From contig CM026562.1 of NCBI GenBank assembly GCA_015143295.1, forward strand, positions 15,590,041 to 15,654,040: a stretch of 64,000 bases of DNA, in the 5' to 3' direction. This stretch comes from Tetracentron sinense (Eukaryota; Streptophyta; Magnoliopsida; Trochodendrales; Trochodendraceae). This document shows positions 1 through 64,000 of the stretch, in pieces (the first letter of the stretch is position 1; each line of letters begins with the position of its first letter). Under the pieces are notes generated by a model that worked only from the letters and a program-made list of their open reading frames with translations, made no database searches and was not told where the DNA came from. The translations under genes were made by a program, and so were the position numbers.

Positions 1-576
1 TCTCTATTGGGTGAGGTAGGAGAAAGGAAAGTACAAGGTCCGGAGTTGATTGAGCAAACTGCAAACACGGTTAAGATCATTCGGGATCGATTGAAAGCCG
101 CTCAAGATCGCCAGAAAATTTATGCGGACACGCGCCATAGGGACTTGGAATTTCAAGTAGGGGATCAAGTTTTTGTGAAAGTATCTCCCAGCAAAGGGAT
201 CATGAGATTTGGCAAGCGAGGCAAGCTCAGTCCTCGGTATGTTGGGCCTTTTGAGATTATCACGCGAGTTGGTGAGGTTGCTTACAGGGTAGCTCTCCCA
301 CCTCACATGGCCGCAGTTCACAACGTTTTCCATGTGTCTATGCTTCGGAAGTACATTGCGGATCCTTCGCATGTCATAGACTTGGAACCGTTGGAGATTC
401 GAGAGGACCTCACCTTGATTGAAAAGCTGGTTCAGATTTTGGATCGAAGAGATCAAGTGCTTCGCAACAAGACAATCCCTTTGGTTCTTGTGCAATGGCA
501 ACACCATACTCGGGAAGAAGCTACATGGGAGCGTGAAGCCGAAGTCAAAGCGAAGTACCCAGAATTATTTGAATGA
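1..576 (+). CDS. Element A: C-terminal end of Ty3/gypsy polyprotein (integrase tail with chromodomain-like region)
   Basis: This is the last ~190 codons of a Ty3/gypsy pol; the start lies left of the window. It is the integrase C-terminal tail (GPFEI and VHNVFHVSMLRKY motifs) followed by a chromodomain-like end (LVQWQHHTREEATWERE). Integrase inserts the element cDNA into the host chromosome, and a chromodomain can steer it to chromatin. The order and wording fit the Tekay/Del chromovirus lineage. The frame is open to a TGA at 574-576 and is followed 90 bp later by a polypurine tract and the 3' LTR. The matching gag of this element is at 44589-44840 on the opposite strand, beyond the N gap. 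Confidence 0.9.
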   Translation, partial: SLLGEVGERKVQGPELIEQTANTVKIIRDRLKAAQDRQKIYADTRHRDLEFQVGDQVFVKVSPSKGIMRFGKRGKLSPRYVGPFEIITRVGEVAYRVALPPHMAAVHNVFHVSMLRKYIADPSHVIDLEPLEIREDLTLIEKLVQILDRRDQVLRNKTIPLVLVQWQHHTREEATWEREAEVKAKYPELFE

Positions 577-664
577 GTTTTTGTATAAGTTTGTATATGA
601 CTTGTAATTTTCTTTTTGGTTTGTAACGCAAGTAGTGTCTAAATTTCGAGGACGAAATTTTTGT

Positions 665-677
665 AAGGGGGGGAGGA
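665..677 (+). promoter_or_regulatory. Element A polypurine tract (plus-strand primer)
   Basis: A purine run (AAGGGGGGGAGGA) ends directly at the first base of the LTR, as expected for the RNase H-resistant primer of plus-strand DNA synthesis. The stretch before it carries the short repeat 'aatttcgaggacgaaattt', which also precedes the polypurine tract of element G. Confidence 0.85.
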
Positions 678-882
678 TGTAGAGCCCCGGACCTTTTCAC
701 ATTTAATGCATGACACTTTCGTTGCCATTTTGCCTTTAAAGAGGTATAATTAATAAATAAGGAAGAAATTGGAAATTTTCAGAAATGTTCGTTTTCGAAG
801 TACGAACCCAACGCAAGTTGAATCGTCAAAATCGGAGGAACGAGTCAAAAGTTATGGCCAAAACAGTTTGGACCTGCAGACC

Positions 883-1066
883 ACCGATCGCTCGGTCCAT
901 GGAGCGATCGATCGGTCCAAAACCGATCGCTCGGAGGCTATCGACTGGTCAAGATTTTTGTATGGGAAAATTTTCCAGAGAGTGAAATTTTAACCGATCG
1001 CTCGGTTATGAAACCGATCGATCGGTAGGCAACCGATCGATCGGTCATTAACACCGATCGCTCGGT
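883..1066 (+). promoter_or_regulatory. U3 palindrome cluster in element A LTR
   Basis: Seven copies of the 13-14 bp motif ACCGATCG(A/C)TCGGT occur at 883, 904, 922, 993, 1013, 1032 and 1053. The form with A in the middle is a perfect palindrome. They lie upstream of the putative leader, where LTR enhancers sit. A ~50 bp non-palindromic stretch (938-990) separates two groups. The whole module recurs in solo LTRs A3 and A4 and in the copia element E LTR. Confidence 0.7.
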
Positions 1067-2009
1067 ACTCGCGTTTTTGCAGAAATTTCAGTAAGGGTAT
1101 TACGGTCTTTTGGTCGGTTTACTCTTACCTTAAGAGTTTAACCCGAGCCTTTAGGGCTTCATTTCCACACTTAGAGAGATTGGGAGATAAGAAGAGAGGA
1201 GAGGGAGATTCCTAAACCTAGGGTTTCCATTTTGGAGAGAAATCAAGGGGTTTGTGAACCCACACTCAACTCAAGCCCATTTTTCTTCAAAATCAAGGCA
1301 CAAACTCGTGAGGAGCATCTCCTCAAGCTAGGGCAGCAACTCACAGTCGTTTTTGGAAGGAGATTTCTTCCGCACTTGATCAAGGTCGGTACTTCTTACT
1401 ACCCTCCTAGTTATAGCTTCCCTTTTTCCTTTGTTTCTCCTTGTTTTCCTTCACTTATATATGTGTTATGAGATTAGTGGTATGAATGGTGAATGAAGAT
1501 GGATGTTGGCGAATGGATGCCGTGTGGATGATGTGATGAACGAATGGGAAAGGGCATTGTACTAATAATGAACATACAAGTGTGATGTGAGCATAACCCA
1601 CCTAGAAAAGCATGATCTAGGTTTAAGTGAATAATGAACACACCCCATGTTTGATGAAATGCCAAGGTGAACAAAATAAATGATAAATTAAGGGAACCCA
1701 TGCTTAATTGCTTTTGAAATTTGTTAGGGTTCATGATAGTGTGTTTCTTACATTTCTTAAAATGTGTAGATTATTACTCACTTAAATTGTTATATGCTAT
1801 GCTTTGTGAATTACCCCAAATTGCCATATTTAATTCCAAATGCAAGTATGCACACGATCTCACGAGCACGCATCAAATGACGTGATTTACCGATGTTTTA
1901 AGTATGGGACGTAGAGGTGGGGCATATCCTAAGATATGTTTCACTTCGCTTTTGAAAAGGGCAAGAAAATCATGCATTCCATAGGGAAAGGTCTCCCATC
2001 CCCTCGCAT

Positions 2010-2370
2010 GACATGCATAGCATCGCATGACACGCATAGCATAGCATGGCATGACACGCATAGCATAGCATCACATGACACGCATAACTCTGCATGGCAT
2101 GACACGCATGGATGCTAGTTGCGACGGGTTATGAACGGCAATTAGGCATTCACATTTCCGCATGGATGCTAGTTGCAACGGGCTATGAACGGAAACTAGG
2201 CATTCACATTCCGCATGGATGCTAGTTGCGACGGGCTATGAATGGCAACCAGGCATACCCATCTGCATATAGGGTACTAGTTACGACGGATTATGAATGG
2301 CGACTAGGCATATCATTCAGTGTACAGGGTACTAGTTGCGACGGGCTATGAACGGCAACTAGGCATGTGA
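2010..2370 (+). repeat. Tandem repeat array in element A LTR
   Basis: Two arrays adjoin. The first (about 2005-2110) is a degenerate 'gcatgacacgcatagcat' repeat. The second (about 2108-2367) has five ~55-60 bp units containing 'ctagttgcgacgggctatga'. In most units CTAGTTGC pairs with a downstream GCAACTAG, so each unit can fold. Copies differ by a few substitutions, several of which change one side of the stem. Confidence 0.8.
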
Positions 2371-2710
2371 ACATGTTTAAATTATGAACAAGCAAGCATG
2401 ATACTCGCATGACACGCATGACATGACATGGCACGCATGATGCAAGCAGGACAAGCATGACACGGTTAACAAGTTCCCAATCACTCAAAGGGTATTTCAA
2501 GTCAAGTCAAGTGCACGATGTTTTCAAGGGTTTTATCAATTTTTCTGAATGCAAGCATGAATATAAATTGCTTTACTTCCTTGTATGATATAAATTGTTC
2601 ATGTTCTATATATGCAATTTGTTTCCTACTTTATGTATGCTATCTGTATACTATGACTGTTGGTTAGTATTTAGTACCCGTTGAGTATTCCATGCTCAGC
2701 CATACTTCTT

Positions 2711-2830
2711 ATGTCGGCAGGTTCTGAGGGAGCTGCTGCTCCATTTGATGTTTGTGCTCCTGGTCCATGGGTGGAGGAGGAGTACGTCGAGGAGCCTTTG
2801 GAGGAACCTCCCGTAGAGGGTTATCAGTAG
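2711..2830 (+). CDS. LTR-encoded small acidic ORF (39 aa), element A 3' LTR
   Basis: The ORF runs from ATG 2711 to TAG 2828-2830 and is rich in Glu and Pro (core PWVEEEYVEEP). I recognise no domain. The same frame, start MSAG and core are kept in solo LTRs A2 (7369-7488) and A4 (55592-55732), and the core but not the ATG in A3 (22254-22369). A copy identical over the region compared lies in the other A LTR (45504-45623). Differences between A and A2 include silent changes such as TTT/TTC, GTT/GTC and GGT/GGA. The ORF overlaps the candidate splice acceptor at 2720, so it might be a second exon rather than a free-standing gene. Function unknown. Confidence 0.45.
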   Translation: MSAGSEGAAAPFDVCAPGPWVEEEYVEEPLEEPPVEGYQ

Positions 2831-3132
2831 GTGGTGTTAGATTCTGAGTGGATTAGCTGTGGGTGAGCATGAGTGATTATATCTATGTATTTTGGCGGGC
2901 ATGTCCGCACTTTCTTTGTTTTGAATTCTTTGTATTAAAACTTGGACCATGTGTATATACTTAGAGGTTTGTTAGACTTCCGCTGTGTTTTGTAGTTATG
3001 CTTCCGCTGTTATCCTCTATTGTATATGCTCTGTGGGTGTTTTGCAGGTGGTTTGTCAAGCAAGTCATGTAAGTCATGATTTAGTCGTCCACGATTCACT
3101 CTAACTCCTAGGGTGGGTTTTGGGTCGCGACA

Positions 3133-4560
3133 GTTCCTTTCACATCTCCACACCTCTGGTTTTGCTCAAGTTCAGCCAACTTGATTTCAAGACTTGTTTT
3201 TTCATCAAGACAAACATGTAAATCAGATTCAAGTAGCTGAGTCTTGGCAAGGAGGGAAGCCTTCTCTTCCTCAAGCTGTGACACAAGAGCTCTCAACCCT
3301 GAAGCCACTTGGTCTAAGGCATCTTTTTCCATTTCAATAGACTTGATCTTTTTGGACATGGAAAACTGAACCTTTTTTCAGCTTTAGGCATTCCTGAAAT
3401 AGTTCATCATAGGCTGCCTCAAGGTCTCCCTCAGAATCTGAGTCATTCTGACTCTCATCATCCTCCTCACCATCCCTACAGTGTTGGTTACTCAAAGCAT
3501 TTGAAGAAGATTCCTCAATCCCAGATAAGGATGTAGTGAAGGCCACATAACCCCTAGTCTCCTCACAAGAAGAACTATCTGATTCCTCAGATTCAGATTC
3601 ACTGTCATCCCTTGCCTTGCCCTTAAATCTTTTCTTATTGGAGCATTCAGTGGCAATATGGCTGTAGCCTTGGCATTCATAACATTGAACACCTTGGGAT
3701 TTCTTGTCCACACTTTTAACATGTTTCTTGTTTTCAAAGTGCTTGGACTTGGGCTTTTCAAAATATTTTTGTCCTTTCGAATTAAATCTCTTATTCAGTT
3801 TCAAAAATTTTCTGAATTTCTTAGCAAACAAAGCCAACTCTTCTTCTTCATCCTTAGAGTCACTATCTGAACCATCTATGGATTCCTTGACGGACTTCAA
3901 GGCAATGGATTTTGGTTTCTTAGATGGATTCAGATTTAACTCATACGTTTGGAGAGAACCAACCAACTCTTCAAGTTTGAGAGCATCAATATTTTTGCTC
4001 TCCTCGATGGCGGTAACCTTCGATCAAAATCTCTGAGGTAGAGATCTCAAAATTTTTCTCACAATTTTGGACTCTGGAATTCTTTCCCCTAGATTAAAAC
4101 TGGAATTGACAATGTCACTCAGATTGGCATAAAAACTATCAAAAGTTTCATTATCATCCATCATCAACTTTTCAAACTTAGAGGTCAGTAATTGAAGTTT
4201 GGAGATCTTGACAGTTGTAGTCCCTTCATGGGTAATTTGAAGAATGTCTCATGCCTCTTTCGAAGTAACACATGTAGAAATACGTCGAAATTATTCGAGT
4301 GTGACAGCAGCGAAGATTGCATTTGGACCCTTAATGTTCCATCTACAACTCTCAAGCTCTACATTGGTCTATTCAGAAGAAGGTTTAGGGATGGTCTGAT
4401 CATTTATGGTCTTTCTTGGTTGGGTCCAACCTTGTTCAATGGAGAACTATACTCTCTCGTCCAATGATTTAAGAAACACTCTCATTCGAGCTTTCCAATA
4501 GGCATAATTATTCCCATCAAATAATAGGGGACAAGTGATGGATCCTCCCTCTCTTTGGAG
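3133..4560 (-). pseudogene. Element D gag, 5' half (Sirevirus-like copia, broken)
   Basis: Read on the minus strand, this is a copia gag (nucleocapsid precursor) with the usual N-terminal start (FDGNNYAYWKARMRVFL), the UBN2-type middle (LTSKFEKLMMDDNETFDSFYANL), a CCHC knuckle (CYECQGYSHIATEC), a Ser/Asp/Glu-rich stretch and a coiled coil. Several in-frame stops and frame changes lie between 4000 and 4500, so it is dead. It ends abruptly at 3133 where the A 3' LTR begins. The continuation, starting exactly after the same 5-bp duplication, is at 47643 on the plus strand, beyond the N gap. The protein is close in layout to element E gag (62580-64000). Confidence 0.88.
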
Positions 4561-4608
4561 ATTTATATTCACCGAAAATATGAGTCAAGATCACACTAAA
4601 AAGTAAGT

Positions 4609-4628
4609 GAACCTGCTCTGATACCAAT
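4609..4628 (-). promoter_or_regulatory. Element D primer-binding site (tRNA-iMet type)
   Basis: Directly after the LTR end the minus strand reads TTGGTATCAGAGCAGG. It is complementary to the 3' end of initiator methionine tRNA, the usual primer for plant copia elements. It fixes the LTR edge at 4629 and the element's minus orientation. Confidence 0.9.
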
Positions 4629-5762
4629 TGAAAATTCTAATTCGATGAACCTCAAATCCGATGTTTGAGTTGAGAATCTACAAGTTCGAGGGGTTGGTTA
4701 GGTTTCCCTAATAGTCTGTCTACCCTTTTTGATGTTTTTAAATTAAGTTATTTAACTCAAAGGAAGATGATAATCAAGTGCGGAATAAGGAAAACCAAGC
4801 AAACCATAACACAAGAATTTTTACGTGGAAACCCTTCCGAAAAAAACCACGGGACCTAGTCCAGCCATGAGAATCCACTAAGACAAAGTAAACAAGAACT
4901 TACAAGACTCGAACTTGACTCCTTCGGACTCGACACCACGATCCTTCAATTCTTAGTCCTCCATGCCTCGAAAAGTCACCACGTACTCTCAAGTCCCGTG
5001 ATCAACCGCAGCCGCTTGTACTTCTCTTTGTATCTCTAAAACAATCCACGATCTTTCGATCGATCTCCATCAATGACAGCTTCAGAATCACCGACCAAAT
5101 CAGTCTACCACGATCCTTCTCGGATCGATCTACTTTGGAAAGGTTCCGGAATACTCCGGCCAAGGTGTTCTCTCCAGAACGGGTTGATGGTTTGATATAA
5201 ATCAATACCTAGATGGACTCCATTAAAGGACAAGTCCAAACAAGCAAAATTGTAGCTTTAGGCTTGCAAACTCTAGGTTTAAAGGCATTAACCAAAGGGG
5301 AGGAGAGCACCAATTTTCATAGGTTTTATAACCTCTGGAGGAACTTAAAAACCCTCTCCACACACCCCCTCAGTTGTGCTCCACGAAGTGGAAGGGTTCT
5401 GTAGAGCCCCGAAACTTTTGCTATGCATTGGAACTCATGCCAAGGCATTTTTGCCTTTGTAATCTTCTTCCTTTCTATGAAATGAGAAATTTTGAACAAC
5501 TTAAGTATTAAAAGGTAGTGTTCCCAAGTCGGGTGTGTCGAAAAACCCGAGTTACTGAAACCATTGGCGGATTAGTTGACTTCAGGGGTAATTTAGTCAA
5601 TAAATAAAGTAGAAATTGGAAATTTTGAAATATCAGGAATGTTCCTTTTCAAAAGACGAATCCAACGTGAGTTGAATCGTCAAAATCGGACAAACGAGTT
5701 GAAAGTTATGGCCAAATTACCAAAGTGTGGAAAAATGGGAGAAAACAACAAAATCTGGAGGG

Positions 5763-6003
5763 TGCGATCGATCGCATGCAGGCGAAATAGGTCCTAAACT
5801 CTCGGGGTCATATGCGATAGATGGATCCCCAGGTGCGATAGATCGCAGGGATCTGCGATCGATCGCAAGAATGTGCAATCGATCGCATGCAGGGGAAAAT
5901 CAGGCCAGAAAGGTTCTGGTTCATGTACGATAGATCGCATCCAGGTGCGATCGATCGCAAGGACCTGTGATCGATCGTAGATAAGTGTGCGATCGATCGC
6001 ATG
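5763..6003 (+). promoter_or_regulatory. U3 palindrome cluster in solo LTR A2
   Basis: About eight copies of TGCGATCGATCGCA or near variants occur, for example 5763-5776 and 5854-5867. They hold the same place in the LTR as the ACCGATCGATCGGT cluster of element A. The GATCGATC core is the same, but the outer bases are changed on both arms so that symmetry is kept. Confidence 0.65.
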
Positions 6004-7368
6004 TGGTAGCAGATTCCGAATTTGAGGGTCTTAAACCCTTTTCTTGTTAGGGATCCTCATTTGAGGTATTTCTAACCTAGAGAGGAGAGAAAGAGGGGAG
6101 AAAGGAGAAGGAGATCTTGGGGAAATCCTCCAATGTGGCTTGGATTGGAGATCAAGGGAAGCTCATCTTGAAGATTTTCAAGCAAAGGACCTTTCTCAAG
6201 CAACTAGAATTCCTCAAACCCAAAGAGGGATTCTTCCTCAAGTTGGAGCTCCGCATCAAGGGTGTTCTCCACTCTATCAAAGGTCGGTACCCTATACTAC
6301 CCTTCTAGTTCATCAATTATCTCTATTTTCCCCTTATTTTATGTTTTTCCTAAATTTCTAAACAAGATGAAGAGATGGAATGAATGGATGGTTTTGTGGA
6401 CTTGAATGGGCGATTGGATGCCATGGGTTGTGTTGTGATGATTAAAATGGGAAGGGCATTTCACCTCAATAATCAACATACGTGATGTGGATTGAATGAA
6501 GAATGATTCATGTAGAATAAAATGAAAGATTTAGGTGTTAACCAAAATACACATACCGTGTGTTTGATGAAATGTCTCAATGGAGAAAATGATGATTTGT
6601 AGTGGAAAATGTATGTTTAAATGTTTATGAATTTGCTAGGGTTTATGATATTGTACTATGTTGCTTTCCCTAAATTGGTATGAATATTGAATTGCTCAAA
6701 TTGTCATATTTAATTTCAAATGAAAGTAAGTACACGATTCCACGAGCACGACATTCATGACATGTTTTACCGATGGTTTTACAAGAGTAAGGATGTTAGG
6801 GGTGGGACATATCTTACGATATGTTTTACCTCGCTTTTGACCAGAGGACAAGAACAAGCATTTCTTAGGAGGCAGTTTACACTTCCCTCCCTTCCATGAA
6901 GGGTCTCCCCTCACTCACAAGTGCATTGCATTAAAGAAGGGTCTCCCTTCCCTCTCAAGGCATATCACGAAAGAAGGGCCTCCCTTCCCTCTCAAGGCAT
7001 CTCACAAGCGCATCTCACAAGTACATGAGCATGTTGAACTCCTAAGTAAGCACGCATGGTACACGCATGGTACACGTATGACATGACACGACACGACACG
7101 ACACGACAAAACAAGACAGACAAGACAAGTTTTCAAGCACGAAAAGGGTGTTTTAAGTCAAGTCAAGTGCACGATGTTTTTCAAGGATTTTATCAGCTTT
7201 TACGAAAAGCAAGCATGATTATCAACTGCTTTACTATCGCGTGATGATATGAATTGTTTCTACTTTATATCTGTGAACTACTTCCTGCTTTCCATATAGT
7301 TATTGTTTGCTATGATTGTTGGTTAGTGTTTGGTACACGCTGAGTATTCCATGCTCAGCCGTACGTTT

Positions 7369-7488
7369 ATGTCGGCAGGTTCTGAGGAAGCTGCTGCTCC
7401 ATTCGATGTCTGTGCTCCTGGACCATGGGTGGAGGAGGAGTACATTGTGGAGCCTATGGAGGAACCTCAGGGTGAGGGTTACTATTAG
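7369..7488 (+). CDS. LTR-encoded small acidic ORF (39 aa), solo LTR A2
   Basis: This is the homologue of the ORF at 2711-2830, with the same start (MSAGSEE), the same length and the core PWVEEEYIVEP, ending TAG at 7486-7488. It keeps its frame although the surrounding LTR has diverged. Function unknown; it may be an exon downstream of a candidate splice acceptor (7378/7379). Confidence 0.45.
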   Translation: MSAGSEEAAAPFDVCAPGPWVEEEYIVEPMEEPQGEGYY

Positions 7489-8531
7489 GTTGTGGTAGAT
7501 TCTAAGTGGATAGCTGTGGGTGACTTGAGAGAGAGGTATTCATGTATTTTGGTGGGCCTGTCCGCACTTTCTTTGTCTTGATTTCTGTTGTATCAAACTT
7601 GGATCACGTATGTATATACATAGAGGTTTGTTAGACTTCCGCTGTTCTTTGTTATATGTTTCCGCTATTATTATCCTCTGTTGTATATGCTCCAGGTTTG
7701 TTGCAGGTTGTTTTGGTCAAGCAAGTCATGCAAGTCATGATGAGTCGTCCAAGATTCACTCTAACTCCTAGGATGGGTTTTGGGGTGCGACAGGTTCTCT
7801 ATAAATAGGGAATCAAAAACCAAGTTTTAGAAGGTGTTAAAGTTGCTAAAAACTCAAAAAAGCATGAAAAACCGATTTTGGCAAGAAATCCATATCAGGG
7901 TCGACCCATGGGGCACATTCGGTTAACCGGATGGTGCCATTCGGTCGACAGGATGGTCCTCAGGGTCGACCCTCACTTTTTTTAGTCTCTGCCAAAAAAC
8001 CTGGTACAAATCTTGCTATACCTAGGGTCGACCCAAAATGGTCTGGGTCGACTCTGAGGTGCCAAACCGAATTTTAAAGTTTGTTTTTGGGTCTCAGACC
8101 CTTCACAAGAGTTATAGCCCTTTTCGACATGGTCATTTTGACATATTATGGAGCAAAATCAGAGCTACAGTTTGTGAGATACACTCAAAACAAGTAACCT
8201 TGGTTTTTTGAAAAATTTCAGAATTTAAAACAAGTTTTGCACTATTTATCTTATCACCTAGGGTCCGTATGGTTAGTCTAGGTCACTTACCACCTAAGGC
8301 ATCATGTTAGGATAATCCTAGGTCAAGTCCCACCTATGGTAGTATGGTATCTAGGTCACTTACCATCCTATGAAGGAAATGATCAATCGAGTGGATCAAC
8401 CAGTCTTCTTTGGTCTTCATCTTGCTTTGGCGTGGATGCTTGAAGATAATGACATAAGATACTCACCTAGACACCTAGACTCACTTGTTTTGACACCGGA
8501 ATATGCAAACACCAAAAACATGGACTTTACA

Positions 8532-9289
8532 AAAAATTTTTTGAGAAAATCCATTTATAAGTATAATACCTTTTAATAAAAGTATATTTCAAAACTTATT
8601 TTGTTTTCAAAATCACCTACGCAGGATTTGACCTTAATCAACTGTCTTACCTAGAACTTGGATAATCTCTCAAATTAATAAGCATGGATTTCTTGTTTGA
8701 AATTCATCATGACTCAAACAGCTTTCTAACTATCCAACTGTTACTGTATTGTATTCCCTAAGTTAGAAAATACGTTGGTGGAATCAAAACAGTCAGACAC
8801 AGCTCAGTCATAGATGAACTCATCAGATCTAATGATCATCGACACCGTTCAATGTGAATGAGAGACCAACTATTTGATAGTATATTTATGAAAGAGGTCT
8901 CTCATTGAATGCAATCAGTCAGTGTACATTTAAGCACCCATATGCCAATGTGTAGTCTCCACTACAATAGTTCGAGATAAAACTATATCTCAACTATTGA
9001 GAACATCTTAGCATTCTGGCAGCCATATAAGTGAAGTGCCCAGCTTCACCCACAGCTGTGACTATATAAGGTATAAGGAACCGGAAAGTTATATCTGCCT
9101 GTGATAATCTAATCACATAACTTTCCTACAATATATCTTATGGAGCTTTATCGATATCTTATATCGTATAGATCATTTCATGATCATGGTCAATTACCCA
9201 TAATGAATACACAATAGATTAAGAAGAAGTCTTTATTAATCAAATTAATAAGAGTCTAACAATCTAAATGACTTTTCGGGTCAGCAACA
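8532..9289 (-). repeat. Element B 3' LTR, upstream part
   Basis: On the minus strand this begins TGTTGCTGACCC (edge 9289) and matches the first ~760 bp of the B 5' LTR (22659-23430) and of solo LTR B2 (28982-). It stops at 8532 where the D 5' LTR begins. The remainder of the LTR is at 51390-52850 on the plus strand. Together they total about 2.2 kb, the same as the B 5' LTR without its insertion (2223 bp) and solo B2 (2217 bp). Confidence 0.9.
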
Positions 9290-9299
9290 TTAATTTGAG

Positions 9300-9868
9300 A
9301 CCTAATCTTTGTAACATCTATACCTTTCTTCTCAATAATCTCATTAATGAGAAGATACTTCCTCTATGTGAAAAGTAAGCATATAATCCCTAATTCTTTT
9401 CAGGTACTTCATAATATGCTTCACAGCAGTCCAATTATCTCATACTAGGATTGCTTTGGAACCGACTAACAACTCCCACTGCATGATAGATATCCGGTCT
9501 AGTACATAACATGGCATACATGAGGCTCCTAACTGTCGAAGCATAAGGACACTTTTTCATCTGCTCGATCTCATCAGCTGATGTAGGGGCCATCTTTTTA
9601 GACAGATTGACACCATGTCTAAAAGGAATGAGTGTTGTCGTACAATCACTCATACTGTACCTAGACAATATCTTGTCTATGTAGGAAGTTTGGCTTAATC
9701 CCAATAGTTGGCATTTTCTATCTCTCAGAATCTTTATTCCGAGAATATAGGATGCCTCTCCCAAGTCTTTCATTGAGAAATGCTGAGCCATATCTTGACT
9801 GATGACAACATCCCTACATCATTCCCAATGAGTAGGATGTCATCTACATAAATAATTAGGTACACTAC
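9300..9868 (-). pseudogene. Element B pol, end of reverse transcriptase (copia, broken)
   Basis: The minus strand encodes the YVDD catalytic box of copia reverse transcriptase (YLIIYVDDILLIGNDV, about 9800-9863). After a frame change comes the downstream thumb region (MKDLGEASYILGIKILRDRK, then TRPDIYHAVGVVSRF). Most of RNase H is missing before the 3' LTR. The reading continues from 11947 across the solo LTR C insertion at 9869-11941. Confidence 0.85.
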
Positions 9869-11941
9869 TGTTGGACATATATGCCCTCGAAAGCCAATAA
9901 GAGACTTTTCTATGTTGATTAGACAAGCATCATATTCACACAACCAACTATAAAGGGTATTTATATTAATTACTGTCTCATATGATGATGACATAAAGTT
10001 CCATAGGTAACATTGTAGGAAAATCATGTAAAGGTTGCGAGGAGATATGATTTTCTGGTTCCTTGTAAACCTAATATTGTTCGAAGCCTCTAGAGTACTG
10101 GTTGGGCGCCGTACTTCATCATGGCTTGCACATGTGTAGTTCTATGAGATAGTGTGATGAATCTCATTCACAGAGAGTGGTGACTCTTGACTAACATGTG
10201 AGTATATGTAGCAAGTACATAATACTGAACGGGGTCACTAGTGGATACCCTATGGAATACACTGTCAGATTGTATTAGGGTTATCCATTTGACAAATTGT
10301 CCATAGACCTGAGAGGTTAACATCTTCTCAGACATTTGTCTATATGGCTTTGATGTGCCAATCGGCAATATCCAATACACAGGACTAACTCCGGGTACGT
10401 TGGGTCATGTACACTATGTTTGGAGAAGTGTGTAAACACTCAATAAGGAATTCACAACTCCTTAATTGGAGATAATGATATCAAGGTGATACTTGTTGAA
10501 CTGAACTGTTAAATCCAGTACTGGTGCTTTTCGGTAAAATGGTCTTTATCGAAGTTGATATTTTTAATATGGAAAAGTATATATAAATATATATGTCAGT
10601 TCTTTTCTAATGTTTCTTCAAAAGTGTTTTGGAGGTTCAGTTCAATGAAAAGTAATCATGAGAAAGAGTTCTATTCATAAGCTAGGGACTAAGACAGTGG
10701 AATTGTTCCAATCCCGGAAGCTTACATGTGATATCGGAATGTGGAAGGATTTATTTATAAATATATTGTGAGATGGTACTTACAAGCAATTCTCTAATTT
10801 CTGGAGGTTAATCACATTGTGTTAATGGACATTAATTGTGATTGGTGGAAGTCCAGGGACTTAGATAACATTCTATGATCCTAATGGAGTTTTAGGAAAG
10901 GTGTTTCCTAGTAACAATGCTTCAACCAAAAAGGTGAAGTACTTGGTCCCACAACCGGAAATAGGAGATCCCTTTAGATCCCACACACAAGGACCTTCTT
11001 AAAGTATTTAATTTAATTTATAATTAAATTAATTAATTTCTCTAAGTAATCACTATATGGTATAGTGAAGCTCTAAAAGGTGGAATCACATTAAATGTGA
11101 AAAACCAAATGGGTAGGACCCATTGGGAATTATTATAAAAGAATAATTCAAGTGACCAAGAAGGGTTTTGGAAACCCTTTGGGCGTGTGGAGTGGGACCC
11201 ACCTAGGGTGGGACGCCCACTTTATGGAGGAAGTTTTATTTTAATTAGTTTCTAATTAATTAACACCTTATTGGATAAGGTTAGTTAGTTAGTTAGTTAG
11301 TTACTAATTAAAGATTCCCTAATTGTTAGGGATTCCATTAGTTAGTTACTAATTCAAGATTCCTTATTGGGTAAAGATAAGATTAGTTACTAATGGATAA
11401 GGTTAGTTTCTTTTAAGATTAATCCTAATTGGATTAGGAGAATAATCAATAAAGGAAACTATTGAGGAATCCTAATTGGATTAGGATAAGGTTAATGAAT
11501 TATAATTGGATTACAATTCAAGCAACCAAGAGAGAACTTATATAAAGGATTGGATGCCCAGCCATATGAGATAGATAATTCTCCAGAATTTTTTCTTCTC
11601 TCCCTCTCCAAAAACCTCACGCCCTCCCCTCTCTCTCCTTGAGGTGTACGGTCACACCCATCTCTCTTCTTTTGTCTTCTTGATTGGATCTTGAGGAAAA
11701 GCAAGAATTCATCTTGTTCATCAAGAAAGGTTCGTGTGAATCGACAGAAGACTTGACACTTGTGAAGTTTTGCGAGTACTATTCTAACGTGGATTTAACT
11801 TAACAATTTCAAAGTCGCAAAGGTGAATGTTATTCTAACCTTCATTTAATAAAAATCAATTAGAATCTTAGTCAGATCTTGGGATTCGATGTATGCCCCC
11901 CAAGAACTGTGTTTCTAAAATTAAAAAGAGGCATACTTTCA
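9869..11941 (+). repeat. Solo LTR C1 (copia, plus orientation)
   Basis: The LTR starts TGTTGGACATATATGCC and ends GGCATACTTTCA, flanked by actac on both sides (9864-9868 and 11942-11946). It is inserted in the reverse transcriptase gene of B. A TATA box (TATATAAA) lies at 11539-11546, and a TTAG microsatellite occurs near 11280-11310. The inverted partner copy is at 14194-16379. Confidence 0.94.
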
Positions 11942-11946
11942 ACTAC

Positions 11947-13610
11947 CGCTCTCCCACTGTCCTTCTTGTATATACAAGATTCCTCTAAATTCTTTTGGAA
12001 TCCAAATTCTTTAATGTAAAGATCAAATCTTTGGTTCCAATTTCTTAAAGCTTATTTCAAACCATATATCGACTTGTTGATTTGCATACCATATTCTCCT
12101 AGTTAGGAGCAATGAAGCCCTCTGGTTGCTTCATATAGATGTCTTCATCTAACATTCCGTTAAGGAAAGCAGTTTTGACATCCATTTCTCATATCTCATA
12201 GTCATGGTGTGCAGCTATAGCTAGTAATATCCTGATTGATTTGAGCATAGCTACAGGTGAAAAGGCATCCTCATAATCAACTCCTTGAATTTGAGTGTAA
12301 CCTTTTGCAACAAGTCTAGCTTTATAGGTCTCCACGTTACCATCGGCACCCTTCTTCCTTTTGTAAATCCATTTGCATCCAATTGGCCTTATACCATCTG
12401 GTGGATATACTGAAGTCTAGACGCCGTTGTCATACATGGAATCTATTTCAGCATTCATGGCTTTATTCCATTGAGATGCATCTCCATCAAATGTAGCTTC
12501 CTGATAAGTATTAGGATCCGTATCCTCATTATCAGGAGTAACTAAATAAACTTCATTATTGTAATATTCAAGTCTATCCGGTGGTCTAGAAACTCTTTCT
12601 AACCTTCTCAGTGGAATAGAATTAGGAGAAATTAAAGTGGAAGGATTAGGTTCAGGTTGAGGTTGAATACTGGCTGTGTTGTCTTTCATCTCATGAAATT
12701 CAACCTTCTTAAGGAGATCCATTTCTTCCTCCAAGAAAGTGGCATGAAGTCTAACAACTATTGTTTGGTCTGCCTTGGAGTAGAAATAGAAACCCTTAGT
12801 TTCTTTTGGATATCCTACAAAATTCTATTTCTTTATCCTAGATTCCAACTTAGTGGGTTCGACTTTACGAACATGCGCAGGACAACCCCATACTGTTAGA
12901 TATTGTAAACTATGTTTTCGCCCAGTCCACAATTCATAGGGTATAATCGGAATAGACTTAGATGGAACCTGGTTCAGAATATAAATGGCAGTTTGTATAG
13001 CATATCCCCAAAGATATGAAAGAACATTGGCATGACTCATCATAGAGCGAACCATATCTAATAAGGTCTAGTTTCTTCTTTCAGAAATTTTATTTTGTTG
13101 AGGAGAGGCAGGACTTGTCCATTGCGAGATAATCTCATTATCCCTTAAGTAATCCATAAGCTTGTTGGTGAGGTATTCACCACCTCGATCTGATCGAAGT
13201 GTCTTTATGGATTTGTCAGTTTGATTCCCAACTTCTAATCTGAATTCTCTAAAATTTTCAAAGGTGTCAGATTTGTATTGCATCAAATAGACATATCCAT
13301 ATCTGGAATAGTCATCAGTAAATGTGACAAAATACCGGTATTGACCTTGTGCAACAATGTTAAATAGACCACATACATCACTATGTATTAGTCTTAACTT
13401 TCTTTGGCTTCCTACCTTGTTAGGGTAAGGCTTCTTGGTCATCTTCCCTTCGAGACAAGACTCACAAGTAGGGAGTGGTTCTACCTTGAGGAAGTCAAGG
13501 GGACCATCTATTACTAACCTCTTGATCCTATCAAGATTAATGTGACCAAGTCTCTTATGCCAAAGATAAGTAGACTCAGTGCAATGTCTCTTCATTCCAG
13601 ACATTCTAGA
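11947..13610 (-). pseudogene. Element B pol: integrase and reverse transcriptase N-terminal part (copia, broken)
   Basis: In order on the minus strand: GAG-pre-integrase with the HHCC zinc motif (LWHKRLGHINLDR ... CESCLEG) near 13560-13450; integrase core with Asp in LIHSDVCG, Asp in TLRSDRGGEY and Glu in SERRN (13380-13070); the region WTGRKHSLQYLTVWGCPAH (12950-12880); the linker (12734-12417); and the RT start (IGCKWIYKRKKG ... KARLVAKGYTQIQGVDYEDAFSPV, 12390-12260). Several stops and frame changes break it. The order gag-pro-IN-RT is that of Ty1/copia. Confidence 0.88.
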
Positions 13611-13621
13611 TGATGAGACAT

Positions 13622-14193
13622 TGTCACTTTACAGATATTCATTATTGACCAATAGAAATATTAAATAAAGACCATTAATGAGATTACTAGTTATCAAGAT
13701 CATTCTATCTTTCTTAATTTCAACAATTGATTAAAATTGATAGAGAATCCATAAAATAAGAGTCTAGATACTAAAATCAAATTACAATGTACAGAAGGCA
13801 CATAAAAGCAATCTTCTAAAATTAATGTCTTTCCATTAGGTAAATAAAGAGTAAACAAGCCGATTGACTTCACTGCAACATTTGCACCGAAGCCAACTTT
13901 AAGTTTCTGCTTCTGCCTTGTCTATTTCCTGGTTTCCTTGAATCCTTGCAACCAATTGCAAAAATGAACAATGGATTCAAAATCCATGTACCATGAATTA
14001 GGGAAACCATCAAGAAAGTTTGACTTAACAGTAAATAGTACATCAAAGTATCTCATACCTTGGGTACTGGCGGAACCCTTCTTAAGAGTTACGAGGTAAG
14101 TCCTACAGTTCCTCTTCCAGTGGCCTATTTTTCCACAATGGAAGCACTTTCCTTTGCCTTTGTTTTCCTTGCCAAAAACTACTACCTTATCCC
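13622..14193 (-). pseudogene. Element B gag zinc knuckle and protease (copia, broken)
   Basis: The minus strand encodes one CCHC knuckle (CFHCGKIGHWKRNC), which binds element RNA, and then the start of the aspartic protease. The protease active site, normally D-S/T-G, reads WYMDFES here, so a key residue is lost. The downstream protease body (LPNGKTLILEDCFYVP) is still recognisable but interrupted by stops. The start is cut by solo LTR C2 at 14194; the reading continues from 16385. Confidence 0.82.
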
Positions 14194-16379
14194 TGAAAGT
14201 ATGCCTCTTTTTAATTTTTAGAAACACAGTTCTTGGGGGCATACATCGAATCCCAAGATCTGACTAAGATTCTAATTGATTTTATTCAATGAAGGTTAGA
14301 ATAATATTCACCTTTGCGACTTTGAAATTGTTAAGTCAAATCCACGTTAGAATAGTACTCGCAAAACTTCACAAGTGTCAAGTCTCCTGTCGATTCACAC
14401 GAACCTTCTTTTTCCTTTAAAGCTTTCTCTAATGGAAGCTAATGGCCCTTCCAAATTTCTAGCTCTAGGAATCTTGAATAAAAGATCCAATCTTTATTAT
14501 CAAGAACCTTTCTTGATGATCAAGATTCTTGATCTTCTTCTTCTTAATTATTAAAAACTTAGAACACACAAGAGAAGAAAGGGGAGAGGGGTGACCGTAC
14601 ACCACTAGAGAGAGGGGTTGGGCGTGAGATTTGAGGAGAGTGGAGAGGTTTCCAAATCTGGAAATTCTGGAAAATTAAAGAATGCCCAAAGCCTTGGACG
14701 TCCAACCCTCTTTATAGGCTTTATTGGTTGCTTGCAACCAAAGTTTCCTAATCCTTATCCAATAAGGATTCCTCAATTAGTTTCCTATTTGGTTTCTCCA
14801 TAATTAATTAGGAATAATCAAAAACAGAAACTAATCTCATCCATTAGTGTCCAACTAATCTTATCCTTATCCTAATCTAATTAGGATTCCTTGATTAGCA
14901 AGAAACTAATAGACTCCTTGTCCAACAAGGAATCTTTAATTAGTAACTAACTCTAACTAACTAACTAACCTTATCCAATAAGGATATTAGCTATTAGATA
15001 CAAATTAAATAATAATAACAATCATTATTATTAATACCTCCATGAAGTGGGCGTCCCACCCTAGGTGGGTCCCACCCCACACGCCTAAAGGGTTTCCAAA
15101 ACCCTCTTGGTCACTTGAATTATTCTTTTATAATAATTCCCAATGGGTCCTACCCATTTGGTTTTTCACATCCAATGTGATTCCACCTTTTAGAGCTTCA
15201 CTATACCATATAGTGATTACTTAGAGAACTTAATTAATTTAATTATAAATTAAATTAAATACTTTAAGAAGGTCCTTGTGTGTGGGGATCTAAAGGGATC
15301 TCCTATTTCCGGTTGTGGGACCAAGTACTCAACCTTTTTGGTTAAAACATTGTTACTAGGAAACACCTTTCCTACACTCCATTAGGATTATAGAATTTTA
15401 TCATATCCCTAGACTTCCACCAATCACAATTAATGTCCATTAACACAATGTGATTAACCTCCCGAAATTAGAGAATTGCTTGTAAGTACCATCTCACAAT
15501 ATACTTACAAATAAATCCTTCCACATTCCGATATCACTTGTAAGCTTCCGGGATTGGAACAATTCCACTGTCTTAGTCCCTAGCTTATGAATAGAACCCT
15601 TCCTCATGATTACTTTTTCATTGAACTGAACCTCCAAAACACTTTTGAAGAAACATTAGAAAAGAACTGACATATATATATTTATATATACTTTTCCATA
15701 TTGAAAATATCAACTTCGATAAAGACCATTTTACCGAAAAGCACCAGTACTGGATTTAACAGTTCAGTTCAACAAGTATCACCTTGATATCATTATCTCC
15801 AATTAAGGAGTTGTGGATTCCTTATTGAGTGTTTACACACTTCTCTCAACATTGTGTACAAGACCGAACGTACGCGAAGTTAGTCCTGTGTATTGGACAT
15901 TGCCGATTGGCATATCAAAGCCATATAGACAAATATTTGAGAAGATGTTAACTTCTTAGGTCTAATGAAAATTTGTCAAATGGATAACCCTAATACAATC
16001 TGACAGTGTATTCCATAGGGTATCCACTAGTGACCCCGTTTAGTATTATGTACTTGCTACATATACTCACATGTTAGTCAAGAGTCACCACTCTCTGTGA
16101 ATGAGATTGATCACACTATCTCATAAAACTACACATGTGCAAGCCATGATGAAGTACGGCGCCCAACCAGTACTCTAGAGGCTTCGAACAATATTAGGTT
16201 TACCAGGAACTGGAAAATCATATCTCCTCGCAACCTTTGCATGATTTTCGTACAATCTTACCTATGGAACTTTATGTCTTCATCATATGAGACAATAATT
16301 AATATAAATCCCCTTTATAGTTGGTTGTGTGAACATAGAAAAGTCTCTTATTGGCTTTCGAGGGCATATATGTCCAACA
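14194..16379 (-). repeat. Solo LTR C2 (copia, minus orientation)
   Basis: This is the same family as C1 (9869-11941), in the opposite orientation. The ends on the minus strand are TGTTGGACATATATGCC and GGCATACTTTCA. The flanks are atccc on both sides (14189-14193 and 16380-16384). It is inserted in the gag of B, just upstream of the zinc knuckle. The pair forms an imperfect ~2.1 kb inverted repeat with a 2.25 kb spacer. Confidence 0.94.
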
Positions 16380-16384
16380 ATCCC

Positions 16385-17069
16385 AGTTGTCTTTCAACTT
16401 TTCTTTACCATTGTTTCTCTTCCTTTTCTTTTCAAACACCATCAAAGGTATAGGTCTTTCAACAAACATGATTTCACCATCAATATCTTTTTTGATCTCA
16501 TCTTCTACAGTCAACAGTGAGTCCAACAACCCACTTAGAGTCATCTCTAACTTGTTTATATTGTAATTCACTACAAACAAGTTGAATGACCGAGGGAGTG
16601 ACTGTAGAATAGTATTGATTTTGGTGATATGATCCATCTCTCCATCATACATTTCTAGTTCTTTAATAAAACCCATCATCTTCACGACATGTTCTCTGAC
16701 TGAAGTTCCCTCTTTCATCTCGGTGGTAAGAAGAGACCTTAACGTTGTTTGTTTGGCAGACTTATTCTCTTCACCAAACATCTCATATAGGTGATGCAAT
16801 ATGTCTGAAGTATTATCCAAATGATTATTATGGTTATACAATATAGTGGATAATGATGCTAACACCCAATCTCTTGCTGTCTGATTGAAACAATTCCATA
16901 AATCAGCTTCAGCTAACAGATCCAGTGTTGAATCAGGGAGAACCACAGGTTTAGGAGTTGTAAGACACAAAGAAAGCTTTTCAGCAGAGAGTACCAGGTA
17001 TATCCTAAATTCCCAGTCTACATAGTTAGTTCCGACTAACTTTTCATCATGAAGAATTTAAGTCATAGG
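16385..17069 (-). pseudogene. Element B gag, N-terminal part (copia)
   Basis: The minus strand encodes a UBN2-type copia gag: NYVDWEFRIYLVLSAEKL near 17050, then WNCFNQTARDWVLASLS, LRSLLTTEMKEGTSVREHV and the basic end KKRKRNNGKEKLKD. No good ATG remains in frame upstream because a stop closes the frame at about 17070, so the start is probably mutated. The reading runs across the C2 insertion into the CCHC knuckle at 14150. Confidence 0.85.
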
Positions 17070-18721
17070 GTGTAGGCCTATCATGATCTAATCAAATGAA
17101 AAAAAAAATTAGTATTAGGAATCTATTGCATTCATTAATACCAATTAGATTATGGGTCTGTTTCTAATGGATCAATTAACATCAAAAACCTAGACACTGG
17201 CTTATGTAATCCTGCCTTTGGGCACATCATTGAATAGGCAGATAGAAACTATCTTCTCTAATTTCGTAGATCTCATCTTGTGAATTCTGGAGTATTCGAT
17301 TTACTGTCTGATCTATAAGGGATGTTATACTCACGCTTTGGCGTTATTGTATAATATCTCTTATTCATGTGCCCACCTACCTTGAACCTAATAAATACCT
17401 AGCGAAAGGTCACGCTTTGGCGTTATTGCTCCCACTATTTGCTTATTCAATTTTCACCATGTTCACACATAGGTGAGAGGGATTGGGCCCAGCTTTTGTC
17501 TGTCAGCTTACTCACACTCCCCACTATAGGATCACATAGTGTATGGCAGAAGATCATAATACTTAGGGACTTGTCCCCAGTCTTATATACACATGATATA
17601 TCAAGGGCAATTATTTCAATAGAATAATTAAACATATAAATAGATATCATCTCATGATAAAATAAAACAATAATATACGAGATTAATCGTTATGGGTCAA
17701 TAAATTAAAATGCATGGATGTAATAGAATGTGATAAGAATAAAGGCAGCTCGTAAACTCCTTCGCGATCCCTTCTTTTATCATCTTACTGAGATCACATC
17801 GCAGCATCCTCCTTAACAGCATCGCCACCAATGCATTAAACAGAATTTAAATGGCATTAGGGAAACCAGTATTCCATTCACCCTTTTTCAGGGAAACCAA
17901 ATGAATCTGCCCTTTACAGATTGTCAAAACCTACTATATATTAACCTCTAATATGAATGCATGAATGATAAACAATTTATCATAAAATATGACCCATAAC
18001 TATAATCTCATATAAAATAGATGCTACATGGTGATGGAGTACTTTTTCTTATTTTAAAAGGATTTAAAATTTCATAACAATTATCAAATAGCTCGATAAA
18101 ATCTATATCTTATATAGATCAAACCCCGGAAAAAAAAAAAATTATATTTTCCAGAAAACAATTTTCATAAAATTATTTTTAAAATATAAGATAGAATTTT
18201 CTTAAAATCTCTACAAAATTTTATTTCTTCCCGAATGCAAGATCCTTTCTCGAATGCAAGATCCTTTCATATAGATTGGTTCTACTATTATCCGAGATTG
18301 GTTCTACTATTATCTAGGATTAAAATAAAAATTAAGAGAATCGAAAAATCCTAAATATGATCACATCATAAATTAGGGTTTTATAATTTTTCGACTAAAT
18401 TCTATTTATGGGAAAAATCATTCATTAATTATTTTAAACAATTAATAAATATATATTAAATGATCAAATCATTTAAAAAGGAATTTCAAAATTAACTCTT
18501 TATTTCAAATTTAATTATATCACATATAATACTAGTTTTTAAAATTTATTTAATTATCAAACCTCATTCAATAATATAATAAATATTTATTTATTCATCT
18601 CATGAACAAATAAAATAATAAAAACTACAAGCAATATTAAATAGATCTAAATTAAATTCATCTCATGAATAAAATTATCCATTTAATTACCTTATCAAAA
18701 TAAACAAAAAATACTCCTAAC
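17070..18721 (-). other. Element B leader between primer site and gag (non-coding)
   Basis: This is AT-rich sequence with no credible ORF. It is the untranslated leader of B, unusually long (about 1.65 kb). It contains two short direct repeats, 'cacgctttggcgttattg' near 17330 and 17410, and 'atgcaagatcctttc' near 18235-18270. I see nothing else in it. Confidence 0.6.
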
Positions 18722-18740
18722 CATGAGCTCTGATACCACT
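18722..18740 (-). promoter_or_regulatory. Element B primer-binding site (tRNA-iMet type)
   Basis: The minus strand reads AGTGGTATCAGAGCTCATGG directly after the LTR end at 18741. TGGTATCAGAGC matches the complement of initiator methionine tRNA. It identifies 18741-23430 as the 5' LTR. Confidence 0.9.
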
Positions 18741-19446
18741 TGAAGGGGGATCCGGATAAAATTTAGGCGGAAACTGGATCCCCTTAGATCTTAACACCAT
18801 AGAAAGCATCAAAATTATCTAAGATTTTTAGTCATATCACCTCGGTGAATGATGTTCACCGGTGAAGCTTAATCCACTCGAACTATCAAAACTCTTTATA
18901 GAGATTTCTCTAAAAAAAATACTAGAAGCTCGATCCTTGTTCTTCGCTATCCCCATGAAGCTTTAGAATCTCCTTTGAAATTATAGAAAAGCAAGAGGAA
19001 GAAGATGGAGTAATGGTGTAGACCTTCTATTACCAAAAGTACTAAGGTTCAAAATCCTAGATTAAACAAAACCCAACATGCACCACCTAAGAAGCTCACG
19101 AAAATCCCTAGGGGTATTCCCTAGGGCTCACGGTTTGGAGAGAGAGAAGAGAGGAGAGAAACAATTCTGGAAAAAAGTACTTAATGGTCTAGGGTGTTAG
19201 GGTATATATAGACTAGGATGCTATCCTAATCCTATTCCATCTACAATTATCTAGTAGGAATTATTAATTAATAATAACTCTTACTATTAATTAATTAAAC
19301 TCCTACTTAATCTATAACTACTTTAGTTATAGAAATTCTACTAATTAAAGAGTCCCTATTAAAAGAGGATTTCTTAATTAAAAGGGATAAGTCAACATCA
19401 AACACAAGAGAGGAATTCTAGTCAAACTAGGAAACCTAAACCAGAA

Positions 19447-19468
19447 GGGGGGGGGGGGGGGGGGGGGG
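19447..19468 (+). repeat. 22-base poly-G run in element B LTR
   Basis: An uninterrupted run of 22 G lies inside the LTR. The equivalent place in solo LTR B2 (about 30483) has a shorter C run on the other strand, and the B 3' LTR (about 52140) has only a few. The length is liable to sequencing error. Confidence 0.7.
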
Positions 19469-20191
19469 CTCCAAGGGGGTGTGGAGTTTGAGGAGTTAAA
19501 CACTCCAAGTTGTAATCCAATTACAGCTTATCCTCATCCTTATTGCAATCCAACAATTGGATTTTAATTCCATAATTATAGCAATTATATTTCAACAATT
19601 ATTCAATTAACATAATCCTAATCCAATTAGGATTCCTCAAGTGGGCGCCCCACCCTAGGGTTTAAACCCATGGGCTTTGGCCCATATTAAAGGTCCATTT
19701 TAATGGGTTTATGGATATGGGTCAAACCCATTTCCACTTTAATTATGTTAATCAAATAATTACTAAAATAATCTCTTAGTTTAAATTAACAATTAATTTT
19801 AACTTTTAATCTATTTAATTAATGACTAACTTTTAATCACTTAAATAATTGAATAACTTTTAATCAATTATTGAGCTTGTATTTTTTATGTGAGCACCTC
19901 CACAGATTGCTCTGGAACATTCTTACCCTGGCTTACCTAATGTTATCCCATTGACCCTAAACATGAAATACATCAGAATTGCATGTGACGTGAGATATCC
20001 ATGTTGCAATTGAATCCCAGTGTATGAACATAAACCATTACGGATCCCACCACATCAACTTTTAAATTCAATTTATCCTTCCAAATACATTATCCCTAAT
20101 GGGCCTTCGAGATTGACATTCTATCTAACCCATAGCCCATTGCAAATCATCCAGGTTTCCAAGACTTATGATTAAGCCATGAGAAACAATT

Positions 20192-22653
20192 TGTAGAGAC
20201 CCAAATCTTTTTCTTGTCTTTATTACAAGTATTAGGGGTATTATAGTCCTTGTGATGTTTTAATGTTTATGCATTTATATCTAATTGGTATAATGTGATT
20301 AAGGGTTAGTCAAACTTGTAAGCGGAGGAATGTCATATCACATCCTGAACTTTAGGAAGCTCCAGTTTTGGCACCGTTTATTGGAATTGAGTGATTCTTG
20401 AACCATTAGAAAGGTATTGGAACCCTCTTCGAGGTTCATGCGTAATCTTTTTCCTAATTTTAGTCTAAGCTAAGTCAAAAGTGGGTTTTTCGATGTTTTA
20501 TCTGATGGAATTGCAGATCAGTCAACTTTGGGGATAATTTGGTCCATAAATGAAATTGAATTTAAAAATTCTAAAATGCTAGAAATGTTCCTTTTTGGAA
20601 GACGAATCCAATGCAAGTTGAATCGTCGAAATCCGACGAGCGAGTCAAAAGTTATGGCCAAAACAGTATGATGGGTCAAAAATCTGCAAAACACCGATCG
20701 CTAGGGATCGATCGGTACAAAACCAATCGCTCGGTCAGAATTAGCGATCGATCGGTCCAAAACGAATCAATCGATATCTATCGACTAGTCCAAAATTTTG
20801 TATGGGAAAAATTTCCAGAGAGTGTTTTTGACCGAGAGCTCAGTCAAGAGCACCGGTCGATCGATAGGCGACCGATCGCTCAGTCTTTCATGTTTTTGTA
20901 GAATTTTAGTAAGGGCTTTTTGGTCTTTTGGTTATCAAAACTTGGGGCTATAAATAGGGATCCTATTTTGGGGTATTAGAATACTTTACCTATTTCTAAC
21001 CTAATTTGGCAAAAAATGAGAGAAAACCTAGGGTTTTGAGAGAGGGATTTCTTTGAGAAGAATGAGATAGCTTGGATATTGCAAGGAGAGCTTGGAAAGT
21101 TTCCCTAAATCACCTCGGGAGAGTTTTGAATCCAATGGAAGCATTCCTAAGGTCGATATACTATCGTAATCAACTCCATTTTAATGTTTTGTGAATGTTA
21201 ATATGATAGGAATGATAGAATAGAGATTAGATACATTTTTCCCAAATTTTCTATGAAGTAAGCTAATTATGGATGGAAATGTGGATGGAATGTAGATAGA
21301 ATGTATGGAGGATGGGAAATGTATGGAAGATGGGATTAATATGTGGATGTGAATGATATTTGGATTGTATAGATGGTTTATGGATTGATGGAATGTTGAA
21401 ATATAGAAGGGCAATGGATTCATAATATGCGTACCCAAGGTGTTTGTGAAAATGCTTGAGAGGATAAATGCTATTATACTCTTATGAAATGGTGGTAAAT
21501 TGATTATGAATTGTGATATGAATTATGATAAGATATGTATATGTGATTGTTTGTTAAGTATGTCTAATTACTTGCATGGAAATTGATAGTCGGGAAGGTA
21601 AGAACCTAGAGGAAAATCTCTCAAACTGAGAATTCTCTAACTATTTGGTATGGGATAGTATAGTGGAGTTTCTATGGTGAGAGATCGGAATCTAAGCAAT
21701 TACCAACTTGAATGTTAATTTCGACACTTAAGCACATATGCACGTGTATGTTAATAAGAGTCTCACAAGTCACACATGTGGACCACAAGCATGAGCATGA
21801 CATACGTATGACATTCTAAATAAGCATAAGCATGACATGGTTCGTATCCGCCAAGAATGGCATGTCAACCATTTGATTCTTAAACATGGTCCGTATCCGC
21901 CAAGAATGGCATGCCAACCATATGATTTCTTAGACATGGTTCGTATCCGCCAAGAACGGCATGTCACATCATTGTATGATCTGAATAAGTGCATAAGCAT
22001 AAGCATCTCACAAGCACGTGGTCTCATAAGCATAAGTAGCTCATAAGTATATTGTCTTCTAAGTCTAAGATTCTCACAAGTACACTAGTCAAGGTGATGA
22101 TATGATGTATATGCGCACACGTTCTTCCGTACTCTGATTATGTTATTATGCTATTGGATATGTTTCAAACTAAGTGCAGGTATATTATTATTGTTGGTTG
22201 GATTTTATATACACTGAGTACTTTTGTACTCAGCCGGACTTTTGTCTTGGCAGGTTTAGAGCAGGAGTACATAGTGGAGCCGTGGATTGAGGAAGCTTAT
22301 ATTGAGGAAGCAGGAGAAGGTGAGCCTTCCGAGGAAGGAGCCGGTGGCTTGGGTGTCTATACCTCTTAGTTTATGCTTTGTTTAGTTGAAAGAATTTTGA
22401 AATAGACTTTTTGAGGATGTTGCTTAGTAGACTTTTATAGTTGTATTTTTCATACTTGTTGGTTTATAGTGGGTTGTATATGTTGGCTGTAGACTTGTGC
22501 AGGTTAGTTATAGTTTATATATCAGAATTTTATTACTCTCATTTTTGGAGACTCGTGTAGTAAGCCTTGTATGCATGGAATTTTAAGCAGGTTAAGGAAA
22601 TGTGACAATTCCAAAGTCCTATTTTAGCCTTGTAGGATTTTGGGGTCGTTACA
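20192..22653 (+). repeat. Solo LTR A3 (Ty3/gypsy, A family)
   Basis: The LTR starts TGTAGAGACCCAAATC and ends GGGGTCGTTACA, with a perfect TSD caatt (20187-20191 and 22654-22658). It carries the A-family palindrome cluster (20693-20890), a TATA box (TATAAATA near 20951), a candidate intron (21152-22253), a three-copy array of 'catggttcgtatccgccaag' (21837-21970), the hairpin CTGAGTAC/GTACTCAG (near 22214-22232) and a variant of the small acidic ORF. Confidence 0.95.
22254..22369 (+). CDS. LTR-encoded small acidic ORF, variant in solo LTR A3
   Basis: This is an open frame directly after the candidate acceptor CAG (22251-22253), in the same phase as in A, A2 and A4. It has the acidic core EYIVEPWIEEAY and ends TAG at 22367-22369. 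The local ATG of the other copies is absent; an in-frame ATG exists only further up at 22148. This favours reading it as a second exon, or as a decayed copy. Confidence 0.35.
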
Positions 22654-23430
22654 CAATTTCTCATGAAAAACATTTTGAGAAAATCCTTTTATAAGTATAA
22701 CACCTTTTAATAAAAGTATATTTCAAAACTTATTTTGTTTTCAAAATCATCTGCGCAGGATTTGAACTTAATCAACTGTCTTACTCGGAAATTGGATAAT
22801 CTCTCAAATTAATGTGCATGGATTTCTTGTTTGAAATTCATCATGACTCGAACAGCTTTCTGACTATCCAACTGTCACTGTATTGTATTTCCTAAGTTAG
22901 AAAATACGTTGGTGGAATCAAAGCAGTCAGATCACAGCTCTGTTATAGATGAACTCATCAGATCTATGGATCATCGACACCGTTCAATGTGAATGAGAGA
23001 CAAACTATCGAATAGTATGTTTAGGCAAGAGGTCTCTCATTGAATGCAATCAGTCAGTGTACATTTAAGCACCCATATGCCAATGTGTAATCTCCACTAC
23101 AATAGTTCGAGATAAAACTATATCTCAACTATTGAGAACATCTTAGCATTCTGACAGCCATATAAGTGAAGTGCCCAGCTTCATCCACAACTGTGACTAT
23201 ATAAGGTATAAGGAACCGGAAATTTATATCTGCCTGTGATAATCTAATCACATAACTTTCCTACAATATATCCTATGGACCTCTATCGATATCTCATATC
23301 GTATAGATCATCTCATGATCATGGTCAATTACCGATAATGAATACACAATAGATTAAGAAGAAGTCTTTATTAATCAAATTAATAAGAGTCTAACAATCT
23401 AAATGACTTTTCTGGACATCATTTCTAACA

Positions 23431-26400
23431 TTAACCTCACAAACTTTGGGAAATTAATCTAAAAATCCTAAAAAATCAATTGGACCATAAAACTGACTTT
23501 GGCCCTCTCCCTAACCCCCGATTAGCAACCCTAATCACAGTTAGAACCCCCTTAACTTCGATTAGCAACCCTAATCGTAGTTAATCTCGGTTTATGGCCT
23601 ATCGGGCCTAAAAACCAAGTCTACCGAACTTTTCTTCGGCCTATTGGGCCCCGCCTTAGCCTACCGGGCTAAAACTCACATCCCTTTGACTGTGGTTAGC
23701 AACCCTAACTATAGTTAGTACGGCCTAACCCTGGTTAGCAACCCTAACCCGGGCCGAACTTCATCCTAGTCTACTGGACTACCCCTAAGCCTACCGGGCT
23801 TAAATACCTTGCACTTAACCCCCCTCGGTCAACCAAACCCTAGTCTACCAGACTATTTCATGTTAGCCACCCTTGGTGCACACACACACACCCCTAGCCT
23901 CGGTACAGGCTCACGTACTAGAACTACACTAAGTCTAATCTCACCGTGTGAGTATGTAAGCAACCTAACCCGGGTTTTACCCCAGTTAGCTTTTCCATTC
24001 TTGGATTGGTGTTAACTTAAACATTTCAGCATTTTGAACAAGATTAACATTAATTGGATTAAACCTGGGGAGTACGAAACCATTGTAAAGCGGAAGCCTC
24101 GGGGCGCCTAACACCTTCCCCGGACTTAACTAAACCCCTTACCTTGATCTCACTCGCAGACCAAGACCTTGTTCAAATTCAGGGAACTTATCCCTTCTAA
24201 ATGAATAGGTGGCGACTCTTAATAATCATAACCTTTCACACCCTTGAGGGTACGGGTTTATACACATCATCCCCTTGTGAGTGAAGAATTTCCATGCTCA
24301 CACTCTAGTTAAACCCTAGTTAAACCCTAGGTGAACCCTAGTTAAACCTTATTTAAACCCTAGAACTCAAACCCTAGTTAATCCTAAGACTCAACCCTAG
24401 TGTAAGACATGTCAAAAACCCTAAGCCCTAGGTGACCCTAGCCGAAGCCCTAGCCTAGCCCTAGAGCCCTTAGGGCTTAAATCCTAAAAATCCATGGCCT
24501 ATAGGGCCTGAACCCTTAGCCTAGGCCCACAAGACCCAAAAACCCTAAGGCAAACCCCCCATACCTGTTTGTGCATGGGTCTAGTCCAAATTTTATAAAA
24601 GACTCTTATTATCGGTAGAGGTTCTACCGATAATTAAAACAATGCATTTTTCACAATGCCGGTAGATCCTCTACCGACACTCTGTGATTTCGGGTTTGTA
24701 GCACTGCAGACGCCCTGCACACTCCACCCTCACCTCAACTCTCCCTTCAACTTCCCTACTCAAACTTCCCTTGGTCTAACCACCTCCTCCCCCTTCTTTT
24801 TAAACCCACCTAGGTCCCTAGTTTGCTTCCCTATAAAACCCAATCCCCCCTCCTGTGCAAACGGTCTGCAAAATCCAGAAAAACCAGGTTGAATCCCTGT
24901 AGCAAAAGGCCTAGCCTAAGTCCTCTTCAACACCCTGGTATTGAACCCAGCACACCTTAGCAACTCAAGAGGCGGTTCCCTTTGTGCTTGTACAGTATCT
25001 CCACGGTGGTATAACACCACTGTCCTCTTCACATTCGGAGAAAAAGGAAGAGCATCAGGGTACGGCATCACCTACCCTCTTTTCTTCATTTTGAGCATCA
25101 TGTGAGCCCCTGGTCATCTCCAGGGGATGTTTTTTGTTATGCATTTTGTTGGAGTTAGTTCATAGCCGAAACCCAACAGGGTGTTCACCCACCTCTTTCA
25201 TAGGTGTGGTGAACCCCCTACGGGTATAGCACCTCCCTTGCGTATCTCAGACCTTCACAGACCTTTTGAGGGTCCCTCAAATCATGAGGGAACCCCTAGA
25301 CACCCCTATGCACAGCTCTCATGGGTACCATCCCAGTTTTAAAGAAAACCAGGAATGGCGGTAATCTCGGTACTGCCATTCTTGGCACTTTCTATTTCAA
25401 GCTTGTTTGGCCTATCTAGGTGGGCCCTGGTTCATCTCCAGGGCCTAGGTTGAACCCCTCTCCTCTCCTTTGACCAGACCTAGTCCTTTCAGGTCCTTGG
25501 GTTAAGTCTATCCATGATTAAATTCCTGAAAAATAATATTGTGCATAATGTTGGTAGACCTTCTACCGACATTATCTGTTTAGCCTTTTCAGTATTGGCC
25601 GTAGTCCATCTATCGCCAATATGCAGTCTCTGTTGAAGTGGTTTTACACCATTGTGGGGCCCACTCCAGGCATCCCCTGGGGCCCACACCAGACTCAAAA
25701 CCTTCTTTGGAGTCTCCTCTACACTCCCATGATCTCAGTTCACCTAGGGTTACACCCTAACCCCAGTTAACAGTGTACAAAACCACGGTTAAAATCACTG
25801 CCTTAATGTCGGTAATCTTATTATCGACATTAACTTTGTTTTAATTCTGGGCTTTTGCATGGGCCCGGGCCTGATAGGAGGCCACTTTAGGCCCTGCCTA
25901 GCCCCCTAGGCCCACCTTGGACTTAACCAGACCCTTAACCGCGGTGAAATGCACCTCTGATTTACATTTAACCACGGTTAAGCACCACTTAACAAATCTT
26001 GGGAAATTAATCTAAAAATCCTTAAAAAATCAAGTGGACCATAAAACTGACCTTGGCCCATCCCTAACCCTAGTTAGCAACCCTAACCACAGTTAGACCA
26101 CCCTTAACTCCGATTAGCAACCCTAATCGCAATTATCTTTCGGTTTACGGCCTACCGGGCATAAAAACCAAGTCTACCGGACTTATCTTCGGCCTACAGG
26201 GCCTACCCTTAGCCTACCGGGCTACAACTCTCATCCCCTTAACTGTGGTTAGCAACCCTAACCATAGTTCATTCGGCCTAACCCCGGTTAGCAACCCTAA
26301 CCCGGGCCAAACTCTCTCCTAGTCTACCGAACTACCCCTAAGTCTATCGGGCTTAAATACCTTGCACTTGACCCTCCTCGGTCAACCAAACCCTAGTCTA

Positions 26401-26857
26401 CCGGATTAGTCCATGTTAGCCACTCTTAGTGCACACACACACGCCCCTAGCCTCGGCACAGGCTCACGTGCTAGAACTACGCTCGGTCTGATCTCACCTT
26501 ATGAGTACGTAGGCAATCCAACTCAGGTTCGACCCCAGTTAGTTTTTCCTTTCTTGGATTAGTGTTAACTTAAACACTTCGGCATTTTGAACAAGATTAA
26601 CTTTAATTGGCTTAAACCTGGGGAGTACGAAATCGTGGTAAAGCGGAAGCCTCGGGGTGCCTAACAGCTTCCCCGAATTTAACTGAACCCCTTACCCTGA
26701 TCTCATTCGTAGACCAAGACCATATCCAAACTCGGGGGACTTATCCCTTCTGAATGAATAGGTGGCGACTCTAAATCATAAAACCCTTTCACACTCGTGA
26801 GGGTATCAGGTACCGGTGCCAATCTCTTTTTGTGAGTGTCACTGAAATCTGTACTCA
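23431..26857 (+). repeat. Element F LTR-like region (Tat/Ogre-like gypsy), hairpin-rich
   Basis: This is non-coding and compositionally unlike its neighbours. It contains two direct repeats of about 850 bp (about 23436-24300 and 25985-26855) separated by 1.7 kb; each ends in the same 'gaataggtggcgactct' stretch. The second ends just before a candidate primer site, so I read the region as the 5' LTR, or its end, of the decayed gypsy element whose ORF1 and gag follow. Both copies are packed with short hairpins, and so is the spacer. The upstream side is cut by B at 23430 and continues for only 30 bp at 52851-52880, beyond the inversion. Confidence 0.65.
24608..25833 (+). repeat. Array of short inverted repeats (hairpins) in the F LTR
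   Basis: At least nine hairpins lie between the two direct repeats. Stems and positions: 24608-24634 (12 bp, 3-nt loop), 24660-24676 (7 bp), 25107-25126 (7 bp), 25183-25214 (12 bp with one bulge), 25265-25281 (8 bp), 25349-25385 (15 bp, two G.T), 25421-25447 (10 bp), 25545-25575 (14 bp, one G.T) and 25803-25833 (14 bp, one G.T). A further weaker one is at 25592-25622. Four share a core TCGGTA or TTGGTA facing TACCGA or TATCGA. Arms differ between hairpins but stay complementary. Confidence 0.7.
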
Positions 26858-26863
26858 CAGCTC

Positions 26864-26882
26864 TGACGACTCTGCAAGGGAT
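26864..26882 (+). promoter_or_regulatory. Candidate primer-binding site of element F
   Basis: TGACGACTCTGCAAGGGAT resembles the 'TGGCGACTC...' type of primer site used by Tat/Ogre elements (not initiator Met tRNA). It stands a few bases after the end of the second LTR-like repeat. One or more bases appear mutated, so this is tentative. Confidence 0.4.
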
Positions 26883-27785
26883 TGATATCACTAGATCTCA
26901 AGATTCAACCAGGAACCCAGGTTTAAGCCAACTAAACCTTAATCTTTTTCAAAATGCCTAAGCATTTAACTTAACACTAATCATTTTACATCTCTTGGTT
27001 AATTGTGTATTATGCATCCATACATGTCATATTAGTGCAATTATCCCACTCAACCCAGTATACAGGCTTATTACACTAACGGCTGCTGGATGATCATCCT
27101 CACTGTCAGTGGCTTAAACGTCTTAGAGGTTCGCGGAGTTACTCATGTTGGGTGATTACCCTTAAAGAAGGATTCTGAACGCTCCCACTTTCATCAATCG
27201 TCCCTTTTCAGGTATGTTCTATACTGGGGAGTCGTATATACGGTGTTAAGTGATCCCTCCATCCTGCTAAGAACACATCTGCATCAAACCAGCATTCATA
27301 CATATAGCCTATGCTAGGGTATAGTCTGCAAGCAGCCTGCCAGGGAGGCCTACTATAAACCCTAACCTGCTTATACCCTATACATGTCCCCAATCCTGGT
27401 TGATTACCCGGGTACATCCTACCTGAATAATTACCCACCCAGGGGCATGTAATGAGCCAAACCTGTGTTTGTAATAAACTACATCCAACCCTGCTTCCTA
27501 ACATAGCATATGGGGTTCAAATCCCAGGCAGATGGGCCTTCATTGGGCCTATCCCTAACCTTGATCTGATAGGTTCCTCGAGTTCCAACAACCTGGGCTG
27601 ACGCACTTCGGACCTCCGTCCATCTACCCTATCGGATCTCTTGTGCCTTGTCGCACCCAATCAAATAAAAAATCAAAAAAAAAAATACTGCATCATCTTT
27701 TACATTCCATCTGCATACAAAGTGCACTCACAGAGTCTATACATTATCTAGGTAGATAGCAGGCCCTTCAGGGATTGTTCAGTCA
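26883..27785 (+). other. Element F leader (non-coding)
   Basis: I see no credible ORF, RNA gene or repeat here. It lies between the candidate primer site and ORF1 and reads as the leader of element F. Confidence 0.5.
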
Positions 27786-28981
27786 ATGGGTCGACTGTTA
27801 TGGACCGTGCATCTAACTTCTCAGGGGGTATGTGATGACAACCTCCAGAAAGCAATTGGGGCCTTTACCTCGAGTCAGCGTCTCGCCTGGGTTCAATACT
27901 ACAAAACTGGGACTATCCTAGACCTATCTGTGGTTAACCCAGACTCGCGCCTCATTAACATTGATATCCAGTGTTGGAGCCCATCTCACATGATATTCTG
28001 TTTCGGTAAGAACGAGCTTTGCCAAACACTGGAAGAGATTCAACGTATTTTGGGGTTAAACATGGACGGAGAAGCCATAGTACCACACTACAAGATAATA
28101 TATCAGGCAGACCTATCCAGGTTCTTGCATATCAAGCATGCCTGCTTGTAGCCCGGTCCTAACAGCTCTTTTGATCGGATACCCGTGTCTTTTCTCGAAA
28201 AGAAGTACAGACGCAAGTGGAACCCTGACTCCATTATAGCAGAACTTCCCGGTCTCAACACCCTTGCACTGATAGCCATGTCTCAACTGGTTTTCCCAAG
28301 GTGTCGTTCATTTGTCAAATCAGTTCTGATCAGGATCATCGAAGATGTGCACAACTCATGCTCAGTTGTTCTAGTCATCCTAGCAGAGCTTCTCAGGGCT
28401 CTAAACCAGTCGGCGGACCGTAGAGAGGGCATCTTCCATGCCAGTACCCCTCTCCTACACCTTTGGTTGGTAGGACACCTACCTATAATCATATCGGTAT
28501 CAAATGGCCTCCGTGAAGCCTACAGTCTACCTTGGAAGATTTCTCAGAATCAAGGTACGATAACAACTACAGACGTCAGAGAACTCTACTAGCTTCTCCA
28601 AGCCCTGTCAGAGGAAGAGATCACATGGCAATGCAAGTGGCTTGTACTGAATAGGCTACCCCGAGTTGTCATCACCAGCAGACGATGCATGATTCTTGCT
28701 AGTCTAACAGGCACCGTAGTCTATATACCACTCCGAGTCCTCCGACAGTTTGGACTCCTTCAGCGTATCCCAGTGATAGACTGGCAGGAAAATGATTGGA
28801 TCACTTTCTTAGTGCATTTCGACAACCTTATCCGACGCTTCCAGTCAACTTGGTGTAGCTCCAGACGAGACCAGTGGCCTGACTTTGTGGTTACATCAGG
28901 ACCACCAACCAACTCAGCATACTGACAGTGGGTGAATAATCCTGACATTCTACCCGGCATGCCTGCACCCAGGGAACTATC
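27786..28981 (+). pseudogene. Element F ORF1 (DUF7745-like protein upstream of gag)
   Basis: The frame encodes a protein like the plant DUF7745 family: LTSQGVCDDNLQKAIGAF, FCFGKNELCQTLEEIQRILGL, LLHLWLVGHLP, YIPLRVLRQFGLLQRIPVI. It is broken by stops near 28149 and 28590. Family members have no known biochemical activity. Tat/Ogre gypsy elements carry an extra ORF before gag, and this one precedes a gag of that type, so I read it as that ORF1. It is cut at 28981 by solo LTR B2 and goes on at 31199. Confidence 0.7.
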
Positions 28982-31198
28982 TGTTAGACATGATGCCTAT
29001 AAAAGTCATTTAGATTGTTAGACTCTTATTAATTTGATTAATAAAAACTTCTTCTTAATCTATTGTGTATTCATTATGGGTAATAGACCATGATCATGAG
29101 ATGATCTATACGATATGAGATATCAATAAAGTCCTTAGGATATATTGTAGGAAAGTTATGTGATTAGATTATCACAGACAGATATAACTTTCCGGTTCCT
29201 TATACCTTATATAGTCATAGCTGTGGGTGAAGCTAGGCACTTCACTTATATGGCTGCCAGAATGCTAAGATGTTCTCAATAGTTGAGATGTAGTTCTATC
29301 TCGAACTATTGTAGTGGAGATTACACATTGGCATATGGGTGCTTAAATGTACACTGACTGATTGCATTCAATGAGAGACCTCTTGCATAAACATACTATC
29401 AGATAATTGGTCTCTCATCCACATTGAACAGTTTCAATGATCCTTAGATCTGATGAGTTCATCTATAACTGAGCAGTGATCTAACTGTTTTGATTCCACT
29501 AGCGTATTTTCTAACTTAGGGAATACAATACAGTGACAGTTAGATAGTCAGAAAGTTGTTCAAGTCATGATGAATTTTAAACAAGAAATCCATGCTCATT
29601 AATTTGAGAGATTATCCAAGTTCCGGGTAAGATAGTTGATTAAGTTCAAATCCTACGCAGGTGATTTTGAAATCAAAATAAGTTTTGAAATATACTTTTA
29701 CTAAAAGGTGTTATACTTATAAAATGATTTTCTCAAAATGTTTTTCATGAGAAATTGTTTCTCATGGCTTAATCATAAGTCTTGGAAACCAGGATGATTT
29801 ACAATGCGCTATGGGTTAGATAGTATGTCAATCTCGAAGGCCCATTAGGGATAATGTATTTGGGAGGATATATCGAATTTAAAAGTTCATGTGGCGGGAT
29901 CCCTAATGGTTAATGTTCATACACTGGGATTCAATGGCAACATGGATATCTCCCGTCACTTGTAATTCCTATTTAGGGTCAATGGGATAACATTGGGTAA
30001 CCAGGGTAAGAATGTCTCAGAGCAATCTGTGGAGGTGCTCACATAAGAAATACAAGCTCAATAATTGATTAAATGTTAATCAATGATTTAAGTGATTAAA
30101 AGTTAATCATTTAATTAAATAGATTTAAAGTTAATCTATGGTTTAAATTAATTGTTAATTTAAATCTAGGGATTATTTTAATAATTATTTAATTAACCTA
30201 ATTGAAGGGGAAATGGGTTTGACCCATATCCATAAACCCATTAATATGGACCTTTAATATGGGCCCAAGCCCATGGGTTTAAACCCTAGGGTGGGGTGCC
30301 CACTTTGGAAGTCTTAATTGGATTGGGATTTGGTTACTTGAATAATTATTGAGTAATAACTCTATTAATTAAGGAATTAAAATCCAATGGTTGGATTGCA
30401 ATTAGGATTAAGATGACATGGAGTTGGATTGCAAATAGGAGTGTTAAACTCCTCAAAGTCCATGCCCCGTTGATGCTCACGGCCCCCCCCCCCCACCTTG
30501 GTTGTTTAGGTTTCCTAGTTTGACTAGGATTCCTCCATGTGTTGGATCTTGACTTATCCCTTTTAATTAAGGAATCCTCTTCAAAATGAACTCTTTAATT
30601 AGTAGAATTACTATAACTAAAGTAGTTATAGATAATGTAGGAGTTTAATTAATTAATAGTAAGAGTTATTATTAATTCATAATTCCTACAAGATAAGTTC
30701 TAGTTGGATTAAGATTAGGATTAGATCCAATCTATAAATACTCCAACACCTAGACCATTAAGTACAGTTCTCCATAATTTTTTTTCACACTTTCTCTTCT
30801 CACTCCAAACCGTGAGCCCCTAGGGAATATCCCTAGGGATTTTCATGAGCTACAAGGGTGGTGCAAGTTGGGTTTTGCTTTTCTAGGGTTTTGAATCTTA
30901 GTGTTTTTGGTGATAGAAGGTCTACACCATTGATCCATCTTCTTCCACTTGCTTCAACAATTCCAAAGGAGGTTCTAAAGCTTCGTGGGGATAGCGAAGA
31001 ACAAGGATCGAGCTTCAAGTATTTCTTCGAGAAATCTCTACAAAGAGTTCTTTCGGTTCAAGTGGATTCAGCTTCACCGGTGAACATCATTCACCGAGGT
31101 GATATGACTAAAACTCTTAGATATTTTCGATGCTTTCTATGGTGTTAAGATCTAGGGGATCTAATTTCCACATAATTTTTTATCCGGATCCCCCTACA
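28982..31198 (+). repeat. Solo LTR B2 (copia, B family)
   Basis: The LTR starts TGTTAGACATGATGCC and ends GGATCCCCCTACA. It is 2217 bp, the same length as the B LTRs, and has no internal region. The flanks are ctatc and ctgcc, which differ at two places, so the TSD has decayed or the solo LTR arose between two elements. Around 29740-29760 it preserves the uninterrupted form of the site into which D (in the B 3' LTR) and A3 (in the B 5' LTR) inserted. Confidence 0.88.
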
Positions 31199-32019
31199 CT
31201 GCCCACACCAGTCGTGGCTTCATCGTACGGAACCATACCCCTAGCTGAAATGGTTCCTTGGAACACTTCTTCCTGGAGAGATAGCTCCAGATCCAGCAGA
31301 AAGAGAAAAGGCTATGGAAAGCCCAGCGTGCATTCAGGCAACAGGAAGCGGAACAGGGTCGCGAACTCCAAGCCACACAAGAACAGGTGGAACAATTGGA
31401 GCAGACAATCCAATCCCTTCGCAGGAGGCACAAATGCGACGCCAGACACACAGTCGTCATCAGGGCCCAGCTGCACTTCCACCAAGAGCAGCTTGATTGT
31501 GCAAAGGCGGAGATCACCTCCCGCATCCAATAGTTTGGATACAGCATGTTCAACGCTGATGAGACCCTTGTAAACATGGAGGTTGAGATCACATCCCTCC
31601 AGCAATAGATCATGGATCTTAAGGGTGTACCTCGACCGCTTGACTTCGCGATCCCTGATGGGCTGGCCTAGGATCGAGTCTTTTTTCTCTTTTCGAGTCA
31701 CACTATCTTGTACTCACTGCACTCTTCATGCATCAATGAAAAATCCTTTTTCTAGCATCTCCTTCCTATCATCATGCATAATCATGATTAGCCGTTGTAT
31801 TTTTTTCAGTTGTATGAGCCAACCTGTGACTCGTTCTCTGACTGCGATTCTCGCAGAAACAGTAACCGCAGAAGCAGTCTTGACAGAGGTACCAATCACA
31901 GAGATAGTACCTTACACAGACCAATCAGATAGCAGCTCTTACACGGCCCAATCAGGAAGTAGTTCAGGCTCAATGGCGGAACCTGTAGATCAGCACCAGC
32001 GAACCAGCGAGATCCTACA
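31199..32019 (+). pseudogene. Element F ORF1/gag linker with coiled coil (broken)
   Basis: The reading of element F continues after solo LTR B2. A Gln/Glu/Arg-rich coiled-coil stretch (QQKEKRLWKAQRAFRQQEAE and onward, about 31290-31620) is preserved, but in more than one frame and with stops. It stops at 32019 with the 5-bp TSD ctaca, where G inserted, and resumes at 42771. Confidence 0.6.
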
Positions 32020-34812
32020 TGTAACGACCCGGAATTTTAATATAATAAAATTATGTGTTTATGGGTCCTTAATGAAGGTTAATTAGTTAATTAATTGTTA
32101 AATTAATAAGAAGGGGATTTTGCTCAGGGTTGAAGTGCACCGAGGAAATCTCAGTATCATTTGGCAAAAATTCGCACACAGTGTGCCGGTCGACTGCCGG
32201 GACACACCCCTACCGTATCGGTTCCGTCAAGTATCATTTCGCGGGACCGCGGGGCCATTATGTGTGATAAAATTGAGAGAAACGGGAAATTTCCATATTT
32301 CCAGAAATTAAGTGGGACCCAATATCTGTTGGAGATCCTAATAGAAATCCGTGCGGTTAGCACTAATGCGTGTCGGTCGGCCGTGGGGACTAATGTCTGT
32401 CGTCACGGCAGTTAGTTATCTCAAACGAAAAAGCGACAGCGTGTTTTGTGACCGAAATCAGAAAATTAGTGGGTTTTGCAATTTTCTTCCGGACTAAAGT
32501 GCAGCTGTCAAAACTCAGTATTTTTCCCCGAAATTTTTACAGTAGGTGTCGGACTGCCCCAAGTTCGGTCACCTAAAGTTTCGTCAAAATCGGATGTCAT
32601 TAAGTAGGATTACGTAGGCCGTATATGCGAAAAAATACGAAATAATAGTCAAATGGTCAACCGTTGACTTGGTCAACGGGGACCATTAATGGAGGTCATG
32701 TGCATGGCACATGACCCTTGTATTATAAATAGGGGACAGCCCCTTGCAATCTCACGTTTTGCAACAGTAGAAAAGAAAAAAAAAAATCTGCCACACAGCA
32801 CTTTAGAGAGAGAAAGTGAGGAGAGAGAAAGGAAGAGAGAGAAAGAGGAGAGAGAAAGGAAGAGAGAGAAAGGGAAAGGGAGGTCCCCTTGAGGTTTTTC
32901 GACGTCCCCGACGCGTTGGCGGCGTCTGATTTTCTCTCCGGCGTCTCGTTTTGCGTGTAGAGAGAGAAAGAGAAAAAGGTAGAGAGAGAAAGTTGAGAGA
33001 GAAAGTTGCATGCGCTCTACCTTGGGGTTGATCATCCTTCCGAGCGCGTTGGCGGTGTCCGTTTTGACTCTAGTTGCCTCGAAACGCGTGAAACAGGTAA
33101 AACCCCTCTCTTTTCTTCACTTTTTTCCGCTTATTTTGCTATATTATTTCATGTGATGTATATGCATGTCTTTTGACGTGAATGAAAAAGGGTCGAAGAC
33201 CCCTATATGATGTTGTGATTTTATGTGGTCCCTCAGGGAGCCCAGATCGGGTCCCGGGTAAATTGTATCGCCACTTTAGGGTGACGAAAAGTTGTTTTGC
33301 ATGTCTTGTAAGGCTATGGAGACATCCATTAGCTTGAAAACGTTCCCTAACGGGACGGTGTGTTACCGGAGTTGGTTCACGGGCGCGAGGCCCAAGTATT
33401 TCAGTTAATCAAGCGAGGCTTGGGTTAACTGGGGTTAACCTGTGGTTAGAAAATCTAACCGGGGTTAAGTATAGTCTGTGGTTCCTCTTTGACTAGGTCA
33501 GGAGAGACGGTGCCCAGTAAGGCCCGGGGTTCCTCCGTGACTGATAGTCGGGAGATGTCGGTCTGTTTGTCTAGGTCGTCCGTGGTGCCTCTTGGACTAA
33601 GTCAGGAGTGGCGGTGTCCTGCATGGCTCGTGGTTCCTCCGTGACTGGTAGTCAGGAGATGTCGGAGTCCTAGGGAGTTTAAAGTGGCTAAACATCAGAT
33701 AGTGTATAGTCCGGGGTTCCTCTCTGGGTGGGTTAGAAGATGTCGGCACCGTGTCTATCGTGGTCCCTTCTTGGTGGAACGTCAGGAGATGTCGGCATTG
33801 GTATAGATGTCGGGGTTCCTCCGTAGACTAGCCAGAAGATGACGGTAGGCAGGTTGGTCGGGGTTCCTTCATAACTGATACCCAGGGCGATGGCGGCGAA
33901 TACACGGTAGATGTGGCCAGTCAATTGAATGGAAAAATGTTCTTATTGGGTGAATGCCCATGTTGTGTGTGTAAGCTTCGGATACGAAGTGGTCTGAGTT
34001 GGTATACTCAGAGTTGGTGTATTTGTTTGAGTTGGTGGACTCATAGTTCGGTATGGAATCATCGGATTCCAGGTGAGTTGGGTTGGTATACCCAAGGTTT
34101 TGTCATGTTCGGGTGAAAGCCGGAACAGCGTGTGTGAGTCTAAATGACTCAATGTATTTTGGTTATGATTTAGAGACTTTAAGCTAAACATTTGTGGGCT
34201 GTGGCCAATTAATAGAGTCTTAGGACTCGAAATGAAACATGATTGATGATTGAAACGATAATTTGGTAATATAATACATTCATAACTGAACCTCATAATT
34301 GGAAAGTAATGTGAGGTCGGGAACCTCTGTTAGGGTGACGTAACCCTAAGTGACCTTGGGTCACAATTTATTATATACTGTTCTATTTTACTGTAACATG
34401 CAAATTGAACTGCTTATTATATCATTATTGATGTGTGTTATTATGTGGAAAATAGTTTAGAAGGATTGTGGTTTTATTGAGCTTCATAGCTCACTGACTT
34501 TTTGTGTCAGCAGATCTCGGAGCTGCTGACCAGTAAGTGGAAAGTCCAATTGGACATTTTGGAAGCTTGTACAAGTTGTACCTGGCGTGATAAAGACGCC
34601 TACTTTTGTAAAACAAACTTGATGTAAATAATACAGGTATATGGTTTGTATGATGGCTATTGTGATGACAGGTATTATTTGCTTTTTGGGAGCATTTGAT
34701 AAATGTTTAAATTTCCCGCATTTTTGCGGGTAAAGTCTTCCGCTTGCATGATTTGACGAACGGACACGCGTCTCGGAACTTGATTCCCTAGGCGCGGGTT
34801 CGGGGCGTCACA
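32020..34812 (+). repeat. Element G 5' LTR
   Basis: The LTR starts TGTAACGACCCGG and ends GGGGCGTCACA. TATA box TATAAATA lies at 32724-32731. A GAGAGAAA-rich leader follows (32800-33005), then a canonical splice-donor-like AG/GTAAAA at 33096/33097, an imperfect tandem array of about 60-70 bp units containing 'ggttcctccgtgactg' (33480-33890), a short hairpin (GAGCT/AGCTC near 34480) and an acceptor-like CAG at 34511-34513. Confidence 0.95.
32724..32731 (+). promoter_or_regulatory. TATA box of element G 5' LTR
   Basis: TATAAATA, in the context CTTGTATTATAAATAGGGG, is followed about 30 bp on by a plausible transcript start. The identical box in the 3' LTR is at 40694-40701. Confidence 0.75.
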
Positions 34813-34814
34813 AT

Positions 34815-34827
34815 TGGTATCAGAGCC
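34815..34827 (+). promoter_or_regulatory. Element G primer-binding site (tRNA-iMet)
   Basis: TGGTATCAGAGCC begins three bases after the LTR end and matches the complement of initiator methionine tRNA. Confidence 0.92.
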
Positions 34828-34991
34828 AATAGCAATAACCATCACACAAATCATACTTGAGCATAATACACCTAGGAACCGTTGGATAGGCGATCCCCTT
34901 AGAGATTTATTTGATATTCCTAGTTGAGTGATTGTTGTACATGTCATGTTTCGAAATCAGACATTGATTTGGAATATGTACATGTGCAGGA

Positions 34992-35279
34992 ATGGCAAGG
35001 ACGCACCGAATTCCCACAAAGAGGGAGATAGCTCTGTTTGAATGGGCGGTGACTATGCAGAGAAGACGTCACGCCGGATGGTCGTGTTACCGCACTATAC
35101 ACCTAAAGGCGGTAAAACCACTCCGTAAGGGATTGACCGCACAAGCAATGCGCGAATCCTTAAGAAAGAGCGAGATTGATTGGATTTTGAGAGAGGCTAG
35201 ACCTGAGACAGAGGATCAAGCACCGCAGGAGGGTAGTGTAGCAGTCTCACCGATAGAGGTTGAGACGTACGAAGTATAG
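34992..35279 (+). CDS. Small ORF upstream of gag in element G (95 aa)
   Basis: The ORF runs from ATG 34992 to TAG 35279, between the primer site and gag. It encodes a basic N-terminal part (MARTHRIPTKREIALFEWAV, then QRRRHAGWSCYRTIH) and a short acidic tail. No domain is recognised, and gypsy elements of this lineage do not normally have an ORF here. It could be a captured or chance ORF. A comparison of other G copies would show whether the frame is kept. Confidence 0.4.
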   Translation: MARTHRIPTKREIALFEWAVTMQRRRHAGWSCYRTIHLKAVKPLRKGLTAQAMRESLRKSEIDWILREARPETEDQAPQEGSVAVSPIEVETYEV

Positions 35280-35554
35280 GATCATGGTGGAAGAGCGTGG
35301 TGCATCTATATCGTTTTGGCGTTTTGGAATATAATAGATGCCCTATTCGATCTTTCCATCATTAGATCACTTTTTGTATGTGTACAGCTACATGATGTTT
35401 TGTATACGCTGGTGTACTATATACTATACAGTGTTGCTTTGTATATATTAAAGATGAAGTGAATGAAATGTCTCTTTTTGGATATCGAATTCTCAATGCA
35501 TTTCAGTTTCATTTTATTATTAAAAGTTCGTTACTTTATAATTATAAGTGAATC

Positions 35555-38500
35555 ATGCCACCTCGATGAGCACCCGAAAATACCTTGGCTGGGGCATTCG
35601 AGGTTATCACGGCCCTAGTCAACCTAATTCAGCAACAACAGGCCCAGAATATGAATGGAAATGGGAATGGTAGTCATATCCCCATTGCTACCATGCCAGA
35701 GCATGGGAATGTGACCCGATTGGAGAAGTTTAAGAGGCTTGGACCGTCGGCCTTTTCGGGCACGACTGATCCGCTAAAGGTGGAGAACTGGATCAGAAGT
35801 CTGGAGAAAGTTTTTAGGGCTATGTCCTTCCCAGAAAATGACAAGCCCGAGTTCGCTATCTTTCTACTTGAAGGAGAAGCGGAACATTGGTGGACCACAG
35901 GGGAAAGGACAGTTCCACCGCATCAGAGGCCTGTTACTTGGGCAAGATTTACTGAATTGTTTTATGAGCGCTATTTTTCAGCGTCAATGAAAAAGAGGAA
36001 AGAGATGGAGTTTCTTCAGCTGACCCAAGGAAACATGTCGGTTAGCGAGTATGAACAAAAGTTTAATCAACTCTCGAGGTTCGCTGCAAGATTTGTCGAG
36101 GATGAGCAGTGGAGGGTTGAGAAATTTGAAGAAGGATTGAAGCCGACTATCAGAGGGAAATTGGCAGCTCAACGATTTACCTCATTCTCAGAGATATTAG
36201 ATAGAGCACTCAGAGTAGAGCGAGTGCATGAAGAACTGGCACAGTCTAGTGCTGGCAAAGGCAAAGGGACAGTTGGGAAGCCCTGGATAAAGGAGAATAA
36301 CCGGCAGTTTACTGGGAAAAGAAAGTTCGAGGACATGAAAAACCAAGGGTCTACAGGAAGATTGGGGCTTAAGTGCGAGAAATGTGGTCAGGGTCATTTG
36401 ACCAAGGACTGTAGAGCGAAGGTTTGCTTCCAGTGCGGAAAGCCTGGACACTTCAAGAAGGATTGCCCTAAGGCTCAACCACTAGCGTTGGAAGGCGGAA
36501 AAGGAAGAGTGTTTGCAATTACCCAGGAAGAGGCACAGCAGACCGAAGGTGTCATCGAAGGTAAACTTTTAGTATTTCAAGTACCTGCTTATGCTTTGAT
36601 TGACACTGGTGCTACACATTCGTTTGTCTCTACTCGTTTTGCTAAACACATAAGTTACAAGCCTGATACACTCAAAAGCATGATGTCTGTATCTACACCA
36701 TCAGGGAAAGTTCTGTGCACAAAAACAGTCTATGATAGGTGTCCCATACTTGTCAATAGTGTACGGATGTTAGTAGATCTGATCGTGTTAGACATGAAGG
36801 ATTATGATGTTATCCTAGGGATGGATTGGTTGGCTAATTACCATGCAGTGGTAGATTGTAATGCCAAGAAAGTGATATTTCGAATTCCGGACATCCCAGA
36901 GTTCGAAATGCAGGGGATTATCCGAGGTCAAGCACCCAAGCTAATATCCGCAATTAAAGCATGTCACCTTCTAGACAAGGGGTGTACTGGGTATTTAGCT
37001 GCAGTGGTGGTCGATAAAGATGAAGATGACACTTTAGGGAATACCCCGGTGGTCAGAGAGTTTCGAGATGTGTTTCCTGATGAATTACCAGGACTCCCTC
37101 CTACTAGAGAAATCGATTTTACAATCGATGTTACTCCGGGTGTAGACTCGATATCTAAAACACCGTATCGGATGGCTCCGGCTGAGTTGCAAGAACTGAA
37201 GATTCAATTGCAAGACCTATTAGATAAGGGCTTGATCCGTCCTAGTGTTTCACCATGGGGAGCACCGGTGTTATTTGTCCGAAAGAAAGACGGGAGTCTG
37301 CGTCTGTGTATAGATTATCGTTTGCTGAATCAAGCGACGATCAAAAATAAGTATCCTCTCCCCAGGATCGATGATCTATTTGATCAGTTGCAAGGCGCCC
37401 AAGTTTTTTCCAAGATTGATTTACGGTCCGGCTATCACCAATTGAGGGTCAAAGAAGAAGATATTCAAAAGACAGCATTCCGAACTCGGTATGGTCACTA
37501 CGAGTTCTTGGTGATGCCTTTTGGACTGACAAATGCACCTGCGGCCTTTATGGAGTTGATGAATCGTCTTTTCAGGCCGTACTTGGATCAGTTTATTGTG
37601 GTATTTATTGATGATATCTTGGTGTACTCACCTAGTCATGAGAAGCACGCTGAGCACTTGAGGATTACGCTACAGACATTAAGAGATAATCAGTTGTATG
37701 CTAAGTTCTCCAAGTGCGAGTTTTGGATGGAAGAAGTAGCCTTTCTTGGACATATTGTGTCAAGAAATGGAATATCTGTTGATCCTTCCAAGATTCAGGC
37801 AGTAACCGATTGGGCAAGGCCATCCACTGTTACTGAAGTTCGAAGTTTTCTGGGATTGGCTGGGTACTACCGCAGATTTGTAGAAGGTTTCTCGAAGATA
37901 GCAGCTCCATTAACGGAATTGACTAAGAAAGATGTGAAGTTCGAATGGACGGCATCTCGGGAGCGAAGCTTTCAAGAATTAAAGAAGAGATTAACAACCG
38001 CTCCAATATTGACAACTCCCTCAGGATCTGAAGGATTTGAGGTGTATTGCGATGCTTCCAGTAAGGGACTCGGTTGTGTCTTAATGCAAAACAAAAAGGT
38101 CATTGCTTATGGTTCGAGACAACTCAAGATTCACGAACGGAATTATCCCACGCATGACTTGGAGTTAGCTGCGGTAGTATTCGCACTAAAAATTTGGAGA
38201 CATTATCTTTATGGAGAGAAGTTGGTGATCTATAGTGATCACAAGAGTTTAAAGTATCTATTCTCCCAAAAGGAACTCAATATGCGACAGCGTAGATGGA
38301 TGGAATTCTTGAAGGATTATGATTATGTAATCCAGTATCATCCTGGTAAGGGTAACGTGGTTGCTGATGCCCTGAGTAGAAAGACAGTTGGATCTGTAGC
38401 ATATATGAGGGCCGAGCGATGGAAGATGATCGAAGAATTCAAGAGTTGGAATCTGAGTCTAGGAGTCCAGGGTAATAGTGCCAAGTTGGCTAGTATTCAG

Positions 38501-39942
38501 GCCAAGCCAGTGTTATTACAAAAGATTCAAGAAGCACAGTTGGAAGATCAGGAGATCAAAGTTATCAGAGATAAGATTCTTCAAGGGAAAATGGGTGATT
38601 TTGAAGAATCTGAAGATGGAATACTTCGGTTCAAAGGTCGAATCTGTGTGCCTAGAAATCCTGAGTTGAAGAATGAACTGCTCAATGAGGCACATCGATC
38701 TCGTTTTGCGGTGCACCCCGGAAGTACAAAGATGTATCAGGATATGAAGAATAACTACTGGTGGAACGGCATGAAGAGAGAAATTGCAGAGTATGTATCT
38801 CGATGCCTTGTTTGTCAGCAAGTCAAGGCAGAACATCAGAAACCACCTGGATTGTTAAATTCATTGCCTATTCCCGAGTGGAAATGGGAGCACATTACGA
38901 TGGATTTTGTGGTGGGGTTACCAAAAACAAGGAGTGGACATGATGCCGTTTGGGTGATAGTTGATCGATTGACGAAGTCGGCTCACTTTCTTGCTATAAA
39001 GGATACCATAACCCTGGAAAATTTATCAAAGTTGTACATCAAGGAGATTGTGAAGCTGCATGGTGTGCCGGTATCTATTGTGTCAGATCGCGATCCGCGA
39101 TTTACTTCCCGATTCTGGAGGAGCTTGCAAGAAGCTTTAGGTACGCAGCTAAACATGAGTACAGCTTATCATCCGCAAACCGATGGACAGTCTGAGCGCA
39201 CAATACAAACTCTAGAAGATATGATGCGCACTTGCAGTCTGGACTTTCAAGGAAACTGGGATGATCACTTGCCATTGATCGAGTTTGCATATAATAACAG
39301 TTATCAGGCAAGTATTCAAATGGCTCCTTACGAGGCCTTGTATGGCAGGAGTTGTCGGTCACCAGTATGTTGGACTGAAGTAGGGGAGCGTAAACTACTG
39401 GGACCTGAGTTGGTGCAAGAAACAACAAAGAAGATCGAGTTGATTCGATCGAGGTTATTATCTGCACAAAGTCGACAGAAAAGCTATGCAGATGGAAAGC
39501 GCCGGGACTTAGAGTTTCAAGTCGGCGACCATGTCTTCTTGAAAATCTCTCCATCAAAGGTATTGTACGATTCGGAAAGCGGGGAAAGTTAAGTCCGCGA
39601 TTCATCGGACCTTTTGAGATTTTGGCTAAAATAGGAGGTGTAGCCTACCGTTTGGCGTTACCACCAGAGCTGGCAAGGGTTCACAATGTATTCCACATAT
39701 CCATGTTGAGAAAATATGTACATGATCCCTCGCACGTGATACGATATGAACCAATTCAAGTTAGAGAGGACTTAACTTTTGAAGAAAAGCCAGTGATAAT
39801 TTTGTTTCGCAAGGAACAGGTGTTACGAAACAAAACGATTAAGCTAGTTAAAGTTTTATGGGAACACCATAGCATAGAGGAAGCCACATGGGAACTTGAA
39901 GATGTCATTAGAAGCAATCATCCTCAGTTATTTGATGACTAG
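35555..39942 (+). pseudogene. Element G gag-pol polyprotein (two lesions)
   Basis: The natural start is the ATG at 35555. Codon 5 is TGA (35567-35569), probably from CGA, after which the frame is open from 35570 to 39592. Domains by residue from 35585: gag (about 60-210), two zinc knuckles ([27 protein letters not shown], about 264-295), aspartic protease ([10 protein letters not shown], about 337), reverse transcriptase with FIDDILVYS (about 675), RNase H ([11 protein letters not shown], about 820), H2C2 zinc finger (about 1040-1080) and integrase ([29 protein letters not shown], about 1105-1200). A one-base deletion near 39556-39560 then shifts the frame, and the integrase tail and chromodomain-like end continue at 39560-39942. 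It would encode all enzymes for reverse transcription and insertion, but is blocked at both ends. Confidence 0.93.
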
Positions 39943-39975
39943 TGTATATATAAATTTCGAGGACGAAATTTTTGT

Positions 39976-39988
39976 AAGGAGGGGAGAT
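39976..39988 (+). promoter_or_regulatory. Element G polypurine tract
   Basis: AAGGAGGGGAGAT abuts the 3' LTR start TGTAACG. It is preceded by 'aatttcgaggacgaaattt', as in element A. Confidence 0.88.
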
Positions 39989-42765
39989 TGTAACGACCCG
40001 GAATTTTAATATAATAAAATTATGTGTTTATGGGTCCTTAATGAAGGTTAATTAGTTAATTAATTGTTAAATTAATAAGAAGGGGATTTTGCTCAGGGTT
40101 GAAGTGCACCGAGGAAATCTCAGTATCATTTGGCAAAAATTCGCACACAGTGTGCCGGTCGACTGCCGGGACACACCCCTACCGTATCGGTTCCGTCAAG
40201 TATCATTTCGCGGGACCGCGGGGCCATTATGTGTGATAAAATTGAGAGAAACGGGAAATTTCCATATTTCCAGAAATTAAGTGGGACCCAATATCTGTTG
40301 GAGATCCTAATAGAAATCCGTGCGGTTAGCACTAATGCGTGTCGGTCGGCCGTGGGGACTAATGTCTGTCGTCACGGCAGTTAGTTATCTCAAACGAAAA
40401 AAGCGACAGCGTGTTTTGTGTCCGAAATCAGAAAATTAGTGGGTTTTGCAATTTTCTTCCGGACTAAAGTGCAGCTGTCAAAACTCAGTTTTTTTTCTTG
40501 AAATTTTTACAGTAGGTGTCGGACTGCCCCAAGTTCGGTCACCTAAAGTTTCGTCAAAATCGGATGTCTTTAAGTAGGACTACAAAGGCCGTATACGCGA
40601 AAAAATACGAAATAATAGTCAAATGGTCAACCGTTGACTTGGTCAACGGGGACCATTAATGGAGGTCATGTGCATGGCACATGACCCTTGTATTATAAAT
40701 AGGGGACAGCCCCTTGCAATCTCACGTTTTGCAACAGTAGAAAAGAAAAAAAAAAATCTGCCACACAGCACTTTAGAGAGAGAAAGTGAGGAGAGAGAAA
40801 GGAAGAGAGAGAAAGAGGAGAGAGAGGGAAAGGGAGGTCCCCTTAGGGTTTTTCGACGTCCCCGACGCGTTGGCGGCGTCTGATTTTCTCTCCGGCGTCT
40901 CGTTTTGCGTGTAGAGAGAGAAAGAGAAAAAGGTAGAGAGAGAAAGTTGAGAGAGAAAGTTGCATGCGCTCTACCTTGGGGTTGATCATCCTTCCGAGCG
41001 CGTTGGCGGTGTCCGTTTTGACTCTAGTTGCCTCGAAACGCGTGAAACAGGTAAAACCCCTCTCTTTTCTTCACTTTTTCCGCTTATTTTGCTATATTAT
41101 TTCATGTGATGTATATGCATGTCTTTTGACGTGAATGAAAAAGGGTCGAAGACCCCTATATGATGTTGTGATTTTATGTGGTCCCTCAGGGAGCCCAGAT
41201 CGGGTCCCGGGTAAATTGTATCGCCACTTTAGGGTGACGAAAAGTTGTTTTGCATGTCTTGTAAGGCTATGGAGACATCCATTAGCTTGAAAACGTTCCC
41301 TAACGGGACGGTGTGTTACCGGAGTTGGTTCACGGGCGCGAGGCCCAAGTATTTCAGTTAATCAAGCGAGGCTTGGGTTAACTGGGGTTAACCTGTGGTT
41401 AGAAAATCTAACCAGGGTTAAGTATAGTCTGTGGTTCCTCTTTGACTAGGTCAGGAGAGACGGTGCCCAGTAAGGCCCGGGGTTCCTCCGTGACTGATAG
41501 TCGGGAGATGTCGGTCTGTTTGTCTAGGTCGTCCGTGGTGCCTCTTGGACTAAGTCAGGAGTGGCGGTGTCCTGCATGGCTCGTGGTTCCTCCGTGACTG
41601 GTAGTCAGGAGATGTCGGAGTCCTAGGGAGTTTAAAGTGGCTAAACATCAGATAGTGTATAGTCCGGGGTTCCTCTCTGGGTGGGTTAGAAGATGTCGGC
41701 ACCGTGTCTATCGTGGTCCCTTCTTGGTGGAACGTCAGGAGATGTCGGCATTGGTATAGATGTCGGGGTTCCTCCGTAGACTAGCCAGAAGATGACGGTA
41801 GGCAGGTTGGTCGGGGTTCCTTCATAACTGATACCCAGGGCGATGGCGGCGAATACACGGTAGATGTGGCCAGTCAATTGAATGGAAAAATGTTCTTATT
41901 GGGTGAATGCCCATGTTGTGTGTGTAAGCTTCGGATACGAAGTGGTCTGAGTTGGTATACTCAGAGTTGGTGTATTTGTTTGAGTTGGTGGACTCATAGT
42001 TCGGTATGGAATCATCGGATTCCAGGTGAGTTGGGTTGGTATACCCAAGGTTTTGTCATGTTCGGGTGAAAGCCGGAACAGCGTGTGTGAGTCTAAATGA
42101 CTCAATGTATTATGGTTATGATTTAGAGACTTTAAGCTAAACATTTGTGGGCTGTGGCCAATTAATAGAGTCTTAGGACTCGAAATGAAACATGATTGAT
42201 GATTGAAACGATAATTTGGTAATATAATACATTCATAACTGAACCTCATAATTGGAAAGTAATGTGAGGTCGGGAACCTCTGTTAGGGTGACGTAACCCT
42301 AAGTGACCTTGGGTCACAATTTATTATATACTGTTCTATTTTACTGTAACATGCAAATTGAACTGCTTATTATATCATTATTGATGTGTGTTATTATGTG
42401 GAAAATAGTTTAGAAGGATTGTGGTTTTATTGAGCTTCATAGCTCACTGACTTTTGTGTCAGCAGATCTCGGAGCTGCTGACCAGTAAGTGGAAAGTCCA
42501 ATTGGACATTTTGGAAGCTTGTACAAGTTGTACCTGGCGTGATAAAGACGCCTACTTTTGTAAAACAAACTTGATGTAAATAATACAGGTATATGGTTTG
42601 TATGATGGCTATTGTGATGACAGGTATTATTTGCTTTTTGGGAGCATTTGATAAATGTTTAAATTTCCCGCATTTTTTGCGGGTAAAGTCTTCCGCTTGC
42701 ATGATTTGACGAACGGACACGCGTCTCGGAACTTGATTCCCTAGGCGCGGGTTCGGGGCGTCACA
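39989..42765 (+). repeat. Element G 3' LTR
   Basis: This has the same ends and internal features as the 5' LTR: TATA box 40694-40701, purine-rich leader, tandem array about 41430-41845. It is 16 bp shorter overall, because of small indels such as the loss of purine-repeat units near 40820. It is followed by the TSD ctaca (42766-42770). Confidence 0.95.
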
Positions 42766-42770
42766 CTACA

Positions 42771-44488
42771 GTCACATGACAGGGACATAGTAGCCATGCA
42801 AACAAAGCTTGATAGTGTTCTGGAATCCCTGAAGATTCTAATTGGTGTCCGAACCGAAGAACCCTATACCCGGATCCCGACTGGAGAACTAGCCCAGCAA
42901 CCCATACCAGAGCCTCATCCTCCCCCCTTCATCATACCTGACTTTATACCCGCAACAGGCAGAGGAGAGGAGTATGACCAATATGAAGAGCAGCCCAAGG
43001 CCTCACATATCAACCAGGACCAGCCATCATCCTCGGACCCTACTCCATCCTTACAGGACGAGATCAAGCAGATGAAAGAAGAAATGAGAAGAATGAAGGG
43101 TGCATCCACCAGTACCAGTCTATCGCTGGAGGAATTAACTTTCTCATCAGGCGATACTGTTCCCGCAGGCTTCATGGTCCCGAACTTTAATAAATACAAT
43201 GGCTCAGGCTGTCTAAAGCAACATCTAAAGTTATACTTTGGGAACATGCTCCGGCACAACCGAAACCAGCCTCTACTCATTCATTATTTTTGGAAGAGTC
43301 TGAAGGGGATAGCCCTATCATGGTGGATGTCGGTAGACAAGCAAAAAGTCAAGAGCTGACAGGATACCATGGACAGTTTCGTGGAGCAATACTCCTTTAA
43401 CCAGGAGCTCCACCCTCAGAGGAGCCAACTTGAGCAGCTAAGCTAGCGTAACAACGAATCATTTCTGAAATACGCCACCCGCTGGAGGGAAATGACAGCC
43501 AAGATCCCAACTCCAATCCCTAAGGAAGAGCTGGCAAGCATGTTCATGGGCACTCTAAAGCAGCCCTACTCTACACTTATGGTGACTTTACCAATAGTGG
43601 AATTCGGCACCATCGTCAAAACGGGTGCCTGTATCGAGACTGCCATCAAGAGCGAGCTATTCATTCCAGTCTAGGACTTGATCCCCCCAAGGCAACTACC
43701 TCATCTAGCAGGAACATCGGTCCTAAGTACTACAGAAAGAAGGAAGATGTACATATGGTTGCTTCTACAGCACCCATCAGATTACCAGCTCCAGCAGCTC
43801 AGTAAAGTCAGCTGTCAGAAATACCTGGCCAGCCCGACCAATCCAGGGGCAAAACCGTCCCCCCAGAAAATTTACCCCTCTTCCATACACACTCAGCCAG
43901 CTGTTGGAATTCCTAACCAAGCAGGGTCTTCTCGAGTTGAGAGGCCCCACACCTCTTTTACCTCCAGACAACTACCATGCCGATCAACACTGCGCCTTCC
44001 TCAGAGGCTCAGGCCATGCTACACACTACTGCATAGGCCTGAAGTGTACCATCCAAGATCTCTTGGATGACAGAAGGGTTGAGCTGGTTCCTAGCAACGC
44101 CAGCATCAATCAGGTGCCACTGCCCCCACATAAAAATCAAATCAACTTCATTCAGTGGGAAGAGCCCGTGGCAGGGCAGCCAGGATCCAGCACACTCGCA
44201 GTTGATTGACGGCATCATCAGGCCCTCTTACCGGTCCCCCGTCATGATCCTCTTCCCCCAATAAAAAATACAGACCATTCAGTCTCCAATCCAAATACCT
44301 GTCCTCGAGCAAATCATTTATACTATCCCTTGCCCTGCAAATTGGCCTACAGCTCCAGCTCAAGCCTCAACCTCTTCAGGTCCTGTCCAGATCCCCTACA
44401 TCTTATAGACACCTTTTGACCTTAACCAAGTACCCACCCCCACTCTCCTCATCTTGAGAGCGAGAGCATAACCAACCAAACCAGAATG
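42771..44488 (+). pseudogene. Element F gag and start of protease region (Tat/Ogre-like, broken)
   Basis: The frame resumes directly after the G TSD. It has an N-terminal coiled coil (LQDEIKQMKEEMRRMK), then the gag core of the Tat type (FMVPNFNKYNGSGCLKQHLKLYFGNML, LIHYFWKSLKGIALSWW), after stops at 43359 and 43443 YATRWREMTAKIPTPIPKEELASMF, and further on HYCIGLKCTIQDLLDDRRVE. The sequence is cut by the N gap at 44489, so pol is not in the window. Confidence 0.8.
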
Positions 44489-44588
44489 NNNNNNNNNNNN
44501 NNNNNNNNNNNNNNNNNNNNNNNNNNNNNNNNNNNNNNNNNNNNNNNNNNNNNNNNNNNNNNNNNNNNNNNNNNNNNNNNNNNNNNNN
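44489..44588. other. Assembly gap (100 N)
   Basis: Exactly 100 N, the customary size for a scaffold gap of unknown length. To its left is element F gag (plus strand); to its right is element A gag (minus strand). It coincides with the point at which the orientation of three nested elements flips. Confidence 0.98.
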
Positions 44589-44840
44589 CAGGTCCACACT
44601 CCCATGGAAGGATGGAGGCCTCAATCTCCAGAATGCCTCAACTCCAGCTGCACGATGTACTGGAGCTCTGGGCGGTGGAGTAGGTGCCGCTGATGCCGGT
44701 ATAGTTTGCCGAGCCGCCAGGATGGCGAGTGTCTCAGCAATAGAGCCTAAGACTTGAGAGAGGTCCGGCTGCTCATCCTCATCCCGTGAAGAAGAGGAAG
44801 CTCTGGTATGTGGCCCACGACCCCGTGTGTTCCGTCTCAT
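44589..44840 (-). CDS. Element A gag, N-terminal part (cut by gap)
   Basis: The minus strand from ATG 44840 encodes MRRNTRGRGPHTRASSSSRD, then LSQVLGSIAETLAILAARQ and a Pro-rich stretch before VEAFWRLRPPSFHGSVD. That last motif is the usual entry to the gypsy gag domain. The frame is open up to the gap. It follows the element A 5' LTR and leader, and the matching end of pol is at 1-576 on the plus strand. Confidence 0.82.
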
Positions 44841-45201
44841 GACTAAAGTCCTGAGAATAATAACACCACATGAGTCTAACTTGAAACCACAGTTTATTTC
44901 AATGTCATTTCACAATAATTCAATTTGTATTAGTTGTATAATACTAATATACATCACATCAAGTCATCAGAGTATTCATCACATTATACTTATACTTTAG
45001 TGTTCTAGCGTACCTAGGAACCGTACTTAGTTGAAGCAACCATTTTAGACTAAGACTAAAGTTTAGTCTTACACTTGGAACCAGACTCGCTCCCGACTTA
45101 CTTCCTTCCTAACTTGTTTCCTAACATATGCTCTTGTCAAGCTGTGGTAGGAGATTCTAAGTGACCCTAGAGACCTAAAGCCTAAGCTCTAATACCACTT
45201 C
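44841..45201 (-). other. Element A leader and primer-binding site
   Basis: This is non-coding sequence between the 5' LTR and gag. The primer site TGGTATTAGAGCT (minus strand, 45185-45197) lies four bases after the LTR edge. It differs from the initiator Met tRNA complement by one base (T for C). I see nothing else here. Confidence 0.8.
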
Positions 45202-47642
45202 TGTCGCGACCCAAAACCCACCCTAGGAGTTAGAGTGAATCGTGGACGACTAAATCATGACTTACATGACTTGCTTGACAAACCACCTGCAAAACACCCA
45301 CAGAGCATATACAATAGAGGATAACAGCGGAAGCATAACTATAAAACACAGCGGAAGTCTAACAAACCTCTAAGTATATACACATGGTCCAAGTTTTAAT
45401 ACAAAGAATTCAAAACAAAGAAAGTGCGGACATGCCCGCCAAAATACATAAATATAATCACTCATGCTCACCCACAGCTAATCCACTCAGAATCTAACAC
45501 CACCTACTGATAACCCTCTACGGGAGGTTCCTCCAAAGGCTCCTCGACGTACTCCTCCTCCACCCATGGACCAGGAGCACAAACATCAAATGGAGCAGCA
45601 GCTCCCTCAGAACCTGCCGACATAAGAACTATGGCTGAGCATGGAATACTCAGCGGGTACTAAATACTAACCAACAGTCATAGTATACAGATAGCATACA
45701 TAAAGTAGGAAACAAATTGCATATATAGAACAGGAACAATTGATATCATACAAGGAAGTAAAGCAATTTATATTCATGCTTGCATTCAGAAAAACTGATA
45801 AAACCCTTGAAAACATCGTGCACTTGACTTGACTTGAAATACCCTTTGAGTGATTGGGAACTTGTTAACCGTGTCATGCTTGTCATGCTTGCATCATGCG
45901 TGCCATGTCATGTCATGCGTGTCATGCGAGTATCATGCTTGCTTGTTCATAATTTAAACATGTTCACATGCCTAGTTGCCGTTCATAGCCCGTCGCAACT
46001 AGTATCCTGTACACTGAATGATATGCCTAGTCGCCGTTCATAGTCCGTCGCAACTAGTACCCTATATGCAGATGGGTATGCCTGGTTGCCGTTCATAGCC
46101 CGTCGCAACTAGCATCCATGCGGAAGGTGAATGCCTAGTTGCCGTTCATAGCCCGTCGCAACTAGCATCCATGCGGAAATGTGAATGCCTAGTTGCCGTT
46201 CATAGCCCGTCGCAACTAGCATCCATGCGTGTCATGCCATGCAGAGTTATGCGTGTCATGTGATGCTATGCTATGCGTGTCATGCCATGCTATGCTATGC
46301 GTGTCATGCGATGCTATGCATGTCATGCGAGGGGATGGGAGACCTTTCCCTATGCAATGCATGATTTTCTTGCCCTTGTCAAAAGTGAAGTGAAACATAT
46401 CTTAGGATATGCCCCACCTCTACGTCCCATACTTAAAACATCGGTAAATCACGTCATTTCATGCATGCTCGTGAGATCGTGTGCATACTTGCATTTGGAA
46501 TTAAATATGGCAATTTGGGGTAATTCACAAAGCATAGCATATAACAATTTAAGTGAGTAATAATCTACACATTTTAAGAAATGTAAGAAACACACTATCA
46601 TGAACCCTAACAAATTTCAAGAGCAATTAAGCATGGGTTCCCTTAATTTATCATTTATTTTGTTCACCTTGGCATTTCATCAAACATGGGGTGTGTTCAT
46701 TATTCACTTAAACCTAGATCATGCTTTTCTAGGTGGGTTATGCTCACATCACACTTGTATGTTCATTATTAGTATAATGCCATTTCCCATTCGTTCATCA
46801 CATCATCCACACGGCATCCATTCGCCAACATCCATCTCCATTCACCATTCATACCACTAATCTCATAACACATATATAACTGAAGGAAAACAAGGAGAAA
46901 CAAAGGAAAAAGAGAAGCTATAACTAGGAGGGTAGTAAGAAGTACCGATCTTGATCAAGTGAGGAAGAAATCCCCTTCCCAAAACGACCGTGAGTTGCTG
47001 CCCTAGCTTGAGGAGATGCTCCTCACGAGTTTGTGCCTTAATCTTGAAGAAAAATGGGCTTGAGTTGAGTGTGGGTTCACAAACCCCTTGATTTCTCTCC
47101 AAAATGGAAACCCTAGGTTTAGGAATCTCCCTCTCCTCTCTTCTTATCTCCCAATCTCTCTAACTATCGAAATGAAGCCCTAAAGGCTCGGGTTAAACTC
47201 TTAAGGTAAGAGTAAACCGACCAAAAGACCGTAATACCCTTACTGAAATTTCTGCAAAAACGCGAGTACCGAGCGATCGGTTGCCTACCGATCGATCGGT
47301 TTCATAACCGAGCGATTGGTTAAAATTTCACTCTCTGGAAAATTTTCCCATACAAAAATCTTGACCAGTCGATAGCCTCCGAGCGATCGGTTTTGGACAG
47401 ATCGATCGCTCCATGGACCGAGCGATCGGTGGTCTGCAGGTCCAAACTGTTTTGGCCATAACTTTTGACTCGTTCATCCGATTTTGACGATTCAACTTGC
47501 GTTGGGTTCGTACTTCGAAAATGAACATTTCTAACATTTTAGAATTTCCAATTTCTTCCTTATTTATTAATTATACCTCTTTAAAGGCAAAATGGCAACG
47601 AAAGTGTCATGCATTAAATGTGAAAAGGTCCGGGGCTCTACA
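45202..47642 (-). repeat. Element A 5' LTR
   Basis: Read on the minus strand it runs from TGTAGAGCCCC (47642) to GGTCGCGACA (45202), 2441 bp. It is very similar to the LTR at 678-3132, with small differences such as one fewer palindrome near 47260-47320. The outer flank on the element strand is gttcc. It contains the five-unit hairpin array (about 45960-46225), the small acidic ORF (45504-45623) and the palindrome cluster (about 47260-47450). Confidence 0.94.
45504..45623 (-). CDS. LTR-encoded small acidic ORF (39 aa), element A 5' LTR
   Basis: This is the minus-strand counterpart of the ORF at 2711-2830, with the same core PWVEEEYVEEP; I saw no difference over the stretch compared. Expected, since both LTRs belong to one element. 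It adds no independent evidence of selection. Confidence 0.45.
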   Translation of the reverse strand: MSAGSEGAAAPFDVCAPGPWVEEEYVEEPLEEPPVEGYQ

Positions 47643-48138
47643 GGAACTCCATCCACCTCGAACACTGAGCCTAGTGTTAAAAGGCACCCTCCTAGTAAAG
47701 GGAATGGCCCTTCAACTCAGAAATTCATTCCTACATGTCATAAATGTGGAGTGAAGGGTCATATTAAGCCTATGTCCTAAACTTCGAAGAATGCCCAATC
47801 ATGGTTTTGAGAACCACAAAAATTTTCATGGGAATCTTCAAAAGAGAGTTGAGGTCCTAGTGGAGAAGTTTAGGAGTTTGTGTGAAGATGTGATGAAAAT
47901 TGCTCACAACTCTAGACAGTGGCATGGTCATGACACTCCTCATGCTAGATATAGAGGAGGTAAAGGGGAGAACCATAATGCCCGTCATAATTCTAGGACT
48001 CAATCTTGGAAAAGGAGGAATAGGAGGAAGAGGCAAAAGGTCATACCTATCTCAACTGAAACGGTTAGAGACCAAAGGGTCAATCAAACTTCTAAAACCG
48101 TTTGGGTGAGAAAGGAAGACCTGAAGGGCTTCACTTAG
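47643..48138 (+). pseudogene. Element D gag, 3' half (Sirevirus-like copia)
   Basis: The plus strand continues the gag that stops at 3133: it begins with the same 5-bp duplication ggaac and reads on in phase (GTPSTSNTEPS). It contains a CCHC-like knuckle start (CHKCGVKGHIKP, last Cys lost to a frame change near 47775), then LQKRVEVLVEKFRSLCEDVMKIAH and a basic stretch (KRRNRRKRQK) ending VWVRKEDLKGF and TAG. Each block matches element E gag in the same order. No protease or other pol domain follows. Confidence 0.86.
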
Positions 48139-49914
48139 CCCGTGCCTGTCATAGCCTAGGGTGTGTTTGTATTGATATATCTTGCCCTAATGCTATGCTA
48201 TATGTGTATACTAATAGTTTTTCTTTTTACTAGTGCTTATTTGCTTTAGTATGGTTTTCTGTTTTCTTTATTTTGAAAAATCCAAAAACATTGAAAAACC
48301 ATAAAATCCAAAAAGATTTTTTTTATATTGCCCTTACTTGACTTGCATGATTTGCATTCCTTGTGTGATCTTTATTTCTATACTTGTCCAGGGTTGAATA
48401 TGAGCTTGTTGCTGATTGAGGATATATCACCTTCATAGTCTCTTGGTTAGGCTGAAAATTGGACCGATTTTATCTTGAATAGTTAGAGACCTATTCTTGT
48501 GTGTATGCTTTACAAATTTCACATGCACTCTGACTGATTCTATTGAGAGGTCTATTTTCCAATCTGTAGGTGTAAGGCTTATCCCTTTAGTGTGACCTTG
48601 GATGACCAATCTAGAATGACCATATTTGTTAGTCATCCCCATTTTGTGTATCCTCCATGAGCTTAATTTGTTGCAATGAAAATGGCTACCTATTGGGATA
48701 GTGTGAAAGTCACTATTGGATGCAAACAGTATGAAATGGCTACCTAGGCAGACAGTAGGTATCTATCTGGGTCACTAGAGTGAAAGCCCCTGTTGCTAAT
48801 AGCCAGGACTACCTACCTGGATAGTGTGAAAGCCATCATTGCATGAAAAGATATGACCAGATAAAGATCATCAAAAGAAATCTTACAAAGTTTGGAGGCA
48901 TTTGACAAAAAATAAAAGTAAACTAATGAGTGAAATAAAATGGATACAGGAGCACTAAAATGTAAAAAATCAGCATATCTGGATCTAACTAGGTTTGACT
49001 TCTAAGATGTATGTCTTCGGGAGTCCCCTTAGTGGTTAATGTCATACCCTTGGAAAGGGAAAGAAACCTTGATCTAGTATCTTGTCAGACCACCACTACA
49101 CACAATGCTTCACTTTTGAACTGTTCACTAAATATGTCTAAGTGAATTGGCTATGCTTTAGCATTCCATGAGATTTAGTTAGATGGGTATCCTCAGTCGG
49201 ACTAACTAATCATGTTCTTCATTGGATTTGTAATTTTAAATTACTACTCTTGGAATGCTTTTGATGCATGTTTGTGTGGCACGTGATATTTTTTTTATTA
49301 TTATTATGTGGTCTCTTATTGGTTTACCATGGGCCTTTCTAGCATAAGTGCCCGGTTTTTGGTGATATCCTTGATCTTAGGGGGAGAAGATCAAGTTGAG
49401 TTGTTGAGGGGGAGTTCTGTGCTTGAGTTGTTGAGGGGGAGTTTGTGCTTTATATTTCTATCTCGTTCCCCGGTTTTTAGTCCCTCATTGTCTGTTTTGA
49501 TTGGTTGTACTGTGGTTGCCTTGATATTTCACTTTTGTTAAATTGATATATTTTTTTTTGAATATTGGCTTCCTAACTTCCTTTGGCAATTGTGCCAAAA
49601 ATGGGGAGAATGTTAGGGTAGTATTTCCCTCGTTCAGTACATTCCTTGCTTCACCTGTGATTACTTATTTTCATATTCCACACATGCTTCACTGGGTATT
49701 TTGTTTTTGAGCATGTGCAGGTGCAAAGTTGCAGCAGACTGATGCAGACTGATTTTTCTTGGCAAGAGCTTAAGTGTCTTAAATTAAGATGATTTGTCGA
49801 TTGGTGTCATGTAATAGTATTAGAGTCATGTAATGTCCTAATTCACCGTTTTGATGTGTTTGGGTGAGTTTGTGTCACGCCATGTACTTCAGTTTGATTT
49901 TGCCACGGAATTGC
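48139..49914 (+). other. Element D 3' non-coding region (pol absent)
   Basis: About 1.8 kb without coding sequence follows gag where pol would be. It resembles the non-coding region downstream of pol in element E: 'aaaaatccaaaaacattgaaaaa' (48277-48300), a repeated block with 'ggctacct' and 'gtgaaagcc' (48683-48850), and several purine tracts (about 49378, 49409, 49433, 49598), a hallmark of Sireviruses. It reads as retained cis-acting sequence. Confidence 0.7.
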
Positions 49915-49927
49915 CAAAGGGGGAGAT
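49915..49927 (+). promoter_or_regulatory. Element D polypurine tract
   Basis: AAAGGGGGGAGAT abuts the LTR start TGTAAAGTCC. The preceding 'gaattgcc' is shared with element E at the same place. Confidence 0.88.
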
Positions 49928-51389
49928 TGTAAAGTCCATGTTTTGGTGTTGGCATATTTTGGTGTCAAAACAAGTGAGTCTAGCTGTCTAGGTGAGTATC
50001 TTGTGTCATTATCTTCAAGCATCCATGCCAAAGCAAGATGAAGACCAAAGAAGACTGGTTGATCCACTTGATTGATCATTTCCTTCATAGGATGGTAAGT
50101 GACTTAGATACCATACTACCATAGGTGGGATTTGACCTAGGATTATCCTAACATGATGCCTTAGGTGGTAAGTGACCTAGACTAACCATACGGACCCTAG
50201 GTGATGAGATAAACAGTGCAAAACTTGTTTTAAATTCTGAAATTTTTCAAAAAACCAAGGTTACTTTGAGTGTATCTCACAAACCGTAGCTCTGATTTTG
50301 CTCCATAATATGTCAAAACGACCATATCGAAAAGGGCTACAACTTTTGTGAAGTGTCCGAGACCCAAAAACAAACTTTTAGATTCGGTTTGGCACCTTAG
50401 AGTCGACCCTGACCATTTTGGGTCGACCCTGGGTATAGCAAGATTTGTACCAGGTTTTTTGGCAGAGACTAAGAAAAGTGAGGGTCGACCCTGAGGGGCA
50501 TCCGGACGACCGAATGTGCCCCATGGGTCGACCCTGATATGGATTTCTTGCCAAAATCGGTTTTTCATGCTTTTTTTTAGCAACTTTAACACCTTCTAAA
50601 ACTTGATTTTTGATTCCCTATTTATAGAGAACCCTTCCACTTCGTGGAGCACAACTGAGGGGGTGTGTGGAGAGGGTTTTTAAGTTCCTCCAGAGGTTAT
50701 AAAACCTATGAAAATTGGTGCTCTCCTCCCCTTTGGTTAATGCCTTTAAACCTAGAATTTGCAAGCCTAAAGCTATAATTTTGCTTGTTTGGACTTGTCC
50801 TTTGATGGAGTCCATCTAGGTATTGATTTATATAAAACTATCAATCCGTTCTGGAGAGAACACCTTGGCTGGAGTATTTCGGAGCCTTTCCAAAGGAGAT
50901 CGATCCGAGAAGGATCGTGGTAGAGTGATTTGGTCGGTGGATTCCGAAGCCGTCATTGACGGAGATCGATCGGAAGATCGTGGACTGTTTTAGAGACACA
51001 AAGAGAAGTACAAGCGGCTACGGTTGATCACGTACGTGGTGACATTTCGAGGCGTGGAGGACTAAGAACTGAAGGATCGTGGTGTCGAGTCCTAAGGAGT
51101 CAAGTTCGAGTCTTGTAAGTTCTTGTTTACTTTGTCTTAGTGGATTCTCATGGCTGGACTAGGTCCCGTTATTTTTCCCGAAAGGGTTTCCACGTAAAAA
51201 TCCTTGTGTTATGGTTTGCTTGGTTTTCCTTATTCCGCACTTGATTATCATCTTCCTTTGAGTTAAATAACTTAATTTAAAAACATCAAAAATGGTAGAC
51301 AGACTATTAAGGAAACCTAACCAACCCCTCGAACTTGTAGATTCTCAACTCAAACATCGGATTTGAGGTTCATCGAATTAGAATTTTCA
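49928..51389 (+). repeat. Element D 3' LTR
   Basis: It starts TGTAAAGTCCATG and ends GAATTAGAATTTTCA, 1462 bp, followed by TTTTT. It matches the split LTR at 4629-8531. It contains AGGGTCGACCCT (perfect palindrome, 50481-50492) and several near copies (50400-50530), just upstream of a TATA-like TATTTATA (about 50608). Confidence 0.93.
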
Positions 51390-52850
51390 TTTTTCATGAG
51401 AAATTTTTTCTCATGGCTTAATCATAAGTCTTGGAAACCCGGATGATTTACAATGGGTTATGGATAAGATAGTATGTCAATCTCGAAGGCCTATTAGGGA
51501 TAATGTATTTTGAAGGATAAATCGAATTTAAAAGTTCATGTGGCAAGATCCGTAATGGTTTATATTCATACACTGGGATTCAATTGCAACATGGATATCT
51601 CACGTCACTTCTAATTCCAATGTATTTCCTGTTTAGGGTCAATGGGATAACATTGGGTAAGCCAGGGTAAGAATGTCTCAGAGCAATCTGTGTAGGTGCT
51701 CACATAAGAAATACAAGGTCAATAATTGATTAAAAGTCAATCAATATTTAAGTGATTAAAAGTTAATCTTGAATTAAATAGATTAACAGTTAATCTATTG
51801 TTTAAATTAATTGTTAACTTAAACTAAGGGAATATTAGTAATTATTTGATTAACATAATTAAAGGGAAAATGGGTCTGACCCATATCCATGAACCCATTA
51901 AAATGGACCTTTAATATGGGCCAAAGCCCATGGGTTTAAACCCTAGGGTGGAGCGCTCACTTTAGGAATCCTAATTGGATTAGGATTATGTTAATTGAAT
52001 AATTGTTGAAATATAATTGCTATAATTATGGAATTAAAATCCAATTGTTGGATTGCAATAAGGATGAGGATAAGATGTAATTGGATTACAACTTGGAGTG
52101 TTTAACTCCTCAAACTCCATGCCCCCTTGATGCTCACGCTCCCCTCTTTGGTTTAGGTTTCCTAGTTTGACTAGGATTCCTCTCTTGTGTTGGATGTTGA
52201 CTTATCCCTTTTAATTAAGGAATCCTCTTTTAATAGGGACGCTTTAATTAGTAGGATTACTATAACTAAAGTAGTTATAGATTAAGTAGGAGTTTAATTA
52301 ATTAATAGTAAAAGTTATTATTAATTAATAATTTCTACTAGATAAGTTGTAGTTGGAATAGGATTATAATAGGATCCTAGTCTATATATACCCCAACACC
52401 CTAGACCATTCAGTACTTTTTTCCAGAATTTTTTCTCTCCTCTCCTCTCTCTCTCCAAATCGTGAGCCCTAAGGGATACCCCTAGGGATTTTCTTGAGCC
52501 TCTAAAGTGGTGCAAGTTGGGTTTTGTTTATTCTAGGGTTTTGAACCTTAGTACTTTTGTTGATAGAAGGTCTACACCATTACTCCATCTTCTTCCTCTT
52601 GCTTCTATAATTCCAAAGGAGATTCTAAAGCTTCGTGGGGATAGCGAAGAACAAGGATCGAGCTTCTAGTATTTTTTCGGAGAAATCTCTACAAAGAGTT
52701 CAGACGGTTCGAGGGGATTAAGTTTCACCGGTGAACATCATTCACCGAGGTGATATGACTAAAACTCTTAGATAATTTTGATGCTTTTTATGGTGTTAAG
52801 ATCTAAGGGGATTCAGTTTTCGTATAAATTTTTATCCAGATCCCCCTTCA
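51390..52850 (+). repeat. Element B 3' LTR, downstream part
   Basis: This matches the last ~1455 bp of the B LTRs, ending GATCCCCCTTCA, and is followed by gttaa, the TSD of B. It begins with CATGAGAAA after the D flank TTTTT, exactly where the part at 8532-9289 stops. The uninterrupted form is seen in solo LTR B2 near 29745. Confidence 0.92.
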
Positions 52851-52880
52851 GTTAAGGGATGCTTAACCACGGTTAAATGT
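52851..52880 (-). other. 30-bp remnant of element F between B and E
   Basis: The sequence gttaagggatgcttaaccacgg and onward matches the reverse complement of the F LTR copy at about 25965-25995. It is the F sequence on the far side of the B insertion, and the flank of E. Confidence 0.75.
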
Positions 52881-54110
52881 TGATATTTATCCAGATCAAT
52901 GATCTCTAAGACCTAGAGGGGGGGTGAATAGGTCTATCTAATAATTTCTAACCAATTTTAATTTTTCAATTAATATGTTTAGAAATCAATGAACAATTCA
53001 ATAAGATAATCCAGACAAATCAAACACAGAAGATTTTTACGTGGAAAACCCTAACGGGAAAAAACCACGGGACCTTGTCCAGCAATAAACTTCACTATGA
53101 AAAGATATCAAGTACAAGACAAGACCTTACCAAAACAGAAACGACGTTCCTAGGTATAGACTCTTACTCTTGATTTCCACGAACCAGCAGGTTTGATCTC
53201 CGCCGCAGCAGCTTCGGTTCCACACCGACCAAATCTTCTCAACCTACTTCAAAACCACGATCACACACGATCGATCTCCTTCCACGAAGGCTCCGGATCA
53301 AACACCGGACACACACACAAGGTGTAGGGTTGTGAATCAATTTAGAAAGTTTCAAACCCTAGAGGGATCTCATACAGATCTGAGATCACACAATGCAAGA
53401 TCAAAGGTTTAGATCTATACTTGCATTCTCTAGGATCAAAGAAAGAGGAGGGATCAACAAAGATCTAATAAAAGCAATAAGAAAAACCCTAGAAGAGTTT
53501 CTCAGACCTATACTCTTTCAAAAATATCAAAGACACGAATTAGGTCTCCAAAAAGTTGTTTATATAGGGTTTAAAAAAAAAGAATCCAGAAAAAGAAAAA
53601 TTCTTTTTACGGGGACCGATCGATCGGTGCTCACTACCGATCGCTCGGTCCAAAACGGATCGCTCGGTCCAAATGACCGATCGCTCGGTTATAAATCATC
53701 TCTCTGGAAAAATACCCCATACAAACTTTTTGTCCAGTCGATAGCCACCGATCGCTCGGTAGGCCACCGATCGATCGGTCTCAATATCGAGCGATCGGTT
53801 GAGACAGAATTGTTTTCAAACCATGATTCATTTCATTTTTATTTGATTCAAATGAGATCAAACAACTTTGTTAGTTTAAAACTATCCTCCTAGGTATGTT
53901 TAGAGTTATCTAAGCCAAATCTAACCTAGGTAGGGGTCTCTAAGTCCATTACCTGTCTAGATCCAGAGTATGAGCTTTTTCTTCTCTTTCTTCAATCTTC
54001 TTTAAGCTTTAGCTCTTCTCTTCTGACAAGTTGAACATGACTCGACGACTCGACTCACATGACCTATCTAATGATCACGGAATTTGCCAACACCTATTTA
54101 GGGATTTACA
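52881..54110 (-). repeat. Element E 3' LTR
   Basis: On the minus strand it starts TGTAAATCCCTAAATAGG (54110) and ends AAATATCA (52881), 1230 bp. The left edge was chosen because the bases beyond it (acatttaacc) match element F. A TATA box (TATATAAA) lies near 53564-53571 on the minus strand. Near the end is the CCCCCCCTCTAGG stretch often seen in such LTRs. The palindrome cluster (53615-53779) lies upstream of the TATA box. Confidence 0.85.
53615..53779 (-). promoter_or_regulatory. U3 palindrome cluster in the copia element E LTR, shared with gypsy A LTRs
   Basis: ACCGATCG(A/C)TCGGT or near copies lie at 53615, 53636, 53676, 53747 and 53766, with others between. Between two groups lies a ~45 bp stretch (53701-53746: ctctggaaa, catacaaa, ccagtcgatagcc) that matches the same spacer in gypsy LTR A (47331-47380, and 938-990 reversed) in order and orientation relative to the element. 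Confidence 0.75.
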
Positions 54111-54122
54111 ATCTCCCCCTTT
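54111..54122 (-). promoter_or_regulatory. Element E polypurine tract
   Basis: The minus strand AAAGGGGGAGAT abuts the LTR start TGTAAATCCC. Confidence 0.88.
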
Positions 54123-54687
54123 GGCAATTCCGGGACAAAACAAGACTAACTTATATTCTAGGTTCAAATTTTCCCAATTGATTCAAAAATGGAAAATTGA
54201 CCTTTACATGACTCAAAAATATAATTACAGGACTTTTGACATGTTAGCTTGTCATGATTCACCAAACTTAGAACCTGTTTGCCTGCACATGCTAAATCAA
54301 AAACCTGTGAAGCATGGGAAATAAAATATGGGATAAAATATTGGAAGAATGAAAATATGTATTACATAACATCCACAATTCCACAATACTATATCCATAA
54401 CAGGTTAAGCATTCCATAACATCATCCAAAACATTAACACATTACACATTAATCGTAACTCTCCCCCTTTTTTGGCTCGAAATGCCAAAGGTGGACTAGA
54501 AAATTAATGCATAACCATCCAAATGAGATGAGATAGAAGATAATGAGCATGAACCATCCAAATGTATACATCCAAAACAAGTTAATAATATCCAAGTAGG
54601 TTTGTACTAAGTACAACCAAGACAAAATACATCGAAATGTCAAACAAAAACTATCACTCGACTAAGATAAACTCCAATCATGAACTA
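54123..54687 (-). other. Element E region between env-like ORF and polypurine tract
   Basis: No coding sequence is seen. It has a second purine tract (minus strand AAAAAAGGGGGAGAG, about 54465-54479), consistent with the multiple tracts of Sireviruses, and a ~20-bp 'catccaaatg' repeat near 54505-54560. Confidence 0.6.
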
Positions 54688-55591
54688 TCACTCCTGCTCA
54701 TCATCAGAAGTGAGCTGGGACTCATAGTAAGCTCGAAAATCCCGAACATCTCTCTGTACGCCTAGCACGGCTGCATCGAGAGATCCAAGTCTACCACGAA
54801 CCTCTGTAGTAAACTCCTTATATGATGAAACATGAGTCCTGAGATCCATCTGCATCTCTCGCATCATCCTGGCAAGATCATCCATAGTGGCCGGAGGAGG
54901 ACGAGATGACCCAGCACCAACTTCTGCTCCCTCCTCTGTATCTCGAACTAAGGCATGTGAAAAACTCTGAGCTAGGGTCTTTTTGTTGATTGGACCCTTA
55001 GGAACTCGAGTAGGAACACCAGGAGGAGCGATAACTCCTTGAGAACCAAGAAGTTTAGTGATGAGTGAACCAAATGGTAGGGCTCCAACTGCTGTACTAG
55101 TTTGATGGGCTTGGATCATCAAGTCAATGATGTGAGCGGCAAGATCAATATCACACCCACGTAGAAGACTAAACAGAAATCTAGCTCTATCTTCCCTAAG
55201 GTCCGCAGTATGAACCTTTGGATGGATATTTGCACTCATAACTAGGTTTACTAGTCTAGCATCCTTAGTGAGTTTCGCCACTTCAATAAGAGACCCAACC
55301 CAAAACGTAGGTGTCACGCCCCAAAATACCCCCTAGGAGTTAAGGGATACTTTAGAGGTGACTACGTGTACCTGTTAAACCATCCTGTAATGCAAGAGGC
55401 TAAACATAATATAATACAATGATAATCAGAGCACGGAAACTAAACATAAGTGCAGAAGCATAAGCCAACTTTTTCTTTTCTTCTATAACTCCAAATAGTA
55501 TTCCAAGTTAACATATACCAAATACAATCAAAGTAAAGGTGGACATGCCCACCTATCAAAATACAAAAAGGAACTCTCTAGCCCTCTCCTC

Positions 55592-55732
55592 TCAACAGTA
55601 GTCGAGGTATGGCCACACATCCAAGTCCCCATCCTCCTGAGACTGCCATGGGATAGGTGGCTCCCTCTCCTCTACATACTCCTCCTCGACCCAAGGCTCG
55701 GGGTCGAGGACATCCACAGTACCTGCAGACAT
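55592..55732 (-). CDS. LTR-encoded small acidic ORF (46 aa), solo LTR A4
   Basis: The minus strand ATG 55732 to TGA 55592 encodes MSAGTVDVLDPEPWVEEEYV and an acidic tail ending WPYLDYC. It shares start, phase and the PWVEEEYVEE core with the copies in A and A2, although the tail is different and 7 residues longer. Function unknown. Confidence 0.45.
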   Translation of the reverse strand: MSAGTVDVLDPEPWVEEEYVEEREPPIPWQSQEDGDLDVWPYLDYC

Positions 55733-56009
55733 AAAAGTACGGCTGAGCATGGAATACTCAGCGAGTTCAAACTACTAGCTAACCATAACAATAGCGAAAG
55801 CATAACAACAGTGAGCAATACAAGATATTAATTTAAAGCAATAGTGAAAGCATAAGATACATAGCCATATCTTGACATGCGTGTATGAATGCAAAAACCT
55901 CGATAAAACTCATGTCTCAGAAACCTTTTTCGTGTCTCGGTCAAATCATGTATGTGTGTCGTGTCTTGTCTTGTATTTCATGTCTTGATTTGTTCTTGAC
56001 TTGTATACT

Positions 56010-56284
56010 TGTGAGCCAGAGGCTAGCACCCTTCCTTGGGCTACCAACCTCCTTGTCATGTTCTTGTTCCATTTCTCTTGTGAGCCAGAGGCTAGCACCC
56101 TTCCTTGGGCTACCAACCTCCTTGTCATGTTCTTGTTCCATTTCTCTTGTGAGCCAGAAGCTAGCACCCTTCCTTGGGCTACCAACGTCCTTGTCATGTT
56201 CTTGTTCCATTTCTCTTGTGAGCCAGAGGCTAGCACCCTTCCTTGAGCTACCAACCTCCTTGTCATGTTCTTGTTCCATTTCTT
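56010..56284 (-). repeat. Four-copy 66-bp tandem repeat in solo LTR A4
   Basis: Four units of about 66 bp (containing 'gtgagccagaggctagcacc' and 'ttgtcatgttcttgttcc') are nearly identical, with single-base differences. They occupy the same LTR position as the unrelated arrays in A, A2, A3 and G. Confidence 0.9.
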
Positions 56285-58271
56285 GATTCAACATGTATAA
56301 TACAATCTTGAAAAACCCAGTTTCATGCATGCATGTGTGCTCGTGTGCGTGCCAATAGTGACAATCATGGGGACACGTGTAACAAGAGGGATATCGCATC
56401 ATATTTCAATTCATAGTATAACATGTAAGCATTTAGGTGATCAACATGGCATTTGGTCAAGTCATCATTTACAAGAATAATTACATAAAGCTTACATCCA
56501 TTTCCTTTATCAATTTCATTTATTCTTGGTTTAGGCATATTATCAAACATCCGGTGTACAACATTTTAGTAGTTTTATTTCCCCTTTTTAGCGCATAACT
56601 TTCCAACACAACATCCAAGTATGTTCATTATTCATAGAGTGCCCTTCCACCATTTGCCATACCCACATTTCACCACGTCCAACGGCATCCAATCGCCTCT
56701 ACCTCCACCATTCATACATACAACCCCACATTCACATTTATCTTGTTTAGGTTTAGGAAGTATAGCACATTTCAAGTAAGGGAAGATACAAGACCAACAT
56801 CATAATGTCAAAGGGGAAACTAGATTATTGCTAAAGAAAGTTAGTAGAGTGTACTAACCTTGAATCGAAGCTTGATCTTGGTGTAGACCTTGATTTAAAC
56901 TCCAACTTGGAAGAAGAAAGCCCTTACTCAAACTATACTTGATTGGGTAGGAAACCCTCTTGAAAATACCGTAGAGAGTGCTGCCCTAGCTTGAGAAGGG
57001 AACCCCACACGAGCTTGAGCCTTGAACTTGAAGCAAAACGAGTTGGGGTGAGCTAGGGTTCTTAAACCCCTTTGATTCCTTCTCAAATGGAAAACCCTAG
57101 TTGCAAATCCCCTTCTCCTTTCTCTCTATCTCTCAAAATCCCTTAAGTGCTGTGAATGAAGCCCTAAAGGCTCGGGCAAGCCCTTATGGGTAAGGGTTTA
57201 AACCCCAAAAGACGAAAAAGCCCTTAATAAAAATTCTGAAAAACACGAAGACCGAGCGATCGGTGGTTATGACCGATCGATCGGTTGCCTACCGAGCGAT
57301 CGGTGTTATTGACCGATCGACCGGTCAAAAACTCACTCTCTGGAAAATTTCCCCATACAAATTTTTCGACCAGTCGATAGCCTCCGATCGATCGGTTTTG
57401 GACCGATCGATCGCTCCATGGACCGAGCGATCGGTGCTCTGCTGGTCCCGACTGTTTTGGCCATATCTTTTGACTCGCTCGTCCGATTTCGACGATTCAA
57501 CTTGCGTTGGATTCGTCTCTCGAAAACACACATTTCTGATGTTTCAGAATTTCTGATTTCTCCCTTATTTACACTATGAAACGGCCAATTAGCTACGAGA
57601 GTGCCATTCATTAAAGATGAAAAAGTCCGGGGTGCTACAGTAGGAGTACCACTAAGAAAGGTAACAACATGTTCCATGGAGTCTTTATCCTCATCACTCT
57701 TATAATTATAAGGATAATATGCATTTGGAACTCGAGGACAGCCAAGGAATTTAGAAATCAAATCAGCATTTATGACAACAGATTGTTCTAATGCTCGAGA
57801 TTTGAATGACCATTTTTTCTGGTTGATTTCAGAAAAATTAGAGTAAAATTCCCTAACTAACTGGACAGAAGCAGGACCGGATAAGGTAAGTATACCTTCC
57901 CATTTACGATCTGAAATGAGTGTAGGAAGATAATAATCACCAAAATCGGAAATATGTATGTCCCTTTCAACCATTACACCTTTCTTGCTAAAATACTCAC
58001 TAAAGAGTTGAGCAGCAGTAGGACTTATAAACTGGGATAACTGACTGGACTAGGAAGATGAAGCTTTACCTTTATTTTTCCGAGTTTTATCAGCCAAAGA
58101 TTTTTGTCGATTCTCAGTTGTAGAATCTATCATTCGACGAATAGGCCTGTCCCCAATTGAAATACCATGCCCTATTGGAGTGAAAATAAAAGGCTCTTGG
58201 TTTTCCTCATCTTGAGGAGGGTCCTCTTGGTTGTTGAGGACCAACCTCCGACGTTTGGGAACGCCAGACAT

Positions 58272-59617
58272 TAGAATCAAATGGAATGATCGTAGGAAAG
58301 ATTTGGAGGAGAGGTAACCGAGAGATCGCTCTGGAGATCGGAGAACAAGTGAACAAAAAAATAGAAATGAGGGTTTTATAACTGTGTTCACGAAAGACTG
58401 ATCGATCGGTCTTTAGCACCAAGCGATCAGTGGTCTGAAAAATTTTCAAAAATTTTACATTTATAACCATTTCTCCCCCTCAACCTATGGTTTGGTTTAA
58501 ACTCATTGTTTACCTCAAAATGACCAATTGACCAAAAAAATATGCAACAATTGATTTCATTAAAATCATAAATAATAATCACCCAAGAATTGATATATCA
58601 AGTATAGTCATAAACAAGGATTATGTAATCAATAATTGATTTTCACCGGTGATTAAATATGGTATTTGCATCAAATTCACAATTAGAGTCAAGAAACAAT
58701 TAGAAGTAATGTGAGTATGAAATCAAAATTCATTACTTGACTCTTTGAATTGGTTTCCTTCCTTAATCTAGATTTTGACATTATAGCTCAAATGGGACTC
58801 TAAAATTTTCAAAAACTAGTTTTAAAACCAATAAACATCCATATTTCTATGATGAGCAATGTTTACCCCAAATTTGACTAAAAGATTTATTTCATTTCTT
58901 TTTCAATCAAATTGTACTCATTGTGAAAATTCTTTTTGGAGTACACATATATAGTTTTTAGCACATTGGTGACTTTCACACAAGTGAGAAGGTAGCTCTT
59001 TCTAATGACAGTGGGGGCTTTCACACTAGCAATCCATATAGATACCTATTGTTTGTCTAGGTAGCCATTACTCACTGTTTGCATTCACTAGTAGCTATCA
59101 CACAAACTCACAGGTAGTCCTCTCCATGTCAATAACTTTTATAACTAGGGGGCTCACTTTATGGAATTTTTTATGTCATTGGTTATACTAGATTTGATTA
59201 ATCTAGGGAACCATATGGTATAATATCAGAACCTTTAAATAGGAACTAATACCATCTAAAGAATCAGTTAGAGTGCATGTGCATTAGATAACATCTTTGT
59301 TTACTCAACTCTAACTGAGATTTGTTAGTATGACCAAATTCAATCACAAGATCAAACCAACAGTTGACCTATCCTAATTTATCCAATCCTATGAAATATT
59401 TATCCTTGCATTATATGTTCAAATATGATTTCAAAGAAATAACTTTAAGCAAAATGATTGGAAAGAAGGTCATACAAACACATTATTTTTTTTGCAATAT
59501 TTTTCAATTTTTTGAATGTTTTTGGATTTTTTATTACTTAAAGAAAATAACAAAAAAAATAGCTCTATGACATAAATAGAACATTAAGAACACATAGGCT
59601 ATGAAACAAGTACATCT
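58272..59617 (-). other. Element E non-coding block between pol and env-like ORF
   Basis: No coding sequence is seen. It contains a block of repeated 'gtgaaagcc'/'aggtagcc' motifs (about 58960-59130) that resembles the one in D (48683-48850), a 'aaaaaatccaaaaacattcaa' stretch (about 59510-59535), a purine tract (58470-58488) and, near 58400, GACTGATCGATCGGTC, a palindrome of the kind in the LTR. Confidence 0.6.
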
Positions 59618-62600
59618 TTACTCAACTCCGCACAAACCTATGGATTTCCTAAGGAGTTCAAACCTAAGGGAATCTAAGGGTTTTGTAAGAATGTCCGCAA
59701 ATTGATTCTCTGTTTGGACATACTCTATAGACACAATCTTTTGCTCAACAAGATCACGGATGAAGTGATGTCTTATGTCTATGTGTTTTGTGCGAGAATG
59801 TTGAACGGGATTTTTGGAAATATTGATAGCACTTGAATTATCACAATACACAGTCATAGTGCTCTGTTCAATCCCGTAATCATTCAACATCTGCTTCATC
59901 CACAGAAGTTGAGTGCAACAACTGCCAGCTGCTATGTACTCAGCTTCTGTAGTGGACAATGAAATTGAATTCTGCTTTTTGCTAAGCCAAGCAACTAAGC
60001 AGTTTCCAATATAGAAACATCCTCCTGAGGTGCTTTTCCTATCATCAGCATTTCCGGCCCAATCGGCATCGGAATATCCAACTATCGTGGCATTTGTATC
60101 AAAAGAATACAAGAGGCCAAATAATAGAGTTCCACTCACATATCGAATGATACGCTTAACTGCAAGTAAGTGAGACTCTTTTGGGCTTGCTTGATAGCGG
60201 GCACATGCACCAACACTAAAGGCTATGTCAGGTCTAGTAGCAGTTAGGTAGAGTAAACTACCAATCATGCTTCTATAAGAACTTTGATCAACATCTTTGC
60301 CTGTAGCATCTTTACTAAGTTTTGTAGTAGAACTCATAGGAGTTCTTACATGCTTAGCAGAGCTCATGCCAAATTTCTTCACTAAATTTTTAGCATATTT
60401 GATTTGAGATACTGAGATCCCAGAATCCAATTGCTTGATCTGAAGACCAAGGAAGAAACTTAGCTCACCAACCATGCTCATTTCAAATTCATTTTTCATT
60501 TGTTCAGCAAATGAACGAGCATGTAAGTCTAATGTGGAACCAAACACAATATCATCAACATATATCTGGGCGATGACAATATCACCTTTCACATTCTTTA
60601 TGTAAAGGGTTCTGTCTACTCCCCCTCTCGAAAATCCGTTTTCCAAGAGATAAGTAGTCAGCCTCTCATACCAAGCTCTTGGAGCTTGCTTTAAACCATA
60701 GAGGGCCCTTTTTAGCCGATAGACTTGATCAAGGTGATGTGGATCTTCAAACCCTTTTGGTTGTTCCACATAGACTTCTTCATGTAGAATGCCATTCAGA
60801 AAGGCACTCTTAACATCCATTTGAAAAAGTTTGAATTTCATATGGCAAGCCACAGCTAGAAGAATTCTTATTGATTCTAGCCTGTCTACAGGAGCAAAAG
60901 TTTCATCGAAGTCAATACCTTCAATTTGGGTGTATCCTTGTGCAACTAACCTAGCCTTATTTCTTATGATAGTACCTTTTTCATCAGATTTGTTCTTGAA
61001 AATCCATTTGGTACCTATCACATTTGTATTGTTAGGCCTAGGTACTAAATACCAAACATCATTCCTAGTAAACTGAAGTAACTCTTCTTGCATTGCATTT
61101 ATCCAATTATCATCTGCCAGAGCTTCAGCTACATTCTTAGGTTCAAAAGATGAAGTATAGCAAATGTAGCTAACTTCATTTTCAATTTGTTTCCTCGTTC
61201 TCACTCCCCTTTCAAGATCACCAATTATATCAGTGGGGGTGTGAGGACTCATGACCCTAGGATGTGTAGGTTTTGATGGAGATGATTGCTTATCAATAAG
61301 TGGAGTTGAAATAGTTTCAACATTTTCATTTTCAACACTTTCATCATCCTCAAGTTGCACATTTTCAACACCGGAGTCATCCACAACTACATTTATGGAC
61401 TCCATAATTGTAGAGGTTCTCAAGTTGTAAACTCGATAAGCTCTACTGTTGGTGGAATATCCAAGAAATATCCCTTCATCACTCCGGGATTCAAATTTGC
61501 CCAGTTGCTCTCTATCCTTAAGGATATAGCATTTACTTCCGAATTCTCGAAAGTACTTGACACTAGGTTTCTTGTTATTCCACAACTCATATGGGGTTTT
61601 CCTTGTTCCAGGTCTTACAAAAACTCTATTAACTATATAGCAAGCAGTGTTAACTGCCTCAGCCCAGAAATGAGAAGCTAGATTGTTGCTATGAAGCATA
61701 ACTCTAGCCATCTCTTGGAGAACCCTGTTCTTCCTCTCTACTACACCATTCTGCTGAGGTGTAATAGGTGCAGAAAATTCATGTTTGATACCCGACTCAT
61801 CACAAAAGTCATTGTACTTAGAGTTTTCAAACTCCTTTCCATGATCACTTCGAATTCGAGTGATTGGGCATCTTTTCTCATTTTGAATTTTCAAGCAAAT
61901 ACTTTTGAAATTGTCAAAAGCATCGGATTTCTCTCTTATAAATGCCACCCATGACATTCTTGAGAAATCATCAACCATGACTAGGATGTATCGCTTTCCA
62001 CCTAGACTTTCAGTTCTTGTAGGACCCATAAGATCCATATGAATTAATTCCAGTGGATATGAAGTAGCAATACTTGAAGTCTTCTTATGTGGGGTTCTAA
62101 TTTGTTTACCAATTTGGCATGGCCCACACACAGCAGTAGAAGGCTTTCCTAGTTTGGGAACACCTCTCACAAGCTCTTGCTTAGAGATTTTGCATAGGTC
62201 TTTGAAGTTCATGTGACCTAGTCTTCAGTGCCATAAATCAACTTCCTCAATTTTAGTCTTATAACAGACATTTGAGGGATTAGGACTGGGAGTTAAGCCG
62301 TAGCAATTATCAGTGGTTCTCAATCCTTCTAGAACACACTTACCTTTACCATTAATGACTAAGCATTTATTATGGGTAAAGTGCACAGCATGGTTATCAT
62401 CACATAGTTGACTTATGCTAATTAAATTAGCTTTCAGTCCTTCAACAAACAAGGCATCTTTCAATTTAGGTATGCCTGGTGAATCGATGATACCCTTTCC
62501 TTTGACTAAAGACTTGCTTCCATCACCAAAAGTAACAGTCCCATCTGGACAGTCCTCAAATTGAGTAAATAAGGACTTGTTACCTGTCATATGCCGAGAA

Positions 62601-62618
62601 CACCCACTGTCGAAGTAA
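59618..62618 (-). pseudogene. Element E pol: protease, integrase, reverse transcriptase, RNase H
   Basis: Minus strand. The protease start (active site FDSGCSRHMTG) is in a different frame from gag because of one extra base near 62616-62621. After 62590 the frame is open to a TGA at 62225-62227 (probably from CGA, inside the WHRRLGH-like zinc motif), then open for 864 codons. Integrase: zinc motif to CGPC, Asp in LIHMDLMGP, Asp in [10 protein letters not shown], Glu in GVVERKNR. Reverse transcriptase: [24 protein letters not shown], catalytic YVDDIVFG. RNase [35 protein letters not shown]. It ends at 59618. It would copy the element RNA and insert the cDNA, but the two lesions block expression of the full polyprotein. 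Confidence 0.92.
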
Positions 62619-64000
62619 CCACATTTCTGTGTTTTGGGCTTTCAAGGTAGTATGAATGACAAAGCACTTAAGGTCATCCTTTCTTACATACACAGTCTTT
62701 AAACTTTGTTTAGATCTTTGATCATTAATCTGTGTAGTAGAGACCTTTTTCCTTTTTTTCCTCCTTGACCTTTTTCTGTTTTGTTCAGTTCTAGCTTTTT
62801 GATAAGTCAAATTGTTTCCTCTTGAATAATCATTTGGAATAAATTGACCAGTTCTTGTCCTAGAGATTTGAGCAATTCTATTAACATCATCGCTCAACAT
62901 TCTAGACTTTTCAGCTAGAACCTGAATCTGCCTTTGAAGAGTCCCTTGACTTTGATTTTGGTTCCATGAACCATTTCGGGGAGCTCTCCTAAAAGCATTA
63001 CAATAAGGTCGAATGTGACCTCTCACACCACAAAAGTGACATGTGGGTATGAATCTTGGGATAGGAAGATGATTTCTTCTAATAGGAATTTGATTCCTCA
63101 AAGCATTCACTCTAGGAGCTACATTTCTAGGCTTTACAAAATTTGTATAAGCCTTAGTACTTGATGTAGAAGGTAAATTCTCTTTAGGATCAGAATGTAT
63201 TGGCTCAAACACTGCACTAGCCATTGTACCAACAGCTAAAGGACCAGCTGGTGTGTCAGCATGTCCTATCCCAGATCTACTCGAATTTGATCCATATTTC
63301 CTAACTAATTCATCTAGGCAGCTAGTGTTACCAAACATTCTTACTTCTTTTTCAAGAGTATAGACCTTCTGAATCAAGTCAGTCTTGTCTTTAAGGGTAA
63401 TTTGATGTTCTTTTTCAAGAAATTTCACCTTATCAACAAGAGAGTCTTTAAAAGTTTCCAGTTCCATTTGCAGAGTTCTTAACTCTTCAATTTCTTTCAT
63501 GGAAGTGTCTCTTTCAACTTCTAATTTTCTGACCACATTAGTCAATGAGACATTCTCTTCCAAAAGACGTTGAACTTTCATAACAAATGCTTCTTTTTCA
63601 TTTTCCAACTGACTTATTAGAGCACTCTTCTCTTCTGCTACTAGTTTACAAATATCTCTTTCATTTTGAATGATTTTGAGTTTTTTGCTCAAGGAGATTT
63701 TTGTTTTAGTCAGCTTCAAACTTTCAGCATACAACTTATCATAAGTTGTTTTCAAATCTTCATCACTTTCAGAGTCAGTTTGACTCTTCTGTAAGTCATC
63801 ACTAGACTCAGTATGAACACTTTCATCACTTCTATCATTTTCATCAACCGCAGAGGTAGTCTCAAGAATCCCAGAAAGGGAAACAGTGAAAGCGGTATGA
63901 TTTCCAGTATCTTCACTTGAAGAGGAACTGTCCGATTCTTCATTCTCGGAATCACTGTCATCCCAACAGGCATTCATCAGCTTGCCCTTACTCTTTTTCT
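62619..64000 (-). CDS. Element E gag, C-terminal part (start off window)
   Basis: The minus strand is open from the right edge. It has an acidic Ser-rich stretch (SDSENEESDSSSSSED), a long coiled coil (about 63780-63360), the CCHC knuckle CHFCGVRGHIRPYC (about 63045), a basic block (KRSRRKKRKK) and VRKDDLKCF before the frameshift that separates it from protease. Gag packages the element RNA. Its layout is that of element D gag. Confidence 0.85.

What the first reader, a model, noticed from the sequence alone, without database searches (positions are those of the whole stretch)
1..52850. Three nested retrotransposons are split across the N gap in opposite orientations: the left part of the window is inverted
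A, D and B each have one half left of the gap and the complementary half right of it, on the opposite strand. A: 3' LTR end followed by gttcc at 3133; 5' LTR preceded on its own strand by gttcc at 47647-47643. D: gag stops at 3133 and continues in phase at 47643; outer flanks are TTTTT at 8536-8532 and 51390-51394. B: outer flanks are gttaa at 23435-23431 and 52851-52855, and its 3' LTR parts (8532-9289 and 51390-52850) sum to the length of an intact B LTR. The rejoined target sites match uninterrupted copies elsewhere in the window: the D site in solo LTR B2 near 29745, and the B site in the F repeat near 25971-25995. Independent TSD matches for three insertions make chance very unlikely. The one orientation change lies at the 100-N gap, so a flipped contig in scaffolding is the simplest reading. 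A true inversion, for example between two A copies, is the alternative.
Basis: partly seen in the sequence, partly recalled or inferred. Interest (0 to 1): 0.93.

Follow-up and report, generated by a model that had tools for sequence, protein, structure and literature searches.

The report
Backwards contig inside a plant chromosome
A 62-kilobase piece of this plant chromosome was very probably put into the assembly back to front, as the torn retrotransposons in it show; this is an ordinary assembly error and not new biology.

Summary
The split-nest observation is real, and its headline reading (a flipped contig) holds. The anatomy behind it is partly wrong.

The window lies in a held 1.16-Gb genome, at C12:15590041-15654040. 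Flanking DNA shows 100-N gaps at -17444..-17345 and 44489..44588. They delimit a 61.8-kb contig X between neighbours W and Y.

The TSDs of A, D and B pair across the X/Y gap only if X is reversed. Both ends of X also overlap their neighbours, inverted: W's last 10.5 kb with X's right end (about 7 kb at 98%, then an error-rich tail), and Y's first 3.8 kb with X's left part at 99.2%. Among 40 scored matches each, the E|F and A|D junctions are full length at 99-100% only in these contig pairs. Reversing X resolves both joins.

Corrections: A is complete in X, so the A "half" right of the gap is a second copy of the same locus. X's left end lies 17.3 kb left of the window, inside another element (K).

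A staggered-break inversion is formally possible but unlikely.

The parts
1..44488 (-). Part of contig X (whole: C12:15572696-15634528, window -17344..44488, 61,833 bp) that lies in the window; reversed relative to both neighbours
   Evidence: N runs of 100 at -17444..-17345 and 44489..44588; inverted overlaps at both ends
44489..44588 (.). 100-N scaffold gap where the orientation changes
44589..64000 (+). Start of contig Y
1..677 (+). Element A (Ty3-type, probable chromodomain), 3' end of the internal region; the rest of A (5' LTR -6946..-4505, gag, protease, RT, RNase H) lies left of the window in the same contig
   Evidence: Tf2-1 SH3 hit; Chromo hit just below Pfam's cut-off (23.7 against 25.1 bits); gag, protease, RT, RNase H hits in L009; coordinates
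678..3132 (+). A 3' LTR, followed by TSD GTTCC 3133-3137
3133..4628 (-). D internal region with the first part of gag
4629..8531 (-). D 5' LTR, interrupted by an insert with A-like LTR sequence, about 5404-7792; TSD TTTTT at 8536-8532
8532..9289 (-). B 3' LTR, first part
9290..18740 (-). B internal region (copia-type gag, integrase, RT fragments)
   Evidence: Retrotran_gag_2, gag_pre-integrs, rve, RVT_2
18741..23430 (-). B 5' LTR, interrupted by a 2.46-kb insert (about 20193-22652, short A-like stretches, own TSD not checked); TSD GTTAA at 23435-23431
23431..24302 (+). End of an F-family LTR into which B inserted; its earlier part lies in contig Y (67747-66235, then 52879-52851 beyond H)
31199..32019 (+). 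F leader and gag region before E; last 5 bp are the E TSD CTACA
32020..42765 (+). Element E (Ty3-type by frame order; RVT_1 hit; LTRs 32020-34812 and 39989-42765; TSD CTACA on both sides), inserted in F gag
42766..44488 (+). F gag continued, cut off by the gap; in contig W the repeated gag is followed, on the same strand, by pol-like frames
   Evidence: 2 of 5 frames hit RVT_3 or RT_RNaseH_2
34520..44485 (-). Stretch shared, inverted, with the last 10.5 kb of contig W (-27963..-17445); about 7 kb at 98%, W's last 3.6 kb much poorer
   Evidence: E|F junction full length at 2 of 40 scored matches, here and in W
44591..48404 (-). Stretch of contig Y shared, inverted, with contig X at -7706..-3895 (29 substitutions and 2 indel columns over 3.8 kb)
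   Evidence: A|D junction full length at 99-100% at 2 of 40 scored matches, here and in X
45202..47642 (-). A 5' LTR in contig Y (second copy of the same insertion); TSD GTTCC at 47647-47643
47643..49927 (+). D internal region, second part, with the end of gag
49928..51389 (+). D 3' LTR; TSD TTTTT 51390-51394
51390..52850 (+). B 3' LTR, second part; TSD GTTAA 52851-52855
52881..64000 (-). Element H, continuing to 66233 (copia-type by my reading of its frame; gag related to D gag); LTRs 98.5% alike; TSD AATGT on both sides
   Evidence: SH3_retrovirus hit

Best explanation
The orientation change is a scaffolding error. Contig X (C12:15572696-15634528, 61,833 bp) was placed between contigs W and Y in reverse. 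The true order is W, reversed X, Y. Both joins are overlaps that the assembler did not merge: about 10 kb of F gag plus element E between W and X, and about 3.8 kb of A/D between X and Y. A likely cause is that the overlaps are allelic (99.2% identity between X and Y; X carries an extra element K inside D that Y lacks) and that two contig tails are unpolished. Shown: TSD pairing, colinearity, inverted overlaps, junctions shared only by these contig pairs among the scored matches, odd error pattern of the tails. Inferred: that the tails are raw-read sequence, that the overlaps are allelic, that K is a heterozygous insertion, and that a Hi-C-type scaffolder made the flip.
For: TSDs of A, D and B pair only with X reversed. 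W's end and X's right end are inverted copies, up to W's last base and to 3 bp from X's last base. X's left part and Y's start are inverted copies, up to 2 bp from Y's first base. Of 6 pairs among the four 10-kb contig ends, only these 2 share stretches of at least 95% and 300 bp (five best hits per pair looked at), both inverted. Among 259 random pairs of 10-kb pieces of the region, 1 shares at least 1.5 kb at 97% or more, and that one is the W/X overlap itself. The E|F junction is matched full length at 2 of 40 scored places in the genome (3800 candidates), X (+) and W (-), both listed as 100%. The A|D junction is matched full length at 99-100% at 2 of 40 (3644 candidates), Y (+) and X (-). 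F gag, cut at 44488, is followed by pol-like frames in W (2 of 5 frames with Pfam hits). The F LTR around B and H is colinear across the flipped join. LTR ages fit the nesting. SALSA2 paper (PMC6719893, passages seen): inversions are common when input contigs are short, because wrong orientations then get a similar weight of links.
Against: No reads, Hi-C map or second assembly were available. X carries 9.6 kb of element K at D position 48404 where Y has uninterrupted D, so the X/Y overlap is not a plain dovetail. X and W differ by 49 substitutions over 1.7 kb of F gag, transition-rich and concentrated in X's last 1.25 kb; this is not explained. Part of W's tail (-20244..-18823) has no local match to X's E, the whole tail aligns to it at only 68.8%, and the negative control for that alignment was uninformative because end gaps were free. 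The indel-rich look of the tails depends on the alignment costs: with mafft they show more substitutions than gaps (52 openings for 370 substitutions in K, 45 for 266 in W), still more gaps per substitution than the two controls (8 for 100, 3 for 104) and with transversions above transitions.
Confidence: 0.95

Rival explanations
1. A true inversion made by staggered breaks with fill-in, which leaves inverted duplications at both ends of the inverted segment (order A-a-b'-M'-a'-b-B). The observed order W(E/F)-gap-X(A/D...F/E)-gap-Y(A/D) has this formal layout.
For: Inverted duplications at both ends of X. The mechanism and its footprint are described in the passages seen of PMC7584159.
Against: Both presumed junctions coincide with assembly gaps, and the homology at 44489-44588 runs to within 3 bp of both gap edges. 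Between copy a and copy b' lie a 3.6-kb poor tail of E, a gap and 9.6 kb of K, whose LTR starts exactly at the D site. The two duplications differ in divergence: 2 substitutions in 2.75 kb of E internal region against 29 in 3.8 kb. Duplications of 4-10 kb are far above the 58- and 534-nt overhangs of the one fly inversion in the passages; other inversions were not looked up.
Confidence: 0.03
2. Y's start is a real inverted duplicate of the A/D nest, and X is correctly placed.
For: Y's copy differs from X by 0.8%, and X has K where Y has none.
Against: Y also holds the complementary parts (D 3' LTR, B 3' LTR part, outer flank) whose TSDs pair with X. It does not explain the second inverted overlap, W with X, or the F gag-pol break.
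Confidence: 0.01
3. X is an alternative-haplotype contig (haplotig) that should have been purged; the primary path runs directly from W to Y.
For: Both ends of X overlap neighbours at allele-like identity, and K looks heterozygous.
Against: W reaches only X position 34520 and Y only X position -3895, so about 38 kb of X are in neither neighbour; X is needed as a bridge. Even so, its orientation would be wrong.
Confidence: 0.01

Closest known systems
Orientation errors of short contigs in Hi-C scaffolding (SALSA2 paper, PMC6719893; passages seen)
   Same: A short contig with one orientation change at each end, at scaffold gaps
   Different: The scaffolding method of this assembly is unknown; here the error is argued from sequence alone, by TSDs and contig overlaps
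Ordering contigs by TSDs of nested transposable elements (wheat ctg1034, PMC3017796; passages seen)
   Same: TSDs of interrupted elements used to order contigs
   Different: There used while building a scaffold from BACs; here used afterwards to detect a flipped contig
Staggered-break inversions with inverted terminal duplications (Drosophila subobscura O7, PMC7584159; passages seen)
   Same: Same formal order of duplicated ends
   Different: Here both junctions are assembly gaps, two tails look unpolished and the duplications are much longer than in the passages seen

Membership tests
Mis-oriented contig in a scaffold | Orientation changes exactly at scaffold gaps at both contig ends | tested here: met
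   Gaps at -17444..-17345 and 44489..44588
Mis-oriented contig in a scaffold | Reversing the contig restores continuity with both neighbours | tested here: met
   W/X and X/Y inverted overlaps; TSD pairs; F gag to pol-like frames. Caveat: K interrupts the X/Y overlap and W's tail is poor
Mis-oriented contig in a scaffold | Reads or contact maps contradict the present joins | not testable with these tools
   No reads or Hi-C data held
Staggered-break inversion | Inverted duplications at both ends | tested here: met
Staggered-break inversion | Duplicated ends directly joined at the breakpoints | tested here: not met
   A poor tail, a gap and 9.6 kb of K lie between W's copy a and X's copy b'
Staggered-break inversion | Both duplications of the same age | tested here: inconclusive
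   2 substitutions in 2.75 kb against 29 in 3.8 kb; allelic or polishing effects not excluded
LTR retrotransposon (A, Ty3-type) | Two LTRs, 5-bp TSD, PBS-like site, gag, protease, RT, RNase H | tested here: met
   In X the 5' TSD reads ATTCC, one base off the 3' TSD GTTCC; the coding frames have stops
Chromovirus-type Ty3 element (A) | Chromodomain at the end of pol | tested here: inconclusive
   Chromo hit E 4.6e-05, 23.7 bits, below the curated cut-off of 25.1

The most novel reading that the evidence does not exclude
X is a real, recent inversion of about 50-60 kb formed by staggered breaks inside nested retrotransposons of a plant, with inverted duplications of about 7-10 kb and 4 kb at its ends.
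Probability: 0.03. Interest if true: 0.5.

Novelty: not a real feature. Interest (0 to 1): 0.17.

Why it matters
The error creates a false inversion and two false inverted duplications (about 14 kb in all), which would be read as structural variation or broken elements. The case also shows that paired TSDs of nested LTR retrotransposons, together with inverted contig-end overlaps, can locate a flipped contig from the assembly alone. Ordering contigs by TSDs is itself in print (PMC3017796, passages).

Tried and rejected
Rejected: complementary A halves with about 3.6 kb of A missing. I had estimated this from E (by hand) before flanking DNA was available; flanking DNA then showed A complete in X.

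Rejected: that K is an old element because its LTRs look only 82% alike. With low gap costs the outer LTR differs from the inner one mainly by short indels and transversions: 2.6 gap openings per substitution, ti:tv 7:61. W's tail gives 1.4 and 4:83. The B, F and A pairs and the X/Y overlap give 0.07-0.25 and ti above tv; X's F gag end against W gives 0.33, and the W/X comparison over the E 3' half gives 0.93 with ti 9, tv 5. With mafft the contrast is smaller but in the same direction. K has open frames of 428 and 826 aa that read to me like gag and protease-RT. So raw-read-type sequence at the contig ends is likelier than age.

Rejected: that the D piece beside K has only two copies in the genome (my first reading). 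40 D matches were scored; after the window itself the best is 97% identical.

Rejected: that W's tail or X's left end came from another assembled locus. Apart from themselves, the best matches scored over their last kilobase are 85% and, over most of the query, 77-79% (a few short partial matches reach 85%).

Led nowhere: Pfam on D, F and H gag pieces (no hits). Protein search with D gag: 156 hits, 120 listed, many with the PF14223 gag domain; named sources were mainly plants; no species identified. The patchy identity of K to one C5 copy was not explained. Whether an F LTR inserted into another F LTR near 24302 was not settled. Paper searches: searches listed 3, 1, 1, 3 and 1 papers; [quoted passage not shown]
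Full report
WHAT WAS CHECKED. The window has one N run, 44489-44588. Self-comparison gives the LTR pairs claimed. LTR ends, PBS-like sites and flanks were read directly. A: TSD GTTCC at 3133-3137 and at 47647-47643 on its own strand. D: TTTTT at 8536-8532 and 51390-51394. B: GTTAA at 23435-23431 and 52851-52855. From window 5-mer frequencies the joint chance is about 3.5e-9. The B 3' LTR pieces 8532-9289 and 51390-52850 cover the solo LTR B2 with a 5-bp overlap. Empty-site scores: D 488 flipped against 222 unflipped; B 229 against 185. The B contrast is modest because Y's F sequence is interrupted 29 bp outside B by element H. Taken piece by piece, Y 66235-67747 and 52851-52879 are colinear with the uninterrupted F LTR at 72-86% identity. 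D gag halves match the H gag in order (residues 1-160 left, 299-446 right; 161-298 have no counterpart). K2P between LTRs is A 0.018, D 0.042-0.044, B 0.056-0.073, in the order of nesting.

THE WIDER CONTEXT CHANGES THE ANATOMY. The window is C12:15590041-15654040 of a 1.16-Gb genome. Coordinates below are window coordinates, negative to the left. Flanks were fetched. There are gaps of 100 N at -17444..-17345 and 44489..44588, and none else from -69999 to 114000 or in the two outer 10-kb stretches. So contig X is -17344..44488, 61,833 bp. A is complete in X: 5' LTR -6946..-4505, internal region with gag, protease, RT and RNase H hits and a sub-threshold chromodomain hit, 3' LTR 678-3132. The A part right of the gap is therefore a second copy.

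BOTH ENDS OF X OVERLAP THEIR NEIGHBOURS, INVERTED. X -7706..-3895 equals Y 48404..44591 with 29 substitutions and 2 indel columns; only Y's first two bases lie outside. W -27963..-17445 matches X 44485..34520 in pieces. From X 43239 to 37239 it is nearly identical, apart from short divergent patches within the E 3' LTR; the last 1.25 kb of X differ by about 5%; W's last 3.6 kb are poor, with 1.4 kb that has no local match. W's E sits at the same F site with the same flank CTACA. Of 6 pairs of 10-kb contig ends, 2 share stretches of at least 95% and 300 bp (five best hits per pair), exactly the pairs predicted by reversing X. The background in random piece pairs is 1 of 259, and that one is the W/X overlap. 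In the genome, 2 of 40 scored matches cover the whole E|F query, X and W. Three of 40 cover all or nearly all of the A|D query: Y 100%, X 99%, and one on C18 at 89%. These lists are capped at 40 of 3800 and 3644 candidates. F gag is cut at 44488; in W the repeated gag is followed by pol-like frames on the same strand, 2 of 5 with Pfam hits (RVT_3, RT_RNaseH_2). Thus W, reversed X, Y brings A, D, B, E and F into order at once.

TAILS. X's left end is the outer LTR of element K (minus strand, 5' LTR start at -7707, PBS-like site near -10168), inserted at D position 48404; Y's D is uninterrupted there. K's LTRs seem 82% alike and W's tail seems 83% like E. With low gap costs the differences are short indels and transversions (gap openings per substitution 2.6 and 1.4; ti:tv 7:61 and 4:83), while the B, F and A controls and the X/Y overlap give 0.07-0.25 and ti above tv. 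With mafft the ratios are 0.14 and 0.17 against 0.08 and 0.03 for the B and F controls, again with tv above ti in the tails only (ratios computed by hand). Both tails next to the gap at -17444 are thus most likely unpolished raw-read sequence; this is an inference. K has open frames of 428 and 826 aa, which fits a young insertion, probably heterozygous (inference).

INTERPRETATION. A contig of 62 kb with unmerged, probably allelic overlaps at both ends was scaffolded in reverse. Passages of PMC6719893 say that inversions are common when input contigs are short. Passages of PMC3017796 show that TSDs were used to order contigs before. The main biological rival, a staggered-break inversion (passages of PMC7584159), predicts inverted duplications at both ends. 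It needs both junctions to fall on assembly gaps and leaves the poor tail and K between the duplications unexplained. I give the flip 0.95.

LIMITS. No reads, Hi-C or second assembly; species not identified; the allelic nature of the overlaps is inferred; three planned junction searches did not complete; the F gag differences at X's right end are unexplained. W is gap-free for at least 62.5 kb and Y for at least 79.4 kb, as far as fetched.

Noticed in passing
L009/L010, window -17344..-7707: Element K (minus strand) sits in D at position 48404 in contig X but not in Y: a probable heterozygous, young insertion. The first 194 bp of its LTR match dozens of scored genome copies at 98-100%.
   Followed up: partly
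window -21050..-17445 and -17344 to about -15000: Contig tails on both sides of the gap differ from their counterparts by a raw long-read-type pattern (short indels, transversions), unlike the controls.
   Followed up: yes
43239-44488: The last 1.25 kb of X differ from W by about 5%, mostly transitions, although most of the adjoining 6 kb is nearly identical: mixed consensus, gene conversion or a divergent allele.
   Followed up: partly
39989-42765: X's E 3' LTR differs from its 5' LTR (14 substitutions plus indels), but W's copy of that 3' LTR differs from X's 5' LTR by 1 substitution in 2749 compared bases.
   Followed up: partly
20193-22652 and 8532/51390: A 2.46-kb insert in the B 5' LTR and D in the B 3' LTR sit within about 11 bp of the same LTR position (29752-29758 and 29741-29745 in B2): possible insertion hot spot.
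   Followed up: no
9869-11941 and 14190-16385: Two related elements of about 2 kb in opposite orientation inside B; relatives recur near -59691..-45210 and at 78076-79991 and 85354-87562.
   Followed up: no
56008-56283: Short tandem array of a 69-bp unit in a K-like LTR.
   Followed up: no
23431-26859: An F-family LTR end (24302) is directly followed by another F LTR lacking its first 165 bp or so: tandem or nested LTRs, not resolved.
   Followed up: partly
L052 (C18:5898888-5899181): A third place with an A-like LTR joined to D-like sequence at the same site, but only 89% identical.
   Followed up: no
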